Shown here: one piece after another, positions 1 through 64,000 of the stretch | Position numbering within the stretch: position 1 is the first letter of the stretch | Layout of the letters: every line of letters begins with the position of its first letter | Source: a virus | Direction: 5' to 3' (one strand) | Virus record (IMG/VR): IMGVR_UViG_3300024999_000049 | Location: 56,194-120,193 of that record | DNA length: 64,000 bases | Position numbers and translations under genes: made by a program | The notes under the pieces: model-generated | The model's input: the letters and a program-made list of their open reading frames with translations, nothing else | Databases searched by the model: none | What the model was told of the DNA's origin: nothing

Positions 1-143
1 TGAACTGTTCCATAAGAATAAATATCTTCTCCATATGATATTAACATTGGTATATTTAAACTATGCCGTTCTAATATTACCTTATAATTATTTCCTGTAA
101 TTAATTTTTTTCTATTTTCTGTGCCTACATATTTTAAAATCAT
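1..143 (-). CDS. hypothetical protein, 5' part only
   Basis: An open frame starts at the ATG whose complement is at 141-143 and runs off the left edge of the window. It begins MILKYVGTENRKK and 47 codons are visible with no stop. The ribosome site is an AGGAGG directly joined to ATAACAG, an arrangement shared with several neighbours. I do not recognise the family and the gene is incomplete. Confidence 0.6.
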   Translation of the reverse strand, partial: MILKYVGTENRKKLITGNNYKVILERHSLNIPMLISYGEDIYSYGTV

Positions 144-183
144 AATACCCTCCTGTTATAGCCTGTCGGCTGTTATACTATTA

Positions 184-891
184 TTACATTCTTATCCCAT
201 TATAAATCGGACTAAACTCATACAACCATTCACTAACCTTTTTCTCCTGATCTGTCCATGATTCCCTGTTAAATACATTATCTGTCCCTTCAACTCTTTT
301 GGGATAAGTAAAGAATCCAAAGTCAAATACATTCTTTGCTACAAACCTGATAGTATTGCTGTCATCTGTTATATCAGCATCGTAGTATCCGTCTTGTCCA
401 TTTTCTTCTCCACCGGAAGGATTAATATGTTTATATACCTTACTAACTTTAAATTGTGCTTGTCTTTCTGCTTTTGCTTTATTTTCTGCTTCTTGAATTG
501 CTTTTTCTTCATTATCCTTTTTAATCAGATCAAGAATTATAGAAGTAAGTTTTTCTCTGATAACTTTATTAGGTATAGTTCCAGTACCTTCGAAAGTTTT
601 ATCAATAATTCGTTTATAGTATATTGCTTTGTATTCATCTGTCCAACCTTCATTAAAAGGTAATGGTTTATAGGTATCAAGAGCAATTTGTTTTAGTTCG
701 TTATTGTGGTTTAGGATTCTTGCGATAGCTTCAGCATTGATATAGACTGTGCTGTAATGCTGATTACGGATATCACGTATAATATCCTGTATTTTATATT
801 CTGAAATACCGTTATATATTCCGTATGCATCTGAATCATTTACACGGAATTCTAAATCTCTGTTCAGGTCTTTTTGTTCTTCATTTTTCAT
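184..891 (-). CDS. hypothetical protein, 235 aa
   Basis: One of the longer genes at the distal end of the leftward arm. The middle (about residues 115-150) is rich in Lys, Glu and Ala and looks like a charged helix. The C-terminal third is aromatic and contains a Gly-rich turn (PSGGEENGQDGYYD). No catalytic motif or membrane segment is visible. ATAACAG occurs inside the gene (complement near 366) where it encodes part of ADITDD. Family not recognised. Confidence 0.65.
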   Translation of the reverse strand: MKNEEQKDLNRDLEFRVNDSDAYGIYNGISEYKIQDIIRDIRNQHYSTVYINAEAIARILNHNNELKQIALDTYKPLPFNEGWTDEYKAIYYKRIIDKTFEGTGTIPNKVIREKLTSIILDLIKKDNEEKAIQEAENKAKAERQAQFKVSKVYKHINPSGGEENGQDGYYDADITDDSNTIRFVAKNVFDFGFFTYPKRVEGTDNVFNRESWTDQEKKVSEWLYEFSPIYNGIRM

Positions 892-943
892 GGTTAATTC
901 TCCTTCTGGCTGTTATGGTTACCAACCTGTTAAAATTGTTCTT

Positions 944-1183
944 TTATTGTATTATCGTTACTTCTTGAATTTCTATATCCATAAATAATTTAAGCACTTC
1001 AATTTCCGTATTTGGAAACTTTTCAATCAAACTTTTTGCTACCTGTTCACAATAATCTTTATCGTAAAAGAAATGTGCGTTGAGTAAATCCCCTGTTAAT
1101 TCAATCTCATTGTTTTCATTATATTTAATATACATTCCTTTTCCAATGTAAATTACACGATTTCTAAAAACTTTCTTAGCCAT
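944..1183 (-). CDS. hypothetical protein, 79 aa
   Basis: A small basic-then-acidic protein starting MAKKVFRNRVIYIGKG. The start is set by an AAAGGGG ribosome site preceded immediately by ATAACAG. There are no Cys motifs and no membrane segment. Its function is unknown. Confidence 0.6.
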   Translation of the reverse strand: MAKKVFRNRVIYIGKGMYIKYNENNEIELTGDLLNAHFFYDKDYCEQVAKSLIEKFPNTEIEVLKLFMDIEIQEVTIIQ

Positions 1184-1222
1184 AATAATAACCCCTTTCT
1201 GTTATTCATATTTTACCATTTA

Positions 1223-1846
1223 TTACGCTACACTTCTATACCCTGTTCCATGTTTTGTATTAGCCGTTACAATCTTATTTTCTGCTACCATGTTTTTAAA
1301 CAACTCATAAATATAATGCATATCAAGATCATTAGAAGAATAAACACCTATATAATTTAATAACCTTTTAATCCTATATTTACTTAATACTTTTTGCAAA
1401 GGATTCCAGCCATCTGTTATGAATAAATTCTTTCTTTTAGTCTTATATATCGTTAGTATATCCTGCTCAATTTCAACTCTTTTGGACTGTAGTATACTCA
1501 TATATTCATCATCTGTTATATCAAAAACTTCTTCATAAATATCTGTATTCCTAAATGTAAATAAATCATTATTCAAAAGGTTTTCGATTATCGGAATATT
1601 CTCTTCGATCACTATACCAGATACTTGTTGAGGATGAAGATATAATTCCTGCTTGTCTTTTGTTACTGTGTTACAACCACTGTTAAATCTTTCTTTCTTA
1701 ATTTCCCATCCATTATTAAGGAATAAATCTGTTATTGACTTTTTGAATAACTCTCCATCTTCAGGAGTGTTCCAACCTACTCCATATTTTGAATTATAAT
1801 ATGAAGGTGTATTGATATTAAAATAAACTCTCTTAAATATTGACAT
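1223..1846 (-). CDS. hypothetical protein, 207 aa
   Basis: The N-terminus has a glycine-aromatic stretch (YGVGWNTPEDGELF). The rest is helical and acidic with a basic segment near residues 150-165 (KYRIKRLLNYIG). ATAACAG occurs three times inside the gene, encoding ITD or similar. The ribosome site AGGAGG overlaps a further ATAACAG. Family not recognised. Confidence 0.65.
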   Translation of the reverse strand: MSIFKRVYFNINTPSYYNSKYGVGWNTPEDGELFKKSITDLFLNNGWEIKKERFNSGCNTVTKDKQELYLHPQQVSGIVIEENIPIIENLLNNDLFTFRNTDIYEEVFDITDDEYMSILQSKRVEIEQDILTIYKTKRKNLFITDGWNPLQKVLSKYRIKRLLNYIGVYSSNDLDMHYIYELFKNMVAENKIVTANTKHGTGYRSVA

Positions 1847-1879
1847 TGTAAATTTCCTCCTGTTATTATATTCGTTTTA

Positions 1880-2035
1880 TTATACTTCCATATGATCTAT
1901 AATATCGTTATAACATATATTGTTATGTGACATCATAAAATATCCTAATGCTTCTGGTATACAATCGGCATCAATATGACATTCTTGTCTTTCTCCATTT
2001 TCAATATAGTATATTGCATATGTACTTTGCTCCAT
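1880..2035 (-). CDS. small hypothetical protein, 51 aa
   Basis: An ATG follows an ideal AGGAGG site at 8-9 bases, and the frame is open for 51 codons (begins MEQSTYAIYYIENGERQ, ends IIDHMEV). It fills the gap between two larger genes exactly. It is acidic with two Cys residues. The ribosome site and fit support a real gene; function unknown. Confidence 0.55.
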   Translation of the reverse strand: MEQSTYAIYYIENGERQECHIDADCIPEALGYFMMSHNNICYNDIIDHMEV

Positions 2036-2092
2036 TTTCAATTACCTCCTGTTATTATACATACTCTGTTATTGGTTAATGAATCCGTCCTT

Positions 2093-2329
2093 TTATTTTC
2101 TTTTTATTTTCAATTCACCATTGTAAAATTCAGTCTCTTCGTCACCTAAATAACCAAAATAAGTTAATAAATATTGTTTCAAGATATCTTTTGATTCTTC
2201 CCATATTCCCATTTGTGCTAAATGATTTTGAATCCTTTTTACTGTTTCACTATATCCTTCTTCCTTTACACTATTAAATTTTTCTTGAATAAAAGCTCTT
2301 ACTAATTTTTCTTGCTGTTCATTAGTCAT
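2093..2329 (-). CDS. hypothetical protein, 78 aa
   Basis: Charged, mostly helical small protein (MTNEQQEKLVRAFIQEKF...). A GGTGG-type ribosome site lies upstream, preceded by a short inverted sequence and ATAACAG. No recognised domain. Confidence 0.6.
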   Translation of the reverse strand: MTNEQQEKLVRAFIQEKFNSVKEEGYSETVKRIQNHLAQMGIWEESKDILKQYLLTYFGYLGDEETEFYNGELKIKRK

Positions 2330-2388
2330 TTTATTTTTTCCACCTTTCCGGCTGTTATAGCCTATAAAAACATCTTTTTATTTACTTG

Positions 2389-2631
2389 TTACTCTTTACC
2401 TACAAACATTTTAAACAAAGTGGTTTTTGCATCCTTCCATGCTAGAATTGCTGTATGTTCTTTTGTGCCACAATATAACTCATTCAAAGACATATCAGAA
2501 TTAGTTCCATATACTACATATATTTTTCCAATTGGTGTTTCTATTGTATATGTAGAAATAGCATATACTTTTCCGTTATGGTCTATTTTAATTTCATCTG
2601 TTAAGATTGTCTTGGATTCAAATTCTTTCAT
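2389..2631 (-). CDS. hypothetical protein, 80 aa
   Basis: Predicted beta-rich by eye, with alternating hydrophobic strands (GKVYAISTYTIETPIGKIYV) followed by a short helical tail. The AGAAGG site gives a clear start. Function unknown. Confidence 0.6.
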   Translation of the reverse strand: MKEFESKTILTDEIKIDHNGKVYAISTYTIETPIGKIYVVYGTNSDMSLNELYCGTKEHTAILAWKDAKTTLFKMFVGKE

Positions 2632-2670
2632 ATTATACCTTCTTTCTCCTGCTCTGTTATGGCAGGACTA

Positions 2671-2874
2671 TTATACTATTTTCTTACCTCTTTTTGTCCA
2701 ATCAAGATTGTTCTTACAGAATTCCTCTGCCTGTTCATACGTCAAATTATCTTCTTGAAATGTACCATCTGGAGCGAATATTGCATAGCCTTGCTTTAGG
2801 GTATAGCCTTCAGGTATTTCCTTCTCAGTTTTTTCTTTTATACTCCAGTTGTTTAGTTTCTTAATTACTCGCAT
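2671..2874 (-). CDS. hypothetical protein, 67 aa, possible paralogue of 7726-7911
   Basis: A small protein with an N-terminal basic stretch and a C-terminal YEQAEEFCKNN helix. The gene at 7726-7911 has the same plan: a basic KTLKNF-like start, an IF..EE/DG centre and an EAEEFINN end. They may be diverged duplicates. The start has AGGAGG fused to ATAACAG. Confidence 0.6.
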   Translation of the reverse strand: MRVIKKLNNWSIKEKTEKEIPEGYTLKQGYAIFAPDGTFQEDNLTYEQAEEFCKNNLDWTKRGKKIV

Positions 2875-2894
2875 TATTGTTATCCTCCTGTTAT

Positions 2895-3101
2895 TTAGTA
2901 TTTAAAAGTTTCAATTGATTTTCTTAACTGATCCGAATAGTTTTTAGTTACTTCAATGAAATTAAGTGGAGGAACATTTTGTTTTGTACAATTGTTTATA
3001 ACAGTTACCCATCCATCTAAAGCAATATTTGTAACAATCCCAATTTCAACCACACTAGAATTATTATAAAATAGCAAATCTCCTTTTTTAATTTCAAACA
3101 T
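2895..3101 (-). CDS. hypothetical protein, 68 aa
   Basis: Begins MFEIKKGDLLFYNNSSVVEIGIV, a small beta-barrel-like plan of the kind seen in short phage proteins. It starts after AGGAG. Function unknown. Inside it lies one of the very few copies of ATAACAG in the opposite orientation (about 2997-3003). Confidence 0.55.
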   Translation of the reverse strand: MFEIKKGDLLFYNNSSVVEIGIVTNIALDGWVTVINNCTKQNVPPLNFIEVTKNYSDQLRKSIETFKY

Positions 3102-3148
3102 TGTTATACTCTCCTTCTACAGTTCGCCCTTTGTCGAATCGGTTGCTG

Positions 3149-3310
3149 TTATATCTCAATTCCAAAAGGTATATCTATATCATTTTCATGAAGTAAATCA
3201 ACGATTATTACATACCTTTCTCTTTCTTCTTCTGTTAATGTCTCTGTTAATTCTTTTTGTGTATAGATATAGAGTTCGTCAAGTAATGATTCAGAAAATT
3301 CCTTGTTCAT
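3149..3310 (-). CDS. small hypothetical protein, 53 aa
   Basis: Open frame MNKEFSESLLDELYIYTQKE to FGIEI, strongly acidic and helical. An AAAGGAA site lies upstream. It fills the gap between neighbouring genes and keeps their direction. Function unknown. Confidence 0.5.
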   Translation of the reverse strand: MNKEFSESLLDELYIYTQKELTETLTEEERERYVIIVDLLHENDIDIPFGIEI

Positions 3311-3331
3311 TTTTAATTTTTCCTTTCGCTA

Positions 3332-3526
3332 TTATTCCACTTCTATAACCAGCCCTACACCATCAATCGCATACATGTATGTTATTTCTTTATCCAATAC
3401 TCTACCATTGAATATTGCAGAATCTGTTTCTGTTAAAATGTTATAGGTTTCCTTCTCTTCATCCCATTGTTTTACTGTTACATTACCCTGTAATGTTATA
3501 GTATCTGTTATATCTCTAAGTGTCAT
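3332..3526 (-). CDS. hypothetical protein, 64 aa
   Basis: Beta-rich small acidic protein (MTLRDITDTITLQGNVTV...). The first codons contain ATAACAG. Ribosome site AGAAGG. No recognised family. Confidence 0.55.
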   Translation of the reverse strand: MTLRDITDTITLQGNVTVKQWDEEKETYNILTETDSAIFNGRVLDKEITYMYAIDGVGLVIEVE

Positions 3527-3572
3527 TTTTATATTACCTTCTTTCTGTTTAAAATCCTTGTTTCATTTACTG

Positions 3573-3803
3573 TTAATACACCAATTCAGCAAACCACTCA
3601 TTATTTTTCAACTCAACTTTTCTAATAAAGCTGTTCTGAATTCTATTCATCATTAATCCGTCAACTTCATCTTCACTTGTGAATTCTGCTGTTACTGGTT
3701 GCATTGCCTGAGTATATTGTAATTTATAGTTTATTTTTCTTTCGTCTTTCTCATCGAGTTTACACCATTCTTGAAAGTTCATACCGTAATAACTTTTTCT
3801 CAT
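3573..3803 (-). CDS. hypothetical protein, 76 aa
   Basis: Begins MRKSYYGMNFQEWCKLDEKD and ends in an aromatic strand (NNEWFAELVY). It has an AAAGGAG ribosome site with good spacing. Function unknown. Confidence 0.55.
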   Translation of the reverse strand: MRKSYYGMNFQEWCKLDEKDERKINYKLQYTQAMQPVTAEFTSEDEVDGLMMNRIQNSFIRKVELKNNEWFAELVY

Positions 3804-3849
3804 TTTGTTACTCCTTTTACCAAATAAATTAATAGTTTCATTGGTCTCC

Positions 3850-4041
3850 TTATAGCGTTTCTGTTATATCTCTACCTGAATTTTCCCACTTAGTTACTGT
3901 AATTTTATACCCTTCGCTTTCAGGAAATTTCACTTTAAAAATATTGTATATTGTTTTCAATTCATACATAACTGTTACTGATCTTTCGGCTGTAGCAAAG
4001 AAATGTTTGCCATTTAGAGATACATTAATTTCATAGTACAT
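3850..4041 (-). CDS. hypothetical protein, 63 aa
   Basis: Small protein beginning MYYEINVSLNGKHFFATAE. The upstream stretch contains GCCTATACAGGC, a short self-complementary sequence, before the AGAAGG ribosome site. No family recognised. Confidence 0.55.
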   Translation of the reverse strand: MYYEINVSLNGKHFFATAERSVTVMYELKTIYNIFKVKFPESEGYKITVTKWENSGRDITETL

Positions 4042-4074
4042 ATATTATATCCTTCTTTCTGCCTGTATAGGCTG

Positions 4075-4248
4075 TTACTCTTCATAATCTAAACATTCTG
4101 TTATTGTTTCATCTGATGAAAATTTATCTTTAATATCCATATTCCTACTAGAACAGTATTCTAAACAATTTTCATCGTTACCATAATTACATTCATGTAC
4201 AAATTTCTTACAACCATTACAAATACTATTGTTATCAGTAATTCTCAT
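4075..4248 (-). CDS. cysteine-rich small protein, 57 aa
   Basis: The frame MRITDNNSICNGCKKFVHEC... has six Cys residues, four of them spaced as C-x2-C...C-x6-C, which suggests metal binding (inference). It has a GAGGT ribosome site and ends DYEE. It was found by reading the minus strand in the gap after 4041. Confidence 0.5.
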   Translation of the reverse strand: MRITDNNSICNGCKKFVHECNYGNDENCLEYCSSRNMDIKDKFSSDETITECLDYEE

Positions 4249-4258
4249 ACTTTACCTC

Positions 4259-4432
4259 TTAATATTCTTCTCCAAATTCATCACTCAGTAAACAAGTTAA
4301 TTCTGTTATTGTATTATCCAGTATATCCATTACCCTGTTCCCTACCTGTAGAGAATTATCATAGCTTGCTTTCTGGCTTTCCAGTTCATTAATTGTTATT
4401 TTAATCATATTAATCATTATTGTTTTACTCAT
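4259..4432 (-). CDS. small helical hypothetical protein, 57 aa
   Basis: Frame MSKTIMINMIKITINELESQ to DEFGEEY, predicted as a long amphipathic helix. Ribosome site GGAGAA. It sits 10 bases upstream of the Cys-rich gene in transcription order, so the two are probably co-expressed. Confidence 0.5.
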   Translation of the reverse strand: MSKTIMINMIKITINELESQKASYDNSLQVGNRVMDILDNTITELTCLLSDEFGEEY

Positions 4433-4517
4433 TGTTGTATTCTCCTTCTCCCTGTTTGCCCTATCGTCAAATCAGGGAATAAATGCATCATTTTATTGGG
4501 TATTATCGCCTGTTCTG

Positions 4518-4688
4518 TTATAGATATTTACCCAAATAAGCAACATCAAATTCACTATTAATCTTTTCAAGTTCATTCAGAATTTTATATTCTGTACTAC
4601 CTTCAATATTTTTATTTGGTAACTTATCAAGTAATATATAAATGTTATCAAGACGTTTTTCTAGAAATTCTTTTTCTCTATATGTCAT
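4518..4688 (-). CDS. small helical hypothetical protein, 56 aa
   Basis: Frame MTYREKEFLEKRLDNIYILL to VAYLGKYL, charged and helical. It has a strong AAGGGGTG ribosome site 14 bases after the HTH gene ends, which suggests a two-gene unit with the regulator. The 3' end lies within an imperfect TTGGGTAT inverted repeat whose loop carries ATAACAG. Confidence 0.5.
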   Translation of the reverse strand: MTYREKEFLEKRLDNIYILLDKLPNKNIEGSTEYKILNELEKINSEFDVAYLGKYL

Positions 4689-4702
4689 AATATCACCCCT
4701 TT

Positions 4703-4957
4703 TTATCCTTTCATCAAATCATCAATTGTTATATCCAATAACTCACAAAGTTGTAAGGCTGTATAAAATGACGGTCTATTACCTTTAGTCTTTGTCCATG
4801 CATAAACTGTTTGAATTCCAATATCTAAACTATCAGCAATATAATTATACTTGTATTTCTCAATTAATGGTTTTAAATTTTGTTTAATTGTCTCTGCATT
4901 AGTATTGTTATATTGCTGAATAATTTTGATAGTGTCCTGTTGCTGTTCTTTAGTCAT
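4703..4957 (-). CDS. Cro/XRE-type helix-turn-helix regulator
   Basis: An 84-residue DNA-binding protein. Residues about 40-80 (NYIADSLDIGIQTVYAWTK, then LQLCELLDITIDDLM) fit the lambda-repressor-like fold with its recognition helix at IQTVYAW. The N-terminal half is a polar helix. Such proteins regulate phage promoters by binding operators. Its own targets are unknown, but the palindrome at 5997-6012 and the repeated heptamer of this arm are candidates (inference). It is the only clear regulator in the leftward arm. Confidence 0.75.
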   Translation of the reverse strand: MTKEQQQDTIKIIQQYNNTNAETIKQNLKPLIEKYKYNYIADSLDIGIQTVYAWTKTKGNRPSFYTALQLCELLDITIDDLMKG

Positions 4958-4982
4958 ACTCTTGTATCACCACCTATTATAA

Positions 4983-5895
4983 TTATCCTGCTACCTCCTG
5001 CAATTCGTTTACAAGGTCGTAAATGTCACCATCATATATTTTATTGAGTTTATCAAGTGATTTTTTGCATTTGCCATGAATTTTTTTCAGCTGTTCTACT
5101 ATCTGTATCATAACCAAAATTTGAACAAAAATCCTCAAATGATTCTGATCCGCTTACAGCATCAGAGACAAAACAGTAAAAAGCGTTTAATATATTGTAT
5201 TCCTTTTCTAGTATTGGCTGTGCTATAGATGCCCAAAATTCAAATCTTGCCTTTTCTCCTGTCTCTACATTGGTGACTGTTATCATGTGGTTATTAAAAT
5301 TGTTGTCGCTCCATTCTGCCTTTTTAGTTCCTTTATAACTTGCTTTTACCTCAAATTGTTTAAATGTTGCTTTATTTGTTTTTTGTTCTGTATGTTCTGG
5401 CTTGATATACTTCTCGAATATAGCTGTTATTTCTGTTATTACTTCTTGCGGTAATGGTTCAACAAGCCAAGAATGACCATATTTATAACCGTTATCCTCA
5501 TATAATCCGGCTGATTTTAACGCTTCACAAATAGCCGTATAATCATATTCGTTTGTTTTCTTCCATTCATCAATAAATGCTTGCTGTTTTGCTGTTCCTG
5601 CTTTCATGTCGTTTAAATGCCATTTATTCCATATTGTTATTATAGTATTGAGGTCATTTTCAGATATAAACATTTCCTTATAACTTTTTATGTCTGCAAT
5701 TTCTTCCGTGTTCTGTCCACCATTTCCACTCATTGAAAGGGTTTTATATGCTGTTATTGTTTGATGATCAATTGTCTGTGCTGTTCTAGTGTCTGCTTCC
5801 TGATGAATTTCAAGATTGATATACATTTTCTTTCCTGTGTTCTTTACTCCTACATATAATTTTTTACTGTAAAGGGTTTTTGTATCGTTATACAT
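4983..5895 (-). pseudogene. conserved phage/mobile-element protein, frameshifted near 3' end
   Basis: The main frame (5053-5895, 280 aa) ends MQKIT. A one-base slip in an A7 run (complement 5081-5087) instead gives a protein-like tail, AEKIHGKCKKSLDKLN... to ELQEVAG, ending at 4983. This matches the usual ending of the family, in which an FEDFCSxFGYDxDSR motif (here SFEDFCSNFGYDTDSR) is followed by a KIY/KIH helix. The function of the family is unknown; it is common in Firmicute phages and mobile elements next to the protein encoded at 6020-6325. The start has an AAAGGAG site. The break may be a real mutation, slippage-dependent expression or a homopolymer sequencing error. Confidence 0.6.
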
Positions 5896-5996
5896 TGTAT
5901 AAACTCCTTTGCCTACCTGCTGTTATCAGTTCAGGATTTACGGCTTTTTAGATGTTTTACCATCTTTACAATACCATTATTAAAATGATACTGTAA

Positions 5997-6012
5997 ACAG
6001 GGTAAACCCTGT
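5997..6012. promoter_or_regulatory. 16-bp perfect inverted repeat, possible operator
   Basis: ACAGGGT-AA-ACCCTGT is perfectly symmetric with 7-bp arms. It lies between the stop of the 6020-6325 gene and the next leftward gene, and the ATAACAG heptamer starts inside its arm. Its size fits a dimeric repressor site, but a small RNA hairpin is equally possible. Confidence 0.35.
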
Positions 6013-6019
6013 TATAATG

Positions 6020-6325
6020 CTATTTATCTTCGTCTTCCTCTTCTTCTTCAATTTCTTCTGTTTCTTGCTGACATTCGCATTCTTCCCCAGATTCGAAAAG
6101 TTCTCCACATTCTGAACAAACTTCTTTTCCTATCCATTCGGCTACCGTTTCAAAATCAAACCAGAATAGATCATTTAATTCTGTTTCGCTCATACCATCT
6201 GGGTTAGTATCTTCCAGTATTGCTTCAATTTGATCAAATTCTTTAGAGGTTAACTTTTCCGCATTATCTTTTGCTCCACTCCAAAATTTAAAATTTGAAA
6301 GATTTTCTTCTTTATAAAGTTTCAT
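6020..6325 (-). CDS. conserved phage protein with C-terminal zinc-ribbon-like motif, 101 aa
   Basis: Residues 10-65 (NFKFWSGAKDNAEKLTSKEF, then IEAILEDTNPDGMSETELND and WFDFETVAEWIG) match a family I know from Firmicute phages and mobile elements, function unknown. A short CSEC...CEC segment could bind zinc, followed by a very acidic tail of Glu and Asp. It is the first gene after the promoter at 6387-6416 and is followed by the frameshifted family that commonly accompanies it. Ribosome site AAGGAG. Confidence 0.7.
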   Translation of the reverse strand: MKLYKEENLSNFKFWSGAKDNAEKLTSKEFDQIEAILEDTNPDGMSETELNDLFWFDFETVAEWIGKEVCSECGELFESGEECECQQETEEIEEEEEDEDK

Positions 6326-6386
6326 TATAAAACTCCTTGCAAACTGCTTGCCTTACGGTTCAAGTCTTACGTTTTTACTATACCTT

Positions 6387-6416
6387 ATTATAACATATAA
6401 GATATTAGTATGTCAA
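6387..6416 (-). promoter_or_regulatory. sigma-A-type promoter, leftward
   Basis: On the minus strand TTGACA (complement 6411-6416) and TATAAT (complement 6387-6392) are separated by 18 bp. Both hexamers match consensus. The sequence AATAGTATTGACA is shared with the promoter at 16483-16509. It would drive the genes from 6325 leftward. A weak CCCAATAAAAATGGG hairpin lies just upstream. Confidence 0.75.
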
Positions 6417-6490
6417 TACTATTTTAAAATATTTTTTTAATTTATTTTTATATTCACTTTATTGAATATTTACCCAATAAAAATGGGATT

Positions 6491-6685
6491 TTATTTACCA
6501 AAATTATCATAATAATGTTTTGCTTCTAAAAATTGCATTCCTGCAATAAATCCATTTATTTCTTCATATGTACCAATATAAAGAGTCTCTTTATTTTTCA
6601 ATATTGCAAAATTTAAATTATACGCTGGTTTTATTTCAATGTAACCACCTAAAAGCCTTTTAATTTCCTTCTCTTGATTAGTCAT
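6491..6685 (-). CDS. hypothetical protein, 64 aa
   Basis: MTNQEKEIKRLLGGYIEIKP..., with a GGAGGG ribosome site. No recognisable domain. It ends about 75 bases before the promoter at 6387-6416, so it is the last gene of the preceding transcription stretch. Confidence 0.55.
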   Translation of the reverse strand: MTNQEKEIKRLLGGYIEIKPAYNLNFAILKNKETLYIGTYEEINGFIAGMQFLEAKHYYDNFGK

Positions 6686-6735
6686 AAATTCCCTCCATAT
6701 TATTATTATATTCCTGTTACTCTATATCCTGTCTA

Positions 6736-6963
6736 TTATGCCATTTTAGCCCTGTACAAGCCTATTAATCTGCTCATATGTCCCGGTAATACCTTTCGCT
6801 TTTTGATCTCCTGTGATACTAGTTTATATTCTGTTTTAAGCCGTAGCAAGGTTAAACTGTTGTTATACAAATTAGAGTTAAAATCTGCCATTAATTCCTC
6901 ATAATTTGATTTTGTATGTAATAAGCCAGTGTTAGTAAATAGTTTCATGTCTGATTTATTCAT
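6736..6963 (-). CDS. hypothetical protein, 75 aa
   Basis: Basic C-terminal half (EIKKRKVLPGHMSRLIGLYRAK). Ribosome site AAGGGAG. Function unknown. It could be a small nucleic-acid-binding protein judging by its charge, but nothing specific supports this. Confidence 0.5.
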   Translation of the reverse strand: MNKSDMKLFTNTGLLHTKSNYEELMADFNSNLYNNSLTLLRLKTEYKLVSQEIKKRKVLPGHMSRLIGLYRAKMA

Positions 6964-7018
6964 TGTGCTTTTTCTCCCTTCTTATTATGATTAACAGTTT
7001 TGTTATATAACAACTTTG

Positions 7019-7189
7019 TTATACTGCTATTTGAATATGTTTTGTCCATCGTGGTTGCTTTACTGGCTTGCTGATCTTTAGCCATAATTCCAGTAATTCC
7101 GCATTTGACATAGATAATAAGTCTATGTATGTGTATATGTGTGTGCTGTGCTGTATTTTGCTTATTAAGATTGTGTTATTGTTCGGCAT
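7019..7189 (-). CDS. hypothetical protein, 56 aa
   Basis: The ATG at complement 7187-7189 (MPNNNTILISK) is preceded by AAAGGAG at 8 bases, so it is chosen over an upstream ATG that lacks such a site. The C-terminus is basic (KPVKQPRWTKHIQIAV). Family not recognised. Confidence 0.5.
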   Translation of the reverse strand: MPNNNTILISKIQHSTHIYTYIDLLSMSNAELLELWLKISKPVKQPRWTKHIQIAV

Positions 7190-7240
7190 GGGGTTTACTC
7201 CTTTCTGATTTATTTTTGATAGCCTGTTATGCCACCACAT

Positions 7241-7276
7241 AAGCCCATGATATTATATTTGCTTTATCATGGGTTT
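7241..7276 (-). repeat. 12-bp intergenic hairpin
   Basis: AAGCCCATGATA pairs with TATCATGGGTTT (one G-U) around a 12-base loop, between the genes ending at 7343 and starting at 7189. No T-run follows on the minus strand, so it is not a standard terminator. ATAACAG copies lie on both sides within 30 bases. Confidence 0.5.
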
Positions 7277-7342
7277 AAATTGTGTCATATTCTGTTATTT
7301 AGTGTATACTACATACATTTTATTGAAAGCACTTTCCAATCT

Positions 7343-7711
7343 TTATAACTTTTGTAAATCTAAAATACAAACAAACTTTTTAAACCATTCTTCAGACACA
7401 TTTCCAGATAAAATATTGTCAATATCATCCATAATATCGTCAATATCACAAGATATAAATAAATCTGCTTTTTCAAGTTGTTGTAACTTGTTTCCTATTA
7501 CTTTTGACAAATTAACTTCAACGCTGTTATTTCTAATTTTTGTAATTGTCAAAAGTTTTGATAACGTTTCCATTGATATAGACCAGGAATCAGTTTCATC
7601 AGTTTCCTTTTTGTAAAAATATGTCTCTGTGTCATAATCTTTATCATGTACTGTTATTTCTTCGCCTTCCTCTGTTTGTTGAAGATAATCATATAATGTT
7701 ATATTTTCCAT
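7343..7711 (-). CDS. hypothetical protein, 122 aa
   Basis: Acidic protein beginning MENITLYDYLQQTEEGEEITVHD, with an aspartate-rich segment (SCDIDDIMDDIDNI) near residues 85-100. The opening resembles short phage proteins that start with a 'LYDYL' element, whose function is not known to me. Ribosome site GGAGG. Confidence 0.55.
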   Translation of the reverse strand: MENITLYDYLQQTEEGEEITVHDKDYDTETYFYKKETDETDSWSISMETLSKLLTITKIRNNSVEVNLSKVIGNKLQQLEKADLFISCDIDDIMDDIDNILSGNVSEEWFKKFVCILDLQKL

Positions 7712-7725
7712 TTTTCGTTCCTCCC

Positions 7726-7911
7726 TTAATAATTGTTAATAAATTCTTCTGCCTCTTTTATACTTCCTGTTTCATGTTCTGGATACCTGCAACCTTCACC
7801 AAAAGAATATTCTTCCTTTGTAAATATTATATACTCACTTTGACCTTCTTGTCTCTCTTTTTCGTTTGTTTCGGCAATTACAAAGTTTTTTAATGTTTTA
7901 ACTTTTTTCAT
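7726..7911 (-). CDS. hypothetical protein, 61 aa, possible paralogue of 2671-2874
   Basis: Same plan as the protein at 2671-2874: a basic N-terminus, a central IIFTKEEYSFG strand pair and a C-terminal EAEEFINN helix. The start follows AAGGAG, which in turn follows ATAACAG. Function unknown. Confidence 0.55.
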   Translation of the reverse strand: MKKVKTLKNFVIAETNEKERQEGQSEYIIFTKEEYSFGEGCRYPEHETGSIKEAEEFINNY

Positions 7912-7954
7912 GTCAAAATTCTCCTTCCTGTTATAGGTAAATAAAACTTACATT

Positions 7955-8195
7955 TCATTTTCTTTCTTTACAGAATACCTCAATAATATTTTTTCTAAAA
8001 TCAACTATTGACATATCTTCATAGTTGATTTTAGTTAAATCAATATCATTATCAAAGTTATAATTTTCTACATTTTCTTTTGTAAATTTAAAAATCAAAT
8101 CCTCTATAGTTTTGTATTGTGATACTGTTAAATTAACTTGAATTAAATTTTTAATTAGTGAATTTTTTTTCTTTTACTGGTTTTACTTCTATCAT
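7955..8195 (-). pseudogene. small helical protein gene with A8-run frameshift
   Basis: The ATG at complement 8193-8195 has a good ribosome site, but the frame stops after 14 codons. Removing one A from an A8 run (complement 8163-8170) opens a 79-codon frame (NSLIKNLIQVNLTVSQYKTI... to FCKERK) that fills the gap to the next gene. The defect is the same kind, and the same direction, as the one in the 4983-5895 gene. Confidence 0.5.
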
Positions 8196-8235
8196 GTTTT
8201 TATTCTCCTTTTCTGTTATAAATGAAATTTGCTAT

Positions 8236-8547
8236 TTATGGTGTTATTTTTTCAATACTCACATTGTTAAAATGTTTTGTTAAGTAGTTATACATTTTCT
8301 TTTGTTCTGTTTTTAAAATTTTCTTTGTTTCTTCTGTTTCAAAAATAACATCTTCTTTCATTGTTATTCCATACACGGAAGACCATATCATATCATTATC
8401 ACTGTTATATACTGATATACTATTACACAAAACATTTCCTTCTTTGTGGTAACATCCATCATTTAAATATAATTCTATCTGTATTTTATAAATATCAGTT
8501 CTTTTTATTGCTGCGTTAATTTGATTTTTAATTTCTATGTTCGTCAT
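8236..8547 (-). CDS. hypothetical protein, 103 aa
   Basis: I start at MTNIEIKNQ because AAAGGAG lies 11 bases upstream. A longer frame from an ATG at 8586 overlaps the stop of the previous gene as ATGA but has no ribosome site, although translational coupling could use it. The protein has a central beta region (SISVYNSDNDMIWSSVYGI) and a basic helix near the end. Family unknown. Confidence 0.55.
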   Translation of the reverse strand: MTNIEIKNQINAAIKRTDIYKIQIELYLNDGCYHKEGNVLCNSISVYNSDNDMIWSSVYGITMKEDVIFETEETKKILKTEQKKMYNYLTKHFNNVSIEKITP

Positions 8548-8582
8548 GTTATATAAATCTCCTTTCCCATAAAATACCAAAT

Positions 8583-8762
8583 TCATTCGCTTAATAAAGC
8601 TACTAATTTACCATTTTGGTTTTTTCTTATTTCATAATGTGTTCCGTCACTAGCTTGTATAATGTTAATTATTTCATCATTTAAATATGTTTTGTTATAC
8701 CTTATAGGTAAATTTCCGTAATTAATTGTGTTTAAATACTGTGTTGTTAAATCTGTTTTCAT
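8583..8762 (-). CDS. small hypothetical protein, 59 aa
   Basis: Frame MKTDLTTQYLNTINYGNLP to VALLSE after a weak GGAAGT site. Its stop overlaps a possible upstream start of the next gene as ATGA. Position and coding-like composition support it; function unknown. Confidence 0.45.
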   Translation of the reverse strand: MKTDLTTQYLNTINYGNLPIRYNKTYLNDEIINIIQASDGTHYEIRKNQNGKLVALLSE

Positions 8763-8805
8763 TTTTAATACTTCCTTTTTTACATATTAACCTTTATACC
8801 CTAAA

Positions 8806-8877
8806 GGCTTTATATTACCCACAATCTAATTATAATCTGTTATGCTGTTATATGTAAATTGTGGATATTATAAAGGC
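8806..8877 (-). repeat. long imperfect intergenic hairpin with two heptamers in its loop
   Basis: A 20-bp arm at 8806-8825 pairs with 8858-8877 (about 17 of 20, one G-U). The 32-base loop contains two tandem ATAACAG copies in the minus-strand RNA. It sits between the 8893-9396 and 8583-8762 genes. It may be a processing or protein-binding element. Confidence 0.55.
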
Positions 8878-8892
8878 TTTACGCCTTTACTA

Positions 8893-9396
8893 TTACTTGC
8901 TGTTTGATTCTCCTGTCATAAATTTTATATATCTGTTTGCCTTGTCTTTTGTTTTAAAGTTCGCTACGTTTTCGCTGTTACAGTATACCATTGTGTTATA
9001 CCCTTTTGACAATAAATCTGTCGTAGCCTCTTTTATTTCAAAATTGCCAGTATTAAAACTGTTATGCTTATATTTTGTTACTTTATCCACTGTTATTTTA
9101 ATTATACAATGGTCTAGTAAAGCCCCGCCACCAAACGAACGGCTATTATTAATCAATAGAGGTATTTTTATATTACCTGTTGACCGTCCAATATATCCTA
9201 TTATATCATGCTCTTCATTCCAGCATTTTCCTGTTGTTGAGTCACCATAAAATAAGCGTATTCTCTTTTTTGTTAATCTGGCATTTTCCAGAATGTTAAT
9301 GACTTCTTGTGGTGTACTGTTATGGTATGCCGTTCCGTTAATGATTTTGTATTCAATTGTGTTACCATTGGATAATTTTTCTATACATGTATTCAT
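8893..9396 (-). CDS. conserved phage/mobile-element protein, 167 aa
   Basis: Recognisable by RIRLFYGDSTTGKCWNEEHD, IGYIGRSTG and IKIPLLI then ALLDHCI, a family frequent in Firmicute phages and conjugative elements and of unknown function. The start overlaps the stop of the previous gene (ATGA), so translation is probably coupled. AAAGGAG lies upstream. Confidence 0.65.
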   Translation of the reverse strand: MNTCIEKLSNGNTIEYKIINGTAYHNSTPQEVINILENARLTKKRIRLFYGDSTTGKCWNEEHDIIGYIGRSTGNIKIPLLINNSRSFGGGALLDHCIIKITVDKVTKYKHNSFNTGNFEIKEATTDLLSKGYNTMVYCNSENVANFKTKDKANRYIKFMTGESNSK

Positions 9397-9533
9397 TGTT
9401 TTATATCTCCTTTTCTGTTATTACTATTTGTTATTATTTTTAATTCTTCCAGCAACTTGTTAAAATTGTCATAATCTATCTTATGTATAAATTCCATCAA
9501 TTCCCGTTCTGCTTGCTCTGTGTTATTATCCAT
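9393..9533 (-). CDS. small acidic hypothetical protein, 46 aa
   Basis: Frame MDNNTEQAERELMEFIHKID to KGDIKQ, with AAGGAG upstream. It overlaps the gene before it by 8 bases and the gene after it by 4 (ATGA). This tight chain of overlaps supports real, coupled expression. Confidence 0.5.
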   Translation of the reverse strand: MDNNTEQAERELMEFIHKIDYDNFNKLLEELKIITNSNNRKGDIKQ

Positions 9534-9663
9534 TAGTATTATATCTCCTTACTTTATTATAATTCTTTATTCCGATATTTACAATACATTTTGCAAAAAT
9601 ATAGAGTGCTGATATGCCAATTAAAAATTTTGCGGATAAAATTATTAACGCTGTTGTTATCAT
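9526..9663 (-). CDS. small membrane protein, 45 aa
   Basis: Frame MITTALIILSAKFLIGISAL... with one hydrophobic stretch at about residues 3-32 and a basic tail (KNYNKVRRYNTNG), so a single membrane-spanning helix with a cytoplasmic C-terminus is likely. AAAGGAGC upstream. It overlaps the next gene by 8 bases. Function unknown. Confidence 0.5.
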   Translation of the reverse strand: MITTALIILSAKFLIGISALYIFAKCIVNIGIKNYNKVRRYNTNG

Positions 9664-9687
9664 TTGTATATTGCTCCTTTACTATTT

Positions 9688-10548
9688 TTAATTTTCTTCC
9701 ACTTTCTCAAAATCTTTAATTCCCAGTATAAAATTAACTGCTTTTTGCGCTTGTCCTGCTGCAATTGTTATCATTCTGTTATCATTTTTTAAAGCTTTTA
9801 ACCAACTTTGTAAATATGCAACAGTGTTTTGAAATACTGCTGTATTATCAATTCCAACAGTATTATTTAAATATGCTGCTCCAATTTCTGCACATAACTC
9901 TTCCTTTGAATAGTCTTTACTACCAAATTTATGAGACATCATGCTGTTATGTCTTTTTAGCCGTTTGTCATTCCCTGTACTATGTGTTAATTCGTGGAAC
10001 GCTGTACTGTAATATGATTCTGGCTTGTCAAATTGTTTTATGTCTGGCATAACTACAGTATCATTTACAGGGGAATAATACGCTCTGTCACTTCCTGTTA
10101 TTATATTATAATTGATTTTTTCTCTTGTAATATAGTCATTTATTACTTTTTCTGCCTCTTTTATAATGTTATGTTCGTTCTCGGGCGTAAAAATGTCGCA
10201 TTTTGTTACTATGTCTTCACACTGGGAAATGTGAAACACATTGTAATATTTTAATAATGGGTAAGATTCTTTTTTACCTGTTAATGTATTTTCCTTTTCA
10301 TACCAATTATAGTATACAATCATAGAAGATTTTTCACCCTTTTTGACTGATCCTTTAATGTCTGATATCTGTTTAAATGTTAAGTATTCGCCGGGAAATG
10401 GCAATAGCATTAAGTTTATTCCTTTGTATTCCTTGCGTGTTATGTAGTTAATTGCCTTTTGTCCTTTCCAGTTTTTAACCCATGGAATGTTTCCTTTTTC
10501 AAGTTCCGATATAATACGGTCTGTTACATACTGATATACTTGTGACAT
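9688..10548 (-). CDS. ardC: ArdC-like antirestriction protein (ssDNA-binding plus zincin-like domain)
   Basis: 286 residues in two parts. The N-terminal part (about 1-115; PWVKNW, YKGINLMLL, YLTFKQ, GEKSSMIVYY) matches the ssDNA-binding domain of ArdC/TraC-type proteins. The C-terminal part is a zinc-metallopeptidase-like domain with HELTH at 185-189 and a likely third ligand Glu in EELCAEIGAAYL (about 221). Known relatives protect incoming DNA from restriction by binding single strands. Here it lies in the early arm, as expected of a counter-defence gene. Length is normal and intact. Start chosen at MSQVYQYVTD. Confidence 0.85.
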   Translation of the reverse strand: MSQVYQYVTDRIISELEKGNIPWVKNWKGQKAINYITRKEYKGINLMLLPFPGEYLTFKQISDIKGSVKKGEKSSMIVYYNWYEKENTLTGKKESYPLLKYYNVFHISQCEDIVTKCDIFTPENEHNIIKEAEKVINDYITREKINYNIITGSDRAYYSPVNDTVVMPDIKQFDKPESYYSTAFHELTHSTGNDKRLKRHNSMMSHKFGSKDYSKEELCAEIGAAYLNNTVGIDNTAVFQNTVAYLQSWLKALKNDNRMITIAAGQAQKAVNFILGIKDFEKVEEN

Positions 10549-10604
10549 TAAAATACACTTCCTTTTTAATTTTATTTTTTGTTATAGATTGAAGGATATT
10601 ATAT

Positions 10605-10802
10605 TTATCTAATTCCCAATTCCATTTTTAATCTTTTTTCCCAGTCTATCGGCTTGACATGTATTTCATTTTCCATTTTATCAACTATAATTGATTTACT
10701 TCTCTGTGATTTTAATTTTAAGGTATCACCAATATTATAGTTTTTTCTGACTTTACCAATGAGATATAAAACTCCGTGACCTTTAAAATATATTTTTATC
10801 AT
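10605..10802 (-). CDS. hypothetical protein, 65 aa
   Basis: Small basic beta-rich protein (IKIYFKGHGVLYLIGKVRKN). An ATG four codons upstream directly abuts AAAGGA and could not be used efficiently, so the second Met (complement 10800-10802) is preferred. An A10 run lies between them. Function unknown. Confidence 0.5.
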   Translation of the reverse strand: MIKIYFKGHGVLYLIGKVRKNYNIGDTLKLKSQRSKSIIVDKMENEIHVKPIDWEKRLKMELGIR

Positions 10803-10848
10803 TTTTTTTTTCATTCCTTTCTATATTATATTTATTTGCTTTAATAAG

Positions 10849-10919
10849 CTTTAAAACCCATAACTTTTATGTATTGCTGTTATACTGTTTACAGGTTTTA
10901 AAGGGTATTAAATACCCTT
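10849..10919 (-). repeat. two adjacent intergenic hairpins
   Basis: CTTTAAAACC at 10849-10858 pairs with 10894-10903, with an ATAACAG in the loop. Immediately next, AAGGGTATT-A-AATACCCTT at 10902-10919 is a perfect palindrome that covers the stop codon of the 10908-11165 gene. The second could slow or terminate transcription, but no U-run follows. Confidence 0.5.
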
Positions 10920-11165
10920 AGAATCATTTAAATTTTTTAGTACTTTTATTGCAGATTCTTTTTTACTAACTTCAAACAATCTTAATAAAAATTTTTCTTT
11001 TAACGAAATTATTGTTTCAATTGATTCTACATCAATATTATACAATTTGCTGATATCCTGCATTATTTCTGCTTTTGTTTTGTTATAGTGTGGCATAATA
11101 GAGTTAACATATTCACCATTAATAATTAAAGTATAAATTCTTCCTGACTGATAAATTTTATTCAT
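10908..11165 (-). CDS. hypothetical protein, 85 aa
   Basis: Start at MNKIYQSGRIYTLIINGEYV, placed by AGGAGTG upstream rather than at a longer in-frame ATG. The N-terminal half is beta-like and the C-terminal half helical and basic. Family unknown. Confidence 0.55.
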   Translation of the reverse strand: MNKIYQSGRIYTLIINGEYVNSIMPHYNKTKAEIMQDISKLYNIDVESIETIISLKEKFLLRLFEVSKKESAIKVLKNLNDSKGI

Positions 11166-11223
11166 TGCTAAAATCACTCCTATATTTTAGTAGTAAACTG
11201 TTATATTGTTTACTCTATGGCTA

Positions 11224-11256
11224 CACACCATATTATTATTGCTGTTTTATGGTGTG
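11224..11256 (-). repeat. 8-bp intergenic hairpin
   Basis: CACACCAT pairs with ATGGTGTG around a 17-base loop which in the minus-strand RNA reads AAAACAGCAATAATAAT, one base away from the ATAACAG heptamer. Confidence 0.45.
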
Positions 11257-11274
11257 CGCTAACAGTAGACAAAA

Positions 11275-11412
11275 TCATTCGCATTGAGATATCAAAAAAT
11301 TACAACAACCTTGCTTTCTCAATTCTCTTGCATTATCATGAGCTTCAAGCCACGAATTAAATTTTTCTTGATAATTAAAACCGTTATTGTCGGAATAATC
11401 TAAATAATACAT
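11275..11412 (-). CDS. small hypothetical protein, 45 aa
   Basis: Frame MYYLDYSDNNGFNYQEKFNS to ISQCE with AGAAGGTG upstream. It contains a Cys-Cys pair near the end. It fills the gap between two other genes. Confidence 0.5.
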   Translation of the reverse strand: MYYLDYSDNNGFNYQEKFNSWLEAHDNARELRKQGCCNFLISQCE

Positions 11413-11448
11413 TTTTACACCTTCTTTCCTTCTATTTGTTATAGAAAA

Positions 11449-11697
11449 TTATAATCTTTTCATTAATCCATTAGAGGAAATAACTTCAAAGCGGAAATTT
11501 TCGCCAGTGTTAGTAATATAACATTTTCCGCGAATAGTTCCACAATCACAGTCTTTCATTCCGCATAATGCATTATTAATTCTATTGTCCTGTGATTGTG
11601 TCAATCTAAATGTTTTTGTTTGCTCATTGTAATTGATTATTACATTACATTGAGTATTGTGGAAATTGTTTACAAGAGTAACTTTTAAACGTGACAT
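11449..11697 (-). CDS. hypothetical protein, 82 aa
   Basis: Beta-rich protein with a central C-x4-C-x-C pattern (CGMKDCDCG) and a further Cys, possibly metal binding. Ribosome site GGAGGT. First gene after a possible promoter at 11764-11796. Function unknown. Confidence 0.55.
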   Translation of the reverse strand: MSRLKVTLVNNFHNTQCNVIINYNEQTKTFRLTQSQDNRINNALCGMKDCDCGTIRGKCYITNTGENFRFEVISSNGLMKRL

Positions 11698-11763
11698 ATA
11701 ATTACCTCCATGCTTTAAGGATAAGCATACCTTTAATTTTAAGTACTATTATGTACTTTATAA

Positions 11764-11796
11764 ATTATACCATAGATATTAACCAGACTATGGCAT
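11764..11796 (-). promoter_or_regulatory. possible extended -10 promoter, leftward
   Basis: The minus strand reads TGGTATAAT, an extended -10 (TGnTATAAT) with complement 11764-11772. No good -35 is seen 17 bp upstream. A CCATAG/CTATGG inverted repeat overlaps it, and an AAGTACATAATAGTACTT palindrome follows. These would suit a regulated start. Confidence 0.4.
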
Positions 11797-11838
11797 AATC
11801 AGATAAAAAACATAAAAGCAGGTCATAAAAACTGGATT

Positions 11839-12084
11839 TTATCGTGCCTTTATTTCTTGTGTGCTGTTATTGGTTAAATCGTGAAATATAGCTGTAAAAT
11901 CCTGATAATTGATTCTTAATTCAATATTCATTGTTGCAAGTGTATCTTTTATTGCTTCAATTTGATTAAACATTCTTGTTTTTACTTCCTTTTTTCCTGC
12001 TACTTTTGCAATTGTATTGTCCTTGTATAATGTAAGTTTTCTTTCGATAAGGTTTATTAAATTTTCGTTATAGTGTGCTAACAT
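11839..12084 (-). CDS. hypothetical protein, 81 aa
   Basis: Basic helical N-terminus (MLAHYNENLINLIERKLTLY) and a C-terminal QDFTAIFHDLTNN segment. It ends in ATAACAG-containing codons. Function unknown. Confidence 0.55.
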   Translation of the reverse strand: MLAHYNENLINLIERKLTLYKDNTIAKVAGKKEVKTRMFNQIEAIKDTLATMNIELRINYQDFTAIFHDLTNNSTQEIKAR

Positions 12085-12103
12085 TTTTATTCTCCTTTAT
12101 GTT

Positions 12104-12328
12104 TTATATTTGTTCTTCGATTATGATACTTGCCATTAAAACCATAAAATTAAAATCTTCAAAATTTGTTTCATCTTCTGTAAAATTTTCTAACATAATT
12201 ATTTTTGCTTCTTCTGTGCGATTTTCATCAAGAGCTAAAACATCTAAATAATTTTTATCTTTATCTAGTGCTTCAATGCTGTTATAACGTTCCCATATTA
12301 ATTTTTTATCGAATTCTGTTAATGTCAT
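12104..12328 (-). CDS. hypothetical protein, 74 aa
   Basis: Strongly acidic helical protein (MTLTEFDKKLIWERYNSIEA...), AAAGGAG upstream. The acidic, small character resembles DNA-mimic inhibitors, but so do many unrelated phage proteins; no specific motif was seen. Confidence 0.5.
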   Translation of the reverse strand: MTLTEFDKKLIWERYNSIEALDKDKNYLDVLALDENRTEEAKIIMLENFTEDETNFEDFNFMVLMASIIIEEQI

Positions 12329-12381
12329 ATTTTAAACTCCTTTCATAAAGTGATTAAAAGTTATATTTTATCGTGTTATTG

Positions 12382-12747
12382 CTATTCTTCACACCATGTA
12401 ATCATATAATCAATTCCGTCAATTAATCCTAGTTTATTAGCTGCCTGTATTGCTTCTGATTCTGTTTTATAAAGCGTTGTGTTTTCAATTGGCATATCGT
12501 TTATCATACTTGTTATTTCATATGTTATAACTTTTCCCATTAACATGTAGTCACAAAAATTGTCAATGTCTTGCTGTGTTAATATCTCGTAATTGTTATC
12601 AACTGTTATTTGTACTAGATTTTTTTCGAAGTCAAAATCGGAATCAAAGGACAAACTATCATTAGTAAAAAATTCTTTCAATGCTTCATGGAATAAAATG
12701 TCATTTGATTTACATTTTTCGTGATAGATTATTTCTAAATTTGTCAT
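12382..12747 (-). CDS. hypothetical protein, 121 aa
   Basis: Start at MTNLEIIYHEKC, chosen because AAGAAGGG lies 9 bases upstream. Acidic, with the C-terminal segment ESEAIQAANKLGLIDGIDYMITW forming a small alpha-beta unit like those at 2671 and 7726. Function unknown. Confidence 0.55.
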   Translation of the reverse strand: MTNLEIIYHEKCKSNDILFHEALKEFFTNDSLSFDSDFDFEKNLVQITVDNNYEILTQQDIDNFCDYMLMGKVITYEITSMINDMPIENTTLYKTESEAIQAANKLGLIDGIDYMITWCEE

Positions 12748-12776
12748 TGTGTTATACCCTTCTTTCATTATAAATT

Positions 12777-13202
12777 TTAATAGTCATAGTGATATGAAAA
12801 TCTTACTGTTATATGATTTTTAAACTTTTTGACTTTTACATACCTTGCGAAACAATTTCCTGTACAATCATACATAGAGTTAATATGGTAATATTCATTA
12901 TGTAAGGAAATACCATGCTTATAAAAATACCTTATTACCTTTTTAATATCTGCATGATTAAAAGTATAATGTGTTATCCTTGTATCACTGTTACCTGTAT
13001 TTAATTCTCTTATCATACCATATTCAGTATTTGTTATTTTGCATTTATCACAGTAGTCATTTATACCATTGAATAACTCAAGGTAATTTTCATATTCTTC
13101 TTCACTTGTTAATGTAAATGTCATTTCCTGTTGATGTCCACATTTTTTAAATTTGATATTACGAGTTTTAATTTTTGGGTTTTCAAGTGTTATCATTGAC
13201 AT
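12777..13202 (-). CDS. hypothetical protein with CxxC motif, 141 aa
   Basis: Contains CGHQQEM near residue 21 and YCDKCK near residue 52, a pairing typical of a small zinc-binding fold (inference). The rest is aromatic and basic, rich in His and Tyr (YKHGISLHNEYYHINSMYDC). GGAGGG upstream. Confidence 0.55.
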   Translation of the reverse strand: MSMITLENPKIKTRNIKFKKCGHQQEMTFTLTSEEEYENYLELFNGINDYCDKCKITNTEYGMIRELNTGNSDTRITHYTFNHADIKKVIRYFYKHGISLHNEYYHINSMYDCTGNCFARYVKVKKFKNHITVRFSYHYDY

Positions 13203-13257
13203 TGTTTTATCCCTCCATAAATTTATTTTAATCTTATTTACATACTATGTAAATATT

Positions 13258-13298
13258 CCAGTGTATAAATTGTTATTGCTTGACTTGTTATACACTGG
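13258..13298 (-). repeat. 11-bp perfect intergenic hairpin
   Basis: CCAGTGTATAA at 13258-13268 pairs perfectly with 13288-13298. The loop in the minus-strand RNA contains AATAACAA. A second palindrome, TTTACAT-ACT-ATGTAAA, lies at 13237-13253. Confidence 0.5.
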
Positions 13299-13314
13299 AG
13301 AAATACATACTATA

Positions 13315-13545
13315 TTAATTAGTCCAAAAGTCTATTTTATAAGTATCATTTTCTCTTGTAAAAACCATTTTACTTTTTCCGTCATTAATGTTTAAACAAT
13401 AACTTTTGTTATCTTGTAGGTTGACAATTTTATTTGTTGTTTCCTCAGATAAACTAAAATTTTTGCATACTGTTTTAATGTTATATGCCGGAATTCTTTT
13501 TTCAATCCTTTTTGAGTATTCAAGCATAGTTATAATTTTTTCCAT
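13315..13545 (-). CDS. hypothetical protein, 76 aa
   Basis: Begins MEKIITMLEYSKRIEKRIPA with AAAGGAG upstream. The segment KNFSLSEETTNKIVNLQ could be a short helix-turn-helix but is too weak to call. It ends in beta strands. Confidence 0.5.
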   Translation of the reverse strand: MEKIITMLEYSKRIEKRIPAYNIKTVCKNFSLSEETTNKIVNLQDNKSYCLNINDGKSKMVFTRENDTYKIDFWTN

Positions 13546-13601
13546 TGTATTATGCTCCTTTATTCTGTTATTATATTTATTTACTATCCAGTAAATAAGT
13601 C

Positions 13602-13628
13602 ATAGCATAGACTGTTATTCTATGCTAT
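13602..13628 (-). repeat. 10-bp hairpin whose whole loop is the heptamer
   Basis: ATAGCATAGA at 13602-13611 and TCTATGCTAT at 13619-13628 form a perfect 10-bp stem. The 7-base loop is exactly CTGTTAT on the plus strand, ATAACAG in the leftward RNA. This is the cleanest instance of the heptamer presented in a loop. Confidence 0.65.
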
Positions 13629-13654
13629 CAATAAACACTGGCTTGTTATTATAG

Positions 13655-13852
13655 TTAATTAAAAATTTTATATATGTCTCTGACTTCTTGTGCTTTTATA
13701 TTGCAGCCGTTTTTATAATCTTTGCTAATATCTTGTCCTTTGACATTAGATTGATTACTATAATATGCTGCAAGTGAGTCTAATGCTTCTCTTATTAATA
13801 TCAATTCTCTTTCTGTAAATTGTTCTTTCATGATTTTTGCTTTTTCAGTCAT
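13655..13852 (-). CDS. hypothetical protein, 65 aa
   Basis: Start at MTEKAKIMKEQFTERELILI after TGGAGTG. Residues 10-30 resemble the FTERELxLIREALxxL segment of small phage helical proteins. Two palindromes (13879-13899 and 13906-13932) lie just upstream. Confidence 0.55.
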   Translation of the reverse strand: MTEKAKIMKEQFTERELILIREALDSLAAYYSNQSNVKGQDISKDYKNGCNIKAQEVRDIYKIFN

Positions 13853-13956
13853 AATATTATCACTCCATTTTTTAAAGTAGTACATTACTTTTATGTACTC
13901 TATAAACTGTATACACTGTCACTATATACAGTCTAACAACACATAAATATGTTATT

Positions 13957-14217
13957 TCATTTACTAAATTCAATTTTTCCATAGTAAGGATAAAAACTAC
14001 CATCTCTATATATTTCATATCTAAATGTTTTATCCTTTGTTTGATAAATTGTTATAATACTGGAATTGTAGTTATTACCAATATTATGGGATAATACGCT
14101 TATTTTTTTATAACTTTTTGGAATTTCTCCAAGTGGTTTACCTTTGTAAAGAATTGCTTTTCTGTTATCAAGTTTTTCGCCTTGTAAATTTCCATTTACT
14201 ATTATTTCTTTTTTCAT
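13957..14217 (-). CDS. hypothetical protein, 86 aa
   Basis: Start at MKKEIIVNGNLQGEKLDNRK after AGGAAGTG; a longer in-frame ATG lacks a site. Beta-rich and basic. Function unknown. Confidence 0.5.
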   Translation of the reverse strand: MKKEIIVNGNLQGEKLDNRKAILYKGKPLGEIPKSYKKISVLSHNIGNNYNSSIITIYQTKDKTFRYEIYRDGSFYPYYGKIEFSK

Positions 14218-14278
14218 ATTTATACACTTCCTATTATACAAAGTAGTAACACTTTGATTATACAATGTTACTCTATAC

Positions 14279-14313
14279 AATGCACTATCAATTATTTTTT
14301 GTTATAGTGCATT
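14279..14313 (-). repeat. 10-bp perfect intergenic hairpin
   Basis: AATGCACTAT pairs with ATAGTGCATT around a 15-base loop that reads AACAAAAAATAATTG in the leftward RNA. It lies between the 14343-14624 and 13957-14217 genes. Confidence 0.5.
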
Positions 14314-14342
14314 CAAACAGTAGCATTATTATATTTTTTCTG

Positions 14343-14624
14343 TTATAGGTTTATTAATGGATTTTCAATGGCTATTTGGTAAAATTCACCTTTAATGTCG
14401 CATAACTTGCAGCATTCAAGATACTTATAACCTGCTACATAATTTTTATTGAATGCCTCATTTATTATCTGGTATGCTAAATCCATATTATCATTATTAT
14501 ATGCTTTGTAAAACTCTCTTACTATGTACATTTGAAGGTTATCAGCATTATTGACGGAGTCTTTCAAAGCAGATACTAACATATTCGCTTTTTCAAAGTT
14601 TTGTTGTATTGTGCTTTTTATCAT
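14343..14624 (-). CDS. hypothetical helical protein, 93 aa
   Basis: MIKSTIQQNFEKANMLVSAL..., entirely helical by composition, with a CCKLC motif near the end. AGAAGG upstream. Function unknown. Confidence 0.55.
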   Translation of the reverse strand: MIKSTIQQNFEKANMLVSALKDSVNNADNLQMYIVREFYKAYNNDNMDLAYQIINEAFNKNYVAGYKYLECCKLCDIKGEFYQIAIENPLINL

Positions 14625-14721
14625 TATATTTCCTTCTTTCCAATTTTATTTGATAGCCATTTTATACTATCTATAAAAGCCATAACTTTATTGCTGTTAT
14701 GACTTCTAACATGGTATAAAA

Positions 14722-14904
14722 TCAATTTTGAAAAGCCATTTTTAATACTTCTATTTCATTTTCAGCATTTTCATATGATGTATATTCTTTTTCTTTTGAT
14801 TCTTCAATACATTCTAATGTGCTTCTATCTACTGCAAAATAAAAGCCTTCAATGTAAAATTTTCCGTCAATTTCCGTTACAGATAAGCCATTTAAATTAG
14901 TCAA
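14722..14904 (-). CDS. hypothetical protein, 60 aa, TTG start
   Basis: Starts with TTG overlapping the stop of the preceding gene (TTGA), so translation is likely coupled. Acidic, with a SYENAENEIEVLKMA helix. Its end is inside one arm of a 9-bp inverted repeat (14659-14667 with 14714-14722) whose loop carries ATAACAG. Confidence 0.55.
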   Translation of the reverse strand: MTNLNGLSVTEIDGKFYIEGFYFAVDRSTLECIEESKEKEYTSYENAENEIEVLKMAFQN

Positions 14905-15197
14905 TTATTATTTCCCTTCTTTCCTATGAAATCAGTTTTTATTAACGTGTATTTAATATTAGATAAATTTAAAAATCTTCCAAACCAGAATTTAAAGCTT
15001 CCTTCAAAATCATTCCATTCATATGTTTTTGTTTTATCTTCCCATTCTGTACAAGTTCTCACTGTTAACATTTCATCATCAATTATTAATGTATTTCCCT
15101 TTACTTCATAACCTTTGATTGTTAATACTTTTTTTAATAATTCCGTTCTATGTGTTAAGTTCGGCTTGATTACTTTAGTTAAATTAATTTTAATCAT
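14901..15197 (-). CDS. hypothetical protein, 98 aa
   Basis: Begins MIKINLTKVIKPNLTHRTEL with GGAGGG upstream. A mixed alpha-beta small protein with a Trp- and Phe-rich C-terminal half (FEGSFKFWFGRFL). Family unknown. Confidence 0.55.
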   Translation of the reverse strand: MIKINLTKVIKPNLTHRTELLKKVLTIKGYEVKGNTLIIDDEMLTVRTCTEWEDKTKTYEWNDFEGSFKFWFGRFLNLSNIKYTLIKTDFIGKKGNNN

Positions 15198-15228
15198 TCA
15201 ATTTCCCTCCATAAACTATGTATTTTAA

Positions 15229-15296
15229 CCTCTTTACTCTGCATTTTACAGGCTTGTAACTGTTATAACATTGCTGTTATAGCTGCATTAAAGAGG
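15229..15296 (-). repeat. intergenic inverted repeat enclosing two heptamers
   Basis: CCTCTTTA at 15229-15236 pairs with TAAAGAGG at 15289-15296. The enclosed 52 bases hold two ATAACAG copies in the leftward RNA. Confidence 0.45.
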
Positions 15297-15308
15297 GATG
15301 CAAGTAAA

Positions 15309-15527
15309 TTATGCATTCCACATTAAATCTTCTAAATATTCTTCCAATTCATACCATGATGTACACTCAAAAAGTAGTTCTCCGTTTTCTGTTACTTCAC
15401 AGTTATTTAGGCTATCAACTGTAATTTCCATACTACCTATGATGCATTCACCGTCATTTTTTAGTGCTTTACGGACTTCTGTAAGTGATATTGATTGTAT
15501 GTTCTCAAATTTTCTACCTTGTGTCAT
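15309..15527 (-). CDS. hypothetical acidic protein, 72 aa
   Basis: Start at MTQGRKFENIQSISLTEVRK after GGAGGTG, preferred over an upstream ATG. Acidic C-terminus (SWYELEEYLEDLMWNA). Function unknown. Confidence 0.55.
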   Translation of the reverse strand: MTQGRKFENIQSISLTEVRKALKNDGECIIGSMEITVDSLNNCEVTENGELLFECTSWYELEEYLEDLMWNA

Positions 15528-15552
15528 TGTAAACACCTCCAATAAATTTATT

Positions 15553-15601
15553 AAGGATATACATGTTATTTTGTTATTGTTATTTTAACATATATATCCT
15601 T
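15553..15601. terminator. strong hairpin with T-run on the plus strand
   Basis: A 16-bp arm at 15553-15568 pairs with 15586-15601 with one mismatch, followed by TTTTTT on the plus strand. Read rightward it looks like an intrinsic terminator. Read leftward, the loop shows AATAACAATAACA and the hairpin sits just upstream of a ribosome site. Confidence 0.5.
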
Positions 15602-15631
15602 TTTTCGGTATCCTGTATTTGGTTTTGTTGT

Positions 15632-15895
15632 TCAGCTATTGTATAAACTTAACAGTTTTTCAAATGTCTTGTTTATCATTTTTTCATCCATTATTGTGTA
15701 AAAAAATTCTTTACTGACTGTTACAATTTTTTCATTTTCCATTTTCCAATTGTATACACCTAATGTTATTTCCTCATTTCCATTTATAAAAAATCGGAAA
15801 TACATTTTTAATCTGTCATGAGTATAAATCCATGATAATTTTTCAGTATCTTTTTTAATGTTATTTAATTCATCAAGATTGATTATATTTAACAT
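15632..15895 (-). CDS. hypothetical protein, 87 aa; first clear gene of the leftward arm
   Basis: MLNIINLDELNNIKKDTEKL..., with AGGAGCG upstream. Mixed alpha-beta, with an aromatic middle (RLKMYFRFFINGNEEITLGV). It is the most promoter-proximal well-supported gene behind the promoter at 16483-16509. Function unknown. Confidence 0.6.
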   Translation of the reverse strand: MLNIINLDELNNIKKDTEKLSWIYTHDRLKMYFRFFINGNEEITLGVYNWKMENEKIVTVSKEFFYTIMDEKMINKTFEKLLSLYNS

Positions 15896-15976
15896 ATTAC
15901 ACGCTCCTATAAATTATATTTTGATTAAATTTACAGGATACTCAAAAAAGTTCATATATGTTTTTGTTTGCTGCTA

Positions 15977-16120
15977 TTAGTCAATTTTATATGTTAATCT
16001 AATACCAGACTTTTTATCTATATTGAATAAGACTTGTTTATATTTTCTTTCATATGTCAGAGCTAAAAATAAATGACATTTTAAAATATGTCGCTTCAAT
16101 AAGCTATTAAAAGTTAACAT
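15977..16120 (-). CDS. possible small basic protein, 47 aa
   Basis: An open frame MLTFNSLLKRHILKCHLFLA to KSGIRLTYKID lies in the leader of the leftward transcript. The C-terminal half looks protein-like, but there is no ribosome site. The DNA also carries three crossing inverted repeats, so it may be a structured RNA instead. Confidence 0.3.
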   Translation of the reverse strand: MLTFNSLLKRHILKCHLFLALTYERKYKQVLFNIDKKSGIRLTYKID

Positions 16121-16259
16121 ATGATTTACTGGTATATTCAAGTCTTATTCTATTTTCAAAAGTACTTTACAAGCTACTTTACATACAGATTATACATTTT
16201 GCTTTTTTATCCCCATTAATTCACTTGATTTATTATTACTAACCTCATACTATCCTATA

Positions 16260-16341
16260 GCCAGTAAACTAATTGCAATTATCAATAATCGATTTTTATA
16301 CTTTAAATCTAACCACTATTGATAATTAGTGTTTAACTGGC
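16260..16341. repeat. long imperfect hairpin in the leftward leader
   Basis: Outer arms GCCAGT/ACTGGC and an inner perfect 11-bp pair (16277-16287 with 16317-16327) form a bulged stem of about 80 bases. It lies within the first 220 bases of the transcript from the promoter at 16483-16509 and may act as a leader structure. Confidence 0.45.
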
Positions 16342-16482
16342 AAAAATTCCGGGTTTTAAGATTTTCAATGTCAAGTTTATAATGGACTTCAAAAGCTACT
16401 ATGTATATTCTGTTTTCAATGTTCAGTGGGTATTCCGTCCAGTGCCGTAACCCTATTTACTACTATCAAATTACATTCTAAT

Positions 16483-16509
16483 ATTATACCCATTTAGTTA
16501 AAGTGTCAA
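16483..16509 (-). promoter_or_regulatory. main leftward sigma-A-type promoter
   Basis: Minus-strand TTGACA (complement 16504-16509) and TATAAT (complement 16483-16488), both consensus, with a short 15-bp spacer. The upstream AT-rich stretch is like an UP element. The flank AATAGTATTGACA is shared with the promoter at 6387-6416. It would drive the whole leftward arm. Confidence 0.65.
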
Positions 16510-16955
16510 TACTATTTATAAATAATTATTATATTTATTTAAATAAAATATCATTAGAAGGAAGTCAGTAAATTTATTGTGTTGTTTGTGGCTTGTAACG
16601 TGCTTATTACTGCATGGTATACAGGTATATTGTAGTGTGTGTTTATTCCCTTATTAATTGATACGTTTTAGGGTATTTTAGCGTGATATTGTGTTGGGTA
16701 GTATGTTTATGTGTCTGATATGGTTTTAGTGGCTAATTTTGGCTTATATGTGCTTGTATTGCCTATGTAGTAACGTGTAGTAAATGGATATAGTAATGGG
16801 TAAACAGTAAATCAATTGTAACATGCCTAAATGACATTTAAGGCTTATTATATTTCTTTAGTATCCAATTACATTCAGGTATTTTACTCTGTCCTATGTG
16901 GCATTTTAAAGCAAATAAACGGTTTACATAATTATCTTCTACCCGCAACCATAGT

Positions 16956-16995
16956 ACTTATCCACATGGTTGTTGATAACTTATTGTGGATAAGT
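16956..16995. other. two inverted perfect DnaA boxes
   Basis: TTATCCACA at 16958-16966 and its complement TGTGGATAA at 16985-16993 form an 11-bp inverted repeat (ACTTATCCACA/TGTGGATAAGT) with an 18-bp spacer. TTATCCACA is the bacterial DnaA consensus. A second pair, CAACCAT/ATGGTTG, overlaps the left box. Confidence 0.65.
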
Positions 16996-17243
16996 CTGCT
17001 ATGTGTTGGTATTATAGGTCTGTGAGTACTATTCAAAGTGTATCTATTAATTAGTAAAGTGTATCGATATAGTATTAATAGTGTATTGGTGGTTACCTTG
17101 TATACATACATGTGTATGGCTTGTACAGTTTATTGTATTGATATTGTGTGTTTGTCCTCCACTTTGGTATGGTTTTATGGGTATAATTTGGGATCAGAAA
17201 CCACTTTTAGTACCTTGCATTATTTAGTACTGTGTTTTAATAT

Positions 17244-17298
17244 ATACTATACAATGTATAGTATTGTTTATTGTATAGTATTATATAATGTATAATAC
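17244..17298. repeat. iteron-like repeats at 17-bp spacing plus a palindrome
   Basis: TGTATAGTAT at 17255, TGTATAGTAT at 17272 and TGTATAATAC at 17289 are spaced exactly 17 bp apart. The first is also the right arm of a perfect palindrome, ATACTATACA-A-TGTATAGTAT (17244-17264). Iterons of this kind bind initiator proteins in plasmid and phage origins. Low complexity makes chance resemblance possible. Confidence 0.5.
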
Positions 17299-18384
17299 TT
17301 CAACAGAAAATCCCCTGTTATATATGCCGATGTCCTGAAACATGCATTGTATACAGCAAATAGCCTATTCTGTAGGCTTGTAGCCGTTACCTATTATATC
17401 ACACGATTATACATGCAAATACTATCAATATTCATTCAATTTATATCGCTATAACGATACAAATATAATAATCCATGTCAATTCCCTTCACTATTACCAT
17501 AGTATTACTTATTCTTTGGAGATATTTATACAATAATTCTATTGCCTTATGATGCAGTATTCATGCATATTACAGGCTATTTTAATCAATACATTACATG
17601 TCTTACAAGCATATCCGGGCATAGTTTACAAAAATTACTTCCATTTATTCCCAGCTTATGCTATGAGCACTTCCATCCACAGCGCGTTGTAGATTTTCAA
17701 ATTAAAGCAACAAATAGTTACAATTATTTTACACAATCCAAAAATAAAATTTTACACTAAACACCCAACTTTTCCAATAAAACTAAAAATATATCTTCAA
17801 AACACACATTTTACTTTCGCAACCTCTTCGAACAAACTCACTCATATCAACTATTTCAACCATATACACTCAACCTATATAACCATCACCCATAGGGGCT
17901 ACATTTTACAATTCCACCCTAAACAATCCCCTATATACCCTACCTTCCTCATAGAATTCAAACATTTTAAATACCATAATAAAATCCCATCAAACTCAAC
18001 AATATGAACTATTATACCTTATACAATAGCAACGAATATAGCAAATAAATAACAAAATAATTTTATGATCTTATTATTCTATCCAATCATTTATTCATTA
18101 AAAATATCGTACCCTACGAGTCAATAACCATAACAATAATAATATCTTCAAGATCACAAATCAAAACAGCCTTATAATCCATTAACCACAATACATATAC
18201 ACAAATCAACCATATACACAAATTAAAGAATAAGTTTAATTACCGATAACAATAAATAAATCATCTGAATAATATACAGATTTTCATATTAAAACCAACT
18301 TAACAAAATTTATAATTATAATTTTTGATAATTAAACATAATCATGATGAAAAACATTTTAACAAAATATATATAATAATATTG

Positions 18385-18413
18385 TTGACACGATAAAATA
18401 TACATGATACAAT
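18385..18413 (+). promoter_or_regulatory. rightward sigma-A-type promoter
   Basis: TTGACA at 18385-18390, a 17-bp spacer and TACAAT at 18408-18413. It fires into a hairpin-terminated unit about 100 bases long rather than directly into a gene. Confidence 0.7.
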
Positions 18414-18419
18414 GTAATT

Positions 18420-18530
18420 AGGTGTAAAATTTAATAATATAGAAATCAGAATACAATAAAGGTTACGCTACCGCCCTACGGTTGGAGAAACATATTTGGC
18501 TGAAGCCAAATATGTTTCAATTATTATTTT
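18420..18530 (+). ncRNA. candidate small RNA or attenuated leader
   Basis: Just after the promoter at 18385-18413 come a small ACCG-CCCTA-CGGT hairpin and a perfect 14-bp stem (18487-18500 with 18505-18518, loop TGAA) followed by a T-rich stretch. This has the form of a short transcript with an intrinsic terminator. The alternative is an attenuator ahead of the 18884 operon. Confidence 0.5.
18487..18518 (+). terminator. strong 14-bp terminator-like hairpin
   Basis: GAAACATATTTGGC pairs perfectly with GCCAAATATGTTTC around TGAA. The following AATTATTATTTTATTTTTTA is T-rich but not a pure run. Confidence 0.6.
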
Positions 18531-18600
18531 ATTTTTTATATTTATGATTTAGTTATAAATACTATATATAATTTGTAACCAAATTGTAACAATTATTATA

Positions 18601-18629
18601 TTGACTTATTTTAACTAAGTTGATATAAT
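18601..18629 (+). promoter_or_regulatory. rightward promoter for the 18884 operon
   Basis: TTGACT at 18601-18606, 17-bp spacer, TATAAT at 18624-18629. The surrounding TTTTAACTAAGTTGATATAATAAT recurs almost identically at about 21311-21333, so a specific element beyond the hexamers is shared. Confidence 0.7.
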
Positions 18630-18646
18630 AATAATAGCAATACTTA

Positions 18647-18665
18647 TTGAACTTTGAAAACTGAA
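18647..18665 (+). promoter_or_regulatory. boxA-like antitermination element
   Basis: TTGAACTTTGAAAACTGAA, transcribed about 10-15 bases after the expected start, resembles the CTTTGAAAAC boxA of Firmicute rRNA leaders. Such elements load Nus factors. The function here is inferred from likeness alone. Confidence 0.4.
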
Positions 18666-18809
18666 TATAACTGATTTTATTTTATTTTATCTAATTTACC
18701 AATAAAGAAAAATGGAACTATTTTTATGTTTCTATCTATCACCAGAATTAACGTAAGAGAATAGAGAAGGAAACCGCACTCAAGACCGCTATTTCATCAT
18801 ACCAAATGT

Positions 18810-18847
18810 AACGCCGATTGTGCAGAAATGCAACGTCAATTGTGCAG
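18810..18847 (+). repeat. two 16-bp direct repeats upstream of the Rep-like gene
   Basis: AACGCCGATTGTGCAG (18810-18825) and AACGTCAATTGTGCAG (18832-18847) match at 14 of 16 positions, with a 22-bp period (two helical turns). They end about 36 bases before the start of the 18884 gene and could be an autoregulatory binding site. Confidence 0.5.
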
Positions 18848-18883
18848 TTATTTTTTGCTATCTAATTTTATGAAAGGAGTTAT

Positions 18884-19789
18884 ATGGAAGAAAGAAAACC
18901 TGAAAGAACCTTTGTAGATGTGGATACAGGAGAGTATATTCAACTCTATGAAGGAGAAACCCTTACAAAACACAAAGAGAAGTCACCTTCTCAAAAAAAA
19001 GCTATTACTAAATCAATAGAAACAAAAGAATTAAATGAAGAAGTTAAAGAATGGAATACTGAACTAGGAGGATTTGTATTTGTGCTTTTTAAATATTGTA
19101 ATGAAGTTTTGAATCAGCATCCAGAGATTGTGCCTGAAGATATAACTAAGTTATTTTACCTTGCTACATATGTAGATTTTGATGGATACTTAATATATAA
19201 CGATTCTTATATGACTAGATATGAGATGCAAGAGTTATTACAATTAAGTAGAAAGAACTTTGACTTATTCTTTAATAAATTAAAGTCTCTAAAAATAATA
19301 TCTCAGGATAGTAGTAAAAACATTAAAATTAATAAAGAATATTTTGTAAAAGGTGAAATTGATAAGGATATTCAAAAATATTACAATTACACTAGAGTCT
19401 ATATTAAAACAATAAGATATCTATTTGAACATGTTCCTTTAAGAAAGCACAAACAATTGGGGTCATATTTTAAATTGATACCTTATATACATAGACAACA
19501 AAATACTTTATGTTGGAATCCAGAAAATGAACAATCTGATATAAAACTTATGCATGTAAAAGACCTACAAAATATATTAGGATATCATAGGAATAGCGTT
19601 AGATCATTTATAAAAGAACTGCTCTCCACTAGGTTAGAAAATGGTGAAGCTATTCTTGGATTCTTTAGAACAGATTATGATGAAGGAAAATCATTTATTA
19701 TTGTAAATCCCAAAGTTTTCTATGGTGGAAACTTTAAACTGGATGAGGGTAAAAACACAATAATTAAATGGTTTGGTAAAATAAATTGA
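18884..19789 (+). CDS. RepL-like winged-helix replication/regulatory protein
   Basis: 301 residues. The N-terminal 60 are charged and linker-like. Residues 65-285 follow the pattern of plasmid/phage Rep and related winged-helix proteins: YMTRYEMQELLQLSRKNFDL (first helix-turn-helix), KLIPYIHRQQNTLCWNPENE, LQNILGYHRNSVRSFIKELL (second recognition region) and a closing FIIVNPKVFYGG strand. The FxVNPxxxxxG ending is typical of Firmicute RepL-type proteins. It is the first gene of the rightward arm, next to a candidate origin and paired repeats, which fits an initiator or origin-binding regulator. Ribosome site AAAGGAG. The exact role is inferred. Confidence 0.55.
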   Translation: MEERKPERTFVDVDTGEYIQLYEGETLTKHKEKSPSQKKAITKSIETKELNEEVKEWNTELGGFVFVLFKYCNEVLNQHPEIVPEDITKLFYLATYVDFDGYLIYNDSYMTRYEMQELLQLSRKNFDLFFNKLKSLKIISQDSSKNIKINKEYFVKGEIDKDIQKYYNYTRVYIKTIRYLFEHVPLRKHKQLGSYFKLIPYIHRQQNTLCWNPENEQSDIKLMHVKDLQNILGYHRNSVRSFIKELLSTRLENGEAILGFFRTDYDEGKSFIIVNPKVFYGGNFKLDEGKNTIIKWFGKIN

Positions 19790-19807
19790 TATAATAAGGA
19801 GAATACA

Positions 19808-20869
19808 ATGTTGAAATTACCAATGGCTTTAGATTTAAAAACTAATACTTTAATACATATTAGCAATGTTACAAATGAAAATAAAAATCAATTTGAATTT
19901 ATTTGCCCTAAATGTAAGAGTCCACTTATAATTAAAATGGGAGATATAAAGACGCACCATTTTGCTCATAAAATTAAAGACTGTGAAATAAATGGTGAAA
20001 CTATCATGCATCTATTGGCAAAGACAATAATCAGTGAAAATAGCACAATAATATTTCCTATATACAATCCTGTAACTTTAAAGTGGTTAAGAATTGAACA
20101 ACCATATACTATTCATAAAATAGAATCTAGTTATGAAGATATAATTCCAGATATGATTATAAATATAAATGGAAGACTTGTTTTTATAGAAGTAGCCTTT
20201 AGTCACTTTATAGACAAGGAAAAATATGAGAAACTAAAAAGAATAGGTATAGAAACATGGGAAATTGATTTAAGAAAGTTGGATATTTATAATTATGATT
20301 CTTTTGCATTTGGAATGATAAGGGATATATTTAACAAGGAATCTATTATAATCAATTTGGGAGATTATAGAGATTATCTTAATTCTGATTATGAAGAATT
20401 TAGCAAATCAAATCTTTTGGCATATGAATTAGTAGAACAATATAATAAAACTGAAGATATTGATTTTAGTGATTATGGAAAGCAATATCCCTTATTACAT
20501 GGTAATAATTATTTCAAACTTATTGGTACTAAAAACATGAAAGAATATTGGTTATGTATTTACCATGACAAAATTGATACTAAAGAAATTATTACTGTTG
20601 AAATATATTATAATACAAACATTGATCTTAAAAGTATTCATCTGGTACATTATAAATTAACTAAAAACAACAATTATACTTCTTTCTCTGGTGGATGGTA
20701 TAGTGAATATAATAAATTCAACGATGAAACCACTGATAATCTTGATTATATGGCATGGTATTTGAAAGAATTATTAAATAATAAGAATAAAGTAAATCTT
20801 AAATATAATAAATATAATGATAACTACATGTTATTTGGTGGAATAGTTTTGAAATGCAAATACAATTAA
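19808..20869 (+). CDS. CoiA-like nuclease-family protein
   Basis: 353 residues. The N-terminus has a zinc-binding CPKC followed by KTHHFAHK and ETIMHLLAK, the CPxC...HFAH...H signature of CoiA-like proteins. Residues 115-150 (IIPDMIININGRLVFIEVAF) give the PD...(D/E)xK-like nuclease core (PDM...FIEVAF). Competence CoiA promotes recombination of incoming DNA in Bacilli. A phage homologue beside a Rep-like gene may act in DNA replication or recombination (inference). The last 150 residues are unrecognised. Confidence 0.65.
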   Translation: MLKLPMALDLKTNTLIHISNVTNENKNQFEFICPKCKSPLIIKMGDIKTHHFAHKIKDCEINGETIMHLLAKTIISENSTIIFPIYNPVTLKWLRIEQPYTIHKIESSYEDIIPDMIININGRLVFIEVAFSHFIDKEKYEKLKRIGIETWEIDLRKLDIYNYDSFAFGMIRDIFNKESIIINLGDYRDYLNSDYEEFSKSNLLAYELVEQYNKTEDIDFSDYGKQYPLLHGNNYFKLIGTKNMKEYWLCIYHDKIDTKEIITVEIYYNTNIDLKSIHLVHYKLTKNNNYTSFSGGWYSEYNKFNDETTDNLDYMAWYLKELLNNKNKVNLKYNKYNDNYMLFGGIVLKCKYN

Positions 20870-20961
20870 GTGATAAGTTAAAGAATTATTTAATATTAAG
20901 ATATAAGTTCTTTAATATTAATATATAAACTTATAGATATAAAGAAAGGAGGAAACTAATT

Positions 20962-21135
20962 ATGGAATATGTAGAAGGTTATGATTTAGATATATATCCA
21001 GAAGAAGTAATTAAATATTGTCCGTTATGTGGTTTGGAATGTGTAGACATAGGAGTTAATGGAGCAGGAATTTATGAAGGAGAAGATTTTGTTTGTGTCA
21101 ATGTAGATTGTAAAAATTATTTTAAACATATTTAA
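20962..21135 (+). CDS. small zinc-ribbon-like protein, 57 aa
   Basis: Frame MEYVEGYDLDIYPEEVIKYC... with CPLCGLEC and later FVCVNVDCKNYF, giving two Cys pairs that could hold one zinc. Strong AAAGGAGG site. Acidic. Function unknown. Confidence 0.6.
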   Translation: MEYVEGYDLDIYPEEVIKYCPLCGLECVDIGVNGAGIYEGEDFVCVNVDCKNYFKHI

Positions 21136-21335
21136 TGTAAATATATCCGTTTAATCCTTTATTTTTACTCAAATTTTCCCTAGAATTTCCTCAATTTTTG
21201 TCTAATTTCCACCCAATTTTACTAAATTCTAAGAAATTTTGAGTAAAATTTAAATAAAACAAAATACCTGCTAAAACTCACTAATTCCCCACCAAATACT
21301 GAAAAAACTTTTTAACTAAGTAGATATAATAATGC

Positions 21336-21365
21336 TTGACACAGCTTTCCACCTCATGGTATAAT
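21336..21365 (+). promoter_or_regulatory. rightward sigma-A-type promoter
   Basis: TTGACA at 21336-21341, 18-bp spacer, TATAAT at 21360-21365. Directly upstream lies a second copy of the TTTAACTAAGTxGATATAATAAT element found at 18608-18632. The stretch 21136-21335 carries no gene; it contains an inverted repeat TTTTACTCAAA/TTTGAGTAAAA. Confidence 0.7.
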
Positions 21366-21459
21366 GTATATGTGAGGTTGAGGTAACAAAAAAAATAAAT
21401 ATAGTAAAGGTTGATTTTCAGTGTCTTATGACTCCCATCATTTTACACTCATATACATA

Positions 21460-21491
21460 GAGGGGCAGTACTTTACAATTGTACTCCCCTC
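21460..21491 (+). promoter_or_regulatory. leader hairpin between promoter and gene
   Basis: GAGGGG-C-AGTAC pairs with GTACT-CCCCTC around a 9-base loop, with one bulged C. It lies in a leader of about 165 bases after the promoter at 21336-21365. It has no T-run, so it looks like a regulatory leader rather than a terminator. Confidence 0.45.
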
Positions 21492-21537
21492 ACCCACCTT
21501 AACTATGGTATTTTTGAAGAAAGGAGGACTTAAAACA

Positions 21538-21771
21538 ATGACGTATAGAAAAGAACTTACTATTGTCACAGCAGAAGCAGATGATATAGAAAAAGGTACA
21601 GAATTTTATTTAAAAGATGATGTTGATGCTATGATTAATGATATTGAAAATGAAGTTAATGAAATACAATCTTACATAGAAGATTATAAAGAATGGACTG
21701 TCGATGATTTAATTAATAATCTAGACATTATTTATGAAAAATTAAAAAAATTATCTAATAATTTATATTAA
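21538..21771 (+). CDS. hypothetical acidic protein, 77 aa
   Basis: Start at MTYRKELTIVTAEADDIEKG, set by AAAGGAGG; the longer frame upstream overlaps the leader hairpin and lacks a site. Acidic, with a predicted long helix (MINDIENEVNEIQSYIEDYK). Function unknown. Confidence 0.6.
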   Translation: MTYRKELTIVTAEADDIEKGTEFYLKDDVDAMINDIENEVNEIQSYIEDYKEWTVDDLINNLDIIYEKLKKLSNNLY

Positions 21772-21814
21772 TTAAATTTATATGATATTAAAAAGAAAGG
21801 AGGAAATCTAGACA

Positions 21815-22192
21815 ATGCTAAAATATAAGGATACATATTTTATTGGTAAGACAAAAGATTCTAAAGGTATTGTCTCATCAAATAAAGATGATAACTATAT
21901 ACGTTGCAAGAATGGTATTCAAATTTATCGTTACAACAAAAATATATTAGTAGTTCAATTTAATACAGTTGGTATTGCTAATAATCGTTTAAAAGAATTA
22001 TCTGCTATAGGAATTAATTTAACACCTTTTCAAATTGGAGATAATGAACAGACCTATACATTCTCTGAATCTATATTGGATAAAGTAGCTGATATTGTAA
22101 AAGCCAGAAAGAGAATTAAAAAGAATTATACAGATGAACAGAAATTAGAAATAAAACTCAGATTAGAAAAAGGACGTAATTTGAATAGATAA
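21815..22192 (+). CDS. hypothetical protein, 125 aa
   Basis: Beta-rich first half (YFIGKTKDSKGIVSSNKDDN) and a basic C-terminal helix (KARKRIKKNYTDEQKLEIKL). The tail is suited to nucleic-acid contact, but no family is recognised. AAAGGAGG site. Confidence 0.6.
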   Translation: MLKYKDTYFIGKTKDSKGIVSSNKDDNYIRCKNGIQIYRYNKNILVVQFNTVGIANNRLKELSAIGINLTPFQIGDNEQTYTFSESILDKVADIVKARKRIKKNYTDEQKLEIKLRLEKGRNLNR

Positions 22193-22359
22193 ATGAGGTT
22201 ATTTTGATTTAACTTGCTCAAATGTATTCCTATTCATTTTTTCGAGTTTAGAAGCAAATAGTATACGTTTTCTATTTAAATTAAAGGAATTTTTATAATA
22301 GGATGCGTATTAAAAAGGTTGAACTAAATAATTATAGTAATAGTGAGGTTTAATTAATT

Positions 22360-22446
22360 ATGAAAATTGTATCTCAGAATAAAGTTCTTTTAAAGAATTT
22401 GTGGAAGTTGGAAAAGAGATTAGAAAAGAAGAAAGGTACAAAGTGA
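22360..22446 (+). CDS. possible 28-aa basic peptide
   Basis: Frame MKIVSQNKVLLKNLWKLEKR... ends 9 bases before the radical-SAM gene, with GTGAGG upstream. It may be a leader peptide whose translation couples to the next gene. Short, so uncertain. Confidence 0.35.
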   Translation: MKIVSQNKVLLKNLWKLEKRLEKKKGTK

Positions 22447-22455
22447 GGTGAAAAT

Positions 22456-23706
22456 TTGAACATAGCAATTATAGATACTGACTTAATTGGACGTAAAAGC
22501 CATAGATTTCCAAACTTGTGTAGTATGAAGATTAGCGGTTATCATAAAGAACAGGGATATAATGTTGAGTTGATTACAGATTATAAAGATTTATATTTGG
22601 ATAGTAATACTTGGAATGAATATCAAGATGCAATTTTAAAATATTCAAAAAATCAGAATAATAAAACAAGTGAGTTATTAAGAGAAAAGATGATACCTTG
22701 TTTTAAAAAAGAAAGTTTCAAATATGATAAAATCTTTATATCTAAAGTATTTACAGATACAGAAATTGATGAAGATTTTCTAAAACTTGATTTTGTAGAA
22801 TATGGTGGAACTGGCTTTACGTATGACAAGGCTCCTGATATCCCCTATGAAATTGAACACCATATACCAGACTATCACTTATATGATGATTGGGTAAATT
22901 TAATGATTGAATCTGGTCAGAATAAAAAGGATTTTGAGTATTATCTTGATTATTCAATTGGATACTTAACACGCCACTGTTTTAGAGGATGCTTCTTTTG
23001 TGTAAATAAGAATTACAAGAAAGTTGATTTTAATACTAGTGTAAAAGAGTTTTTGGATACATCAAGAAAATACATATGCTTACTGGATGATAATATTTTA
23101 GGATATTCTGATTGGAAGTCTGTGATTGATGAACTGATTAATACAAAGAAATATTTTGTATTCAAACAAGGTATGGATATAAGATTAATGACTGACGAAA
23201 AAGCTGCAATTCTTTCAAAATGTAAATACAGAGGTGACTATATATTTGCCTTTGATGATATTAAGGATAGAGATTCAATAGAAAAGAAACTTGAACTCTG
23301 GAGAAAATATTGTAAGAAAACTACTAAGTTATATGTGTTTTGTGGGTTTGAAGATAGTGTACAGGACATTATAAGTACTTTTGAAAGAATTAAGATTCTT
23401 ATGAAGTATGGGTGTCTCCCCTATATCATGAGACATGAAAATTATATTAAAAATAAGTTCTTTGGTACTTACATAAACCTTGCTAGATGGTGTAATCAAC
23501 CCAATTTCTTTAAGAAGAAAAGTTATAGAGAATATTGTCAGGCTAATCAGGATAGGACAAAGGTTAGGGAGTGTTCGGCAGTAAGATATTTGAAGGAATT
23601 GGAGGAATTATATCCAGAGATCGCAAAAGAGTATTATGATTTGAAGTATGAGAAACTAAATAAATATAGTAATACAAATAAAACTAGGAAGAAGAAAATA
23701 CAATGA
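22456..23706 (+). CDS. radical SAM-family protein
   Basis: 416 residues, TTG start after GAGGTG. C175-x3-C179-x2-C182 (RHCFRGCFFC) is the canonical 4Fe-4S motif of radical SAM enzymes. The N-terminal 130 residues (IAIIDTDLIGRKSHRFPNLC) resemble the Rossmann-like front domain of B12-binding radical SAM proteins. After the cluster come CLLDDNILGY and FKQGMDIRLMTDEKA, which fit the TIM-barrel strands. The substrate is unknown. The basic tail ends NKTRKKKIQ. Radical SAM proteins are uncommon in phages and may modify nucleotides, RNA or a protein (inference). Confidence 0.75.
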   Translation: MNIAIIDTDLIGRKSHRFPNLCSMKISGYHKEQGYNVELITDYKDLYLDSNTWNEYQDAILKYSKNQNNKTSELLREKMIPCFKKESFKYDKIFISKVFTDTEIDEDFLKLDFVEYGGTGFTYDKAPDIPYEIEHHIPDYHLYDDWVNLMIESGQNKKDFEYYLDYSIGYLTRHCFRGCFFCVNKNYKKVDFNTSVKEFLDTSRKYICLLDDNILGYSDWKSVIDELINTKKYFVFKQGMDIRLMTDEKAAILSKCKYRGDYIFAFDDIKDRDSIEKKLELWRKYCKKTTKLYVFCGFEDSVQDIISTFERIKILMKYGCLPYIMRHENYIKNKFFGTYINLARWCNQPNFFKKKSYREYCQANQDRTKVRECSAVRYLKELEELYPEIAKEYYDLKYEKLNKYSNTNKTRKKKIQ

Positions 23707-23754
23707 ATAAACAGTTTTAACGTCTTTTTAGGCGAGAGAGAGAGAGGTGAAAAG

Positions 23755-24282
23755 TTGAGCTATTATGCAGGAATAGGTTCTAGAGAAACACCTTCGGATG
23801 TACTAACTATATTTGAAAAAGTTGGAAAGTTTCTGGCACAGAAAGACTTTATATTACGTTCTGGTCATGCGGAAGGTGCAGATAAGGCATTTGAAAATGG
23901 TTGTGATAAGGTTAATGGATTGAAAGAAATATATTTGCCTTGGAAGGGTTTTGAGGGTTCAGAATCAGATTTAATAGTTTTTGATATAAGAGCTTTTGAA
24001 ATTGCTGAAAAGTATCATCCTTATTGGAATAACTTAAAACAAGGTGGGCAAAAACTTCAGGCTAGAAATAGTCATCAAGTTTTAGGAAGTGATTTAGAAA
24101 CTCCTTCATCTTTTGTTTTGTGTTGGACTAAGAATGGTAAAGGTTCTGGTGGAACAGGTCAAGCAATAAGGATTGCAAAAGCTTATGATATTCCCATATT
24201 TGATGCTGGAAAATATAAAAGTGAAGATATTGGAAATCAATTAAAGATATTTCTGATGGGTAGTAGTGTTTCAGTGCGATAG
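23755..24282 (+). CDS. SLOG/DprA-like Rossmann-fold nucleotide-binding protein
   Basis: 175 residues, TTG start. YYAGIGSRETPSDVLTIF, LRSGHAEGADKAFENG and a late GSGGTGQAIRIAKAYDIPIF match the SLOG (LOG/DprA-like) fold, which binds nucleotides or DNA-related ligands. Several large phages carry such a gene. The companion radical-SAM gene immediately upstream suggests a shared pathway, but this is inference. Spacing between the two is 48 bases. Confidence 0.75.
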   Translation: MSYYAGIGSRETPSDVLTIFEKVGKFLAQKDFILRSGHAEGADKAFENGCDKVNGLKEIYLPWKGFEGSESDLIVFDIRAFEIAEKYHPYWNNLKQGGQKLQARNSHQVLGSDLETPSSFVLCWTKNGKGSGGTGQAIRIAKAYDIPIFDAGKYKSEDIGNQLKIFLMGSSVSVR

Positions 24283-24371
24283 ACACAACGAAAAAGAACT
24301 TTTAACGGCTTTTGTTCAAAACAATAACAAATATAATAACTAATAAATTTTAAAAAGAAAGGATAGTCACA

Positions 24372-24608
24372 ATGCTAATTATAGTTAATTGCAAACCATA
24401 TAGGGTTATTTCTTGTACCGACAAATTTATAATTGCTAATAATGATAAATATACTGAAAGTTTTAATCCAGATGATATCACTTTAGTAGTTGCACAAAGT
24501 AAAGATGAAATAATACCAGAATGTTTGATTAATAAAGACATATTTGCGGTGACAGAAGGAGATTCGGATGATGGAGAAGAGTATGAATATACAAATAGAA
24601 AGAGTTAA
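24372..24608 (+). CDS. hypothetical acidic protein, 78 aa
   Basis: MLIIVNCKPYRVISCTDKFI..., beta-rich with an acidic tail. AAAGGAT upstream. It overlaps the next gene by 41 bases, an unusually long overlap in this arm. Function unknown. Confidence 0.55.
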   Translation: MLIIVNCKPYRVISCTDKFIIANNDKYTESFNPDDITLVVAQSKDEIIPECLINKDIFAVTEGDSDDGEEYEYTNRKS

Positions 24609-24873
24609 TACAGAAGTTGAAGAGGAAGTAAAAGAAAAGAACTGTTTAAATTGTGAGTTTATCAAATTAAATCAAAAAGGCACGATGTCTTGTCATCGTA
24701 GAGAAAATGAAGGTGTAGTTTTTGAAATAGTTGATGTATATACTGCACATCTCCCCTGCCCTGCTAGAGATGTGGAAGTATGGGATGAGTGGATGGATGA
24801 GAATGGTGAATTTGCAGGTAATAAAGAATTGAATTATGGGTATCAAGAATGGCTAGAAAATAAAGGAGTATAA
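24568..24873 (+). CDS. hypothetical protein with Cys cluster, 101 aa
   Basis: Start at the ATG after AAGGAG with a 6-base gap; another Met five codons later also has a site. CLNCEF, MSCHRR and LPCPARDVEVWDEW suggest a metal-binding Cys cluster (C-x2-C, C, C). Function unknown. Confidence 0.55.
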   Translation: MMEKSMNIQIERVNTEVEEEVKEKNCLNCEFIKLNQKGTMSCHRRENEGVVFEIVDVYTAHLPCPARDVEVWDEWMDENGEFAGNKELNYGYQEWLENKGV

Positions 24874-25031
24874 TGTTAATAAATTTCTGTGCTAATTTTA
24901 ATTGCAAGAATAAGTATTGGTGTAAGAGATATTGTACTGCTTCTGATCTGAATTATAAAGATATTCCGAATTTACAAAATGAGTGTAATGAGAGTAATAA
25001 ATATGCTTTATACAAGAATTGGAAGGGTTGA
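24873..25031 (+). CDS. small Cys-rich protein, 52 aa
   Basis: Start overlaps the previous stop by one base (TAATG) with GGAG just upstream. Five Cys lie in MLINFCANFNCKNKYWCKRY... and in a later NEC. A metal-binding peptide is likely; function unknown. Confidence 0.5.
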   Translation: MLINFCANFNCKNKYWCKRYCTASDLNYKDIPNLQNECNESNKYALYKNWKG

Positions 25032-25049
25032 GAAAGGTGAAATATAAAT

Positions 25050-25469
25050 ATGCTGCTGTGTTTAAAATGTTTTAAAGTATATATGCAGAAAACTATTAAA
25101 AATAATCAATGTAAACTAAAAGAATGTAACGGTGAAGTAGTTGAAATTGATGAATTGTTTATACCTGTGATTGCTGAACTCAATAGAAAAAGTTATGAGA
25201 CTTTGTTTTGTTGTTCAGGTCATGTTGGAGAGTATAAGCCTAATAGTTACATATATTTTAAAGATGATGTAAAATTACCTAATTTACCTGAAGGATATTT
25301 ATATGATAAAGATATGTATCCTGATGTGGATTGGAAGAAATATCAGGTTAAAAATACCATAAGAAAAGAATTTAATAATAAAAAGAGTTTGGTTGAATTA
25401 AGTAAAGATATTTTTGAGAATGCGGTTAGTGTTTTGAAGTGGGCTGAAGGGTTAGAAAATTTAAGATGA
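25050..25469 (+). CDS. conserved phage protein with Cys motifs, 139 aa
   Basis: CLKCFKVY and a C-x4-C pair (NNQCKLKECNGEVVEIDELF) followed by IPVIAELNRKSYETLFCCSG match a family common in Firmicute phages (LN.KGY.T..CCSGH). Its function is not known. GAAAGGTG site. The 70 bases that follow hold no gene. Confidence 0.65.
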   Translation: MLLCLKCFKVYMQKTIKNNQCKLKECNGEVVEIDELFIPVIAELNRKSYETLFCCSGHVGEYKPNSYIYFKDDVKLPNLPEGYLYDKDMYPDVDWKKYQVKNTIRKEFNNKKSLVELSKDIFENAVSVLKWAEGLENLR

Positions 25470-25543
25470 GATTAATGGGGGGTATTGGGTTATCCCCTAC
25501 TCACCTTATTATTTAATAAAATATTATTTATAGGAGAATAATT

Positions 25544-25849
25544 ATGACAAATAATGAAATTAAAAGAGATATACAAAAAAGAATTAATAAACTTGGAGCA
25601 GTTGGTGCTTATACAGATATGGTATTAGCAAATGCAAAAGTAATTAGATTACAAGTTCCAGATATGCTAAAAACATACGAAGGTAGATTTTACTTTTTTA
25701 ATATGTGTCATTCTTTTACTATAAAAGCAATTCAAAAGGTTGGACTATTTGATTTATTTAAAAAGGATGTATTTACAGAAGGCTTAGAGAATGTAATAAC
25801 TGATTTAATATATCAAGATACGTTAAAAAAGATCAACAGCATAATATAG
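25544..25849 (+). CDS. hypothetical helical protein, 101 aa
   Basis: MTNNEIKRDIQKRINKLGAV..., all-helical by composition, AGGAG site. It ends 11 bases before the polymerase-like gene, so the two are probably co-translated. Function unknown. Confidence 0.6.
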   Translation: MTNNEIKRDIQKRINKLGAVGAYTDMVLANAKVIRLQVPDMLKTYEGRFYFFNMCHSFTIKAIQKVGLFDLFKKDVFTEGLENVITDLIYQDTLKKINSII

Positions 25850-25860
25850 GAGGACAGTTG

Positions 25861-28671
25861 ATGCACAACAGACAGTTTTATACATGCAAATTTAAATCTT
25901 CACGCTTAAAAGAGTTTCAATATAATATAAATATATCTTTTGATGAAGCTAGAGAATTAAAAGAAGTAATAGCTTTAGCTGATAGTCAGATATTAAGAAG
26001 TATAAGGGATATTAGAAAACGTACAGTAAATTATAACAATCTTGAAAGATTATATAAAGAAAGAAATATAAGAAGAAAAAGAAACAATCCTCTTAAATCT
26101 ACTGAGAATTCAGATAGAATTACAGAAATTCAGGATAGAATTATTCGTACTATGTTTATACCAGATTATGTTACTATAGTTGTGGAACATCCATCTCATT
26201 ATAAAAGAATATATGAAAATGGGATAATAATCAACAATAAGATTTATAGGCGTTTTAGTTGCTCTGCTGGTCAAGCTCGTGTTTCTACGGTAGTACTATG
26301 TAATGAAGATATTATTGATGAATTATGGGAAAGACTTAATAATGGGCGTGATATAACCAAGTCTATAGCCCCTAGTAAGTTCAATTCATACTTTGGATTG
26401 GCAGGGTCAGCCACTTATAAGGTTAGTGAACCTAAATTTATTATTGTTAAAGATTTTATTAATAATAATGAATTTGAAGCAAATTTTGTAACTGAAAAAG
26501 CATGGGATATAGATGATGAAATAGAAACTAAATTAGTTAAAATGGATATGAATAGAACTGATGGTATGGGGTTAATCAGTCCAAAACAGGCAAAAAAATG
26601 GGCGGACGAATTAGGATTAGATTGGATTCCTTCTCAATTTTGTATAAGACAAAATTTTCTGAAGGGTATGCTCTGTTGCTTTCCTATACATCTTTTCTGT
26701 GAAGAAGAAAACAATGGCAATTATATTATTAATACTATTTATAAAGATGAAGATGGAAATTATATTAAGGCTGATTTAAGAGAATATGATGTTATCATAA
26801 CTGAATCACAATTTAAGTTATGGAACAGTTTCCCAAATATTAATACATATATTGACAATTGTCATAAAAATAAGTTGTTTTGGGGAGTATCACAATATAC
26901 CCCCAAAGAAGCAAAAGATATATTAAAACTCAACTATCAATTTATACAAACCTTGAATTTGAACCAACAAAATATAGTAAGTTTGTGTAAACAGTTTGTA
27001 GATTGGTTATGTGGAGTATCATATGACAATGTATATTATATGCTATTATTTTTACTTGGAGTTAATAACAATGAATATAGTATTAAAGAGTATTTGAAAA
27101 GTAGTAATAACTATTGGATAAAGAGTTTAATTGCTAATCCAGAATTAAAGAATGATAAATATATTCGAACAAAAATTCGTGAACTTTTAAAAATTAAGAT
27201 TCAGAACGGTTGCATGGGCGATATTTTTGCAGATGGAAATTTTCAAGTTTTAGTGTATGACCCCTATGGATTTATGCAACATGTTTGTGGTAAGGAAGTT
27301 ACAGGATTACTTCAAAAGGATGAGTTTTATTCAAATTATTGGAATGAACACAATGTAAAGCAAATTGATGGTATGAGATCACCATTAACATATCGTAGTG
27401 AACATGTAATACTGAATTTGAGAAAAGATGAGTTAACTGAAAAATGGTATGAATACTGTAAATTAGGTATTATTCTGAATTATCATGGACATGAAGTGGT
27501 AAATTTTGGAGGAGCAGATGTGGATTTTGATATATTAGCTACAAGTTCAAATCTAGAGATTATCAAAGGGGTTTACGTTGATGAATTACCAGTAACATAT
27601 ACACCTCCAAAACCAAAAGGAATAGTTTTTACTGAAGATGATTTGTATAAAGCTGATACATTTTCATTTGGTTCTATAATTGGTTCTATTACAAATAAGA
27701 GTAGTAATGGTTATGCGTTACTTCCAAATATTGAGAAAAAATATGGAAAAGATAGTGAAGAATATAAAATAACACTATCAAGATTAAAACAATGCTGTAA
27801 GGCACAATCAGCACAAATTGATAAAGCAAAAATAGGCAAAGAAGTGAAAGGTATTCCGAAGTTATGGATATATAAACAAAAAATTAATGTAAATGATAAT
27901 GGTAAGGTTTTAGATACAGATGAAGTAGTTAAAGAAAAGAATAAATATAATAGTATATTACTTAATAAATATCCATATTTTTTTAAATATTTATATAAAG
28001 ATGCAAAAAGAAAATATAAAAAATACTGCGAAGAAAATGAAATGACTTGTCATCAAAAATTTAAAATGTCTTTTAAAAAACTTAAAGATTTAGAAAGACA
28101 TTCACCTGAACAAACACAGTTTATTGAAAATTTTAATATCTACTCCCCTTTAACTCATAGTGATAATCCTATGAATTTGCTGTGTAAACATATAGAAGGT
28201 ATTAACTTTGAGATAAAGGAAAAAATAAATAATGATGTAGATTTTGATGTAATATTATATAAAAATAATAGTCATGATTATACTAGAGAACAATATGATG
28301 AAATTATTAAAGTATTAAAATCTCATATTGCCAGTATAAGACTTGATAGATTGCTACCAGATAACACAGATGATACACATTTTGATGATGAAAGTGTCAG
28401 AGAATATAATGTTGATAATGATACTTTAGAGAAAAATATTAATAAAGTTTGTAGTGATGTATATATGGTAACAAATGTCCTTGTAGATTATTTTTATATT
28501 ATTAAGCCAAGTGCAAATAAAGATATTTTATGGAGTATATATGGGAAGTATATTTTTGATAATGTTCGAAAGAATACTTTATATGTCACAAAATTTCCAT
28601 TTCCAAATAAAAAAGGTGATATTGTATATTTGAATAAACAATATTCACTGAAGGAGATTATAATAGAATGA
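25861..28671 (+). CDS. YonO/RdRP-type single-chain RNA polymerase
   Basis: 936 residues from the ATG with AGGAGG at 7 bases. The catalytic loop is GGADVDFD (Asp 553, 555, 557), equivalent to the DxDGD loop of the double-psi barrel in eukaryotic RNA-dependent RNA polymerases and in the phage SP-beta YonO polymerase. Upstream elements fit: GMLCCFPIHLFCEE, then MRSPLTYRSEHVILNLRKDE (the RxP...H...R strand), then GIILNYHGH. The Gly before the last Asp is Phe here. YonO is a DNA-dependent RNA polymerase that reads late phage genes without sigma factor. By analogy this enzyme may transcribe phage genes from its own promoters. It overlaps the next gene by 4 bases. Confidence 0.75.
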   Translation: MHNRQFYTCKFKSSRLKEFQYNINISFDEARELKEVIALADSQILRSIRDIRKRTVNYNNLERLYKERNIRRKRNNPLKSTENSDRITEIQDRIIRTMFIPDYVTIVVEHPSHYKRIYENGIIINNKIYRRFSCSAGQARVSTVVLCNEDIIDELWERLNNGRDITKSIAPSKFNSYFGLAGSATYKVSEPKFIIVKDFINNNEFEANFVTEKAWDIDDEIETKLVKMDMNRTDGMGLISPKQAKKWADELGLDWIPSQFCIRQNFLKGMLCCFPIHLFCEEENNGNYIINTIYKDEDGNYIKADLREYDVIITESQFKLWNSFPNINTYIDNCHKNKLFWGVSQYTPKEAKDILKLNYQFIQTLNLNQQNIVSLCKQFVDWLCGVSYDNVYYMLLFLLGVNNNEYSIKEYLKSSNNYWIKSLIANPELKNDKYIRTKIRELLKIKIQNGCMGDIFADGNFQVLVYDPYGFMQHVCGKEVTGLLQKDEFYSNYWNEHNVKQIDGMRSPLTYRSEHVILNLRKDELTEKWYEYCKLGIILNYHGHEVVNFGGADVDFDILATSSNLEIIKGVYVDELPVTYTPPKPKGIVFTEDDLYKADTFSFGSIIGSITNKSSNGYALLPNIEKKYGKDSEEYKITLSRLKQCCKAQSAQIDKAKIGKEVKGIPKLWIYKQKINVNDNGKVLDTDEVVKEKNKYNSILLNKYPYFFKYLYKDAKRKYKKYCEENEMTCHQKFKMSFKKLKDLERHSPEQTQFIENFNIYSPLTHSDNPMNLLCKHIEGINFEIKEKINNDVDFDVILYKNNSHDYTREQYDEIIKVLKSHIASIRLDRLLPDNTDDTHFDDESVREYNVDNDTLEKNINKVCSDVYMVTNVLVDYFYIIKPSANKDILWSIYGKYIFDNVRKNTLYVTKFPFPNKKGDIVYLNKQYSLKEIIIE

Positions 28672-29504
28672 CAAATTATAAATATAATGAATTGTCTTAT
28701 GCAGAACTTATATATAGTAAAGGATTTCAAACAAAACATATTCCTACAGAATTAAGATTATTAGTATTGTATTATAGGGATGTGTTAAAATTAAAACCGA
28801 AGGAAAGAGAGGAAAGACTAAATGAGTTTTGTAAAAATAATGTATCTAATTTTAAGAAAGAAAAGTTATTTAAGACAATAAATACAGCATTAAATTCTGC
28901 ACTAAAGAAAGATCAAAAACTTATTACAATTGAAAAAATTGATATATCTAAAACTGAAATAGATTATATAAATTTGTTGGATATTCAATATGAATATAAA
29001 AAGGTAATGTTTGCGTTCTTAGTTCAAATGAAACTCAATAAAATTGTGTATGAATATAAATATGAAAAAGAATATAGTAGTATTTATTTCAAAGGTGGAA
29101 TAAAAAAGTATAATAATATAAAGAAAATGGCTAATATTCCTACAAAAATGCTTATTAATGATGAAGTGATAAATAAGTTAGAAGAATTAAAATTAATAAC
29201 TATATTACATAAAGGTGCTATTCTTCTTGATTATATTAATAATTGTGTTCAAGGTAAAGAAATTGTTATTACAATAACTGATTTTGAGAATATTGGATTG
29301 TATTTAGATTATTATAATGAAGTTAAAGGTGTAAAGGAATGTGAGAACAATTGTGGATGCATTATTAAAATAAAAAGTAACAAACAGAAGTATTGTGATA
29401 ATTGTGCTAAAGAAATGCAATTACAATGGCAAAGAGACTCTATGAAAAAAAATAGAAGTAAAATATGTGAAGTTTTAGAAAACCCTGAAAATATGCATGA
29501 ATAA
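28668..29504 (+). CDS. protein with C-terminal zinc-ribbon, coupled to the polymerase gene
   Basis: 278 residues; ATGA overlap with the polymerase gene. Mostly helical and basic, then a C-terminal CENNCGCIIKIKSNKQKYCD... (four or five Cys) zinc-ribbon ending in a basic helix. The position suggests a polymerase partner, but nothing in the sequence shows this. The 135 bases after it hold an AAAGGAG...CTCCTTT hairpin and no gene. Confidence 0.55.
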   Translation: MTNYKYNELSYAELIYSKGFQTKHIPTELRLLVLYYRDVLKLKPKEREERLNEFCKNNVSNFKKEKLFKTINTALNSALKKDQKLITIEKIDISKTEIDYINLLDIQYEYKKVMFAFLVQMKLNKIVYEYKYEKEYSSIYFKGGIKKYNNIKKMANIPTKMLINDEVINKLEELKLITILHKGAILLDYINNCVQGKEIVITITDFENIGLYLDYYNEVKGVKECENNCGCIIKIKSNKQKYCDNCAKEMQLQWQRDSMKKNRSKICEVLENPENMHE

Positions 29505-29639
29505 AGGGTTTTAAGAATAATTTGTTTTTTCTAACTTATGATAAGTAAAGGAGTATAATAATTAATTTTATTACCTCCTTTCTTCCATACCCAAAAATAA
29601 GTTATAAAATTTAAAATGTAAAGGAAGTGTAAACCACAC

Positions 29640-29867
29640 TTGAAACAAATTACCCAAAATGTTTTTAAGGAATTAATGGTTCTTGGATTACTTAAATCAG
29701 ATGAAAATTTTAAAAACTATGTTGTAGTTAATAAGCATAAAAAGAGCAAACAGAAAACTTATTATGTAGAGCACAGGGATTTAACTGAAAAAGAATATGC
29801 AGATTTGAAAAAGTATGGTAGGAAAAGCGGTAATATTCTTGATGAATATTATGAGACTATTGGATGA
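29640..29867 (+). CDS. hypothetical protein, 75 aa, TTG start
   Basis: (M)KQITQNVFKELMVLGLLKSD..., basic centre KHKKSKQKTYYVEHRDLTEK. A GGAAGTG site lies upstream. Family unknown. Confidence 0.5.
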   Translation: MKQITQNVFKELMVLGLLKSDENFKNYVVVNKHKKSKQKTYYVEHRDLTEKEYADLKKYGRKSGNILDEYYETIG

Positions 29868-29900
29868 TTTTAAAAATAAACCATAGAAAGGTTTGATTAG

Positions 29901-29927
29901 ATGAAACTAAGTGTAGTCTATGGGTAA
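29901..29927 (+). CDS. possible 8-aa leader peptide
   Basis: MKLSVVYG and stop, with AAAGG upstream. The stop lies just past the ATG of the beta-CASP gene (ATGGGTAA), which itself lacks a ribosome site. This points to coupled re-initiation. Confidence 0.35.
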   Translation: MKLSVVYG

Positions 29928-31353
29928 GAAGAAAATAAATCAAGTAAAGGTTAAATTTTTAGGAGGAAATTCTTTCGATGTAACCGGAAGTATGACATTA
30001 ATAGAAACTAATAATAAAAAAATTCTTTTTGAAGCAGGTTTATTTCAAAGTAATTCTCTTAAAGAAGATTATAAATTCAATAATAGAAAGTTAGAATTTA
30101 AACCAAGAGAAATTGATTATATATTTATTTCACACTTTCATATTGATCACATGGGTATACTCCCTAGATTATATAAAGATGGTTGTAAAGCTAAGATAAT
30201 ATGTGTAAAAGATAGTTCAAAATTCATATTACCTATGCTCAAAGATTCTGCTTATATAATGACAAGAGATTGTGAAATGTTGAATAAGAAATCAGACATT
30301 GAAATTAAACCGATATATTATGATGAAGATGTAGATACCACTATGACTTATATAGAAGAATATAATTATGGTGAGTTAATACAGTTGGACGAAGAAATTT
30401 CATTTAAATTTCTATCTGCTTATCATATTATAAAGTCAGTTCAAATTGAATTATATATAAAGCAAGGTAATCACACTAGTAAAATTTTATATACTGGTGA
30501 TTTAGGTAATATAGTAATTAAAGATAAATATTATGTTGAAGATTTTGAATATTGTAAGAATGCTAATTTAGTAATTGGAGAGTGTACATATTCGAATCAA
30601 GAAAACAATATTTCAGAAAAAGATAGATTAAAAGATATTGAAAAAATAAGAAGTGTAATCCTTGAAACATGCTATGAAAAGCGTGGACAAGTGCTTATAC
30701 CTTCGTTTTCATTGGATAGAACACAGAATATATTGACTATTTTGTATGAGATATTTAATAAAGACAAGTCATTTCAGATACCCATAATAGTTGATAGTCC
30801 TCTTACTTGTGCTATAACTGAAATTTATGGTCAAGTATTAGAAGGTGAAGACTTAGAATTATTCACAAAAGTATGTGAATGGAAAAATGTTAGATTTATA
30901 AAAGATTCAAGTGACAGTAAGGCTTGTATAGCTGATGATAAACCAAAGGTGATAATTTCATCTTCAGGTATGATGTCACAAGGAAGAAGTAAGTCTTGGA
31001 GTAAGATTATATTACCTAATCCATGTTCTAGTATTTTGTTTATAGGATATTCTGCTATGAGTACATTAGCAAGCAAAATTAAGAATGGAAATAAACAGAA
31101 AACTATCACTATTGATGGTAAACCATATAAGAATAAATGTTCTATAATTGATCTTCATTCGTTTTCTGGTCACATGCAAAGAGAAGATTTGTTGAAATAT
31201 TATTCCAGTATTCAATGTGAACAGATTGCATTAGTCCATTCAGAATTTAAGAGTAAGGTCGAGTTCGGCAAAGAACTTCAAAATGTATTGAGTGAGAAAA
31301 ATAAAACAGGTCGAGTAATTATAGTTAATAAAGATACAGTTTTAAATATATAA
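29920..31353 (+). CDS. beta-CASP metallo-beta-lactamase-fold nuclease
   Basis: 477 residues. The metal motif is H72-x-H74-x-D76-H77 (SHFHIDH), with YTGDLG for the later Asp. Residues 240-400 form the beta-CASP insert (GQVLIPSFSLDRTQNILTIL, VIISSSGMMSQGRSKSW). A C-terminal SIIDLHSFSGHMQREDLLKY is the RMMBL segment. The family includes RNA-processing nucleases (CPSF73, RNase J, archaeal aCPSF). A phage enzyme of this kind is likely to cut or trim RNA. It sits between the polymerase genes and the head module. Intact. Confidence 0.85.
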   Translation: MGKKKINQVKVKFLGGNSFDVTGSMTLIETNNKKILFEAGLFQSNSLKEDYKFNNRKLEFKPREIDYIFISHFHIDHMGILPRLYKDGCKAKIICVKDSSKFILPMLKDSAYIMTRDCEMLNKKSDIEIKPIYYDEDVDTTMTYIEEYNYGELIQLDEEISFKFLSAYHIIKSVQIELYIKQGNHTSKILYTGDLGNIVIKDKYYVEDFEYCKNANLVIGECTYSNQENNISEKDRLKDIEKIRSVILETCYEKRGQVLIPSFSLDRTQNILTILYEIFNKDKSFQIPIIVDSPLTCAITEIYGQVLEGEDLELFTKVCEWKNVRFIKDSSDSKACIADDKPKVIISSSGMMSQGRSKSWSKIILPNPCSSILFIGYSAMSTLASKIKNGNKQKTITIDGKPYKNKCSIIDLHSFSGHMQREDLLKYYSSIQCEQIALVHSEFKSKVEFGKELQNVLSEKNKTGRVIIVNKDTVLNI

Positions 31354-31436
31354 CCCCCCCTACTCTACTTTATTCAAGGTCGATGAGAGTCTTGGTAATT
31401 AGGTAAAAAAATTAATGAAATTGAGAGGTAATAATT

Positions 31437-32639
31437 TTGAGTGAAATATCTCGTAAAGAAAATGAAGAAATTAAAAAATATAAACTTCGTTTATTTAGAA
31501 ACAAAGATACGTACAATCTCAAGACAAAAGAAATTGGTGACTTAATAAATAAAGAGACTGAAAATAATTTTAATGAAAGTACTTATAGAAAATGGTTTGC
31601 TGCATATGAAGAAGGATATACAGATGCACAAAAAGAAGGATTTTCCGATGATAAAGTTTTAAAAGAATTAACCTTGAAACAACAAGAACTACAGAAAGAA
31701 AAAATAAAAGTTCAGACTGAAAAACTTGGATTGAATCAAGCATTAAGAGAAGAAGCTAGATTTGAGTTAACAGTTGAAAGACTTATAGATGCAATAAAAA
31801 GTATTGAGAAACCACAAGTACCTACATATATACAAAAAACAAACAATCCTGATAAATCAGGCGCATTATTTTTTGGTGATTGTCATTATGATAAAGAACT
31901 TGAGATTAAGGGTTTACGTGGTGAAATACTTAATAAGTATAATACCGATATTTTTGAAAAAAGAATGTGGAATCTTTTAAATAAGACAAAACTTATTTGT
32001 GAAAAAGAAGGTTTTACAGAAATATATTCTTTCTTACTTGGAGATGAACTGGAAGGAATGCTTCGCATCTCACAGTTAATGACCTTAAAATATGGTATTA
32101 CTGAATCAGCTATAAGATTTGCTAGATTCATTTCGACATGGTATAACGAGTTGAGTAAATATGTTAGACTTAAAGTATTTTCTACTTATGGTAATCATAC
32201 AGATTTACGTGTTTTAACAGGTAAAAAAGGTGATTTTCCACACGAAAATATTAGTAAAATTATCAATGAATTGGTTAAAGAAATATTAAGAGATAATCCT
32301 AATATTGAAATTATTGATAATGAAACAGATAAAATTTATACTAATATTCAAGGATATAATATTTTAGGTATTCATGGTGAAGAAAAAAATATTCAGCAAT
32401 CCATTAAAGATTATTCCTATATGTATAACGAACAAATCGACTACATCGTTTCAGGACATAAACATCATGCAAATAGTGAATCTCTTGGTATAAGAAAAGG
32501 TTGCATTGGTGTTGGAAGTATTATAGGAATTGATGATTTTAGTATGGACTTAAAAAGAATGTCTGACCCTAGTGCCACTTTTGTTGTGTTTGAAGAAGGT
32601 TATGGTAAGACATTGGAATATAATATAATTTTAAACTAA
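31437..32639 (+). CDS. calcineurin-like metallophosphoesterase with N-terminal coiled region
   Basis: 400 residues, TTG start after GAGAGG. The first 120 are helical and charged (KQQELQKEKIKVQTEKLGLN), probably a coiled coil. The catalytic core has FFGDCHYD, GDELEG, YGNHTDLR, GIHGEE and SGHKHHA, the five blocks of the calcineurin-like superfamily that also contains SbcD/Mre11 nucleases. Phages often place such a gene upstream of terminase. Role: phosphodiesterase or nuclease, substrate unknown. Confidence 0.8.
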   Translation: MSEISRKENEEIKKYKLRLFRNKDTYNLKTKEIGDLINKETENNFNESTYRKWFAAYEEGYTDAQKEGFSDDKVLKELTLKQQELQKEKIKVQTEKLGLNQALREEARFELTVERLIDAIKSIEKPQVPTYIQKTNNPDKSGALFFGDCHYDKELEIKGLRGEILNKYNTDIFEKRMWNLLNKTKLICEKEGFTEIYSFLLGDELEGMLRISQLMTLKYGITESAIRFARFISTWYNELSKYVRLKVFSTYGNHTDLRVLTGKKGDFPHENISKIINELVKEILRDNPNIEIIDNETDKIYTNIQGYNILGIHGEEKNIQQSIKDYSYMYNEQIDYIVSGHKHHANSESLGIRKGCIGVGSIIGIDDFSMDLKRMSDPSATFVVFEEGYGKTLEYNIILN

Positions 32640-32672
32640 ATAAAAATAATAAAATCATAAAGGATTAAATGA

Positions 32673-33284
32673 GTGACTATTATGGCTGAAATAAAAGAAA
32701 CTATAAATTACTATATGGCTGATAAATTTCAGATGGAAGATTTGGCACAACGTAAACTTTATATTAATGGCGAAATTGATGAGACTATCATAGATGATTA
32801 TATTTATTTTATCTTAAAATGGAACAAAGAAGATAAAGAAAAATCAGTTTCAGAAAGACAGCCTATTTTATTGTATTGTTCAAGTTGTGGTGGTAGTGTA
32901 GATGATGGTTTTGCTCTTATAGATGTAATTTTACAAAGTAAAACTCCTGTATATACAATAAATTTATCATATTGGTACAGTATGGGTTTTATGATAGGGA
33001 TTGCAGGACATAAACGCTTTGCCACTGAAAATGCTAAGTTTCTCATGCATGATGGACAAAATTTTGTATGGAATTCTTCTTCTAAGGTTAAAGATCAAAT
33101 GAAATTTCAAGAACAAGTTGAACAAAGAATTAAAGATTATATTCTTTCAAGAAGCAAATTATCTTCAAAAGAATATGATGATAAACTTAGAGTAGAATGG
33201 TATCTTTTTGGAGATCAGGCAAAAGAAAAAGGATTCTGTGACTATGTTGTTGGAAAAGATTGTGATTTAGACGAAATTATTTAA
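32673..33284 (+). CDS. ClpP-type serine protease, probable head maturation protease
   Basis: 203 residues. YCSSCGGSVDDGFALIDVIL is the ClpP oxyanion and handle region. S103 in WYSMGFMIG is the nucleophile and H126 in FLMHDG the base; I could not place the third residue with certainty. Phage ClpP-like enzymes cleave the capsid scaffold. It lies upstream of the terminase, portal and capsid genes, as usual. Start: GTG at 32673, with an AAAGGA site at 7-8 bases; ATG at 32682 is the alternative. Confidence 0.75.
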   Translation: MTIMAEIKETINYYMADKFQMEDLAQRKLYINGEIDETIIDDYIYFILKWNKEDKEKSVSERQPILLYCSSCGGSVDDGFALIDVILQSKTPVYTINLSYWYSMGFMIGIAGHKRFATENAKFLMHDGQNFVWNSSSKVKDQMKFQEQVEQRIKDYILSRSKLSSKEYDDKLRVEWYLFGDQAKEKGFCDYVVGKDCDLDEII

Positions 33285-33330
33285 ATTAAATTAAACAAAT
33301 AAATATAATATTCGAAAGGAAATTAATAAT

Positions 33331-33669
33331 ATGAGATTATTTGAAACTAAAGCAGCATACAGTTCTATAGACGAAAAGTGGATAGAATTATATTTTATTA
33401 ATGGCGAAGAATTTAGTTCAGAAGAATATTTTAGTGAGATGGAATTGGAATCTGAAGAAGTTGAAGAAGAGGAAGATGAAGATTTGTATGATGATTCAGA
33501 TGAAGACGATGATTTTGAGGAATGTGACTGTGTAAGATGTAGAGCAGAAGATATCATGGATGGATATGTTGAAAGATTACAGGGATTGTTTTGCCCTCAT
33601 TGCATTAAAGAGGTTTTGGTTGATTTTCTTGAAGAATTAATTGATGGTGAGGATGAAGATGACGAGTAA
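33331..33669 (+). CDS. very acidic protein with zinc-binding Cys
   Basis: 112 residues. The middle is an Asp/Glu tract of about 40 residues, then CDCVRC and FCPHCIKE (C-x2-C pairs), so one metal site is likely. AAAGGA site. It lies between protease and terminase genes; function unknown. Confidence 0.6.
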   Translation: MRLFETKAAYSSIDEKWIELYFINGEEFSSEEYFSEMELESEEVEEEEDEDLYDDSDEDDDFEECDCVRCRAEDIMDGYVERLQGLFCPHCIKEVLVDFLEELIDGEDEDDE

Positions 33670-33828
33670 GTTTTATAACACAATGAAATAAAGGTTTTAT
33701 CGTGATTTTTTGAATTTAAACTTTAGTGTTTGTGTACATTGAGAGCCTTTCTTCTTCTCTATTTATTTAGGGATTTTAAGAAAGGTTTTATTATGCATAT
33801 AAATAAAAATTAATATTGTGAGGTTTGT

Positions 33829-34143
33829 ATGGGATATGTCTATTTTATATATAGTTGTAATGATAATAAATGTAAAATTGGATTTTCTAAAAATCATCCA
33901 TCAAAACGTTTAAAACAACTTAATACAGGAAACTCCTCTTCTCTATTGCTTTTAGGATATATAGAAGGAAATATGAAAATAGAAAAAAATATTAGAAATC
34001 AATTTCATTATTTATGGGAGAATTTAGAATGGCTAAATATTGATGAATCATTGATTCAGTACATAAATTCAAACAATCAATTGGACGTTTATGTTGATTG
34101 GTTGGATGGTAAATTGCAGGTTTACAAAAAAATGAAAAAGTAA
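33829..34143 (+). CDS. GIY-YIG-like (T5orf172/MUG113-type) nuclease domain protein
   Basis: 104 residues. GYVYFIYSC and CKIGFSKNHPSKRLKQLN are the two GIY-YIG-type strands and helix, followed by LLLLGYIEGNMKIEKNIRNQ with a Glu for metal binding. This matches the T5orf172/MUG113 subgroup. It may be a small homing or host-targeting nuclease. The 159 bases before it hold a CCTTTCTT/AAGAAAGG inverted repeat and no gene. Site GTGAGG. Confidence 0.6.
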   Translation: MGYVYFIYSCNDNKCKIGFSKNHPSKRLKQLNTGNSSSLLLLGYIEGNMKIEKNIRNQFHYLWENLEWLNIDESLIQYINSNNQLDVYVDWLDGKLQVYKKMKK

Positions 34144-34182
34144 GTAAGTTAAAATAAAGAAAATATAATAGAGGTGAATTTA

Positions 34183-35154
34183 ATGCCAAGACCAAAATCT
34201 GTAGGACAGAAAATAGAAGTACCAAAAAATTATTGTAGAATGTGTCAAAAGATGCTTAGTCTTGACAATTTCTATGAAGCAACGAACCCCCTACTTGATA
34301 AAAATGGTAAGATGTCTATATGTAAAGAACATTGCAATTCAATATATGATATGTATTTTTCTATACATAATAATTTAGAGATAGCTTTACAATTAACATG
34401 TGAAGATTTGGATGTAAGGTTTAGCAAAGAAGCCTTAGCACAAGTTAAATCACATATAGAAAGTTTGATTTCTAAAGGTAAAAAAGCAGAAGCTATATTT
34501 GGCTATTATAAAAGCAAGTTGAGTTCAACTAACAAGAATAATACAAAAATGGATTCTTTTAGATATAAAGATAGTGATTGTTTAAATGAAATAGATATAA
34601 ATAGTATAAATATAAATAATATGAATAGTGAAGAAATAGATGAAGATTTAATACTATTTTGGGGAAAATCGTTTAATTTGGATGATATGATATTTTTAGA
34701 GAGAGAATTATCAAATTGGAAACAAACTCATAAATGTGACAATCATGCAGAGTTAACTTTATTAAGAGAAATATGTATTACTATATTAGAAATAAGAAAT
34801 CAAAGAGCAGAGGGTAAACCAACGAAAGATTTAAAAAAAGAACTTCAGGAAATAATGAAAACTGCTAGTGTAGATCCAGCTAAAGCTAATGCAGCAAGTG
34901 CGGGAAAATCACATGAATGTTGGGGCTTATTTATTAAAGATATAGAACAATTTAGACCTGCTGAATGGCATGAACAACAAGAAAAATATGTTGATATGGA
35001 TGGCTTTAAACCATATATTAAAAATTATATTGTACGTCCAATTGAAAATTTCCTTACTGGAGTTAGAAATTTCTTTGTTGATGACAATATAGATGCAGAT
35101 TTGGATAGCGTTGATGTTGGCAATGTAAATGAAGGTGATTCTGATGGGTCTTAG
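34183..35154 (+). CDS. terminase small-subunit-like protein
   Basis: 323 residues from the ATG after GAGGTG (a GTG three codons earlier is less likely). N-terminal zinc finger CRMCQKMLSLDNFYEA ... CKEHC, then a helical middle (ERELSNWKQTHKCDNHAELT, LREICITILEIRNQRAEGKP). A four-helix region of this type and its place just before the large subunit fit a small terminase or terminase-associated factor. It overlaps the large subunit gene by 11 bases. Confidence 0.6.
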   Translation: MPRPKSVGQKIEVPKNYCRMCQKMLSLDNFYEATNPLLDKNGKMSICKEHCNSIYDMYFSIHNNLEIALQLTCEDLDVRFSKEALAQVKSHIESLISKGKKAEAIFGYYKSKLSSTNKNNTKMDSFRYKDSDCLNEIDINSININNMNSEEIDEDLILFWGKSFNLDDMIFLERELSNWKQTHKCDNHAELTLLREICITILEIRNQRAEGKPTKDLKKELQEIMKTASVDPAKANAASAGKSHECWGLFIKDIEQFRPAEWHEQQEKYVDMDGFKPYIKNYIVRPIENFLTGVRNFFVDDNIDADLDSVDVGNVNEGDSDGS

Positions 35155-36979
35155 TTATGGAAAATATCAAAATGATTTTTCGAAATATAGTGGTAATAGT
35201 GATCAAAGCAAAGCTCCAAAATCAATGATAAAAGGTAAAGAAAGAACCGAGCAATGGCAAGAGAATACAATTGACTGGAATACTTATTTCAGAAGAAATA
35301 TTCATAGATTTATTCAACTATATTTTAAAGTACAATTATATTGGTATCAAGTAATATGGATATATTTTATGAGTATATGTGAAAATTTTGTAACAATTGC
35401 AAGTAGAGCAGCAGCAAAGTCATGGTTGATTGCTTTATTGGCGTATGCTCGTGGCACACTTTATCCAAATTCGGAGATAGTAATTGTAGCAACGTCCATG
35501 AAACAAGCTGCAATAATATTTGGTAAAATGGCAAGATTAAAAGATGATTACTCTAATATTGCAAGAGAAGTTAAAACTTTTTCAGATACTCAAAATAATT
35601 GTAATTGTACATTGCATAATGGTACCACTATTAAAGTGGTAGCTTGTCAAGAATCGGGAAGGGGCGAGAGATCGACTTTTACAATAGGCGAAGAATTTAG
35701 GATTATGGATAAACAAAAATTTGATAGTATTGTTAAACCTTTTGCTTATGCTAGGCAAACTCCTTATTTAATGAAGCCTGAATATGCAAACAATAAAATT
35801 TTAGTTGAAGAACCTAGACAAGTATTGATATCTTCTGCTTATCATAAAGGTTTATGGTGGTATAAGGAAACTTTAGATACAATTAAAATGATGTTAGCAG
35901 GTAAAGATTCAGGATTTATCGCGTTTGACTATTTAATAGCAATAAAACATAATATTAAAACTAAAAAATTAATAGCAAGAGATAAAGCAACGATGGATGA
36001 GATTACTTTTTTAGAAGAATATGAAAATATTCCTTGGGGTGAAAATAGCAATTCTTATTTTAAATTGGAAATGTTTAGTAAAAATAAAAAGTTAAAAAAA
36101 GCATTTTATCCTTTTAGAAAAGATAACTTTGATAAGAAACAAAATCCTCATGAAATAAAACATATAGATGGCGAAATTAGAATTGTGTCTGTCGATATTG
36201 CAACTCGTAAAGGTAAAAAAAATGATAATACAGTTATATCATGTATTCGAGGATTGCCAACAGCAAGAGGATATGAACGTGAATATGTTTATATGGAATC
36301 GCATCAAGGAGAACATACTGCTATTCAAGCTCTCAGAGTAAAACAAATTTATCATGATTTTAAAGCAGATTATATTGTATTGGATTTACAAAATGCTGGA
36401 ATTACAGTTTTTGAAAGGCTTGCAGTAGTAACGAAAGATGAGGAACGTGGTCTTGAATATGATGCTTTTACTGTTTATGAACATAAATCATTAGATAAAA
36501 AATTAATAGATGAATTAAAAGAAAAAACATTAGCTTTAAATGCAAAACCAATAATTTATCCTATTATGGCAGGGGCAAAAGATAATAATGATATCGCTGT
36601 AGATTTTAGAGATAGATTAAAAAGGGGTATGTGTAGTTTTCTTATTGATGATAATGATGGAGAAGACTATTTAATTTCAAAAAATAAAGAATTTGTTAGT
36701 ACTGATGATATAAATATAAAAGTATGGTATTTACATCCTTATAAACAATTTTCGGAAATGATTATTGAAACAATTAATCTTGAATTTTCAATGCTTAGTG
36801 GAAATGTAAAATTAGAAACTGTTGGAACAGCACGAAAAGACAGGTACACAAGTTGCTCTTACGGTGGATTTTTTATTTCTTTATTGGAAAACGATTTATT
36901 AAAAGAGAAACCAGAAGACGATTTAGAAAATTTATTCATAGCACCAACATCAAGGCCATGGGAAAAGTTCGAATATTAA
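35144..36979 (+). CDS. terL: terminase large subunit
   Basis: 611 residues from the ATG after AAGGTG. ATPase: Walker A-like SRAAAKSW (about 86-94) and Walker B FTIGEEF (about 182). Nuclease: VDIATRKGKKNDNT with catalytic Asp 351, later VLDLQNAGI and a C-terminal DRYTSC. Length is in the normal range. It translocates DNA into the prohead and cuts concatemers. Small subunit upstream and portal downstream confirm the module. No intein or intron was seen. Confidence 0.9.
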   Translation: MGLSYGKYQNDFSKYSGNSDQSKAPKSMIKGKERTEQWQENTIDWNTYFRRNIHRFIQLYFKVQLYWYQVIWIYFMSICENFVTIASRAAAKSWLIALLAYARGTLYPNSEIVIVATSMKQAAIIFGKMARLKDDYSNIAREVKTFSDTQNNCNCTLHNGTTIKVVACQESGRGERSTFTIGEEFRIMDKQKFDSIVKPFAYARQTPYLMKPEYANNKILVEEPRQVLISSAYHKGLWWYKETLDTIKMMLAGKDSGFIAFDYLIAIKHNIKTKKLIARDKATMDEITFLEEYENIPWGENSNSYFKLEMFSKNKKLKKAFYPFRKDNFDKKQNPHEIKHIDGEIRIVSVDIATRKGKKNDNTVISCIRGLPTARGYEREYVYMESHQGEHTAIQALRVKQIYHDFKADYIVLDLQNAGITVFERLAVVTKDEERGLEYDAFTVYEHKSLDKKLIDELKEKTLALNAKPIIYPIMAGAKDNNDIAVDFRDRLKRGMCSFLIDDNDGEDYLISKNKEFVSTDDINIKVWYLHPYKQFSEMIIETINLEFSMLSGNVKLETVGTARKDRYTSCSYGGFFISLLENDLLKEKPEDDLENLFIAPTSRPWEKFEY

Positions 36980-37042
36980 GTTAATATAGTAATGTGTAAA
37001 TTAAATATAATAATATTTAAAAGAAAGGCGGTGAAATATCCA

Positions 37043-38656
37043 TTGGCAAGAGGAAGACCAAAAAAAATAACAGAGAATGAAAGTATAAATGTTAATACAA
37101 ATATTAATACAAATGAAACTGTAAAAATGTCTAGTGTCAATGAAAATTTAAATACGGATATGTCACCAGAGAAGTTTATAGAAACATATTCTAATACATT
37201 GTATTCTTTGATGAGACAAATAAATAATAATCCTTCATATTTTCCACATTATGGAAACTCATTAATGAAGGATATAAATATATCTCCGTATAAACCTACT
37301 GCTTCTGAGATTGAGAAATGGTTGCTACAACCTCATAGATTTGAACAGCAATTAGCTCAGTTATCACAGCATCTTGAAGGTGTAATTATGCAGTATACCC
37401 GTACTGTATATTATTTTGCGACATTATTAACTTTTAATTATTATATATATCCTATTAATACTCCAACAAAAAAAGATGAAGTAACTGCTTTTAAGAACTC
37501 TTATAAAAAAGCATTAGACTGGTTAAGAAAATTTAGACCGAAAGAACAGTTTCAAAATGCAATGTTAGGAATTATTCGTGAAGGCGGAAAATTTTATTAT
37601 ATTAGGGAATCTGAATACATAGATTTACAAGAGTTACCGCCTCAAAACTGCATCATTACAGGGCGTACTTCAATCGGTTACAGTTATTCATTTGATATGT
37701 CCTTTTTCCTTCGTGCTCCACATTCTTTAAATGATTATGCCTCTGAATTTACTGAATGGTTTGAAGATTTTTATGATGATATAAAAATATCTCAAAATTA
37801 CTATAAACAGATACCTATTGAATCTAGCGTAGTATTTCTTTTTGATGACACAAAAGCTGCTAGGTTGAATCCTTTAAGGGGATTGTTTAAAGATGTTCTT
37901 GATGTTCAGATTTATAAAGAACTTTTAAAGGCGAAATCACAACTTGATACATGGAAATTAGTATATCTTAAAGCACCAGTAGACAAAGACGGCAAGCCAA
38001 CTTTAAGTATGCCGCTTATTAGCAGCTGGCTGGCGGCAGCACAATCCGCGCTCCCCTACGGTGTTGTAGCATTTGGCAGTCCGCTTGAAGGTCAAGTACT
38101 TAATATTGCAGATAATCAATCATCAGTTTCTAATATTGCATCATTAGCCACCTCTCAGTTTTGGGAACACGCAGGAGTTAACTCAAATATAATGGGTAAT
38201 AGTGATGCAAAAACAGCATCTGCAATTAAAGCTAGTATTGAAGCAGATGTAAATTTTGTATCACATTTGTATCCTATGTTTGAAAGATTTGTTAACTTTC
38301 AATTAGCACAAAAAACTGGAAATAAATTTAGATGGGGAGTAAAATTTTTTGGAGACAAGTTTCATAATGATAGTATCCAAAAAGAATTAAAAGATGCTAT
38401 TCAATATGATGATACTAATTATATTAAGTGGCAAGCCTCTCTTGGATACGAACCTTTTGAGACTAGCGGACTTAATGATATGATGGATGTTTTAGGTATA
38501 AGAAAGAAAATTAAGCCAATGATGAGTAGTCATACATTAAGTGGAAACGAAAGTAAGAATGGACGTCCAACTGCTGAAGAGTCTGGGAATAGTCTTGGAG
38601 ATGCAGGAGAGATAACGGCTGATGCGGGCAGTAATGTTGATAAAATTGTAGATTAA
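37043..38656 (+). CDS. portal protein
   Basis: 537 residues from a TTG after AGGCGGTG; a longer upstream frame lacks a site. After a polar N-terminal stretch (residues 1-35) the body shows typical portal parts: helical stem and wing (HLEGVIMQYTRTVYYFATLL, WLRKFRPKEQFQNAMLGIIR, GGKFYYIRESE) and a C-terminal crown with KTASAIKASIEADVNFVSHL. It forms the 12-subunit ring at the head vertex. Order terL-portal is standard. Confidence comes from order and plan rather than one diagnostic motif. Confidence 0.75.
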   Translation: MARGRPKKITENESINVNTNINTNETVKMSSVNENLNTDMSPEKFIETYSNTLYSLMRQINNNPSYFPHYGNSLMKDINISPYKPTASEIEKWLLQPHRFEQQLAQLSQHLEGVIMQYTRTVYYFATLLTFNYYIYPINTPTKKDEVTAFKNSYKKALDWLRKFRPKEQFQNAMLGIIREGGKFYYIRESEYIDLQELPPQNCIITGRTSIGYSYSFDMSFFLRAPHSLNDYASEFTEWFEDFYDDIKISQNYYKQIPIESSVVFLFDDTKAARLNPLRGLFKDVLDVQIYKELLKAKSQLDTWKLVYLKAPVDKDGKPTLSMPLISSWLAAAQSALPYGVVAFGSPLEGQVLNIADNQSSVSNIASLATSQFWEHAGVNSNIMGNSDAKTASAIKASIEADVNFVSHLYPMFERFVNFQLAQKTGNKFRWGVKFFGDKFHNDSIQKELKDAIQYDDTNYIKWQASLGYEPFETSGLNDMMDVLGIRKKIKPMMSSHTLSGNESKNGRPTAEESGNSLGDAGEITADAGSNVDKIVD

Positions 38657-38685
38657 ATTTAACTAACTAAATAAATATAATATTA

Positions 38686-38714
38686 TTGACAAAACTATAA
38701 AATAATAGTATAAT
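38686..38714 (+). promoter_or_regulatory. sigma-A-type promoter ahead of a homing endonuclease
   Basis: TTGACA at 38686-38691, 17-bp spacer, TATAAT at 38709-38714, just before the structured leader. A free-standing endonuclease with its own promoter is typical of mobile homing genes. Confidence 0.7.
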
Positions 38715-38720
38715 AATATT

Positions 38721-38798
38721 GGGGATAGATAAGGATTAATTACCCTTATTGAAAAAGGCAACATCCTGATTGCTCTTCCCTATTTTAAATTTCAGGAT
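38721..38798 (+). ncRNA. homing-endonuclease leader RNA, copy 1
   Basis: Two hairpins: ATAAGG/CCTTAT (38729-38734 with 38744-38749) and GCAA/TTGC (38758-38761 with 38770-38773). The second loop CATCCTGA contains ATCCTGA, complementary over 7 bases to TCAGGAT at 38792-38798. The outer stem is weak (GGG/CCC). Same plan as the leaders at 44222, 50739 and 56778. Confidence 0.6.
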
Positions 38799-38823
38799 AA
38801 TAATTCTACAGGAGGAATTTATA

Positions 38824-40275
38824 ATGGGACTTATAACCAAAGAAGTGGAAATTGTTGTAAATAGTAAAACAATAAAACACTATAGAGAATTAGGATATGA
38901 AATTATTAAAGATGAATGGCATAGTGCAAGTAATAAAATTAAAATAAAAGTTGAACATTTAACAGATGGTAGCCATTCCAAGGTTGATATTAAATGTGAT
39001 GGTTGTGGCAAAGAATTAACAGATATGCCTTGGAAAGATTATAAAAGGTATGTACGTGATGATGGAAAATATTATTGTGTTCAATGTTCACATGTACTAA
39101 GTAATAATCATAATAAATTTACAGAAGAAGATGTTAGAAAAATAGTTAATGAAAAATTAGGTATTGATTGGAAAATTCATGAGATTAAAGTAATTAAAAG
39201 ACATACAAATGTAGAATTAGAGGATACAGAAGGATATTGGTATGATAATGTTAATATTTCATCTGTTAAATTTAGAGATAAACCACGTAGGTTTCATAAA
39301 TCTAACACATATACTGAATATAATATTAATAGATATTGTGAAATAAATGTTTTACCTATTAGGTTACATAAAGATAAAAGAAGTACTATAGATAATAAGC
39401 ATAATAAAGCAGAGTGGTACTGTTTAGATTGTGGAAAAATTTTTGAACGAACGTTTGATGCAGTTAGAAATGGTCAAACTTCATGTCCTTGTTGTAGTGA
39501 TAATATTTCATATCCAGAAAAATTTGGATTATCATTTTTTAATCAATTAAATATTAATTATATTTATAATTCTAAATTAAAATGGTCTGAAAATTATAGA
39601 TATGATTTTATTATTGATAATTTAAAATTAATTGTAGAAACACATGGTGGACAACATTATGAAGAGTCTTTTTCTAGAATTAATGGGGCAAAGACATTAG
39701 AGGAAGAGCAAGAAAATGATAGATTAAAGAAAGAGCTAGCCGTGAGAAATGGTTATAAATACATAGAAATTGATTGTAGAAAATCAGATATGACATGGAT
39801 TAAAAATAATATATTGGATAGTGAGTTAATAAAATTGTTTGATTTGTCTAATATCGATTGGCTACAAATACATGAAAAATCTTGTAAAAATTTAGTTAAA
39901 ATCGTTTGTGATATGTGGAATAATGGTATTAGAAATACACTTGATATCAGTAAAATTATTAAATTGAGTAGAAGTTCAATTACTACATATTTAAAACAAG
40001 GAACAGAGTTGGGATGGTGTGATTATAATCCAATAGATGCAAAAAAAGATGGATATAAAAAAAATAGTATTGAACAATCTAAAATTGTTATTCAATTATC
40101 CTTAGAAGGATAATATATTGCAGAATTCAGTAGTATAAAAGAAGCAGCTAAAAAATTAAACATGAATCCTTCAGCAATTTCTGCCGTTTGTGTCGGTAGA
40201 TATACTCAAACAAATAGTTTCAAGTGGTTACACAAATCAGACTATGAAGAATTGATTAAATCTAATAATCAATAA
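38824..40275 (+). pseudogene. PD-(D/E)XK-type homing endonuclease, broken by an in-frame stop
   Basis: From the ATG after GGAGG the frame runs 429 codons to TAA at 40111-40113. Domains: an N-terminal module with CDGCGKEL/CVQC zinc residues, a second zinc ribbon (WYCLDCGKIF ... CPCC), and a PD-(D/E)XK nuclease core (YDFIIDNLKLIVETHGGQHY). Past the stop the same frame continues YIAEFSSIKEAAKKLNMNPS... to 40275, completing a NUMOD1 DNA-binding motif that begins just before the stop. So a GAA-to-TAA change most likely cut the C-terminal DNA-binding domain. The nuclease is probably weakened or dead. Confidence 0.75.
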
Positions 40276-40303
40276 ACTAAATAAGAATAATAAAAGCAAA
40301 CGA

Positions 40304-40329
40304 AGAGACTATTGTGATAGTCTCTTTTT
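40304..40329 (+). terminator. intrinsic terminator after the homing endonuclease
   Basis: AGAGACTAT (40304-40312), loop TGTG, ATAGTCTCT (40317-40325), then TTTTG. A perfect 9-bp stem followed by T residues. Confidence 0.8.
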
Positions 40330-40405
40330 GATTTGTAACAAAATAACAAACCAATAAAATAAAAATAACCTTATAGAACAAAAACTATGAAATGAGTGAT
40401 TATAT

Positions 40406-40636
40406 GTGTTAGTAAAAAATGCAGAAAATATATTTACCCAAGCCGATATTTATTACTGCTATTCACCTCCTTTAAAGAAACACCTGTGCAATAATAAAAA
40501 GTTGGGATATATTGGTAAAGGTGTAAATGGGGATAGTGGTAAGACCTACTGGCTATTTATCAGAAATGAAGAGTTGGAAGGTTACTTAAAAGAATGGTCT
40601 GATAATTCAAAAAATGGGATTAAGGCAGTAGAGTAA
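40406..40636 (+). CDS. hypothetical protein, 76 aa, GTG start
   Basis: (M)LVKNAENIFTQADIYYCYSP..., aromatic N-terminus and a YWLFIRNEELEGYLKEW segment. It sits between the portal and scaffold-like genes. A GAGTGA site supports the start. Function unknown. Confidence 0.5.
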   Translation: MLVKNAENIFTQADIYYCYSPPLKKHLCNNKKLGYIGKGVNGDSGKTYWLFIRNEELEGYLKEWSDNSKNGIKAVE

Positions 40637-40666
40637 TATATCATGATTTAAAGGAGGTGAGTAATA

Positions 40667-42505
40667 TTGAGTGAGAGTGAAATAGTATCTTTTGCAGTAC
40701 AAAAAGTAAATAAGTTAAAAGAAGATGACAGATTTATATATTTAGATATGCAAATTGCATTGGTAGGACTGAACTCGAATAAGAGTTTTATTTCTAAATC
40801 TGCTTATGATGATGCAAAACCAACAATTGAGTATATTCCAATATGTGCTACACTTGCTTCAAATAAAAAAGATTTTCTTGAGCATGAAGGTATTCCTAAA
40901 TTAAAATGTATTGGAGTAATTTTGTCTTTACAAGATAATAATTATAGATATGAGACTTTAGAAGATGAAAATGGAAATGATAGAGAATATATTTTTGTTA
41001 ATGGCATCATATTTAAGGAATATTGTCCCATAGAATCAAAAATTATTTTGGAAAATATTGAAAAAAGCACAAGTCTTGAAATAGAAGTTTTACAAAAGAC
41101 CAAAAAAGATGGTCTTTTTTATTTTGATAAATTTAGATATCAAAGTTGTGTGGTTATTGGGTCAAAGTATGAACCAGGAATGAAGGATTCTCATCTTGAA
41201 GTTGCTTCTGATTACAAAGAAAAATATAGTCAAGATATTGAAAAAATTAAATATGTTTTCTCAAAACAAACTACAGATACCGACAATAAATTTCAATTAG
41301 GAGACAGCGTAATCCCAACAGAATTACATATGCCTGAACACGAAGGGAAAATAGGAATAATTTCTGAGGTGAGAAATGGTAATTATTATGCAATAAAATT
41401 TACTGATACCGATGAACAACATGAATGGTATGCAGAAGATGAATTAAAGATTGCTGATAAAGACACAGAAGAATTTATATCCAAAGATGAAATTGGTATT
41501 AATGAAAAAATTAATATAGATTTACAAAAAGAAAATTTCAAAGAAAGTGAGGTTGATAAAATGGCTTTTAACAAAGAAGAATTTACACAAAAATTTGGCT
41601 TAACTGCAAATCAATTAAGAGATTCAATGAATGAAGCATGTAACAGTATAAAATATAAATCTGGAGATTATGAATATACAAAATATTGGGTTTCGGATTA
41701 TGATGAAAAATATGCTTATTCGTATGATTATGAGTTGAACAAGTATATGGCTCTATCATATAAAATGGAAGATGGAAAATGTCTCTTAGATTTTGCTGGT
41801 GCAAAACCTGCCAAAACAATGCAAACATGGATAGTAGAGGGTGAAGAAGATGGTGAAATGCCTGAACCGTCTATACTAGAAGAATTGTTAGCTAAAATTC
41901 TTGAAAAAGTTTCTGCTGAAAAAGTTGATTTTGCTGCTAAAGTTGAATCTGAAAAAGAAACAATGAAAGCTGAATTTTCTCAAGAAAAAGAAACAATGAA
42001 AGAAACAATGACAGGGACAATAAAAGAAACTGTGAAAGCAGAATTTGCTATTCAAATAGATGAAAAGCAGAATTCTATTGTTTCATTGGGTCAAGAATTG
42101 GATGGTTTGAAAGAACAATTTACTGCAAAAGAAACAGAAATAGAAACCTTTAAATCTGAAGTTGCAACTTTCAAGAATGAAAATGAAACTCTTAAATCTG
42201 ATATTGCTAAATTTGCTAAAGAAAAGAAAGAAACACATGCAGAAGTTATTCTTTCTAAATTTGCAAAGAAAATTAGTGAAGATGAAAGAAAAGAATTATT
42301 TGGAAAACTTGAAAAGTTTAGCACAGTTGAAGATTTTGAGAAAGAAGTTAAAGCTTTTGTTTGTGATAAATATGAAGCTGAAACCAAAGGAAAAGGCAAT
42401 AAAGAATTTACCACTTATTCACGTATGAGCGTGAATACAACTATTGATGTTAAGTCTGATGGTAATCATTGGACGGATTACATAAAAGAATATAAACAAG
42501 AATAA
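40667..42505 (+). CDS. scaffold-like protein with long coiled coil
   Basis: 612 residues, TTG start after GGAGGTGAG. Residues 1-280 are globular and acidic. About 395-545 are a Glu/Lys-rich coiled coil (KVESEKETMKAEFSQEKETM, TKETVKAEF-type repeats), then a short helical tail ending NHWTDYIKEYKQE. Position between portal and capsid genes and the coiled coil fit an internal scaffold that the ClpP-like protease removes. An N-terminal non-scaffold domain is unusual and may be a fusion. No protease motif is seen here. Confidence 0.55.
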   Translation: MSESEIVSFAVQKVNKLKEDDRFIYLDMQIALVGLNSNKSFISKSAYDDAKPTIEYIPICATLASNKKDFLEHEGIPKLKCIGVILSLQDNNYRYETLEDENGNDREYIFVNGIIFKEYCPIESKIILENIEKSTSLEIEVLQKTKKDGLFYFDKFRYQSCVVIGSKYEPGMKDSHLEVASDYKEKYSQDIEKIKYVFSKQTTDTDNKFQLGDSVIPTELHMPEHEGKIGIISEVRNGNYYAIKFTDTDEQHEWYAEDELKIADKDTEEFISKDEIGINEKINIDLQKENFKESEVDKMAFNKEEFTQKFGLTANQLRDSMNEACNSIKYKSGDYEYTKYWVSDYDEKYAYSYDYELNKYMALSYKMEDGKCLLDFAGAKPAKTMQTWIVEGEEDGEMPEPSILEELLAKILEKVSAEKVDFAAKVESEKETMKAEFSQEKETMKETMTGTIKETVKAEFAIQIDEKQNSIVSLGQELDGLKEQFTAKETEIETFKSEVATFKNENETLKSDIAKFAKEKKETHAEVILSKFAKKISEDERKELFGKLEKFSTVEDFEKEVKAFVCDKYEAETKGKGNKEFTTYSRMSVNTTIDVKSDGNHWTDYIKEYKQE

Positions 42506-42533
42506 TAAGGGATTGAAAGGATGGTAATATAAT

Positions 42534-43049
42534 ATGGCTAATATCGTTGAGATCATGGGCGAAATAATTGATGATGGTGAAGTATTAAGTGTACAACATG
42601 CTACACTTGCACTTGATGACGGTTATGTAGGTGAACTTACTGGCTTGGTATCTGGAGAGAGGGATTTATATACAATTGCTACAGCTGATGCTGTGACTAC
42701 TGATGAAGTAGTAATGGTTGTTGGTGCAGAAGTATATATTGATGCAAATGGATTTAGAAGTCCTTTGCATAATAAAGCTAGTTTCACTTATATCGCAACT
42801 AGGCCTGTAAGAGCTTATAGAATGAGGGTTGGTAGAAGGGTTAAGATTAATACTTCTGGTATTACTGGAACACCTGTAGCTGGACAATATGTAATACCAG
42901 TCAATGGTACTTTTGTACTTGCTGCTGCTGCTGATTTAACTGGTGCTACTAGATTAGCATTTGTAGTTGAAGAAACTGGAGCTACTTGTAATATATTTAC
43001 AGGTAAAACTGCTGTTCCTGCTACAATACTTAGAGTTGTTAAAGCGTAA
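42534..43049 (+). CDS. head decoration-like or minor capsid protein
   Basis: 171 residues of beta-rich, Gly/Thr/Val-rich sequence (GEVLSVQHATLALDDGYVGE, VAGQYVIPVNGTFVLAAAAD). Small beta-barrel plan and position directly before the capsid gene fit a decoration (cement) protein. GGATGG site. Assigned from context. Confidence 0.55.
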   Translation: MANIVEIMGEIIDDGEVLSVQHATLALDDGYVGELTGLVSGERDLYTIATADAVTTDEVVMVVGAEVYIDANGFRSPLHNKASFTYIATRPVRAYRMRVGRRVKINTSGITGTPVAGQYVIPVNGTFVLAAAADLTGATRLAFVVEETGATCNIFTGKTAVPATILRVVKA

Positions 43050-43085
43050 TTAAATAAATATAATAAGAGAGGATGGTAATAATAT

Positions 43086-44198
43086 ATGATGATGAATAGA
43101 CTTGCTACGTTTTCAAAGAAACAAGTAGCTACAGTAGAATTAGGAAAAGAATTATACAAACATTATTTGTATGAAAAAGAAAACACTAATGGCAGATATG
43201 ATAGATTTCAGACATTTGCTAAAACTGCTGATGAAGCTGGGCATATGGTTTCATATGCTGACAAAAACAAGTTGTTCCACAATATGCTTGTAGATGAAGC
43301 ATATGAGATTTCTGGACTTAATAAAGAGAGGTTTTCTGTAATAGATGCCTTTACATTCCAGAATTTTGAAAGAGCATATTTTGCTGTTTTGGAAGAAACT
43401 CTTAATGTAGTTAATACTAAGGCAGAAATTGAACAGGCTCTTAATTTCGTAGAAGTAAAGAGTTTGGCTGAAGGGGATAGTTTGACTTTCCACATTCCTT
43501 CAAACCATTTGCTTTCTGTTTCTACAGTAGCTAATGGCGTTAGAAACGTTCACTTCCAGAAATTATGGGAAGAAGATGTTACTCTCGTGCCAAAAGTGAA
43601 AAAGGCGGGGATCGCCGTGGATGTATATCGTGTAGCAACGGGTATGTATGATTATGGTCATCTGATTAATCAGGTTGTTAAATCATTCATAGTTAAATTG
43701 CAACAAGAAGCTATTGATATCGTTTACGGTGCGTATAGTACGCTCGCCACAGGCTTCAAAGAAAGTACCTTTGCCCAGGACTCTTACATCAGGTTGGCTG
43801 AAAAAGTTGAAGCTGCTAATGGTTCTCCTGTAATCGCTATAGGTACAAAAACGGCATTAAATGTTGTACTTCCGACGTCGGATTACTTGAAGTTTGCTGC
43901 GGGTGCAGAGTATCTTGGAGAAGGTTACATACAAGCTCCGTTTGGAATTCAAACTTTGAGACTTGCTCAAAGCGTGAAGCCGTCTAGTGCATATGATTTC
44001 GCAATCTCAAACGACTATATTATAATGATTAGTGCTGGAACTGACAAAATATGTAAAATTGGCAAGGAAGGAAAAATGTCGATAAGACAGAGCAGAGATG
44101 GCGATTTGGCAGATAATTCCAGAAATTACACAATTACAGATAGTTGGGAATTGAAAATGGTGTCACAATCTCATTTCGGGATTATAAAAGTGCGCTGA
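43086..44198 (+). CDS. major capsid protein
   Basis: 370 residues, near the usual length of an HK97-fold capsid protein. The early acidic helix (VATVELGKELYKHYLYEKEN), a central GDSLTFHIPSNH and the late VIAIGTKTALNVVLPTSDYL then RNYTITDSWELKMV fit the E-loop, spine and A-domain order. The GC content of parts of the gene is higher than its neighbours, as is usual for a highly expressed capsid gene. It follows the scaffold-like and decoration-like genes. Confidence 0.75.
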   Translation: MMMNRLATFSKKQVATVELGKELYKHYLYEKENTNGRYDRFQTFAKTADEAGHMVSYADKNKLFHNMLVDEAYEISGLNKERFSVIDAFTFQNFERAYFAVLEETLNVVNTKAEIEQALNFVEVKSLAEGDSLTFHIPSNHLLSVSTVANGVRNVHFQKLWEEDVTLVPKVKKAGIAVDVYRVATGMYDYGHLINQVVKSFIVKLQQEAIDIVYGAYSTLATGFKESTFAQDSYIRLAEKVEAANGSPVIAIGTKTALNVVLPTSDYLKFAAGAEYLGEGYIQAPFGIQTLRLAQSVKPSSAYDFAISNDYIIMISAGTDKICKIGKEGKMSIRQSRDGDLADNSRNYTITDSWELKMVSQSHFGIIKVR

Positions 44199-44221
44199 TA
44201 GACTTATAAAAATAATTAAAT

Positions 44222-44314
44222 AATGGTTCTTATATAGATTTGCAAGTTTATATAAGGTAATTAAAAAGCACATGCCTATACATGTGCTTTTCCCATTTAT
44301 ATTTCTTATATAGG
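44222..44314 (+). ncRNA. homing-endonuclease leader RNA, copy 2
   Basis: Outer stem AATGG/CCATT (44222-44226 with 44293-44297). Hairpin 1: CTTATATA/TATATAAG (44229-44236 with 44249-44256). Hairpin 2: an 11-bp perfect stem, 44264-44274 with 44281-44291, whose 6-base loop CCTATA is fully complementary to TATAGG at 44309-44314. Closest relative is the leader at 50739. The second hairpin with its TTTT could also stop transcription from the capsid gene. Confidence 0.7.
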
Positions 44315-44330
44315 AAAGGAAATAAAAATA

Positions 44331-45629
44331 ATGAATAAATATAAAACAGTAACAAGAGAAGAATTTGAAGAGAGATTGTATAATAAACATGAGAACAATA
44401 TTACATTAATTGGTGAATATATAAATATTTCTACTAAAGCCACTTTTAAATGTCGTGTTTGCAATCATGAATGGAATCCAATACCTTCTTCTTTAATCAA
44501 ACTAAAAATTGGATGTCCAAAATGTGCAGGTAAGATGAAACTTAATTATAATTATGTAAAAGAATATATTGAATCTTTTGGATATACATTAATATCTGAT
44601 GAATATATAAATGCAAAAACAAAATTAAAAATGATATGTGATAAAGGACATGATTGTGAAATTAGTTGGGATAGTTTTAAAAGTGGTTGTAGATGTAAAA
44701 TTTGTGCTAATAATCAACCTAAAACTTATGAAGAAGTTAAAAACTATATAGAGTCATTTGATGGTTATAAATTATTATCAAAAACATATAAAAAAGCTAC
44801 AGCCAAACTTTTAATAAGATGTCCATTGGGGCATAAATTTTCAATGAATTGGAATAGCTTTCAGCAAGGTCAAAGATGCTCTGAATGTGCTAATAATATA
44901 CCTAAAAATATAAATGAAATTAGAAAATATGTTGAAAGTTTTGATTTTAAATTACCAGAACAAGAATATATTAATGTTAAAAAGAAATTAAAAATGGTTT
45001 GTCCAGAAGGTCATAATGTTAATATAAATTTTGATAATTTTCAACAAGGAAATAGGTGTGCAATATGTTCTAAAAAAGCAAAGAAAACAATTCCCGAAAT
45101 TAAAGAATATATGTTTAAAGAATCTTATTTATTATTGAGTGAAGAATATATTTCTGCACACAAAAAACTTTTAATACAATGTCCTGAAGGTCATATTTTT
45201 TCTATGGCTTGGGCAGATTTTCAACAAGGTCAAAGATGCTCCGTATGTAATGAATCTAAAGGTGAGAAACAATTAGATATTATATTTTGTAAATATAATG
45301 TTCCACATGATAAACAATGTACTTTTGATGATTTAAGAGGAGTTGGTGGTGGACTATTAAGGTTTGATTCATCTGTATTTTGGAATGAAGAAAAAACAGA
45401 TTTAAGAATGTTGATTGAGTATGATGGAATTTTTCATTATGAAAAACAATATGATGATGATGGATTTGAGACATTGCAAATACACGATAATCTTAAAAAC
45501 GAATATTGTCAAAACAACAATATAAAACTATTAAGAATCCCTTATTGGGATTTTGACAATATTGAACAAATATTAAAAAACGAATTAAAACTACAAAAAC
45601 AAGAAACCCAACAGCAAACTGCTGTATAA
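44331..45629 (+). CDS. zinc-ribbon-repeat homing endonuclease (VSR/PD-(D/E)XK-like)
   Basis: 432 residues. The N-terminal 300 contain five repeats of a zinc-ribbon unit (FKCRVCNHEWNP..CPKC, then GHDCEISWDSFKSGCRCKIC, and CPLGHKF, CPEGHNV, CPEGHIF), spaced about 55-65 residues. The C-terminal nuclease (RMLIEYDGIFHYEKQYDDDG ... LLRIPYWDFDNIEQIL) has the EYDG and RIPYWD elements of the VSR-like homing endonucleases. A free-standing mobile gene inserted between capsid and neck genes. Intact. Confidence 0.8.
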   Translation: MNKYKTVTREEFEERLYNKHENNITLIGEYINISTKATFKCRVCNHEWNPIPSSLIKLKIGCPKCAGKMKLNYNYVKEYIESFGYTLISDEYINAKTKLKMICDKGHDCEISWDSFKSGCRCKICANNQPKTYEEVKNYIESFDGYKLLSKTYKKATAKLLIRCPLGHKFSMNWNSFQQGQRCSECANNIPKNINEIRKYVESFDFKLPEQEYINVKKKLKMVCPEGHNVNINFDNFQQGNRCAICSKKAKKTIPEIKEYMFKESYLLLSEEYISAHKKLLIQCPEGHIFSMAWADFQQGQRCSVCNESKGEKQLDIIFCKYNVPHDKQCTFDDLRGVGGGLLRFDSSVFWNEEKTDLRMLIEYDGIFHYEKQYDDDGFETLQIHDNLKNEYCQNNNIKLLRIPYWDFDNIEQILKNELKLQKQETQQQTAV

Positions 45630-45696
45630 AATAAAAATAATAATCCCAAATATAAATTAGAACACAAATAATTAGATTAAAGGAGAGAAAATAAAA

Positions 45697-46494
45697 ATGG
45701 CAAGACCGACAAACGCATCAAAAGAGATAAAAGAGATAAAAGAGGTAGTAAGTAAAGAGGTAGAAACTAAGGAAACCAGTGAAATTAAAGTGGCAAACAC
45801 AATTAGCGAAGCAAACGCAATAGACTTTTCAAAAGAACTTGAACAAGCGAATGAAAAAAACAAACAATTAGAATCAAAAGTAGACAATCTTACAGCAATG
45901 TTGGAAAAACTATTGACATCTCAGGCACAAACGCAAACTAAAACTGAATCTAACTCTGAAAAAACAATTGACAATGAGGTAAAAACTAAAGGTTCAACTA
46001 AAAAATCAGGCTTTCAAGCATATGCCGAGATTGAGCCAGCGCGAAGAATATTGATCGTAAACATGATGAATGCTGGTGGAACATTTACTACATATAGTGG
46101 TAAGCCTATTAGGTTTGATAATTTTGGTCACATACAACCTGTAAGATTTGAAGAATTAGAGAGTTTAGCATCAAAGTACAGAAATTACTTTGAAAATCTC
46201 GAATTAAGGATATTAGACGAAGATGTTGTAGACGCTTTATATTTAAGGCAATTTTACAACAAATACGATATTTCTGTAGAGGAGATGGAAAAAATCATAG
46301 AACTAAATCCACAGGCTTTAGTAGAAAAGATTAAGACTTTAAGCACTCCATTACAGGAATCTGTATTATGTTTAATTATTTCCAAGGTTGCGGAGAACGA
46401 CTACAAATATATGGACAAGAACAAATGGGATGTATTAAATAACGCATTCAATATAAACATTCAAGAGTTTGCGAACAAATATGTCGTTAGGTAA
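45697..46494 (+). CDS. hypothetical head/neck-region protein with N-terminal coiled coil
   Basis: 265 residues. The first 70 are Lys/Glu-rich helix (EIKEIKEVVSKEVETKETSE), then a linker and a globular part with PIRFDNFGHIQPVRFEELES. Its place after the capsid gene suggests a structural or assembly role. AAAGGAGAG site. No family recognised. Confidence 0.5.
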   Translation: MARPTNASKEIKEIKEVVSKEVETKETSEIKVANTISEANAIDFSKELEQANEKNKQLESKVDNLTAMLEKLLTSQAQTQTKTESNSEKTIDNEVKTKGSTKKSGFQAYAEIEPARRILIVNMMNAGGTFTTYSGKPIRFDNFGHIQPVRFEELESLASKYRNYFENLELRILDEDVVDALYLRQFYNKYDISVEEMEKIIELNPQALVEKIKTLSTPLQESVLCLIISKVAENDYKYMDKNKWDVLNNAFNINIQEFANKYVVR

Positions 46495-46558
46495 TTTATC
46501 TAAAGTAAATAAATATAATAAAGCAAATAAATAAAATACAGAAAGGTTGTGGGTATGA

Positions 46559-47032
46559 TTGGCTACATCTTTTGAGTTACCATTTGAACAATTTTTACTA
46601 ATTATAGATGATCCTAGATTCATTAATAATTACACAGAAGATAATTTAGCATTAGAATTATCGAAATACATATACAGGTCAATTGGGATATGCAGAGATT
46701 ATCTTTACAAAGATATAAATAATTATACTCCAACGAGTTCTGACGGTATAACTATAGGTAGTTTCAATGATGATTTAAATTACCAAGAGATATCTTTTAT
46801 AGCTAGGGGAATGACCATCCCCTATCTTGAATTCCAATTACAGAAGCAGAAGCATTTAAATCAGATAGTATATGGTAAGGATTACAGTGTACATAGTCAA
46901 GCACAGCATATAAAGGAAGTCAGAGAGACTGTAAAGGATACTGAGAGCAGGTTAAAACAGGATATGATAATGTACTCATATCATCAAGATGCTGATAAAT
47001 TAAAGGGTTCTAGCGGGGCTAGTTCACTGTGA
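46559..47032 (+). CDS. probable head-completion/connector protein
   Basis: 157 residues, TTG start after AAAGGTTG. Helical with aromatic segments (FEQFLLIIDDPRFINNYTED, DLNYQEISFIARGMTIPYLE), and a polar C-terminus. Position right after the head genes suggests a connector (inference). Confidence 0.5.
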   Translation: MATSFELPFEQFLLIIDDPRFINNYTEDNLALELSKYIYRSIGICRDYLYKDINNYTPTSSDGITIGSFNDDLNYQEISFIARGMTIPYLEFQLQKQKHLNQIVYGKDYSVHSQAQHIKEVRETVKDTESRLKQDMIMYSYHQDADKLKGSSGASSL

Positions 47033-47067
47033 TAATTATAATTAAGAGTTAACGGAGGTGGATAGTT

Positions 47068-48282
47068 TTGAGTTTTTCTGACATAGTGAATAGTTATAAG
47101 ACCAGATTATCCATTGATGGATTAACTATTCGGGATGAATACATAAATTCACTTACAGACAGTTTTACAGATAGTTTTGATAACAATGTGAGCTACAAAG
47201 AAGTTTCTTACAAGAAGAGGAATGAGCTAAATTATACTACTGGAATTAAGGTACATGTAGTCCAAATTAAAAAAGATACAGAAAAAGTAGCCCTTGATGA
47301 TTTTAAGCGAATTGTATTTAAGGATTTAGATTTTGTATGTGAATCTGGTGATTTATTGCAGTTTTCAGGATATGAATGGTTGGTTGTAACGACAAATAAC
47401 ATTGATCATATAAAGAGTTGTATCGTAATGCAATGTAGTGGAAGTTTTATATTTACTAAAAATCATGTGAGTTATACAGTACCTTACGTATTATCGACCA
47501 GTGGGCAAGGAATGGGTTTGGATTCTGACACAATGAAATATGTTTCAGAAATATCCAACTTTATATTTATGCATATCACTGATAATTCTATTAATAGACT
47601 GATTGAAATTAGCGAAGTGATACAAATAGGGAGACGTTCTTATCGTGTAACAACGGATTCAGATATAATTACAAATGGAATATTAATCTTTAAATTAGAG
47701 GTTGTTTTAGAAGATGCAGAAACGCATGTATACACAGTGGATATATTGAATGGTGATGTAAGTATTCAGAATGGTAGTACTCTTCAAATTTTAACTGAAG
47801 TGAAAGACAACGATGATGTCATTAGTAATCCTACTTTGACTTATAGTTCAAGTAATACGGCTATAGCAAGTGTGTCAAATTCAGGTTTGGTAACGTCTGT
47901 TGCCGTTGGAAATTGTGTAATAACTGTTTCTGGATATGGTGTGTCAGATACCATGAATTTAACTATCACTTCTATTGTACAGAATAATATAACTTATACC
48001 TTAACATCTATAAGTCAACCAGATTACGAAATAAAAACAGGAATAACGAAAACTTATATTGCTAAGAAATTTAACAATGGAATAGAAGTTATAGGAATAC
48101 AATTTAATTTTGAAGTTATTGCTACTAGTGTACCAAGTTCAGCTTATACATTAAACGTTATTGATACAAATAGTTGTTCAATCAAATGCAACTCTTTCGT
48201 ACACAACATTGTACTTCGTGCTACTGAAAATGCAACAAGTAATTTTGTTGAAAAGAGCGTTAAATTGAGAAGTCCGTTGTAA
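47068..48282 (+). CDS. neck-region protein with Ig-like (BIG2) domain
   Basis: 404 residues, TTG start after GGAGGTGG. Residues 1-220 are an unrecognised beta-rich domain. Residues about 225-310 (GSTLQILTEVKDNDDVI, YSSSNTAIASVSNSGLVTSV, AVGNCVITVSGYG) form a BIG2 Ig-like domain. A further beta domain of about 90 residues closes the protein. Phage Ig-like domains on head or neck proteins are thought to bind carbohydrate or stabilise particles. Assigned from position. Confidence 0.6.
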   Translation: MSFSDIVNSYKTRLSIDGLTIRDEYINSLTDSFTDSFDNNVSYKEVSYKKRNELNYTTGIKVHVVQIKKDTEKVALDDFKRIVFKDLDFVCESGDLLQFSGYEWLVVTTNNIDHIKSCIVMQCSGSFIFTKNHVSYTVPYVLSTSGQGMGLDSDTMKYVSEISNFIFMHITDNSINRLIEISEVIQIGRRSYRVTTDSDIITNGILIFKLEVVLEDAETHVYTVDILNGDVSIQNGSTLQILTEVKDNDDVISNPTLTYSSSNTAIASVSNSGLVTSVAVGNCVITVSGYGVSDTMNLTITSIVQNNITYTLTSISQPDYEIKTGITKTYIAKKFNNGIEVIGIQFNFEVIATSVPSSAYTLNVIDTNSCSIKCNSFVHNIVLRATENATSNFVEKSVKLRSPL

Positions 48283-48300
48283 GAATATAATTTTATTATA

Positions 48301-48333
48301 GAAGGATTTGGAGGATAACCACCTCCCACCTTC
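48301..48333 (+). terminator. hairpin with two stacked stems after the BIG2-domain gene
   Basis: GAAGG-GGAGG pairs with CCTCC-CCTTC with small internal gaps, followed by TTATTTTATGTTT. Likely a partial terminator. It also exposes a copy of the ribosome-site-like GGAGG. Confidence 0.6.
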
Positions 48334-48354
48334 TTATTTTATGTTTAAAAGAAG

Positions 48355-48852
48355 GTGATTAATATAGCCAATAATTTTGAGGATTTAAGTCTTAATAAAA
48401 TAAAACTTATGGAAGCGATTTACAACAATGATAATATTACTAAAGCATTATTATATCGAAAGCAAACCCCTAGTTTTCTTGATGAAACAATAGACCCAAG
48501 TTTTGATCGTACATCACTCCTATATTCTCAGATATGGCCTTGGAAGTACATTCCGCAGATAACTGATGAAGCAAATATACATATCACTAGTAATTTTATT
48601 TTCAAACCTCATGATAATATGTATAAGGTTTCAAACTTTTATTTGTATGTTATTTCTCACAAATCTCTTATGAGTTGTGACAGTGGACTTGTAAATGACT
48701 TCATCATATCAGAATTGGATAAAATTTTTAACCAGACACGTTTGGTTGGTATAGGACGCGTTCAATTTTCGGGCATGTATGAATTTGCTACAGACAATTC
48801 ATCAACTTTTTTGGGTTCCTGCATCGAATATAAAACTTATGAGTTCAACTAG
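48355..48852 (+). CDS. hypothetical neck/tail-connector protein, 165 aa
   Basis: The start is uncertain. The GTG at 48355 overlaps its own AGAAGG site; an ATA at 48364 has ideal spacing and would give (M)ANNFEDLSL. The body, with LLYSQIWPWKYIPQITDEAN and FIFKPHDNMYKVSNFYLYVI, resembles tail-completion proteins in size and order. No firm family. Confidence 0.5.
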   Translation: MINIANNFEDLSLNKIKLMEAIYNNDNITKALLYRKQTPSFLDETIDPSFDRTSLLYSQIWPWKYIPQITDEANIHITSNFIFKPHDNMYKVSNFYLYVISHKSLMSCDSGLVNDFIISELDKIFNQTRLVGIGRVQFSGMYEFATDNSSTFLGSCIEYKTYEFN

Positions 48853-48863
48853 GAAGTGATAAT

Positions 48864-49682
48864 ATGGACAAAGAATGTTTAGAATTAATGTCTCTTGCAG
48901 GACTTCCTATTGAAATTAATAATTTGGGTAAAGTTTATCCAGTAAAATTATTAGATATTGCAGAAGTAACAGAGTATAAATATAATCAATATATAAATAT
49001 TTTATGTATTGATGTTGATAATCTTAATCTTGATAAAGAAAACAAAGATGAATTAAAAAAAAATAATGTTGATTCTTTCTCATTGATTTTACAATTATGT
49101 AAGCAGGATGAACAATATTTAGAGATAATTAAAGATGCTTTTGAGTTTTTTTTAAAACAAGAAGTTATATTTGCGCCAAATTTAGGTGCTTTTTTTATTG
49201 GTACAATTGAAAGTTTAGAAATTATTTTTAAAAATATAAAAAATGAAAAAGATTTAAAAAAAATAGAAAATATTTTATATGAAAATAGTTTCATAACAGA
49301 AAAGAAATATAAAGATTTCAAAGAAGTTTTATTATTACAAAACTGCATTGAGAATAAAAATTCAGATGATGAAAAATATGTTAATGAAAAAGCAAGAGAA
49401 ATAGCCGAAAAAATAAAAGCAGCCAAAGAAAAAATTAATAAAATTAAATCAAAGCAAGGAGATATATTATCTTTATTTGATTTAATCTCTGCTTTTGCTG
49501 GTAATTCAAAATCCACAAACATTATTAATGTATGGGATATGACAATTTTTCAATTTAACAATCAATTTAAAAGAATGCAAATGATTGAAGACTACGATAT
49601 AAATATTCGTCAATTATTGGCTGGAGCGGATTCAAAAAAGATTAATTTAGAACATTGGATTCGCAAAATAAAACAAAAATAA
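48864..49682 (+). CDS. possible tail assembly protein, 272 aa
   Basis: Helical protein with a Lys/Glu-rich helix (residues 160-195, AREIAEKIKAAKEKINKIKS) and a closing IFQFNNQFKRMQMIEDYDIN. It precedes the major tail protein, the usual site of assembly factors. No slippery-site evidence was found. Confidence 0.45.
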   Translation: MDKECLELMSLAGLPIEINNLGKVYPVKLLDIAEVTEYKYNQYINILCIDVDNLNLDKENKDELKKNNVDSFSLILQLCKQDEQYLEIIKDAFEFFLKQEVIFAPNLGAFFIGTIESLEIIFKNIKNEKDLKKIENILYENSFITEKKYKDFKEVLLLQNCIENKNSDDEKYVNEKAREIAEKIKAAKEKINKIKSKQGDILSLFDLISAFAGNSKSTNIINVWDMTIFQFNNQFKRMQMIEDYDINIRQLLAGADSKKINLEHWIRKIKQK

Positions 49683-49697
49683 TAAGGAGGAAATAAA

Positions 49698-50474
49698 ATG
49701 GGAGTAAGATATGGCGTACGTGAGATAGCGAATGTTGTTTTTAAAGACATTGCTACAGGAAAACCAGCTTTATATTTGGAATCACTTAAGACCAGTTCGA
49801 CCGAGGTATCGGCTGATGCAAATTATGCGAGAGGTGGACGTGGAAACCCTAAACGCTTGATGTGGGAATCAAATAAAGAAGTAATGTATAACATGGAAGA
49901 TGCACTCATCAGTGCGGAAGCATTGGCAATTCTTGCAGGTACTACTATTACTACAAAAATTAAACAGGTACAATATAAAGAGGTGTTAACACTTAGTTCA
50001 AGTAAAACAGTAACACTTACTAAGACACCTACTGCACAATCTGGTTTTCCTATGTTTATATTTTTAACACAAGAGGGTTATGATATTGGAATTACTATTC
50101 CAGTAAATGCAACTAATGGATATCAAATAGCTGGTACCACTATTACTTTTGCTGGTACAGTAGATAGTCATTTATTTGTAGAAGGTGACAAAGTAATTAT
50201 TGATTACTATTATGATTCAGCAGCTACAGCGAAAGAAATTATAATTGAATCTGGAAAATTTGCTGGATATTATAAAGTTGAGGCAGATACAATATGGACA
50301 AGAGAAACTGACGGTGCTTTACTTCCTGCTAAGTTTACTATGCCTAGGTGTAAGATTGCTAGTGGCTTTACTATTTCTAATGCAGCGGAGGGAGACCCTA
50401 GTGTATTCAGCTTCGTTGCTGAAGTTTTTCCTAATAGTGATGATCAAATGGTAATCATTGACATTATCGAATAA
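49698..50474 (+). CDS. probable major tail (tube) protein
   Basis: 258 residues. The signature NPKRLMWESNKEVMYNMEDALIS (GNP...W.....V...MEDALIS) resembles a family of phage tail tube/structural proteins in Firmicutes. Beta-rich, Thr- and Gly-rich, then GDPSVFSFVAEVFPNSDDQM. It follows the neck genes. GGAGG site. Strongest tail candidate in the window. Confidence 0.6.
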   Translation: MGVRYGVREIANVVFKDIATGKPALYLESLKTSSTEVSADANYARGGRGNPKRLMWESNKEVMYNMEDALISAEALAILAGTTITTKIKQVQYKEVLTLSSSKTVTLTKTPTAQSGFPMFIFLTQEGYDIGITIPVNATNGYQIAGTTITFAGTVDSHLFVEGDKVIIDYYYDSAATAKEIIIESGKFAGYYKVEADTIWTRETDGALLPAKFTMPRCKIASGFTISNAAEGDPSVFSFVAEVFPNSDDQMVIIDIIE

Positions 50475-50494
50475 TTTAATTGGAGGTAAATTCT

Positions 50495-50704
50495 ATGAAA
50501 GAATCTTCAATAAAGGAGAGTACAAAGAATAAAATTTTAACGATCAAAGTAAAATGTCCTATTGTAGAATGGCTTGAGAATGATACATATATATTATTAA
50601 ATAATATGGTATATAGTATTGAAAATTCAAAAATCAAAGAAAACAATGGAGCATTTGTTGTAGTTGAATATGTAATTAACGATGGGAATATAGAATTTAT
50701 TTAA
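50495..50704 (+). CDS. hypothetical protein, 69 aa
   Basis: Start at MKESSIKESTKNKILTIKVK after GGAGGTAA. Beta-rich small protein directly after the tail gene. Function unknown. Confidence 0.5.
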   Translation: MKESSIKESTKNKILTIKVKCPIVEWLENDTYILLNNMVYSIENSKIKENNGAFVVVEYVINDGNIEFI

Positions 50705-50738
50705 TTTTATATTTCAAAAACAACAGAGTAAATATAAT

Positions 50739-50834
50739 AATGGTTCTTATGTAGAGTTGCAAATTTACATAGGGTAATAAAGAGATTGCATTCCTAATGT
50801 GTAGTCTCTTTCCCATTTATTCTCTATATTAGGA
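50739..50834 (+). ncRNA. homing-endonuclease leader RNA, copy 3
   Basis: Outer stem AATGG/CCATT (50739-50743 with 50813-50817). Hairpin 1: CTTATGTA/TACATAGG (50746-50753 with 50766-50773), in which an A-U of copy 2 has become G-C and another pair G-U. Hairpin 2: AAAGAGA/TCTCTTT (50779-50785 with 50805-50811) plus inner pairs. Its 7-base loop TCCTAAT (50792-50798) is fully complementary to ATTAGGA at 50828-50834. Confidence 0.7.
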
Positions 50835-50846
50835 AGGAGAAGAAAT

Positions 50847-52007
50847 ATGTTAATAACTAAAGAAGTAGAAGTAAAAATTAGTGGGAAAAATATAAAACAT
50901 TTTAAGAATTTAGGTTATGATTGTAAACTTACTGATAAATTTATAATACCGATAGAACATTTAACTAAAGGTAGTCATATATATGTTGATGTAAAATGTG
51001 ATTATTGTAATATTAATATAGTATCTAAAAAATATGATGATTATATAAAACAGAATCAAAAATCATTAGTACATAAAGATTGTTGTAAAGATTGTCAGCC
51101 TTTAAAAAATATAGAAACTTGTTTGATAAAATATGGGGTAAAAAATCCAAGTCAAGTAGATAGTATAAAAGAAAAACGATTGCAGACATTTGTAGACAAC
51201 TTTGGTGTTGATAATCCAATGAAAAATACGCAAATTCAAAATAAAACTAAACAAACTAATTTTACTAAATATGGATTTGAAAATGCTTTTCAAAATAAAG
51301 AAATTCAAAATAAAAGTAAACAAACTTGTTTAAGTATGTATGGAGTTGAATATTCTCTTTCTTCTGATATAGTTAGAGATAAAATAAAAAATACAATATT
51401 AGAAAAATATGGAGTAAATAATATATCACAAAATGAAGAAATTCAAGAAAAAATCAAACAAACAAATTTAAAAAAATATGGATATATCACTCCATCTAAA
51501 AATGAAAAAGTAAAAGAAAAATCATTAAATAATTTAATACAATCAAAATATAGAAATGGAACTGCTCCATATAGTAAACAACAACAATATTTAAGTAAAT
51601 TATTAAAATGGGAAATGAATTATCCTATAAATAAAGGATGGTTAGATTTAGCATTCATTGATGAGTATATTTATTTAGAATATGATGGTTCTGGACATAA
51701 TCTTAATGTTCAAATGGGCAAAATGTTACAAAATCAATTTGATAAAAACGAGAAAAGAAGATATTATGATTTATATAATAATGGTTGGAAAATGATTAGA
51801 ATAATATCTTTAAAAGATTATTTACCTTATGATGAAATCATACTTCAAATTATCAAAGAAGCAAAAGAATTTTTAAATACAGGACATTCGTGGATAAAAT
51901 ATGATATTGATAATTCACAAGTTATTACATCACAATATATAAAGAATTATAATTTTGGCAATCTTAGAAAAATAACAGAAAAAGACATAGAATCTTTTGT
52001 ATCATAA
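50847..52007 (+). CDS. homing endonuclease with YGVxN repeats
   Basis: 386 residues. A short N-terminal zinc-like part (CDYCNINI...CKDC) is followed by five repeats of about 35 residues (YGVKNPSQVDSIKEK, FGVDNPMKNTQIQNK, YGFENAFQNKEIQNK, YGVEYSLSSDIVRDK, YGVNNISQNEEIQEK). The C-terminal nuclease has WLDLAFIDEYIYLEYDGSGH and KRRYYDLYNNGWKMIRI, a PD-(D/E)XK-type core. Repeat-bearing homing nucleases of this sort are common in Firmicute phages. The N-terminus (LITKEVEVKISGKNIKHFKN) is clearly related to that of the gene at 38824. Confidence 0.8.
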   Translation: MLITKEVEVKISGKNIKHFKNLGYDCKLTDKFIIPIEHLTKGSHIYVDVKCDYCNINIVSKKYDDYIKQNQKSLVHKDCCKDCQPLKNIETCLIKYGVKNPSQVDSIKEKRLQTFVDNFGVDNPMKNTQIQNKTKQTNFTKYGFENAFQNKEIQNKSKQTCLSMYGVEYSLSSDIVRDKIKNTILEKYGVNNISQNEEIQEKIKQTNLKKYGYITPSKNEKVKEKSLNNLIQSKYRNGTAPYSKQQQYLSKLLKWEMNYPINKGWLDLAFIDEYIYLEYDGSGHNLNVQMGKMLQNQFDKNEKRRYYDLYNNGWKMIRIISLKDYLPYDEIILQIIKEAKEFLNTGHSWIKYDIDNSQVITSQYIKNYNFGNLRKITEKDIESFVS

Positions 52008-52108
52008 CAAACATAGTCAACAATCGGGTAGTCTAAGAGAATTAACAACCTCTCCCCTACCCTACTTATTTACTATACAAAAACAAAAACAAGAGTTAAA
52101 AACGAACA

Positions 52109-52179
52109 ATAGGAGAAAACGGTTAAAAACAGCTAAGTAAGAAGGCTTGTTAGATAGCCTTTTTCTCCTATTTTTTTTA
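52109..52179 (+). terminator. strong intrinsic terminator
   Basis: AATAGGAGAAAA (52109-52120) pairs with TTTTCTCCTATT (52162-52173), with an inner AAGGCT/AGCCTT hairpin and a run of T after it. It ends the transcript from the homing gene. A second short pair, GGGTAG/CTACCC, lies at about 52026-52063. The 286 bases between genes hold no frame. Confidence 0.8.
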
Positions 52180-52293
52180 CGATTTTACAAACAGTGATAA
52201 GACAATAAAAGTATTGTTTTATTTGGAGTTAAAAATTGAATTAAATAAAAATTAAAAAACAAAAAACTCAAAAATGAAAGGAATGATTATAAA

Positions 52294-52743
52294 ATGGCAC
52301 ATTTAAATTTACACAAAGCTAGTGACGATTCAATAATTTCAACGGCTGGAACTCTCACCAATGCGGTAGAGTTTACTCTTAGGGCAGACCTATCTGAGAC
52401 AGGAGAAATTAGACTTTATGCAATGACAGATTTTGGATATGAGACAACGAGTACGGTGATATCATTTGTAGACAGTGAATTTAGAAAAGACCCAGGTGAA
52501 GCAATAAGAGCGAAAGAAGGCGGGGATGGGGTTGCAACACTTACAAGTTGGTGTTTAGCACCAGATGTAGCAGGAAGTCCAGGAACGTACAATGCTTATG
52601 GTGCTTCTCTTTCGATTGGCACAGTCGGAAATTCGGCTGGTAAGATTTACTTCCACGCTAAAGCCAAGGCTGAGACCAGTGAAGAGGCAATTCAAGACTG
52701 CTCAGTTGCAATCAAAGCTGAAGGTATAGAAAGAGCTACTTAA
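52294..52743 (+). CDS. virion structural protein, beta-rich, 149 aa
   Basis: Ser/Thr/Gly-rich, beta-like sequence (SIISTAGTLTNAVEFTLRAD, GYETTSTVISFVDSEF). AAAGGAATG site. It precedes the tail spike-like gene. Its function is inferred from position and composition. Confidence 0.5.
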   Translation: MAHLNLHKASDDSIISTAGTLTNAVEFTLRADLSETGEIRLYAMTDFGYETTSTVISFVDSEFRKDPGEAIRAKEGGDGVATLTSWCLAPDVAGSPGTYNAYGASLSIGTVGNSAGKIYFHAKAKAETSEEAIQDCSVAIKAEGIERAT

Positions 52744-52771
52744 TCCTAGCTTAGAAAGGTAGGTAGTTCAA

Positions 52772-54190
52772 ATGGCTAATTATTACGTTAGTAACCAAAG
52801 AGGTTCAGATTCTAATGATGGTCTTTCTCAGGAATTTCCTTTTCTCACAATTTCAAAAGCTATCACGATGGTTACAGCAGGGTCATATGTGTATATAGGA
52901 AGTGGGACATATCGCGAAAAAGTAACACTTCAAACATCAGGAAGTGTATTTTCTAAAATTTATTGGATTGTAGATCAAGAATCTAAATATCTAACAGATG
53001 ACAAACCTGGAATTGTAAGAATAACAGGTTGCGATATAAATGAGCAACCAACAAGCGGTATTGTTTGGAACTTTAATAGTAAAGGATATAATTTTATTCT
53101 TTCTTGGAAAAATTATGGTGAATTTTATATAGATGGTTCTAGTGATAATTATGCTATTTATATGAATTCAACCTCAACAATGAAACTGTTTGGTGCTGTG
53201 GTTACTAGTTATAACGGTATTTATAGTGGTACGTGCGAAAACTGTATTACTATGGTTGCAAATGAAGGATTTACTTCTAGTAATAGATATGATTGTATAG
53301 CTATTGGTGGAAACGTGGGATTTAATTATGGATTTAATATGAATGGCATTGCATTAGGATGTGTTTCAGGGTTTACAGGTAGTACAAGAAGTGATGTAAA
53401 TTGTACGGCTATAGGTTGTACAAATGGATTTTATACTAATAATGCGGTATCTACTAGCACAAATTGTTTAGCTTTAAATAGTCAATATGGATTTAATATG
53501 AGTGGTTTATCAACACTTAATTACTGCCGTTCAGTAAGTTGTATAAATGGATTTTATGGGACATCTACAACAGATGTTTTAAACACTTCTACTTGTAGTG
53601 CAGTTTATTGTGGAAACAAACAACGCACTATATTTACTGAACCAATAACTTATTATGAAACAGTTGAAGTTTCAAATGCAAACCATTATTCTTATTATCC
53701 CGTAGATTTAATCAAAGCACTTATGCCAATAATGGAATTTAACTATACTGGTGGGAGTAATCTTGGTGTTGGATACAGTTTTTATGATATTATGGGTCAT
53801 GGAAGAGCATTGATGGACGGATTATGTCATTATGGAGCACATGAATTTTCAAGAGTAGGAATTGATTTTGTAAATTATCATACATATACTCCTTCAATAA
53901 AGATTGAGCGAGCAGGACAACAGAAATTTACATTTTTTGCTACAGGTGGAGAAGCCTTTAAAAAAAGTGTATGGGTAAAATGGTCTAATGTAGCAGTAGG
54001 TAGTGAACCTCAAATATTATTTCGTGGAAAGTACATGACAACAACGATAATTACAGCCACTGGAGATGGTAGTACTTGGCTATATTTATCTGCTGAAATT
54101 ACTCCAACAAGAGATACGGAAGTTGAAATGTATTTATATGCTAAATATAGTGGGGCAAGTGCGGTGGTGTATTTTTCTGATATTAATTAA
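52772..54190 (+). CDS. tail spike with parallel beta-helix domain
   Basis: 472 residues. Opens with YYVSNQRGSDSNDGLSQEFP and FLTISKAITMVTAGSYVYIG, the DUF1565/pectate-lyase-like start. Residues 60-300 show beta-helix-like repeats rich in Asn, Gly and Cys, e.g. CIAIGGNVGFNYGFNMNGIA. A C-terminal beta domain of about 170 residues follows. It probably binds or cuts host surface glycan. No catalytic residues are assigned. AAAGGTAG site. Confidence 0.7.
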   Translation: MANYYVSNQRGSDSNDGLSQEFPFLTISKAITMVTAGSYVYIGSGTYREKVTLQTSGSVFSKIYWIVDQESKYLTDDKPGIVRITGCDINEQPTSGIVWNFNSKGYNFILSWKNYGEFYIDGSSDNYAIYMNSTSTMKLFGAVVTSYNGIYSGTCENCITMVANEGFTSSNRYDCIAIGGNVGFNYGFNMNGIALGCVSGFTGSTRSDVNCTAIGCTNGFYTNNAVSTSTNCLALNSQYGFNMSGLSTLNYCRSVSCINGFYGTSTTDVLNTSTCSAVYCGNKQRTIFTEPITYYETVEVSNANHYSYYPVDLIKALMPIMEFNYTGGSNLGVGYSFYDIMGHGRALMDGLCHYGAHEFSRVGIDFVNYHTYTPSIKIERAGQQKFTFFATGGEAFKKSVWVKWSNVAVGSEPQILFRGKYMTTTIITATGDGSTWLYLSAEITPTRDTEVEMYLYAKYSGASAVVYFSDIN

Positions 54191-54214
54191 AATAAAGTTA
54201 GGTGGTGGCAGACT

Positions 54215-56395
54215 ATGAAATTAATTAAAGGCAGATTATATTCGAGTCTGCCTAATACTAATCATAAAATGTTTATACTTAAAGGAAAAATATATTCAAT
54301 TATTTGGCATAAGGTTGAAATATATGGTTTAAATCAAATTAATAGAAAATCAACTTTAATAACATCAATATTAAGTCAAACTTATAGAAAGATTTTAAAT
54401 ATATTTAAAGGTAAAACTATCAGAAAACTTACTCAGTCCATATCAAATACAAATCAAACCAATAGAATTAATAATATATTATCAGACACTTCAACACAAA
54501 CACGTAGGAATAATGTGAGTTTTATCACACTTTTTGGTAGCACTTATAGGAAAATAACACAATTAATTTTAAGTGAATATCAAACTATAAAGTCAAACAA
54601 TAAGTTAATCAATTTTTTATATCAAACTGATAAAAATATAAATAAAACATCTGTATTTTTATCTCAATCTAAACGTAATATTATAGAATTGATTAGTAAT
54701 AAAATACAAAATAATAGAGTTATTATTAAATTTAATTATATTAGTAATCAAATAAAAAGGAATATTATAGAATTAAGTGAATCAATAAAGCAAACATATA
54801 GAAAAATCAATAATATATTTATGTTTAATGTGCAAATAAGTAGAAAAATTAATAGTATATCTGTTTTTTATGTTCAAACAAATAAAAGAATACATAAATT
54901 AATTAGTGTTCTTTATCAATCTGTAAGACATAATATGATCATAGTTTATTGTATTAATCAAATTAAAAGAGATATAAATAAATTATATTTTACTAACAAG
55001 CAGACAAAAAGAAATATTTTAGAGTTTATTGTTAATATCATTCAAACAAATAGAGATATAAAGAAATCAGTGGATACTACTACTCAAAACAATAGACGAA
55101 TAAACAAAATACAATTTGTAACTTTGCAGGTAGTAAGAAATATCATTCAACAAATTAATATTATGTTTCAATCTAAGAAAAATATTAATAAAATTATCAT
55201 TATTATAAATCAATTAAATAGGAATGTTGAATTACTTAAAGTATTGTTAAAACAAACTTATAGAAAAATAATATTATTAGTTTTAGATAAATATCAAACT
55301 ATAAAAACTAATAACAAGTTAATCAGTATATTACAGCAAACCTACAGAAAAATACCAGATGTGTTTAGTGGGGACACTATAAGAAAATTAACACAATCGA
55401 GTTCAGTTTTATTCCAAACAAGCAAGGATATTAAGAAGATTTTTATAATTTCATCTCAGACTAAACGAAACATTATAGAATTAATTGGAAATAAAACACA
55501 ACATAATAGAGATATTATTAATAAAGTAAGTGTTAGTAAGCAAACCAAACGTAATATTACTAAGTTAATAAGCACGAGTATGGTTAGTGTATATGGACAA
55601 TTAGTTAGAATAGTTAATGGATTGATTAGTTATTTGGGGCAGAACAGACGTAATATTTTAAGTTCAATTTCTTCTTATTGGCAGACCAAAAGAAACAATG
55701 GTTTATTAAGTTATTATGTTGGTCAAAGCAAGAGAAATGTTATTAAATTAGTTAGTGGTATAAAACAGAATAATAGAAATATCACAAAAACATTTCAGAA
55801 TGCAATACAACCAAGAAGAAATGTAATTAGATTTGATGAGTATTTAAAACAGATCGAAAGGAATGTAATAAAATTAACTGTTTTTATAAAACAGAATTAT
55901 CGTAAAATATTCAAATTAGAATCTATTACAAAAGGAAGCAAACGAGACATAATTAAGTTGGTTAAATATAATAGTCAGTCAAATAGGGATGTTAGGAAAA
56001 TTGTGTCAGATTATTTTAATCAAACTAAGCGTAATATTATTGAACTAATAAGTTTTAAAAAACAAAGTAATAGAAAAATAAATAAGTTGTTTAATTTTAT
56101 TGTTCAACAAAAAAGAGATATTGTTTTATTAGTGATATCTAAATATCAAAGCAATAGAAATGTTTTATTACTGGTTGAGTTTTTAAAACAAAGTAAAAGA
56201 AATATATTTAATCTAGTCTCCCCTATTCGTCAATTAATAAGAAAGCTTGTAACTATTTGGGATATATGTACTAAAGATTCATATTACTTGATTGAATTGG
56301 AATTGGAATTTGTTGTTGAAGAATTAAAGTTAGATATGTATATGGCTGAAATGCCTCTCGAATTTGAATTAGAAGAGGTGAGTAAAATCTTATGA
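54215..56395 (+). CDS. basic repeat protein (about 40 Q-x-x-R repeats), probable tail fibre part
   Basis: 726 residues. About 40 imperfect copies of a 16-20 residue unit, with the pattern Q(T/S/N)xR(K/N/D)I...(L/I), for example QTKRNIIELI, QTYRKINNIF, QSNRKINKLF. Strongly basic overall. Two copies carry GKTIRKLTQ and GDTIRKLTQ, which match the GDTVRKL and GKTYRSI forms in the protein starting at 63229. The last 60 residues (YYLIELELEFVVEELKLDMY) switch to acidic. It overlaps the next gene by 4 bases. A repetitive rod-like fibre is the likely fold. Confidence 0.6.
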   Translation: MKLIKGRLYSSLPNTNHKMFILKGKIYSIIWHKVEIYGLNQINRKSTLITSILSQTYRKILNIFKGKTIRKLTQSISNTNQTNRINNILSDTSTQTRRNNVSFITLFGSTYRKITQLILSEYQTIKSNNKLINFLYQTDKNINKTSVFLSQSKRNIIELISNKIQNNRVIIKFNYISNQIKRNIIELSESIKQTYRKINNIFMFNVQISRKINSISVFYVQTNKRIHKLISVLYQSVRHNMIIVYCINQIKRDINKLYFTNKQTKRNILEFIVNIIQTNRDIKKSVDTTTQNNRRINKIQFVTLQVVRNIIQQINIMFQSKKNINKIIIIINQLNRNVELLKVLLKQTYRKIILLVLDKYQTIKTNNKLISILQQTYRKIPDVFSGDTIRKLTQSSSVLFQTSKDIKKIFIISSQTKRNIIELIGNKTQHNRDIINKVSVSKQTKRNITKLISTSMVSVYGQLVRIVNGLISYLGQNRRNILSSISSYWQTKRNNGLLSYYVGQSKRNVIKLVSGIKQNNRNITKTFQNAIQPRRNVIRFDEYLKQIERNVIKLTVFIKQNYRKIFKLESITKGSKRDIIKLVKYNSQSNRDVRKIVSDYFNQTKRNIIELISFKKQSNRKINKLFNFIVQQKRDIVLLVISKYQSNRNVLLLVEFLKQSKRNIFNLVSPIRQLIRKLVTIWDICTKDSYYLIELELEFVVEELKLDMYMAEMPLEFELEEVSKIL

Positions 56396-56679
56396 TAGAA
56401 ATGTATAAAGGAGAGAAAAGACTTTGTGGAGTCTTAGTAAAATCAAGGAAAAACACTGATTTTGAGATAGAATCATGTGAATGTAAAGTTTATGATAACG
56501 CAGGTAGTTTAATGTGTGAAGCTGATGGGATAATTGATGGATATAATGTGTTTTATTTTTTAGATAGTAATGATAGTTGTTTTATTACTACAAAAGGATA
56601 TGTGATTGAATACATTATAGAGCTGAAGGATTCTGTTCAGTTATTAATGGCAAGAGTTAGTGTTAAAGTGAAAAGTTAA
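56392..56679 (+). CDS. small protein coupled to the repeat protein, 95 aa
   Basis: ATGA overlap with the previous gene. Beta-rich, with CGVLVKSRKNTDFEIESCEC and a later CFITTKGYVIEYIIEL. Possibly a fibre adaptor or chaperone, from position only. Confidence 0.5.
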   Translation: MIEMYKGEKRLCGVLVKSRKNTDFEIESCECKVYDNAGSLMCEADGIIDGYNVFYFLDSNDSCFITTKGYVIEYIIELKDSVQLLMARVSVKVKS

Positions 56680-56729
56680 ATAGATATATTGATTAAAATT
56701 TAGAAGGAATAAAATAAATAGTTTTTAGT

Positions 56730-56755
56730 GGAGAGATTTTTAGTCTCTCCTTTTT
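56730..56755 (+). terminator. intrinsic terminator ending the fibre unit
   Basis: GGAGAGA (56730-56736), loop TTTTTAG, TCTCTCC (56744-56750), then TTTTT. Clean 7-bp stem. Confidence 0.8.
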
Positions 56756-56777
56756 ATTTAATAATAAAGTTAATTTT

Positions 56778-56864
56778 TAGAAGGGTAACTCAAGTGTCAT
56801 GAACTTGAGAATGGTACACACTCCGATGTACTCCCTTCTATTTTTATTTGTCTATTTGTTGGAG
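56778..56864 (+). ncRNA. homing-endonuclease leader RNA, copy 4
   Basis: Outer stem TAGAAGGG/CCCTTCTA (56778-56785 with 56833-56840). Hairpin 1: CTCAAGT/ACTTGAG (56789-56795 with 56803-56809, 7-base loop). Hairpin 2: GTACA/TGTAC (56814-56818 with 56827-56831) with loop CACTCCGA, of which CTCCGA pairs with TTGGAG at 56859-56864 (one G-U). Sequence unlike the other leaders but the same arrangement. Confidence 0.6.
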
Positions 56865-56888
56865 AAATCAAATATGGAGGTTGATAAA

Positions 56889-58085
56889 ATGAGTGAAGAG
56901 TTAAAAGGTAAGAATAAAATTAAAAGTGGTATTTATAAGATTGTAAATTTGGTTAATGATAAGATTTATATTGGGAGTGCCGTTATTTTAAAGAATAGAA
57001 AAAGAGATCATTTTAGAACACTTAAGAAAAATTGTCATAAAAATAAATATTTACAAAATGCATTTAATAAGTATAGTGAAAATAGTTTTCAATTTGAAAT
57101 AATTGAATTTGTAGAAGACAAGAATAAATTAATTGAGAGAGAACAATATTATCTGAATATTTACTTTGACAATCAAAAAAATTGTTATAACATTTCTCCA
57201 ACAGCAGGTTCTCCGTTGGGTGTTAAATATAATGATGAAATGAAATTACAAAGTGCTATATCAAAAGGAGCAAAATCTTTTTATGTTTTTAAAGACAGAG
57301 AGTTTGTAGGAGAATGGATAAATTCAGTAGAATGTAGTAAAAATTTAGATATAAATTATTCTAGTTATATTCGTAAATGTTTAAAGGGTAAGAGACATAT
57401 ATCTAATGGTTATGTTTTTATTTATAAGGATGAATATAATGAAGATAAATTAAATGAAATTTATGAAAAAGTTGAAGGAAGACCATTTTTAGTTTTTAAT
57501 AAATATACAAAAGAATTGGTTGGAGAATATAATTTTCAATATCGATGTGTTAATGAATTAAAAATATATAAATGGGACGTCAGTAGTTGTTTGAGAGGTG
57601 AAAGTTATTCTGCAAAAGATTATATATTTATATATAAAGATGAATATACAAATAAAAAATTAAATGAATTATGTGAAAAATGTGGTAAAGGTGTTTTTAT
57701 AAAACCATTTTATGTTTATGATAAAAATACAAGAAAATTAATTGATAAGTTCGATTATCAATCAGTATGTGCAAGAGAATTAAACATAGATGTTGAAAAC
57801 ATTAATGCTTGTTTAAATTCAAATAGAAAAATACATTCTGTAAAAAATTATGTTTTTATTTATGTAGAAAATTATTCCGAAGAAAAACTAGAAAAGTTGT
57901 ATAAAAATTCTAAATCTAAATTTGTATTTGAAGTATATAAAAAAGATACAAATGAATTTTTAGGGATTTATGATAATCAAACTCGATGTTCAAATGATTT
58001 AAAAATAAGTAATGTAAGTGTTAGCAATCATCTTAATGGTAAAACTAAATCTGTAAAAGGGTATGTTTTTAAAATAGTTGCTTAA
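56889..58085 (+). CDS. GIY-YIG homing endonuclease with NUMOD1-like repeats
   Basis: 398 residues from MSEELKGKNKIKSGIYKIVN (ATG after GGAGG; an in-frame ATG further upstream lies inside the leader). GIY at 14-16 and YIG at 27-29 define the nuclease, with Arg in LKNRKRDHFRTLKKNCHKNK and Glu in REQYYLNIYFDNQKNCYNIS. The rest is at least four repeats of a NUMOD1-type unit ending KGYVFIYKDEY, KDYIFIYKDEY, KNYVFIYVENY and KGYVFKIVA. Free-standing and inserted between fibre genes. Confidence 0.85.
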   Translation: MSEELKGKNKIKSGIYKIVNLVNDKIYIGSAVILKNRKRDHFRTLKKNCHKNKYLQNAFNKYSENSFQFEIIEFVEDKNKLIEREQYYLNIYFDNQKNCYNISPTAGSPLGVKYNDEMKLQSAISKGAKSFYVFKDREFVGEWINSVECSKNLDINYSSYIRKCLKGKRHISNGYVFIYKDEYNEDKLNEIYEKVEGRPFLVFNKYTKELVGEYNFQYRCVNELKIYKWDVSSCLRGESYSAKDYIFIYKDEYTNKKLNELCEKCGKGVFIKPFYVYDKNTRKLIDKFDYQSVCARELNIDVENINACLNSNRKIHSVKNYVFIYVENYSEEKLEKLYKNSKSKFVFEVYKKDTNEFLGIYDNQTRCSNDLKISNVSVSNHLNGKTKSVKGYVFKIVA

Positions 58086-58122
58086 TAAAATATAAATATA
58101 AATATAAAAGAGGTGAAATAAT

Positions 58123-59229
58123 TTGTCTTCAATTAAAATATATAAAAATCCAATAGGAGACACTGGAGGAGATTTAGTTTCAACAGAAGATTTTACTAAT
58201 CCCGTTGATTCTGGCTTTTTAATTATTCCAGAAACTGGGACTGAAATTGGTAACTGGGTTCCACTCGCAATTCGTTGCAACGAGGGATTACAAACGATAA
58301 ATGACCTAAATAGAAATTGTAGATTGAGCCTAGAAGGGTTGAAATCTGACTGCTGGCAACTGTCAGCAGATGACAATGGTTCTCCATCTCCAACTCCCTC
58401 TGATTGGGGTGAACCACTCGATATAGTTTCAGATAAAATTTATGATAAAAATTATATTTTCCACATACGTGCCTGTGCAGATGTAAATGATATCGTGGAG
58501 AACGACAAAACTACTAAACTTACGGCACAAGCATTGGTAGGATTGCCGTGGATTTTAGATATTGATGATATGATTTCCGAACCTGATGTAAATATAGTTT
58601 TTTCAAACATAGTAACAATTCCAGAAGATTGTATTATATATGCGTTAAATGTAGATGCTGCCAATCCGGCTTATATTCTTAAATACATTATAAATGGTGA
58701 AGAGTTAACAATAGGTCATATGGGAAATCCTAATTTTGAATGGTTTCATCAAGCATTAAGTGTTTCTAAAGATTCAACTTTTCAAATATATTTAGGTGGA
58801 ATTTTTGGGAATGAAATAGGTGGGTATTTAAAACTATTTTTAAATAATGAGAATGGAAAAGAATTATCTTATTTTCATTGGTATGTTTATGCTTGTTATC
58901 TTACTACAGCATGTGTTAAATATAAAGGATTAGAGGATGATTGTTCTGAGTTGATAGCAATGAGGTTATTAAGAGAGCATTATATTGACGATCCTGAATA
59001 TAGAGATTTGATTAGAGAATATTATCAATTAGCTTCTCAAATTGTTAAAGCTATAGACCAAGAAGATAATCCTAGTTTAATTTATGAACAAATTTATCAG
59101 AGTGTTAAGATTTGTGAAATCGCAGTTAATAATAGTGATTGGCAAACTGCAAGAGATGAGTATTTGAGTATGTATTATGAGTTGGCAGAGACTTATATAG
59201 ATGGGTATGTTAGGTTGATGCCTTTGTGA
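58123..59229 (+). CDS. fibre/adhesin-like protein with CFI-box-like C-terminus
   Basis: 368 residues, TTG start after GAGGTG. An N-terminal domain (IKIYKNPIGDTGGDLVSTED ... AIRCNEGLQTINDLNRNCRL) recurs in the genes at 59247 and 60053. A second beta domain spans about 145-260. The C-terminus is CYLTTACVKYKGLEDDCSEL then AMRLLREHY and a helical tail, resembling the CFI-box class of C-termini (C[FY][IL]xTA) known in bacteria. This end recurs at 62461. Surface-exposed tail-tip protein is likely. Confidence 0.65.
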   Translation: MSSIKIYKNPIGDTGGDLVSTEDFTNPVDSGFLIIPETGTEIGNWVPLAIRCNEGLQTINDLNRNCRLSLEGLKSDCWQLSADDNGSPSPTPSDWGEPLDIVSDKIYDKNYIFHIRACADVNDIVENDKTTKLTAQALVGLPWILDIDDMISEPDVNIVFSNIVTIPEDCIIYALNVDAANPAYILKYIINGEELTIGHMGNPNFEWFHQALSVSKDSTFQIYLGGIFGNEIGGYLKLFLNNENGKELSYFHWYVYACYLTTACVKYKGLEDDCSELIAMRLLREHYIDDPEYRDLIREYYQLASQIVKAIDQEDNPSLIYEQIYQSVKICEIAVNNSDWQTARDEYLSMYYELAETYIDGYVRLMPL

Positions 59230-59246
59230 TGAAAGGAGTGAAATAA

Positions 59247-60011
59247 ATGGCTTATCATATAGCGATTTATCGTGATAATCCTACCGTTAATTTAACAGAT
59301 GGAACAATGGTCAGTGAGAATGATTTTTATAACGCCGTAGACAGTGGGTTTATATCAATTCCTGAATCTTCATTTGCTTCTGGTAATTGGGTAAAACTTG
59401 CTGTACGTTGTAGTGTAGGACAGCAAACAGTTTTTGATTTAAATCGCCACGCTAGAATATCTCTTTCGGGGGATACTGCCAATTTATGGAGATTAGCGGA
59501 AGATGATAATGGCCTTCCTTCTAGCACACCATTAGATTGGGGATTGCCATTGGACATAATAGATATTATTGGTGACACTAATTATATATTCTGGATTCAA
59601 GCCAAATCAAATTTTGATGAAATTGTACAGAATGATAAAACTTGTGAAATCATAGCACAAGCTTTAGTGGGAACAAATGAATTTTGGACATTAAATTTTA
59701 ATGATATGACTTATAGTTCTGAAACAGGTCATTTTACTAATACAGTGACAGTGCCAGAAGATTGTGTGATATACATAGATTTTACTGGAACTATAACTCC
59801 TGATTATTTAACTGTATATATAAATGATTTTGATACGGGTGGATATGCTAGCAGTGCGTGGAGTCCAAGACTTTTTAATTTAACACAAAATGATACATTA
59901 AAATTTGAAATTAAATTATTGGATGTTGGATATTCAGATATTACAATAAAATTAGATGATGAAAATGGAAGGTTAATTTCTGATTTTAGATATACAGATA
60001 CTGGAGTTTAA
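59247..60011 (+). CDS. fibre-like protein, paralogue without the CFI-box-like tail
   Basis: 254 residues with AAAGGAGTG site. It repeats the first two domains of the 58123 protein (NPTVNLTDGTMVSENDFYNA, then WTLNFNDMTYSSETGHFTNT) and stops before the Cys-containing tail. Tandem duplication with domain loss is the simplest explanation. Confidence 0.6.
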   Translation: MAYHIAIYRDNPTVNLTDGTMVSENDFYNAVDSGFISIPESSFASGNWVKLAVRCSVGQQTVFDLNRHARISLSGDTANLWRLAEDDNGLPSSTPLDWGLPLDIIDIIGDTNYIFWIQAKSNFDEIVQNDKTCEIIAQALVGTNEFWTLNFNDMTYSSETGHFTNTVTVPEDCVIYIDFTGTITPDYLTVYINDFDTGGYASSAWSPRLFNLTQNDTLKFEIKLLDVGYSDITIKLDDENGRLISDFRYTDTGV

Positions 60012-60052
60012 TAATTTTATAAAAATAAATAATGGAAGGACTGATTTAAATT

Positions 60053-60460
60053 ATGGCTTTAATAAAACTATATAAAGACGGTGTTGTGGGAGATACATCA
60101 GGAACTTTAATATCAAGTGGAGATGGAACGTCACCAATAGATACTGGATTTATCAAGATATTATCAACAGGGGAGCAGGTGGATGACTGGATTCCAATTT
60201 GCGTTAGGACAGACTCAGGATATAAGACAATTCTCGAAAACTCAAGACATTGCAGGATATCTATAGCAACTTCCACAAATTGGCAATTAGCATTAGATAC
60301 TGGTTCTCCTATGGCTTATGGTGCATCATTAGACCTTACTTCTGAGATAACTGCGGTAAACACTTTATTCTATTTGAGGGCAAAATCTTTGAGCACAGAA
60401 GTTCCTATCAACGATAGCTCTGTAGACATACAATTGTCAGCGACCATAGGTGCTGTGTAA
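60053..60460 (+). CDS. fibre-like N-terminal domain protein, 135 aa
   Basis: Only the first domain of the paralogue set (IKLYKDGVVGDTSGTLISSG, TGFIKILSTGEQVDDWIPIC). It ends where the paralogues continue into domain 2. The stop lies directly next to the IS607-type element, so it could be a truncated 5' half of a longer gene or a natural single-domain protein. Confidence 0.6.
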   Translation: MALIKLYKDGVVGDTSGTLISSGDGTSPIDTGFIKILSTGEQVDDWIPICVRTDSGYKTILENSRHCRISIATSTNWQLALDTGSPMAYGASLDLTSEITAVNTLFYLRAKSLSTEVPINDSSVDIQLSATIGAV

Positions 60461-60490
60461 AAAGGAGTTCTAGAATAATTCTCAAAAATA

Positions 60491-60519
60491 TTGACAAATG
60501 TGTTCATAAGTGTTAAAAT
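60491..60519 (+). promoter_or_regulatory. promoter of the IS607-type element
   Basis: TTGACA at 60491-60496, 17-bp spacer, TAAAAT at 60514-60519, followed by AGGAGG and the tnpA start. Confidence 0.65.
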
Positions 60520-60539
60520 GTACTTAGGAGGATATACTT

Positions 60540-61181
60540 ATGAACAATTATAAACCACAAGATTTTGCAGAAATGTTAGGTGTGTCAGTTAAAACATTAC
60601 AAAGATGGGATATAGAAGGAAAACTTAAAGCATTTAGAACTCCATCAGATAGACGTTATTATACTCATAAACAATATGTAGAATATATGAGTGAAAGTAA
60701 ACCAGAGGGTAAAACAATTATTTATGCTAGAGTTTCTACTACTAATCAAAAAGATGATTTAAAGAACCAAGTAGAATTTTTGCAAACATTTTGTAATGCT
60801 AAAGGTTGGATTGTAGATGAAATATTTGAAGATATCGGTTCAGGACTTAATTATAATCGTAAAAAGTGGAATAAACTTCTCGAAGATTGTATGTTAGGAA
60901 CTATATCTAAAATAATAGTATCTCATAAAGATAGATTTATACGATTTGGTTTTGAATGGTTTGAAAAGTTTGTTAAATCAAATGGTGTAGATTTAATAAT
61001 TGTAAATAATGAAAAATTATCTCCACAAGAAGAAATAGTTCAAGATATTATAAGTATTTTACATGTCTTTTCATGTAGAGTTTATGGACTTAGAAAATAT
61101 AAGAAAAAAATAGAGGAGGATGCTGAATTATGCGAGCCTACAAAACAGAAATCAATCCAACCACAGAACAAAAACGAATAA
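60540..61181 (+). CDS. tnpA: IS607-family serine recombinase TnpA
   Basis: 213 residues. The N-terminal MerR-like helix-turn-helix (FAEMLGVSVKTLQRWDIEGK, then RRYYTHKQYVEYM) recognises DNA. The resolvase domain begins IIYARVSTTNQKDDLKNQVE with the catalytic Ser in ARVST, and continues FEDIGSGLNYNRKKW and VSHKDRFIRFGFEWF (Arg in the active-site helix). Family-typical length. It overlaps tnpB by 52 bases. Confidence 0.9.
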   Translation: MNNYKPQDFAEMLGVSVKTLQRWDIEGKLKAFRTPSDRRYYTHKQYVEYMSESKPEGKTIIYARVSTTNQKDDLKNQVEFLQTFCNAKGWIVDEIFEDIGSGLNYNRKKWNKLLEDCMLGTISKIIVSHKDRFIRFGFEWFEKFVKSNGVDLIIVNNEKLSPQEEIVQDIISILHVFSCRVYGLRKYKKKIEEDAELCEPTKQKSIQPQNKNE

Positions 61182-62287
61182 TTCATCAAACTCTAGGCGT
61201 TTGTAGATTTATTTATAACTTCTATCTTGGACACAATAAAGAAGTTTACGAAAAAGAGAAAAGGTTTGTTTCTGGAATGGATTTTTCAAAATGGTTGAAT
61301 AATGAATTTATTCCAAATAATCAAGATTATAAATGGATTAAAGAAGTTTCTACTAAAGCAGTAAAGCAAGCTATTATGAACGGAGAAAAGGCTTTTAAAA
61401 GATTCTTTAAAGGTGAAAGTAAATTCCCTAAATTTAAAAAGAAAAAGAGAAACAATATAAAAGCTTACTTCCCGAAAAATAATACTACTGATTGGAGTAT
61501 TAATAGACATAGATTAAAAATCCCTACACTTGGATTTGTTCAATTAAAAGAAAAAGGCTATATACCTACTAATTCAGAAGTCACTAGTGGTACTGTTTCG
61601 TATGAAGCTGGTAGATATTATGTAAGTGTATTAATAAAAGAAGAAGTAAAACAGAATAATCTTCCCTACTCAGAAAGTATAGGAATAGATTTGGGAATTA
61701 AAGAATTTGCAGTAATTAGTAATGATATTCAATATAAAAATATAAATAAGACAAAGAAAGCAAAGAAATTAGAAAAGAAACTTAAACGTGAGCAGAGACG
61801 CTTATCTAAAAAATATGAAAATAAAAAGAAAAAAGGAGGAAATGCCACGACTTCTGCAAAGAATATAAATAAACAAATACTAATAGTCCAGAAACTTCAT
61901 CAAAATCTTAAAAATATTAGACAAAACTTCGTAAATCAAATAGTTAGTGAATTGGTGAAAATCAAGCCTAAATCAATAACTATAGAAGATTTGAATATAA
62001 AAGGAATGATGAAGAATAAGCATTTATCAAAAGCAATTGCACAACAGAATTTTTATTATTTTAGAACAAAACTTGAAAATAAATGTAAACAAAATGGAAT
62101 AGAATTAAGAGTGGTTTCAAAATGGTATCCTTCAAGCAAGACATGTGCTTGTTGCGGAAACATTAAGAAAGACTTACAACTTTCCGAAAGAATTTATATT
62201 TGTGAAGAGTGTGGATATGAAAAGGATAGAGATTTAAATGCAGCAATTAATTTAAAAAATGCTAAAGAATATACAATAGCTTGTTAA
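61130..62287 (+). CDS. tnpB: TnpB, RNA-guided nuclease of the IS607-type element
   Basis: 385 residues with intact catalytic features: RuvC-I Asp 187 (GIDLGIKEF), RuvC-II Glu 286 (TIEDLNIKG), zinc ribbon CACC...CEEC (about 339-361) and RuvC-III Asp in DRDLNAAINL (366-368). N-terminal OrfB helix-turn-helix domain. TnpB uses an omega RNA from the element's right end to cut DNA and favour element retention. Ribosome site GAGGA within tnpA. Confidence 0.9.
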   Translation: MRAYKTEINPTTEQKRIIHQTLGVCRFIYNFYLGHNKEVYEKEKRFVSGMDFSKWLNNEFIPNNQDYKWIKEVSTKAVKQAIMNGEKAFKRFFKGESKFPKFKKKKRNNIKAYFPKNNTTDWSINRHRLKIPTLGFVQLKEKGYIPTNSEVTSGTVSYEAGRYYVSVLIKEEVKQNNLPYSESIGIDLGIKEFAVISNDIQYKNINKTKKAKKLEKKLKREQRRLSKKYENKKKKGGNATTSAKNINKQILIVQKLHQNLKNIRQNFVNQIVSELVKIKPKSITIEDLNIKGMMKNKHLSKAIAQQNFYYFRTKLENKCKQNGIELRVVSKWYPSSKTCACCGNIKKDLQLSERIYICEECGYEKDRDLNAAINLKNAKEYTIAC

Positions 62288-62450
62288 AATTGCGTTGTAT
62301 ATATGTACCGTGGGTCACATGGGAATTTACGCCTTTGGAGTGCTATATCAAATGTTAGTAGTATTAGTAATAATACGAGAACAGGCACGTTGAATAAGGA
62401 ATTTTCTGGATATAGATAATGAGTATGTTTGTCTATATTTTCAGTGGCAG
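62288..62450 (+). ncRNA. probable omega RNA of TnpB (3' region)
   Basis: The sequence after the tnpB stop, TATGTACCGTGGGTCACATG and GGAATTTACGCCTTTGGAG, resembles the conserved scaffold region following tnpB in many IS607 elements. The RNA usually begins inside the 3' end of tnpB and ends with the guide at the element end, so the true limits differ from those given. I did not fold it. Confidence 0.5.
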
Positions 62451-62460
62451 TTGATAAATT

Positions 62461-63207
62461 TTGAGTAATACGATAACAACATTAACTCCATCTCCTATAG
62501 CTAAATATTCAGCAAAATTACGTGGAGATTTAACACTTTGGACTTTAAATTATGTATGGACAACAGATGAAAAAGCAACGGGAAATACAGACCTTTTAAC
62601 AATACCTATAGCTTGTACTTTACATATGAATTACGTTATTACAACAGTTGATCCAATGATGATATCATGGAATAAAAATGAAGAACAAATAAATGCATAT
62701 GAAAGTGGAAACGGTTGGTTGCAACAAACATTAAGTTTTGTAGAAACTGATACATTGCGTATAGTTATGTTGCATTTTGATGGTTGCGAAGGAGATATGA
62801 CAATTAGATTAAACGATGCAAGTGGAAGAGTTATTGATGAATTTCATTATCTTTGCTTGGATGATCCTGATTGCTATCTTACAACAGCATGTGTTACTTA
62901 TAAAGGACTTCCTGATAATTGTTCTGAATTAACTGCTATGCGTTTATTACGTACACATTATGTTAATGAGGTTGGGTATGCGGAATTAATTAATGAGTAT
63001 TATGAATTAGCACCACAAATTATTCAAGGTATAGATGCAGAAATAAATCCAAATGAGATTTACGAACAGATATATCAGAGTGTAAAAATATGTGAAGTTG
63101 CTGTAAATAATGAAAATTGGGCAACAGCACATGATGAATATCTTGAAATGTATTACGAGTTAGCAGAAACATATATTACCAATTATATAAGATTGATGCC
63201 TTTATAA
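62461..63207 (+). CDS. fibre-like protein with CFI-box-like tail, N-terminus altered
   Basis: 248 residues, TTG start, no good ribosome site. Residues 20-140 match domain 2 of the 58123 protein (LTLWTLNYVWTTDEKATGNT), followed by CYLTTACVTYKGLPDNCSEL, LLRTHYVNEV and a tail nearly identical to it (YEQIYQSVKICE...). The usual first domain is missing. The gene starts directly after the IS607-type element, so the element probably disrupted it, or its first domain is the 60053 protein. Confidence 0.6.
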   Translation: MSNTITTLTPSPIAKYSAKLRGDLTLWTLNYVWTTDEKATGNTDLLTIPIACTLHMNYVITTVDPMMISWNKNEEQINAYESGNGWLQQTLSFVETDTLRIVMLHFDGCEGDMTIRLNDASGRVIDEFHYLCLDDPDCYLTTACVTYKGLPDNCSELTAMRLLRTHYVNEVGYAELINEYYELAPQIIQGIDAEINPNEIYEQIYQSVKICEVAVNNENWATAHDEYLEMYYELAETYITNYIRLMPL

Positions 63208-63228
63208 TGAAAGGCGGTGAAGTAGATA

Positions 63229-64000
63229 ATGGCAACAGTATATTTTGAATATAGAAAAGATGGACAGTCAACATGGATTGAAACTACACATCAAGAAATA
63301 ATATCTTCACAGGTTGTAGAAGCAAATATTAGTAGTTTGCTTTTAGGTAATAACTATGAATATCGTGGTGTGGTAATTGAAGATGGCAATACGGTATATG
63401 GTGATGTAGTTGAGTTTATGACATTAGGCGAAGTTTGCGTTTATGATGGAGATACATTAAGGAAATTATCACTAGATGAAATTAATAATTTTGATTCATT
63501 AAGACAATTAATTTTATCAGAAACTATCAATTTTGACACTCTTAGAAAAATTGCTTATGGTGGTTATTTTAACGGAAAGACGTATCGTAGTATTGTTAAA
63601 TATTATGAAGAGTTGTTTGATTCATTGAGAGAGCTGGTAATAGATGAGAATATTAATTTTGATTCATTAAGAGTATTGATTTTATCAGAAGTTGTTGATT
63701 TTGATAGTTTGAGACAGTTAATTATGGAAGAAATTTATAATGGAGATACGGTTCGTAAATTGATAGTAGAGGATTCTCAATTGTTTGATACATTAAGAAA
63801 GTTGATTGATGAAAGTGGATTTTCTACTGGTTTACTTAGAATTCTGAGGTCTGCAATAGTTGAAGATGAAGATGAAGGAATGGAGAATTGCTATGTATTT
63901 TTCAAAGATGCAGAATTAGCTATTTTAGGTAACTCACTTGATGTGTCTGGTTTTAGCGATTTTAATCTTGAATTATCATCAAAATTTGGTTCAAGTTTTG
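63229..64000 (+). CDS. fibre protein with acidic FDSLR repeats, 5' part
   Basis: ATG after AGGCGGTG; frame is open to the window edge (257 codons visible). Residues 1-65 are an Ig/fibronectin-like domain (VYFEYRKDGQSTWIETTHQE). Then about 9 copies of an acidic repeat (F/G)D(S/T)(L/V)R(K/Q/E)L follow, e.g. GDTLRKLSLDEINNFDSLRQ. Two copies (NGDTVRKL, NGKTYRSI) match units in the basic repeat protein at 54215. A further beta domain begins near the edge. Incomplete at the 3' end. Confidence 0.6.
   Translation, partial: MATVYFEYRKDGQSTWIETTHQEIISSQVVEANISSLLLGNNYEYRGVVIEDGNTVYGDVVEFMTLGEVCVYDGDTLRKLSLDEINNFDSLRQLILSETINFDTLRKIAYGGYFNGKTYRSIVKYYEELFDSLRELVIDENINFDSLRVLILSEVVDFDSLRQLIMEEIYNGDTVRKLIVEDSQLFDTLRKLIDESGFSTGLLRILRSAIVEDEDEGMENCYVFFKDAELAILGNSLDVSGFSDFNLELSSKFGSSF

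What the first reader, a model, noticed from the sequence alone, without database searches (positions are those of the whole stretch)
38721..56864. Four homing-endonuclease genes share a structured leader RNA with a loop-to-downstream pseudoknot
Seen directly: ahead of the endonuclease genes at 38824, 44331, 50847 and 56889 there are two hairpins, enclosed by an outer stem that is clear in three leaders and weak in the first. The loop of the second hairpin is complementary to a purine-rich strand 11-29 bases downstream of the outer stem. The pairs are ATCCTGA/TCAGGAT, CCTATA/TATAGG, TCCTAAT/ATTAGGA and CTCCGA/TTGGAG (one G-U). In copies 2 and 3 the whole loop is used, and a stem pair changes A-U to G-C, a compensatory change. 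The genes belong to different nuclease types (two PD-(D/E)XK-related groups and GIY-YIG), so the RNA rather than the protein is the shared part. The downstream strand always contains AGG or GGAG, close to but separate from the real ribosome site. It could be a translation switch, a terminator/anti-terminator, or an insertion or mobility signal. I know of no described RNA of this plan upstream of free-standing phage homing genes.
Basis: partly seen in the sequence, partly recalled or inferred. Interest (0 to 1): 0.92.

Follow-up and report, generated by a model that had tools for sequence, protein, structure and literature searches.

The report
Switch-like leader RNA of phage endonucleases
Large phages carry an undescribed RNA fold directly ahead of their selfish DNA-cutting (homing) genes; one of its loops can pair with either of two strands at the gene's ribosome-binding site and another is self-complementary, which suggests a self-contained RNA switch that limits how much cutting enzyme is made.

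Summary
All four leaders fold as described. The same RNA (three-way junction P1/P2/P3, with the P3 loop pairing downstream) was found ahead of about 70 endonuclease genes in other phage contigs. Covariance models give 52 non-identical type A leaders (22 of 23 pairs with two-sided change; covariation 0.686 against 0.224±0.012 shuffled) and about 18 of a second subtype, type B. Rfam has no match, and nearly every confident hit precedes a homing-endonuclease gene of unrelated nuclease types.

Two features were not noticed before. (1) In type A the P3 loop is complementary both to the proximal strand and to the gene's own Shine-Dalgarno (SD) sequence (44 leaders; permutation z=14.0 and 11.2, 0/20,000). 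The two pairings are mutually exclusive and nearly equal in energy. In type B the paired strand abuts or overlaps the SD. (2) The P2 loop carries a 6-nt palindrome (34 of 46, shuffled 7.0±2.3), as in HIV-1's dimer-initiating kissing loop; P3 loops have none.

Best reading: a protein-independent translational switch, probably able to homodimerise. The fold, dual complementarity and palindrome are shown by sequence statistics; switching, dimerisation and the direction of control are inferred.

The parts
38686..38714 (+). Promoter of leader 1: TTGACA (38686-38691), 17-bp spacer, TATAAT (38709-38714); start site expected at about 38720-38721, the first base of P1
   Evidence: (exact match to both hexamers); perfect TTGACA-17-TATAAT just upstream of P1 in 8 of 49 leaders, at most 1 mismatch in 11 of 49 against 0.035 in shuffles
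38720..38798 (+). Leader 1 (type A): P1 38720-38725/38777-38782, P2 38728-38750 with palindromic loop TAATTA 38737-38742, P3 38757-38774 with loop ATCCTGA 38763-38769, proximal strand TCAGGAT 38792-38798
   Evidence: (model R2, 57.8 bits, E=1e-9)
38809..38815 (+). SD of the first endonuclease gene (CAGGAGG); CAGGA also pairs with TCCTG of the P3 loop
38824..40113 (+). Homing endonuclease gene 1 (phrog_4538/559/9084, DUF4379 zinc finger)
44222..44314 (+). Leader 2 (type B): P1 44222-44226/44293-44297, P2 44229-44256 with palindromic loop TTGCAA 44240-44245, P3 44264-44291 with loop CCTATA 44275-44280, paired strand TATAGG 44309-44314 directly abutting the SD
   Evidence: (R3 training sequence)
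44315..44320 (+). SD of gene 2 (AAAGGA), directly after the paired strand
44331..45629 (+). Homing endonuclease gene 2 (phrog_559/681, CapR and DUF4379 domains)
50739..50835 (+). Leader 3 (type B): P1 50739-50743/50813-50817, P2 50746-50773 with palindromic loop TTGCAA 50757-50762, P3 50780-50810 with loop TTCCTAATG 50791-50799, paired strand TATTAGGAA 50827-50835 overlapping the SD; TATAAT at 50733-50738 just upstream
   Evidence: (model R3, 60.7 bits, E=1.2e-11, not a training sequence)
50832..50839 (+). SD of gene 3 (GGAAGGAG), partly inside the paired strand
50847..52007 (+). Homing endonuclease gene 3 (DUF7487, phrog_12131)
56729..56759 (+). Intrinsic terminator (GGAGAG...CTCTCC followed by a T run) of the preceding gene, just ahead of leader 4; suggests that the endonuclease has its own transcript
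   Evidence: read directly; weak model hit 56702-56755 is this hairpin
56778..56864 (+). Leader 4 (type A): P1 56778-56785/56833-56840, P2 56789-56809 with palindromic loop TCATGA 56797-56802, P3 56813-56832 with loop CTCCGA 56821-56826, proximal strand TTGGAG 56859-56864
   Evidence: (51.4 bits, E=2.9e-8)
56875..56880 (+). SD of gene 4 (TGGAGG); TGGAG also pairs with CTCCG of the P3 loop
56889..58085 (+). Homing endonuclease gene 4 (GIY-YIG, NUMOD)

Best explanation
The leaders are members of one undescribed family of cis-acting phage RNAs that control translation of free-standing homing-endonuclease genes. Shown by sequence statistics: the RNA folds into a three-way junction (P1, P2, P3); in leaders with a recognisable host-type promoter it starts at about the first base of P1; and the P3 loop is an anti-SD element with two alternative partners. 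In type A the loop pairs either with a proximal SD-like strand (about 11 nt after P1), leaving the true SD free, or with the true SD itself. The two pairings cannot coexist and have nearly equal predicted energy. In type B the single paired strand abuts or overlaps the SD. The P2 loop carries a self-complementary hexamer. Inferred: the RNA is a bistable ON/OFF device for ribosome access; two leader molecules can kiss through their P2 loops; and dimerisation or ribosome occupancy biases the switch, so that expression of a potentially toxic endonuclease depends on transcript dosage without a dedicated protein. That would explain why the same RNA sits in front of unrelated nucleases. I cannot tell whether dimerisation favours ON or OFF.
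For: Fold: 52 non-identical type A leaders, 95.6% of cells paired, 22 of 23 pairs with two-sided changes, covariation 0.686 against 0.224±0.012 shuffled and at most 0.157 when slid. Loop/proximal and loop/SD complementarity: z=14.0 and 11.2 over 44 non-redundant leaders, 0 of 20,000 permutations; in the 29 found by a model blind to the pseudoknot z=11.6 and 8.7. Both partners follow the loop even where it lacks UCC: L136 loop UCGCAAC, proximal GTTGCGA, SD flank GTTGTGA; L223 CUCUCUG / CAGAGAG / TAGAGAG. Median duplex energies loop:proximal -9.15, loop:SD -8.75, 16S anti-SD:SD -9.15 kcal/mol; the proximal pairing is stronger in 22 and the SD pairing in 19 of 44. Type B: loop/strand z=6.9, strand adjacent to the SD. 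P2-loop palindrome in 34 of 46 against 7.0±2.3 in shuffled loops; central tetramer 33 of 41 against 6.6±2.2 by half-swap; 0 of 44 P3 loops are palindromic. Promoter at P1. Association with endonuclease genes of unrelated families.
Against: Nothing is tested experimentally. The direction of control and any signal are unknown. About a quarter of the P2 loops lack a perfect hexamer (several of these keep a palindromic tetramer), and many hexamers are A+U only, so a kissing dimer would be weak. All members are from metagenomic contigs; no convincing member was found in 8 named phage genomes or 291 genomes of one bacterial class (strict filters). Type A and B are joined by topology, palindrome and one leader hit by both models (L143), not by a single model.
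Confidence: 0.72

Rival explanations
1. mRNA 5' stabiliser: the three-way junction with a loop-to-downstream pseudoknot works like flaviviral exoribonuclease-resistant RNA (xrRNA) and blocks 5'-3' decay by RNase J of the presumed Bacillota host.
For: Same secondary-structure topology as xrRNA (3-way junction, L3 loop pairs downstream of P1); xrRNA blocks RNase J1 in vitro (PMC5760640); the RNA starts at P1, so the 5' end is base-paired.
Against: With transcription starting at P1 no 5' strand is left to thread through a ring, which defines xrRNA; the proximal strand lies about 11 nt from P1; it does not explain covariation of the loop with the true SD nor the palindrome.
Confidence: 0.12
2. Ligand- or protein-binding translational switch (riboswitch or repressor target): a small molecule or phage/host protein binds the junction and selects one of the two loop pairings; the palindromic loop is the site of a symmetric protein.
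For: Partly conserved junction sequences after P1 (AUA) and between P2 and P3 (GAYA); bistable pairing of the kind used by translational riboswitches.
Against: Little conserved unpaired sequence compared with known riboswitches; downstream proteins share no domain; the palindrome varies freely in sequence while staying palindromic, which points to self-pairing rather than recognition of a sequence.
Confidence: 0.25
3. Transcription terminator/antiterminator (attenuator).
For: In some leaders P3 is followed by a U-rich P1 strand, and the model's weak false positives are intrinsic terminators (for example E3 phage).
Against: In many leaders the sequence after P3 is CCC-rich (CTTCCCTA, CCCTTCTA, CCCATT) without an immediate U run; it does not explain pairing with the SD.
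Confidence: 0.05
4. The palindromes are a by-product of DNA-level quasi-palindrome correction of the P2 inverted repeat, not of RNA dimerisation.
For: P2 is an inverted repeat with the palindrome near its centre.
Against: P3 is an inverted repeat of similar size and none of 44 P3 loops is palindromic; the palindrome is offset in the loop with a 3' flanking purine in 26 of 32, as in kissing loops.
Confidence: 0.15

Closest known systems
RBS-sequestering RNA structures of T4-type homing endonucleases (I-TevI, segB, mobE; review PMC2988022)
   Same: Leader RNA structure limits translation of a phage homing endonuclease by hiding the SD.
   Different: There a hairpin on long upstream transcripts hides the RBS and a late promoter bypasses it. 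Here a conserved three-way-junction RNA with an alternative pseudoknot appears to have its own promoter and is shared by unrelated endonucleases.
timP toxin mRNA pseudoknot (PMC11228461)
   Same: Mutually exclusive mRNA conformations, one with a pseudoknot, decide translation.
   Different: There the pseudoknot activates translation of a structurally hidden RBS and an antisense RNA destabilises it. Here the loop pairs with the SD or an SD-like strand and no antisense RNA is known.
Flaviviral xrRNA (PMC5760640)
   Same: Three-way junction with the L3 loop pairing to a strand 3' of P1.
   Different: No 5' strand to pass through a ring, wider spacing, second partner at the SD, different gene context.
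Retroviral dimer initiation site (HIV-1 DIS; review PMC7357161)
   Same: Apical loop with a 6-nt palindrome flanked by purines.
   Different: AU-richer, many different hexamers, in a phage mRNA leader next to an SD switch; dimerisation not shown.

Membership tests
Any described RNA family (Rfam 15) | Covariance-model match at gathering score, or a credible sub-threshold match | tested here: not met
   no family matches any leader; the best weak hit at leader 2 (Atu_C9, 17.2 bits, gathering score 40) is a chance hairpin
Flaviviral xrRNA | Three-way junction with L3 loop pairing to a strand downstream of P1 | tested here: met
Flaviviral xrRNA | 5' strand upstream of P1 pairs with the junction and passes through the ring | tested here: not met
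   start site predicted at the first P1 base in leaders with a perfect promoter, so no such strand exists in those; not examined in leaders without a recognisable promoter
Flaviviral xrRNA | Blocks 5'-3' exoribonuclease | not testable with these tools
   needs an in vitro RNase J1 assay
T4-type endonuclease RBS hairpin | SD buried in the stem of a hairpin formed only on read-through transcripts | tested here: not met
   SD pairs with or abuts a hairpin loop (pseudoknot) and the leader is complete on transcripts from its own promoter
Palindromic kissing-loop dimers (DIS-like) | Apical loop containing a self-complementary hexamer | tested here: met
   34 of 46 non-redundant leaders against 7.0±2.3 shuffled; 0 of 44 in P3 loops
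Palindromic kissing-loop dimers (DIS-like) | Flanking purines next to the palindrome | tested here: met
   3' flank A or G in 26 of 32, 5' flank most often AG; not as strict as in HIV-1
Palindromic kissing-loop dimers (DIS-like) | Forms dimers | not testable with these tools
   needs native gel or ultracentrifugation
Intrinsic transcription terminator | GC-rich hairpin directly followed by a U tract | tested here: not met
   read by eye, not counted: many members have CCC-rich sequence after P3; a minority have U-rich P1 strands

The most novel reading that the evidence does not exclude
A self-contained, dosage-sensing RNA device: endonuclease transcripts count themselves by homodimerising through the palindromic P2 loop, and the dimer shifts the P3 loop between an SD-mimic and the true SD, so that translation of the selfish gene is tuned by mRNA concentration without any protein.
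Probability: 0.3. Interest if true: 0.96.

Novelty: categorically new. Interest (0 to 1): 0.88.

Why it matters
It is a new RNA family with strong covariation and no Rfam counterpart, tied to one class of selfish genes and independent of the nuclease type. It makes a long-standing question, how free-standing homing endonucleases keep their expression tolerable wherever they land, directly testable with a portable 5' leader. A dual-target anti-SD loop combined with a self-complementary loop would be, as far as I could find, a regulatory plan not described before, and also a compact part for engineering.

Tried and rejected
Group I intron remnant: no Rfam match. Terminator/attenuator: CCC-rich sequence after P3 in many members; weak model hits that are terminators (E3 phage, L146, L185) were not counted as members. 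xrRNA: topology fits but no 5' strand. uORF behind the proximal strand: in leader 4 an in-frame ATG follows it, but the homologous L088 leader lacks it. Second cis copy of the palindrome (cis kissing): 6 of 30 against about 3.5 expected by a rough estimate, not convincing. Different palindromes for different leaders of one phage (orthogonality): by eye few shared pairs, too few to tell, not tested. Leader DNA against the phage collection: no hit. A genome-contig scan with the GIY-YIG protein gave nothing; a second with protein family A9 gave 9 loci, and model R2 on the genomes behind them hit 4, of which two (L222, L232; Clostridium and Bacteroidetes MAGs, possibly phage contigs) look like leaders ahead of endonucleases. 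Note: L067, included among the 20 seed sequences of R2, is probably a terminator; its weight is small and it was left out of the later sets.

Full report
What was checked. The window is 64 kb of a 120,193-base IMG/VR virus record, related by its terminase to SPbeta-like and other large phages of Bacillota at 33-38% identity. Rfam 15 has no match to any of them, at gathering score or with relaxed filters. DNA of leader 3 has no relative in 50,697 phage records.

More than chance. A descriptor for the whole architecture (P1, P2, P3 and the pseudoknot with TCC in the loop) run over 420 kb of loci around relatives of the endonucleases gave about 16 hits with scores above 53, nearly all 100-150 bases ahead of an endonuclease gene on the sense strand, and none on the antisense strand. 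Without the TCC requirement chance hits score 50-59, so I moved to covariance models. R1 was built from two homologs outside the window and found leaders 1 and 4 at E=9e-6 and 2e-5. R2 was built from 20 R1 hits and then found members not in its seed, for example L003, L014 and L059. Whole records behind the loci (49, 31) gave further hits at places not chosen for an endonuclease.

Association. In the follow-up of hits at places not chosen for an endonuclease, nearly every hit below about 1e-3 lies ahead of an endonuclease gene: phrog_559/681/9084/4538 types, DUF7487/phrog_12131/phrog_5104 types, GIY-YIG (phrog_314/7168), HNH (phrog_1271) or endonuclease VII-like (phrog_1035). Exceptions are L137 (a structural-type gene follows; probably a leader left after loss of the endonuclease), L130/L134 (a structural-type gene follows; an endonuclease ORF lies about 690 bases further on in L134), and L126 and L128, where the endonuclease reading frame is broken. 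Weak hits such as L144, L146 and L148-L151 were judged to be terminators or chance. The leader therefore goes with the selfish gene, whatever its nuclease.

Covariation. On 52 non-identical type A hits, 95.6% of cells are paired, 22 of 23 pairs have two-sided changes, and the covariation score is 0.686 against 0.224±0.012 in shuffles and at most 0.157 when the partner strand is slid. The alignment was fitted to the structure, which inflates these numbers somewhat, but the gap is very large.

Two subtypes. Leaders 2 and 3 are not found by R2. R3, built from leader 2 and two homologs, finds leader 3 (E=1.2e-11, not in the seed) and about 16 further type B leaders in other records, with conserved ATGG/CCAT in P1 and mostly endonuclease-like ORFs downstream (judged by N-terminal similarity). 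One leader (L143; G031:C1:19356) is hit by both models, which links the subtypes. In type B the strand that pairs with the P3 loop lies directly before, or overlaps, the SD (for example TACTGG-AAGGAG, TAGCAG-AAAGG, TATTAGGAAGGAG); loop/strand covariation z=6.9 for 12 leaders.

The first new feature: two partners for the P3 loop. Examples (loop / proximal / SD): L066 CTCCATC / GATGGAG / GATGGAG; L030 TCTTCCT / AGGAAGA / AGGAAGA; L129 CCTCAC / GTGAGG / GTGAGG; L239 CTCCAAT / ATTGGAG / ATTGGAG; L136, whose loop has lost TCC, TCGCAAC / GTTGCGA / GTTGTGA. Permuting loops among 44 non-redundant leaders, the real pairings exceed all 20,000 permutations for both partners (z=14.0 proximal, 11.2 SD); in the 29 leaders found by a model that cannot see the pseudoknot z=11.6 and 8.7. 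Permutation keeps the common TCC/GGA core, so the signal comes from the variable flanks. For L136 the SD window was set by hand after the automatic start call proved wrong; L137, L134 and L232 were left out of this test. Median predicted energies are -9.15 (proximal), -8.75 (SD) and -9.15 kcal/mol (16S rRNA with the SD), and either partner can be the stronger (22 against 19 of 44): a poised competition. The duplex energies ignore pseudoknot geometry.

The second new feature: a palindrome in the P2 loop. 34 of 46 non-redundant P2 loops contain a self-complementary hexamer: TCATGA, TAATTA, TTATAA, TGATCA, TAGCTA, TTCGAA, TTGCAA, GTCGAC, TCGCGA; shuffled loops give 7.0±2.3, at most 15 in 3000 trials. 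With the outer U and A fixed, the central tetramer is palindromic in 33 of 41 against 6.6±2.2 when half-sites are swapped among sequences. None of 44 P3 loops is palindromic. What is conserved is self-complementarity, not sequence, which is the mark of pairing with another copy. Loop size and flanking purines resemble the HIV-1 dimer initiation site (review PMC7357161; flanks).

Transcription. Eight of 49 leaders have a perfect TTGACA-17-TATAAT just before P1, 11 have at most one mismatch (shuffles 0.035), placing the start at about the first base of P1. Leader 4 also follows a terminator. [quoted passage not shown] Others may use other promoters or read-through.

How it probably works. Shown: fold, dual complementarity, palindrome, promoter position, gene association. 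Inferred: when the loop holds the proximal strand the SD is free and the gene is translated; when it holds the SD, or in type B the strand touching the SD, translation is blocked. Competition with ribosomes and dimerisation through P2 would shift the balance. Because unrelated endonucleases use the same leader, a signal carried by the RNA itself (transcript dosage, ribosome availability) is more economical than a dedicated repressor, but a host or phage factor is not excluded.

Comparison. Hiding of the RBS by RNA structure is known for T4-type homing endonucleases (I-TevI, segB, mobE; PMC2988022), but as simple hairpins on read-through transcripts. Pseudoknot-dependent alternative conformations are known in toxin mRNA timP (PMC11228461). 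The drawing looks like flaviviral xrRNA (PMC5760640), but a defining feature, the threaded 5' strand, is absent where the start site can be predicted. I filed it under none of these. The RNA family is new by Rfam and by the literature searches I could make; as a functional category, translational leader control is known, and the combination of a two-target anti-SD loop with a palindromic loop is what I found no precedent for. Papers in subscription journals were not searchable.

Limits.

Noticed in passing
window 61130-62401: An IS605-type TnpB gene (61130-62287, + strand) is followed 45 bases downstream by a strong RAGATH-18 RNA (62332-62401, E=6e-13), the place where the guide RNA of TnpB would lie; RAGATH-18 may be its right end / guide RNA scaffold.
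   Followed up: no
G036:C1:22588-22647 (L137): A leader without an endonuclease: the RNA and proximal strand remain but a structural-type gene follows, probably a footprint of a lost homing gene.
   Followed up: partly
L126 and L128: Leaders intact while the endonuclease reading frame behind them is broken early, suggesting recently decayed homing genes.
   Followed up: partly
G000, G007, G031, G046 and others: Many phages carry three to six of these leaders, often with different P2 palindromes within one genome; possibly orthogonal dimers, numbers too small to test.
   Followed up: partly
L152 (Geobacillus virus E3), about 1430-1500: Ahead of an unannotated DUF7487-like endonuclease lies GGAGATACCCGGGTATATAAATGCGTTGCAACGCCTCC, a compact junction of two palindromic hairpins closed by GGAG/CTCC; possibly a distant or unrelated analogue.
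   Followed up: no
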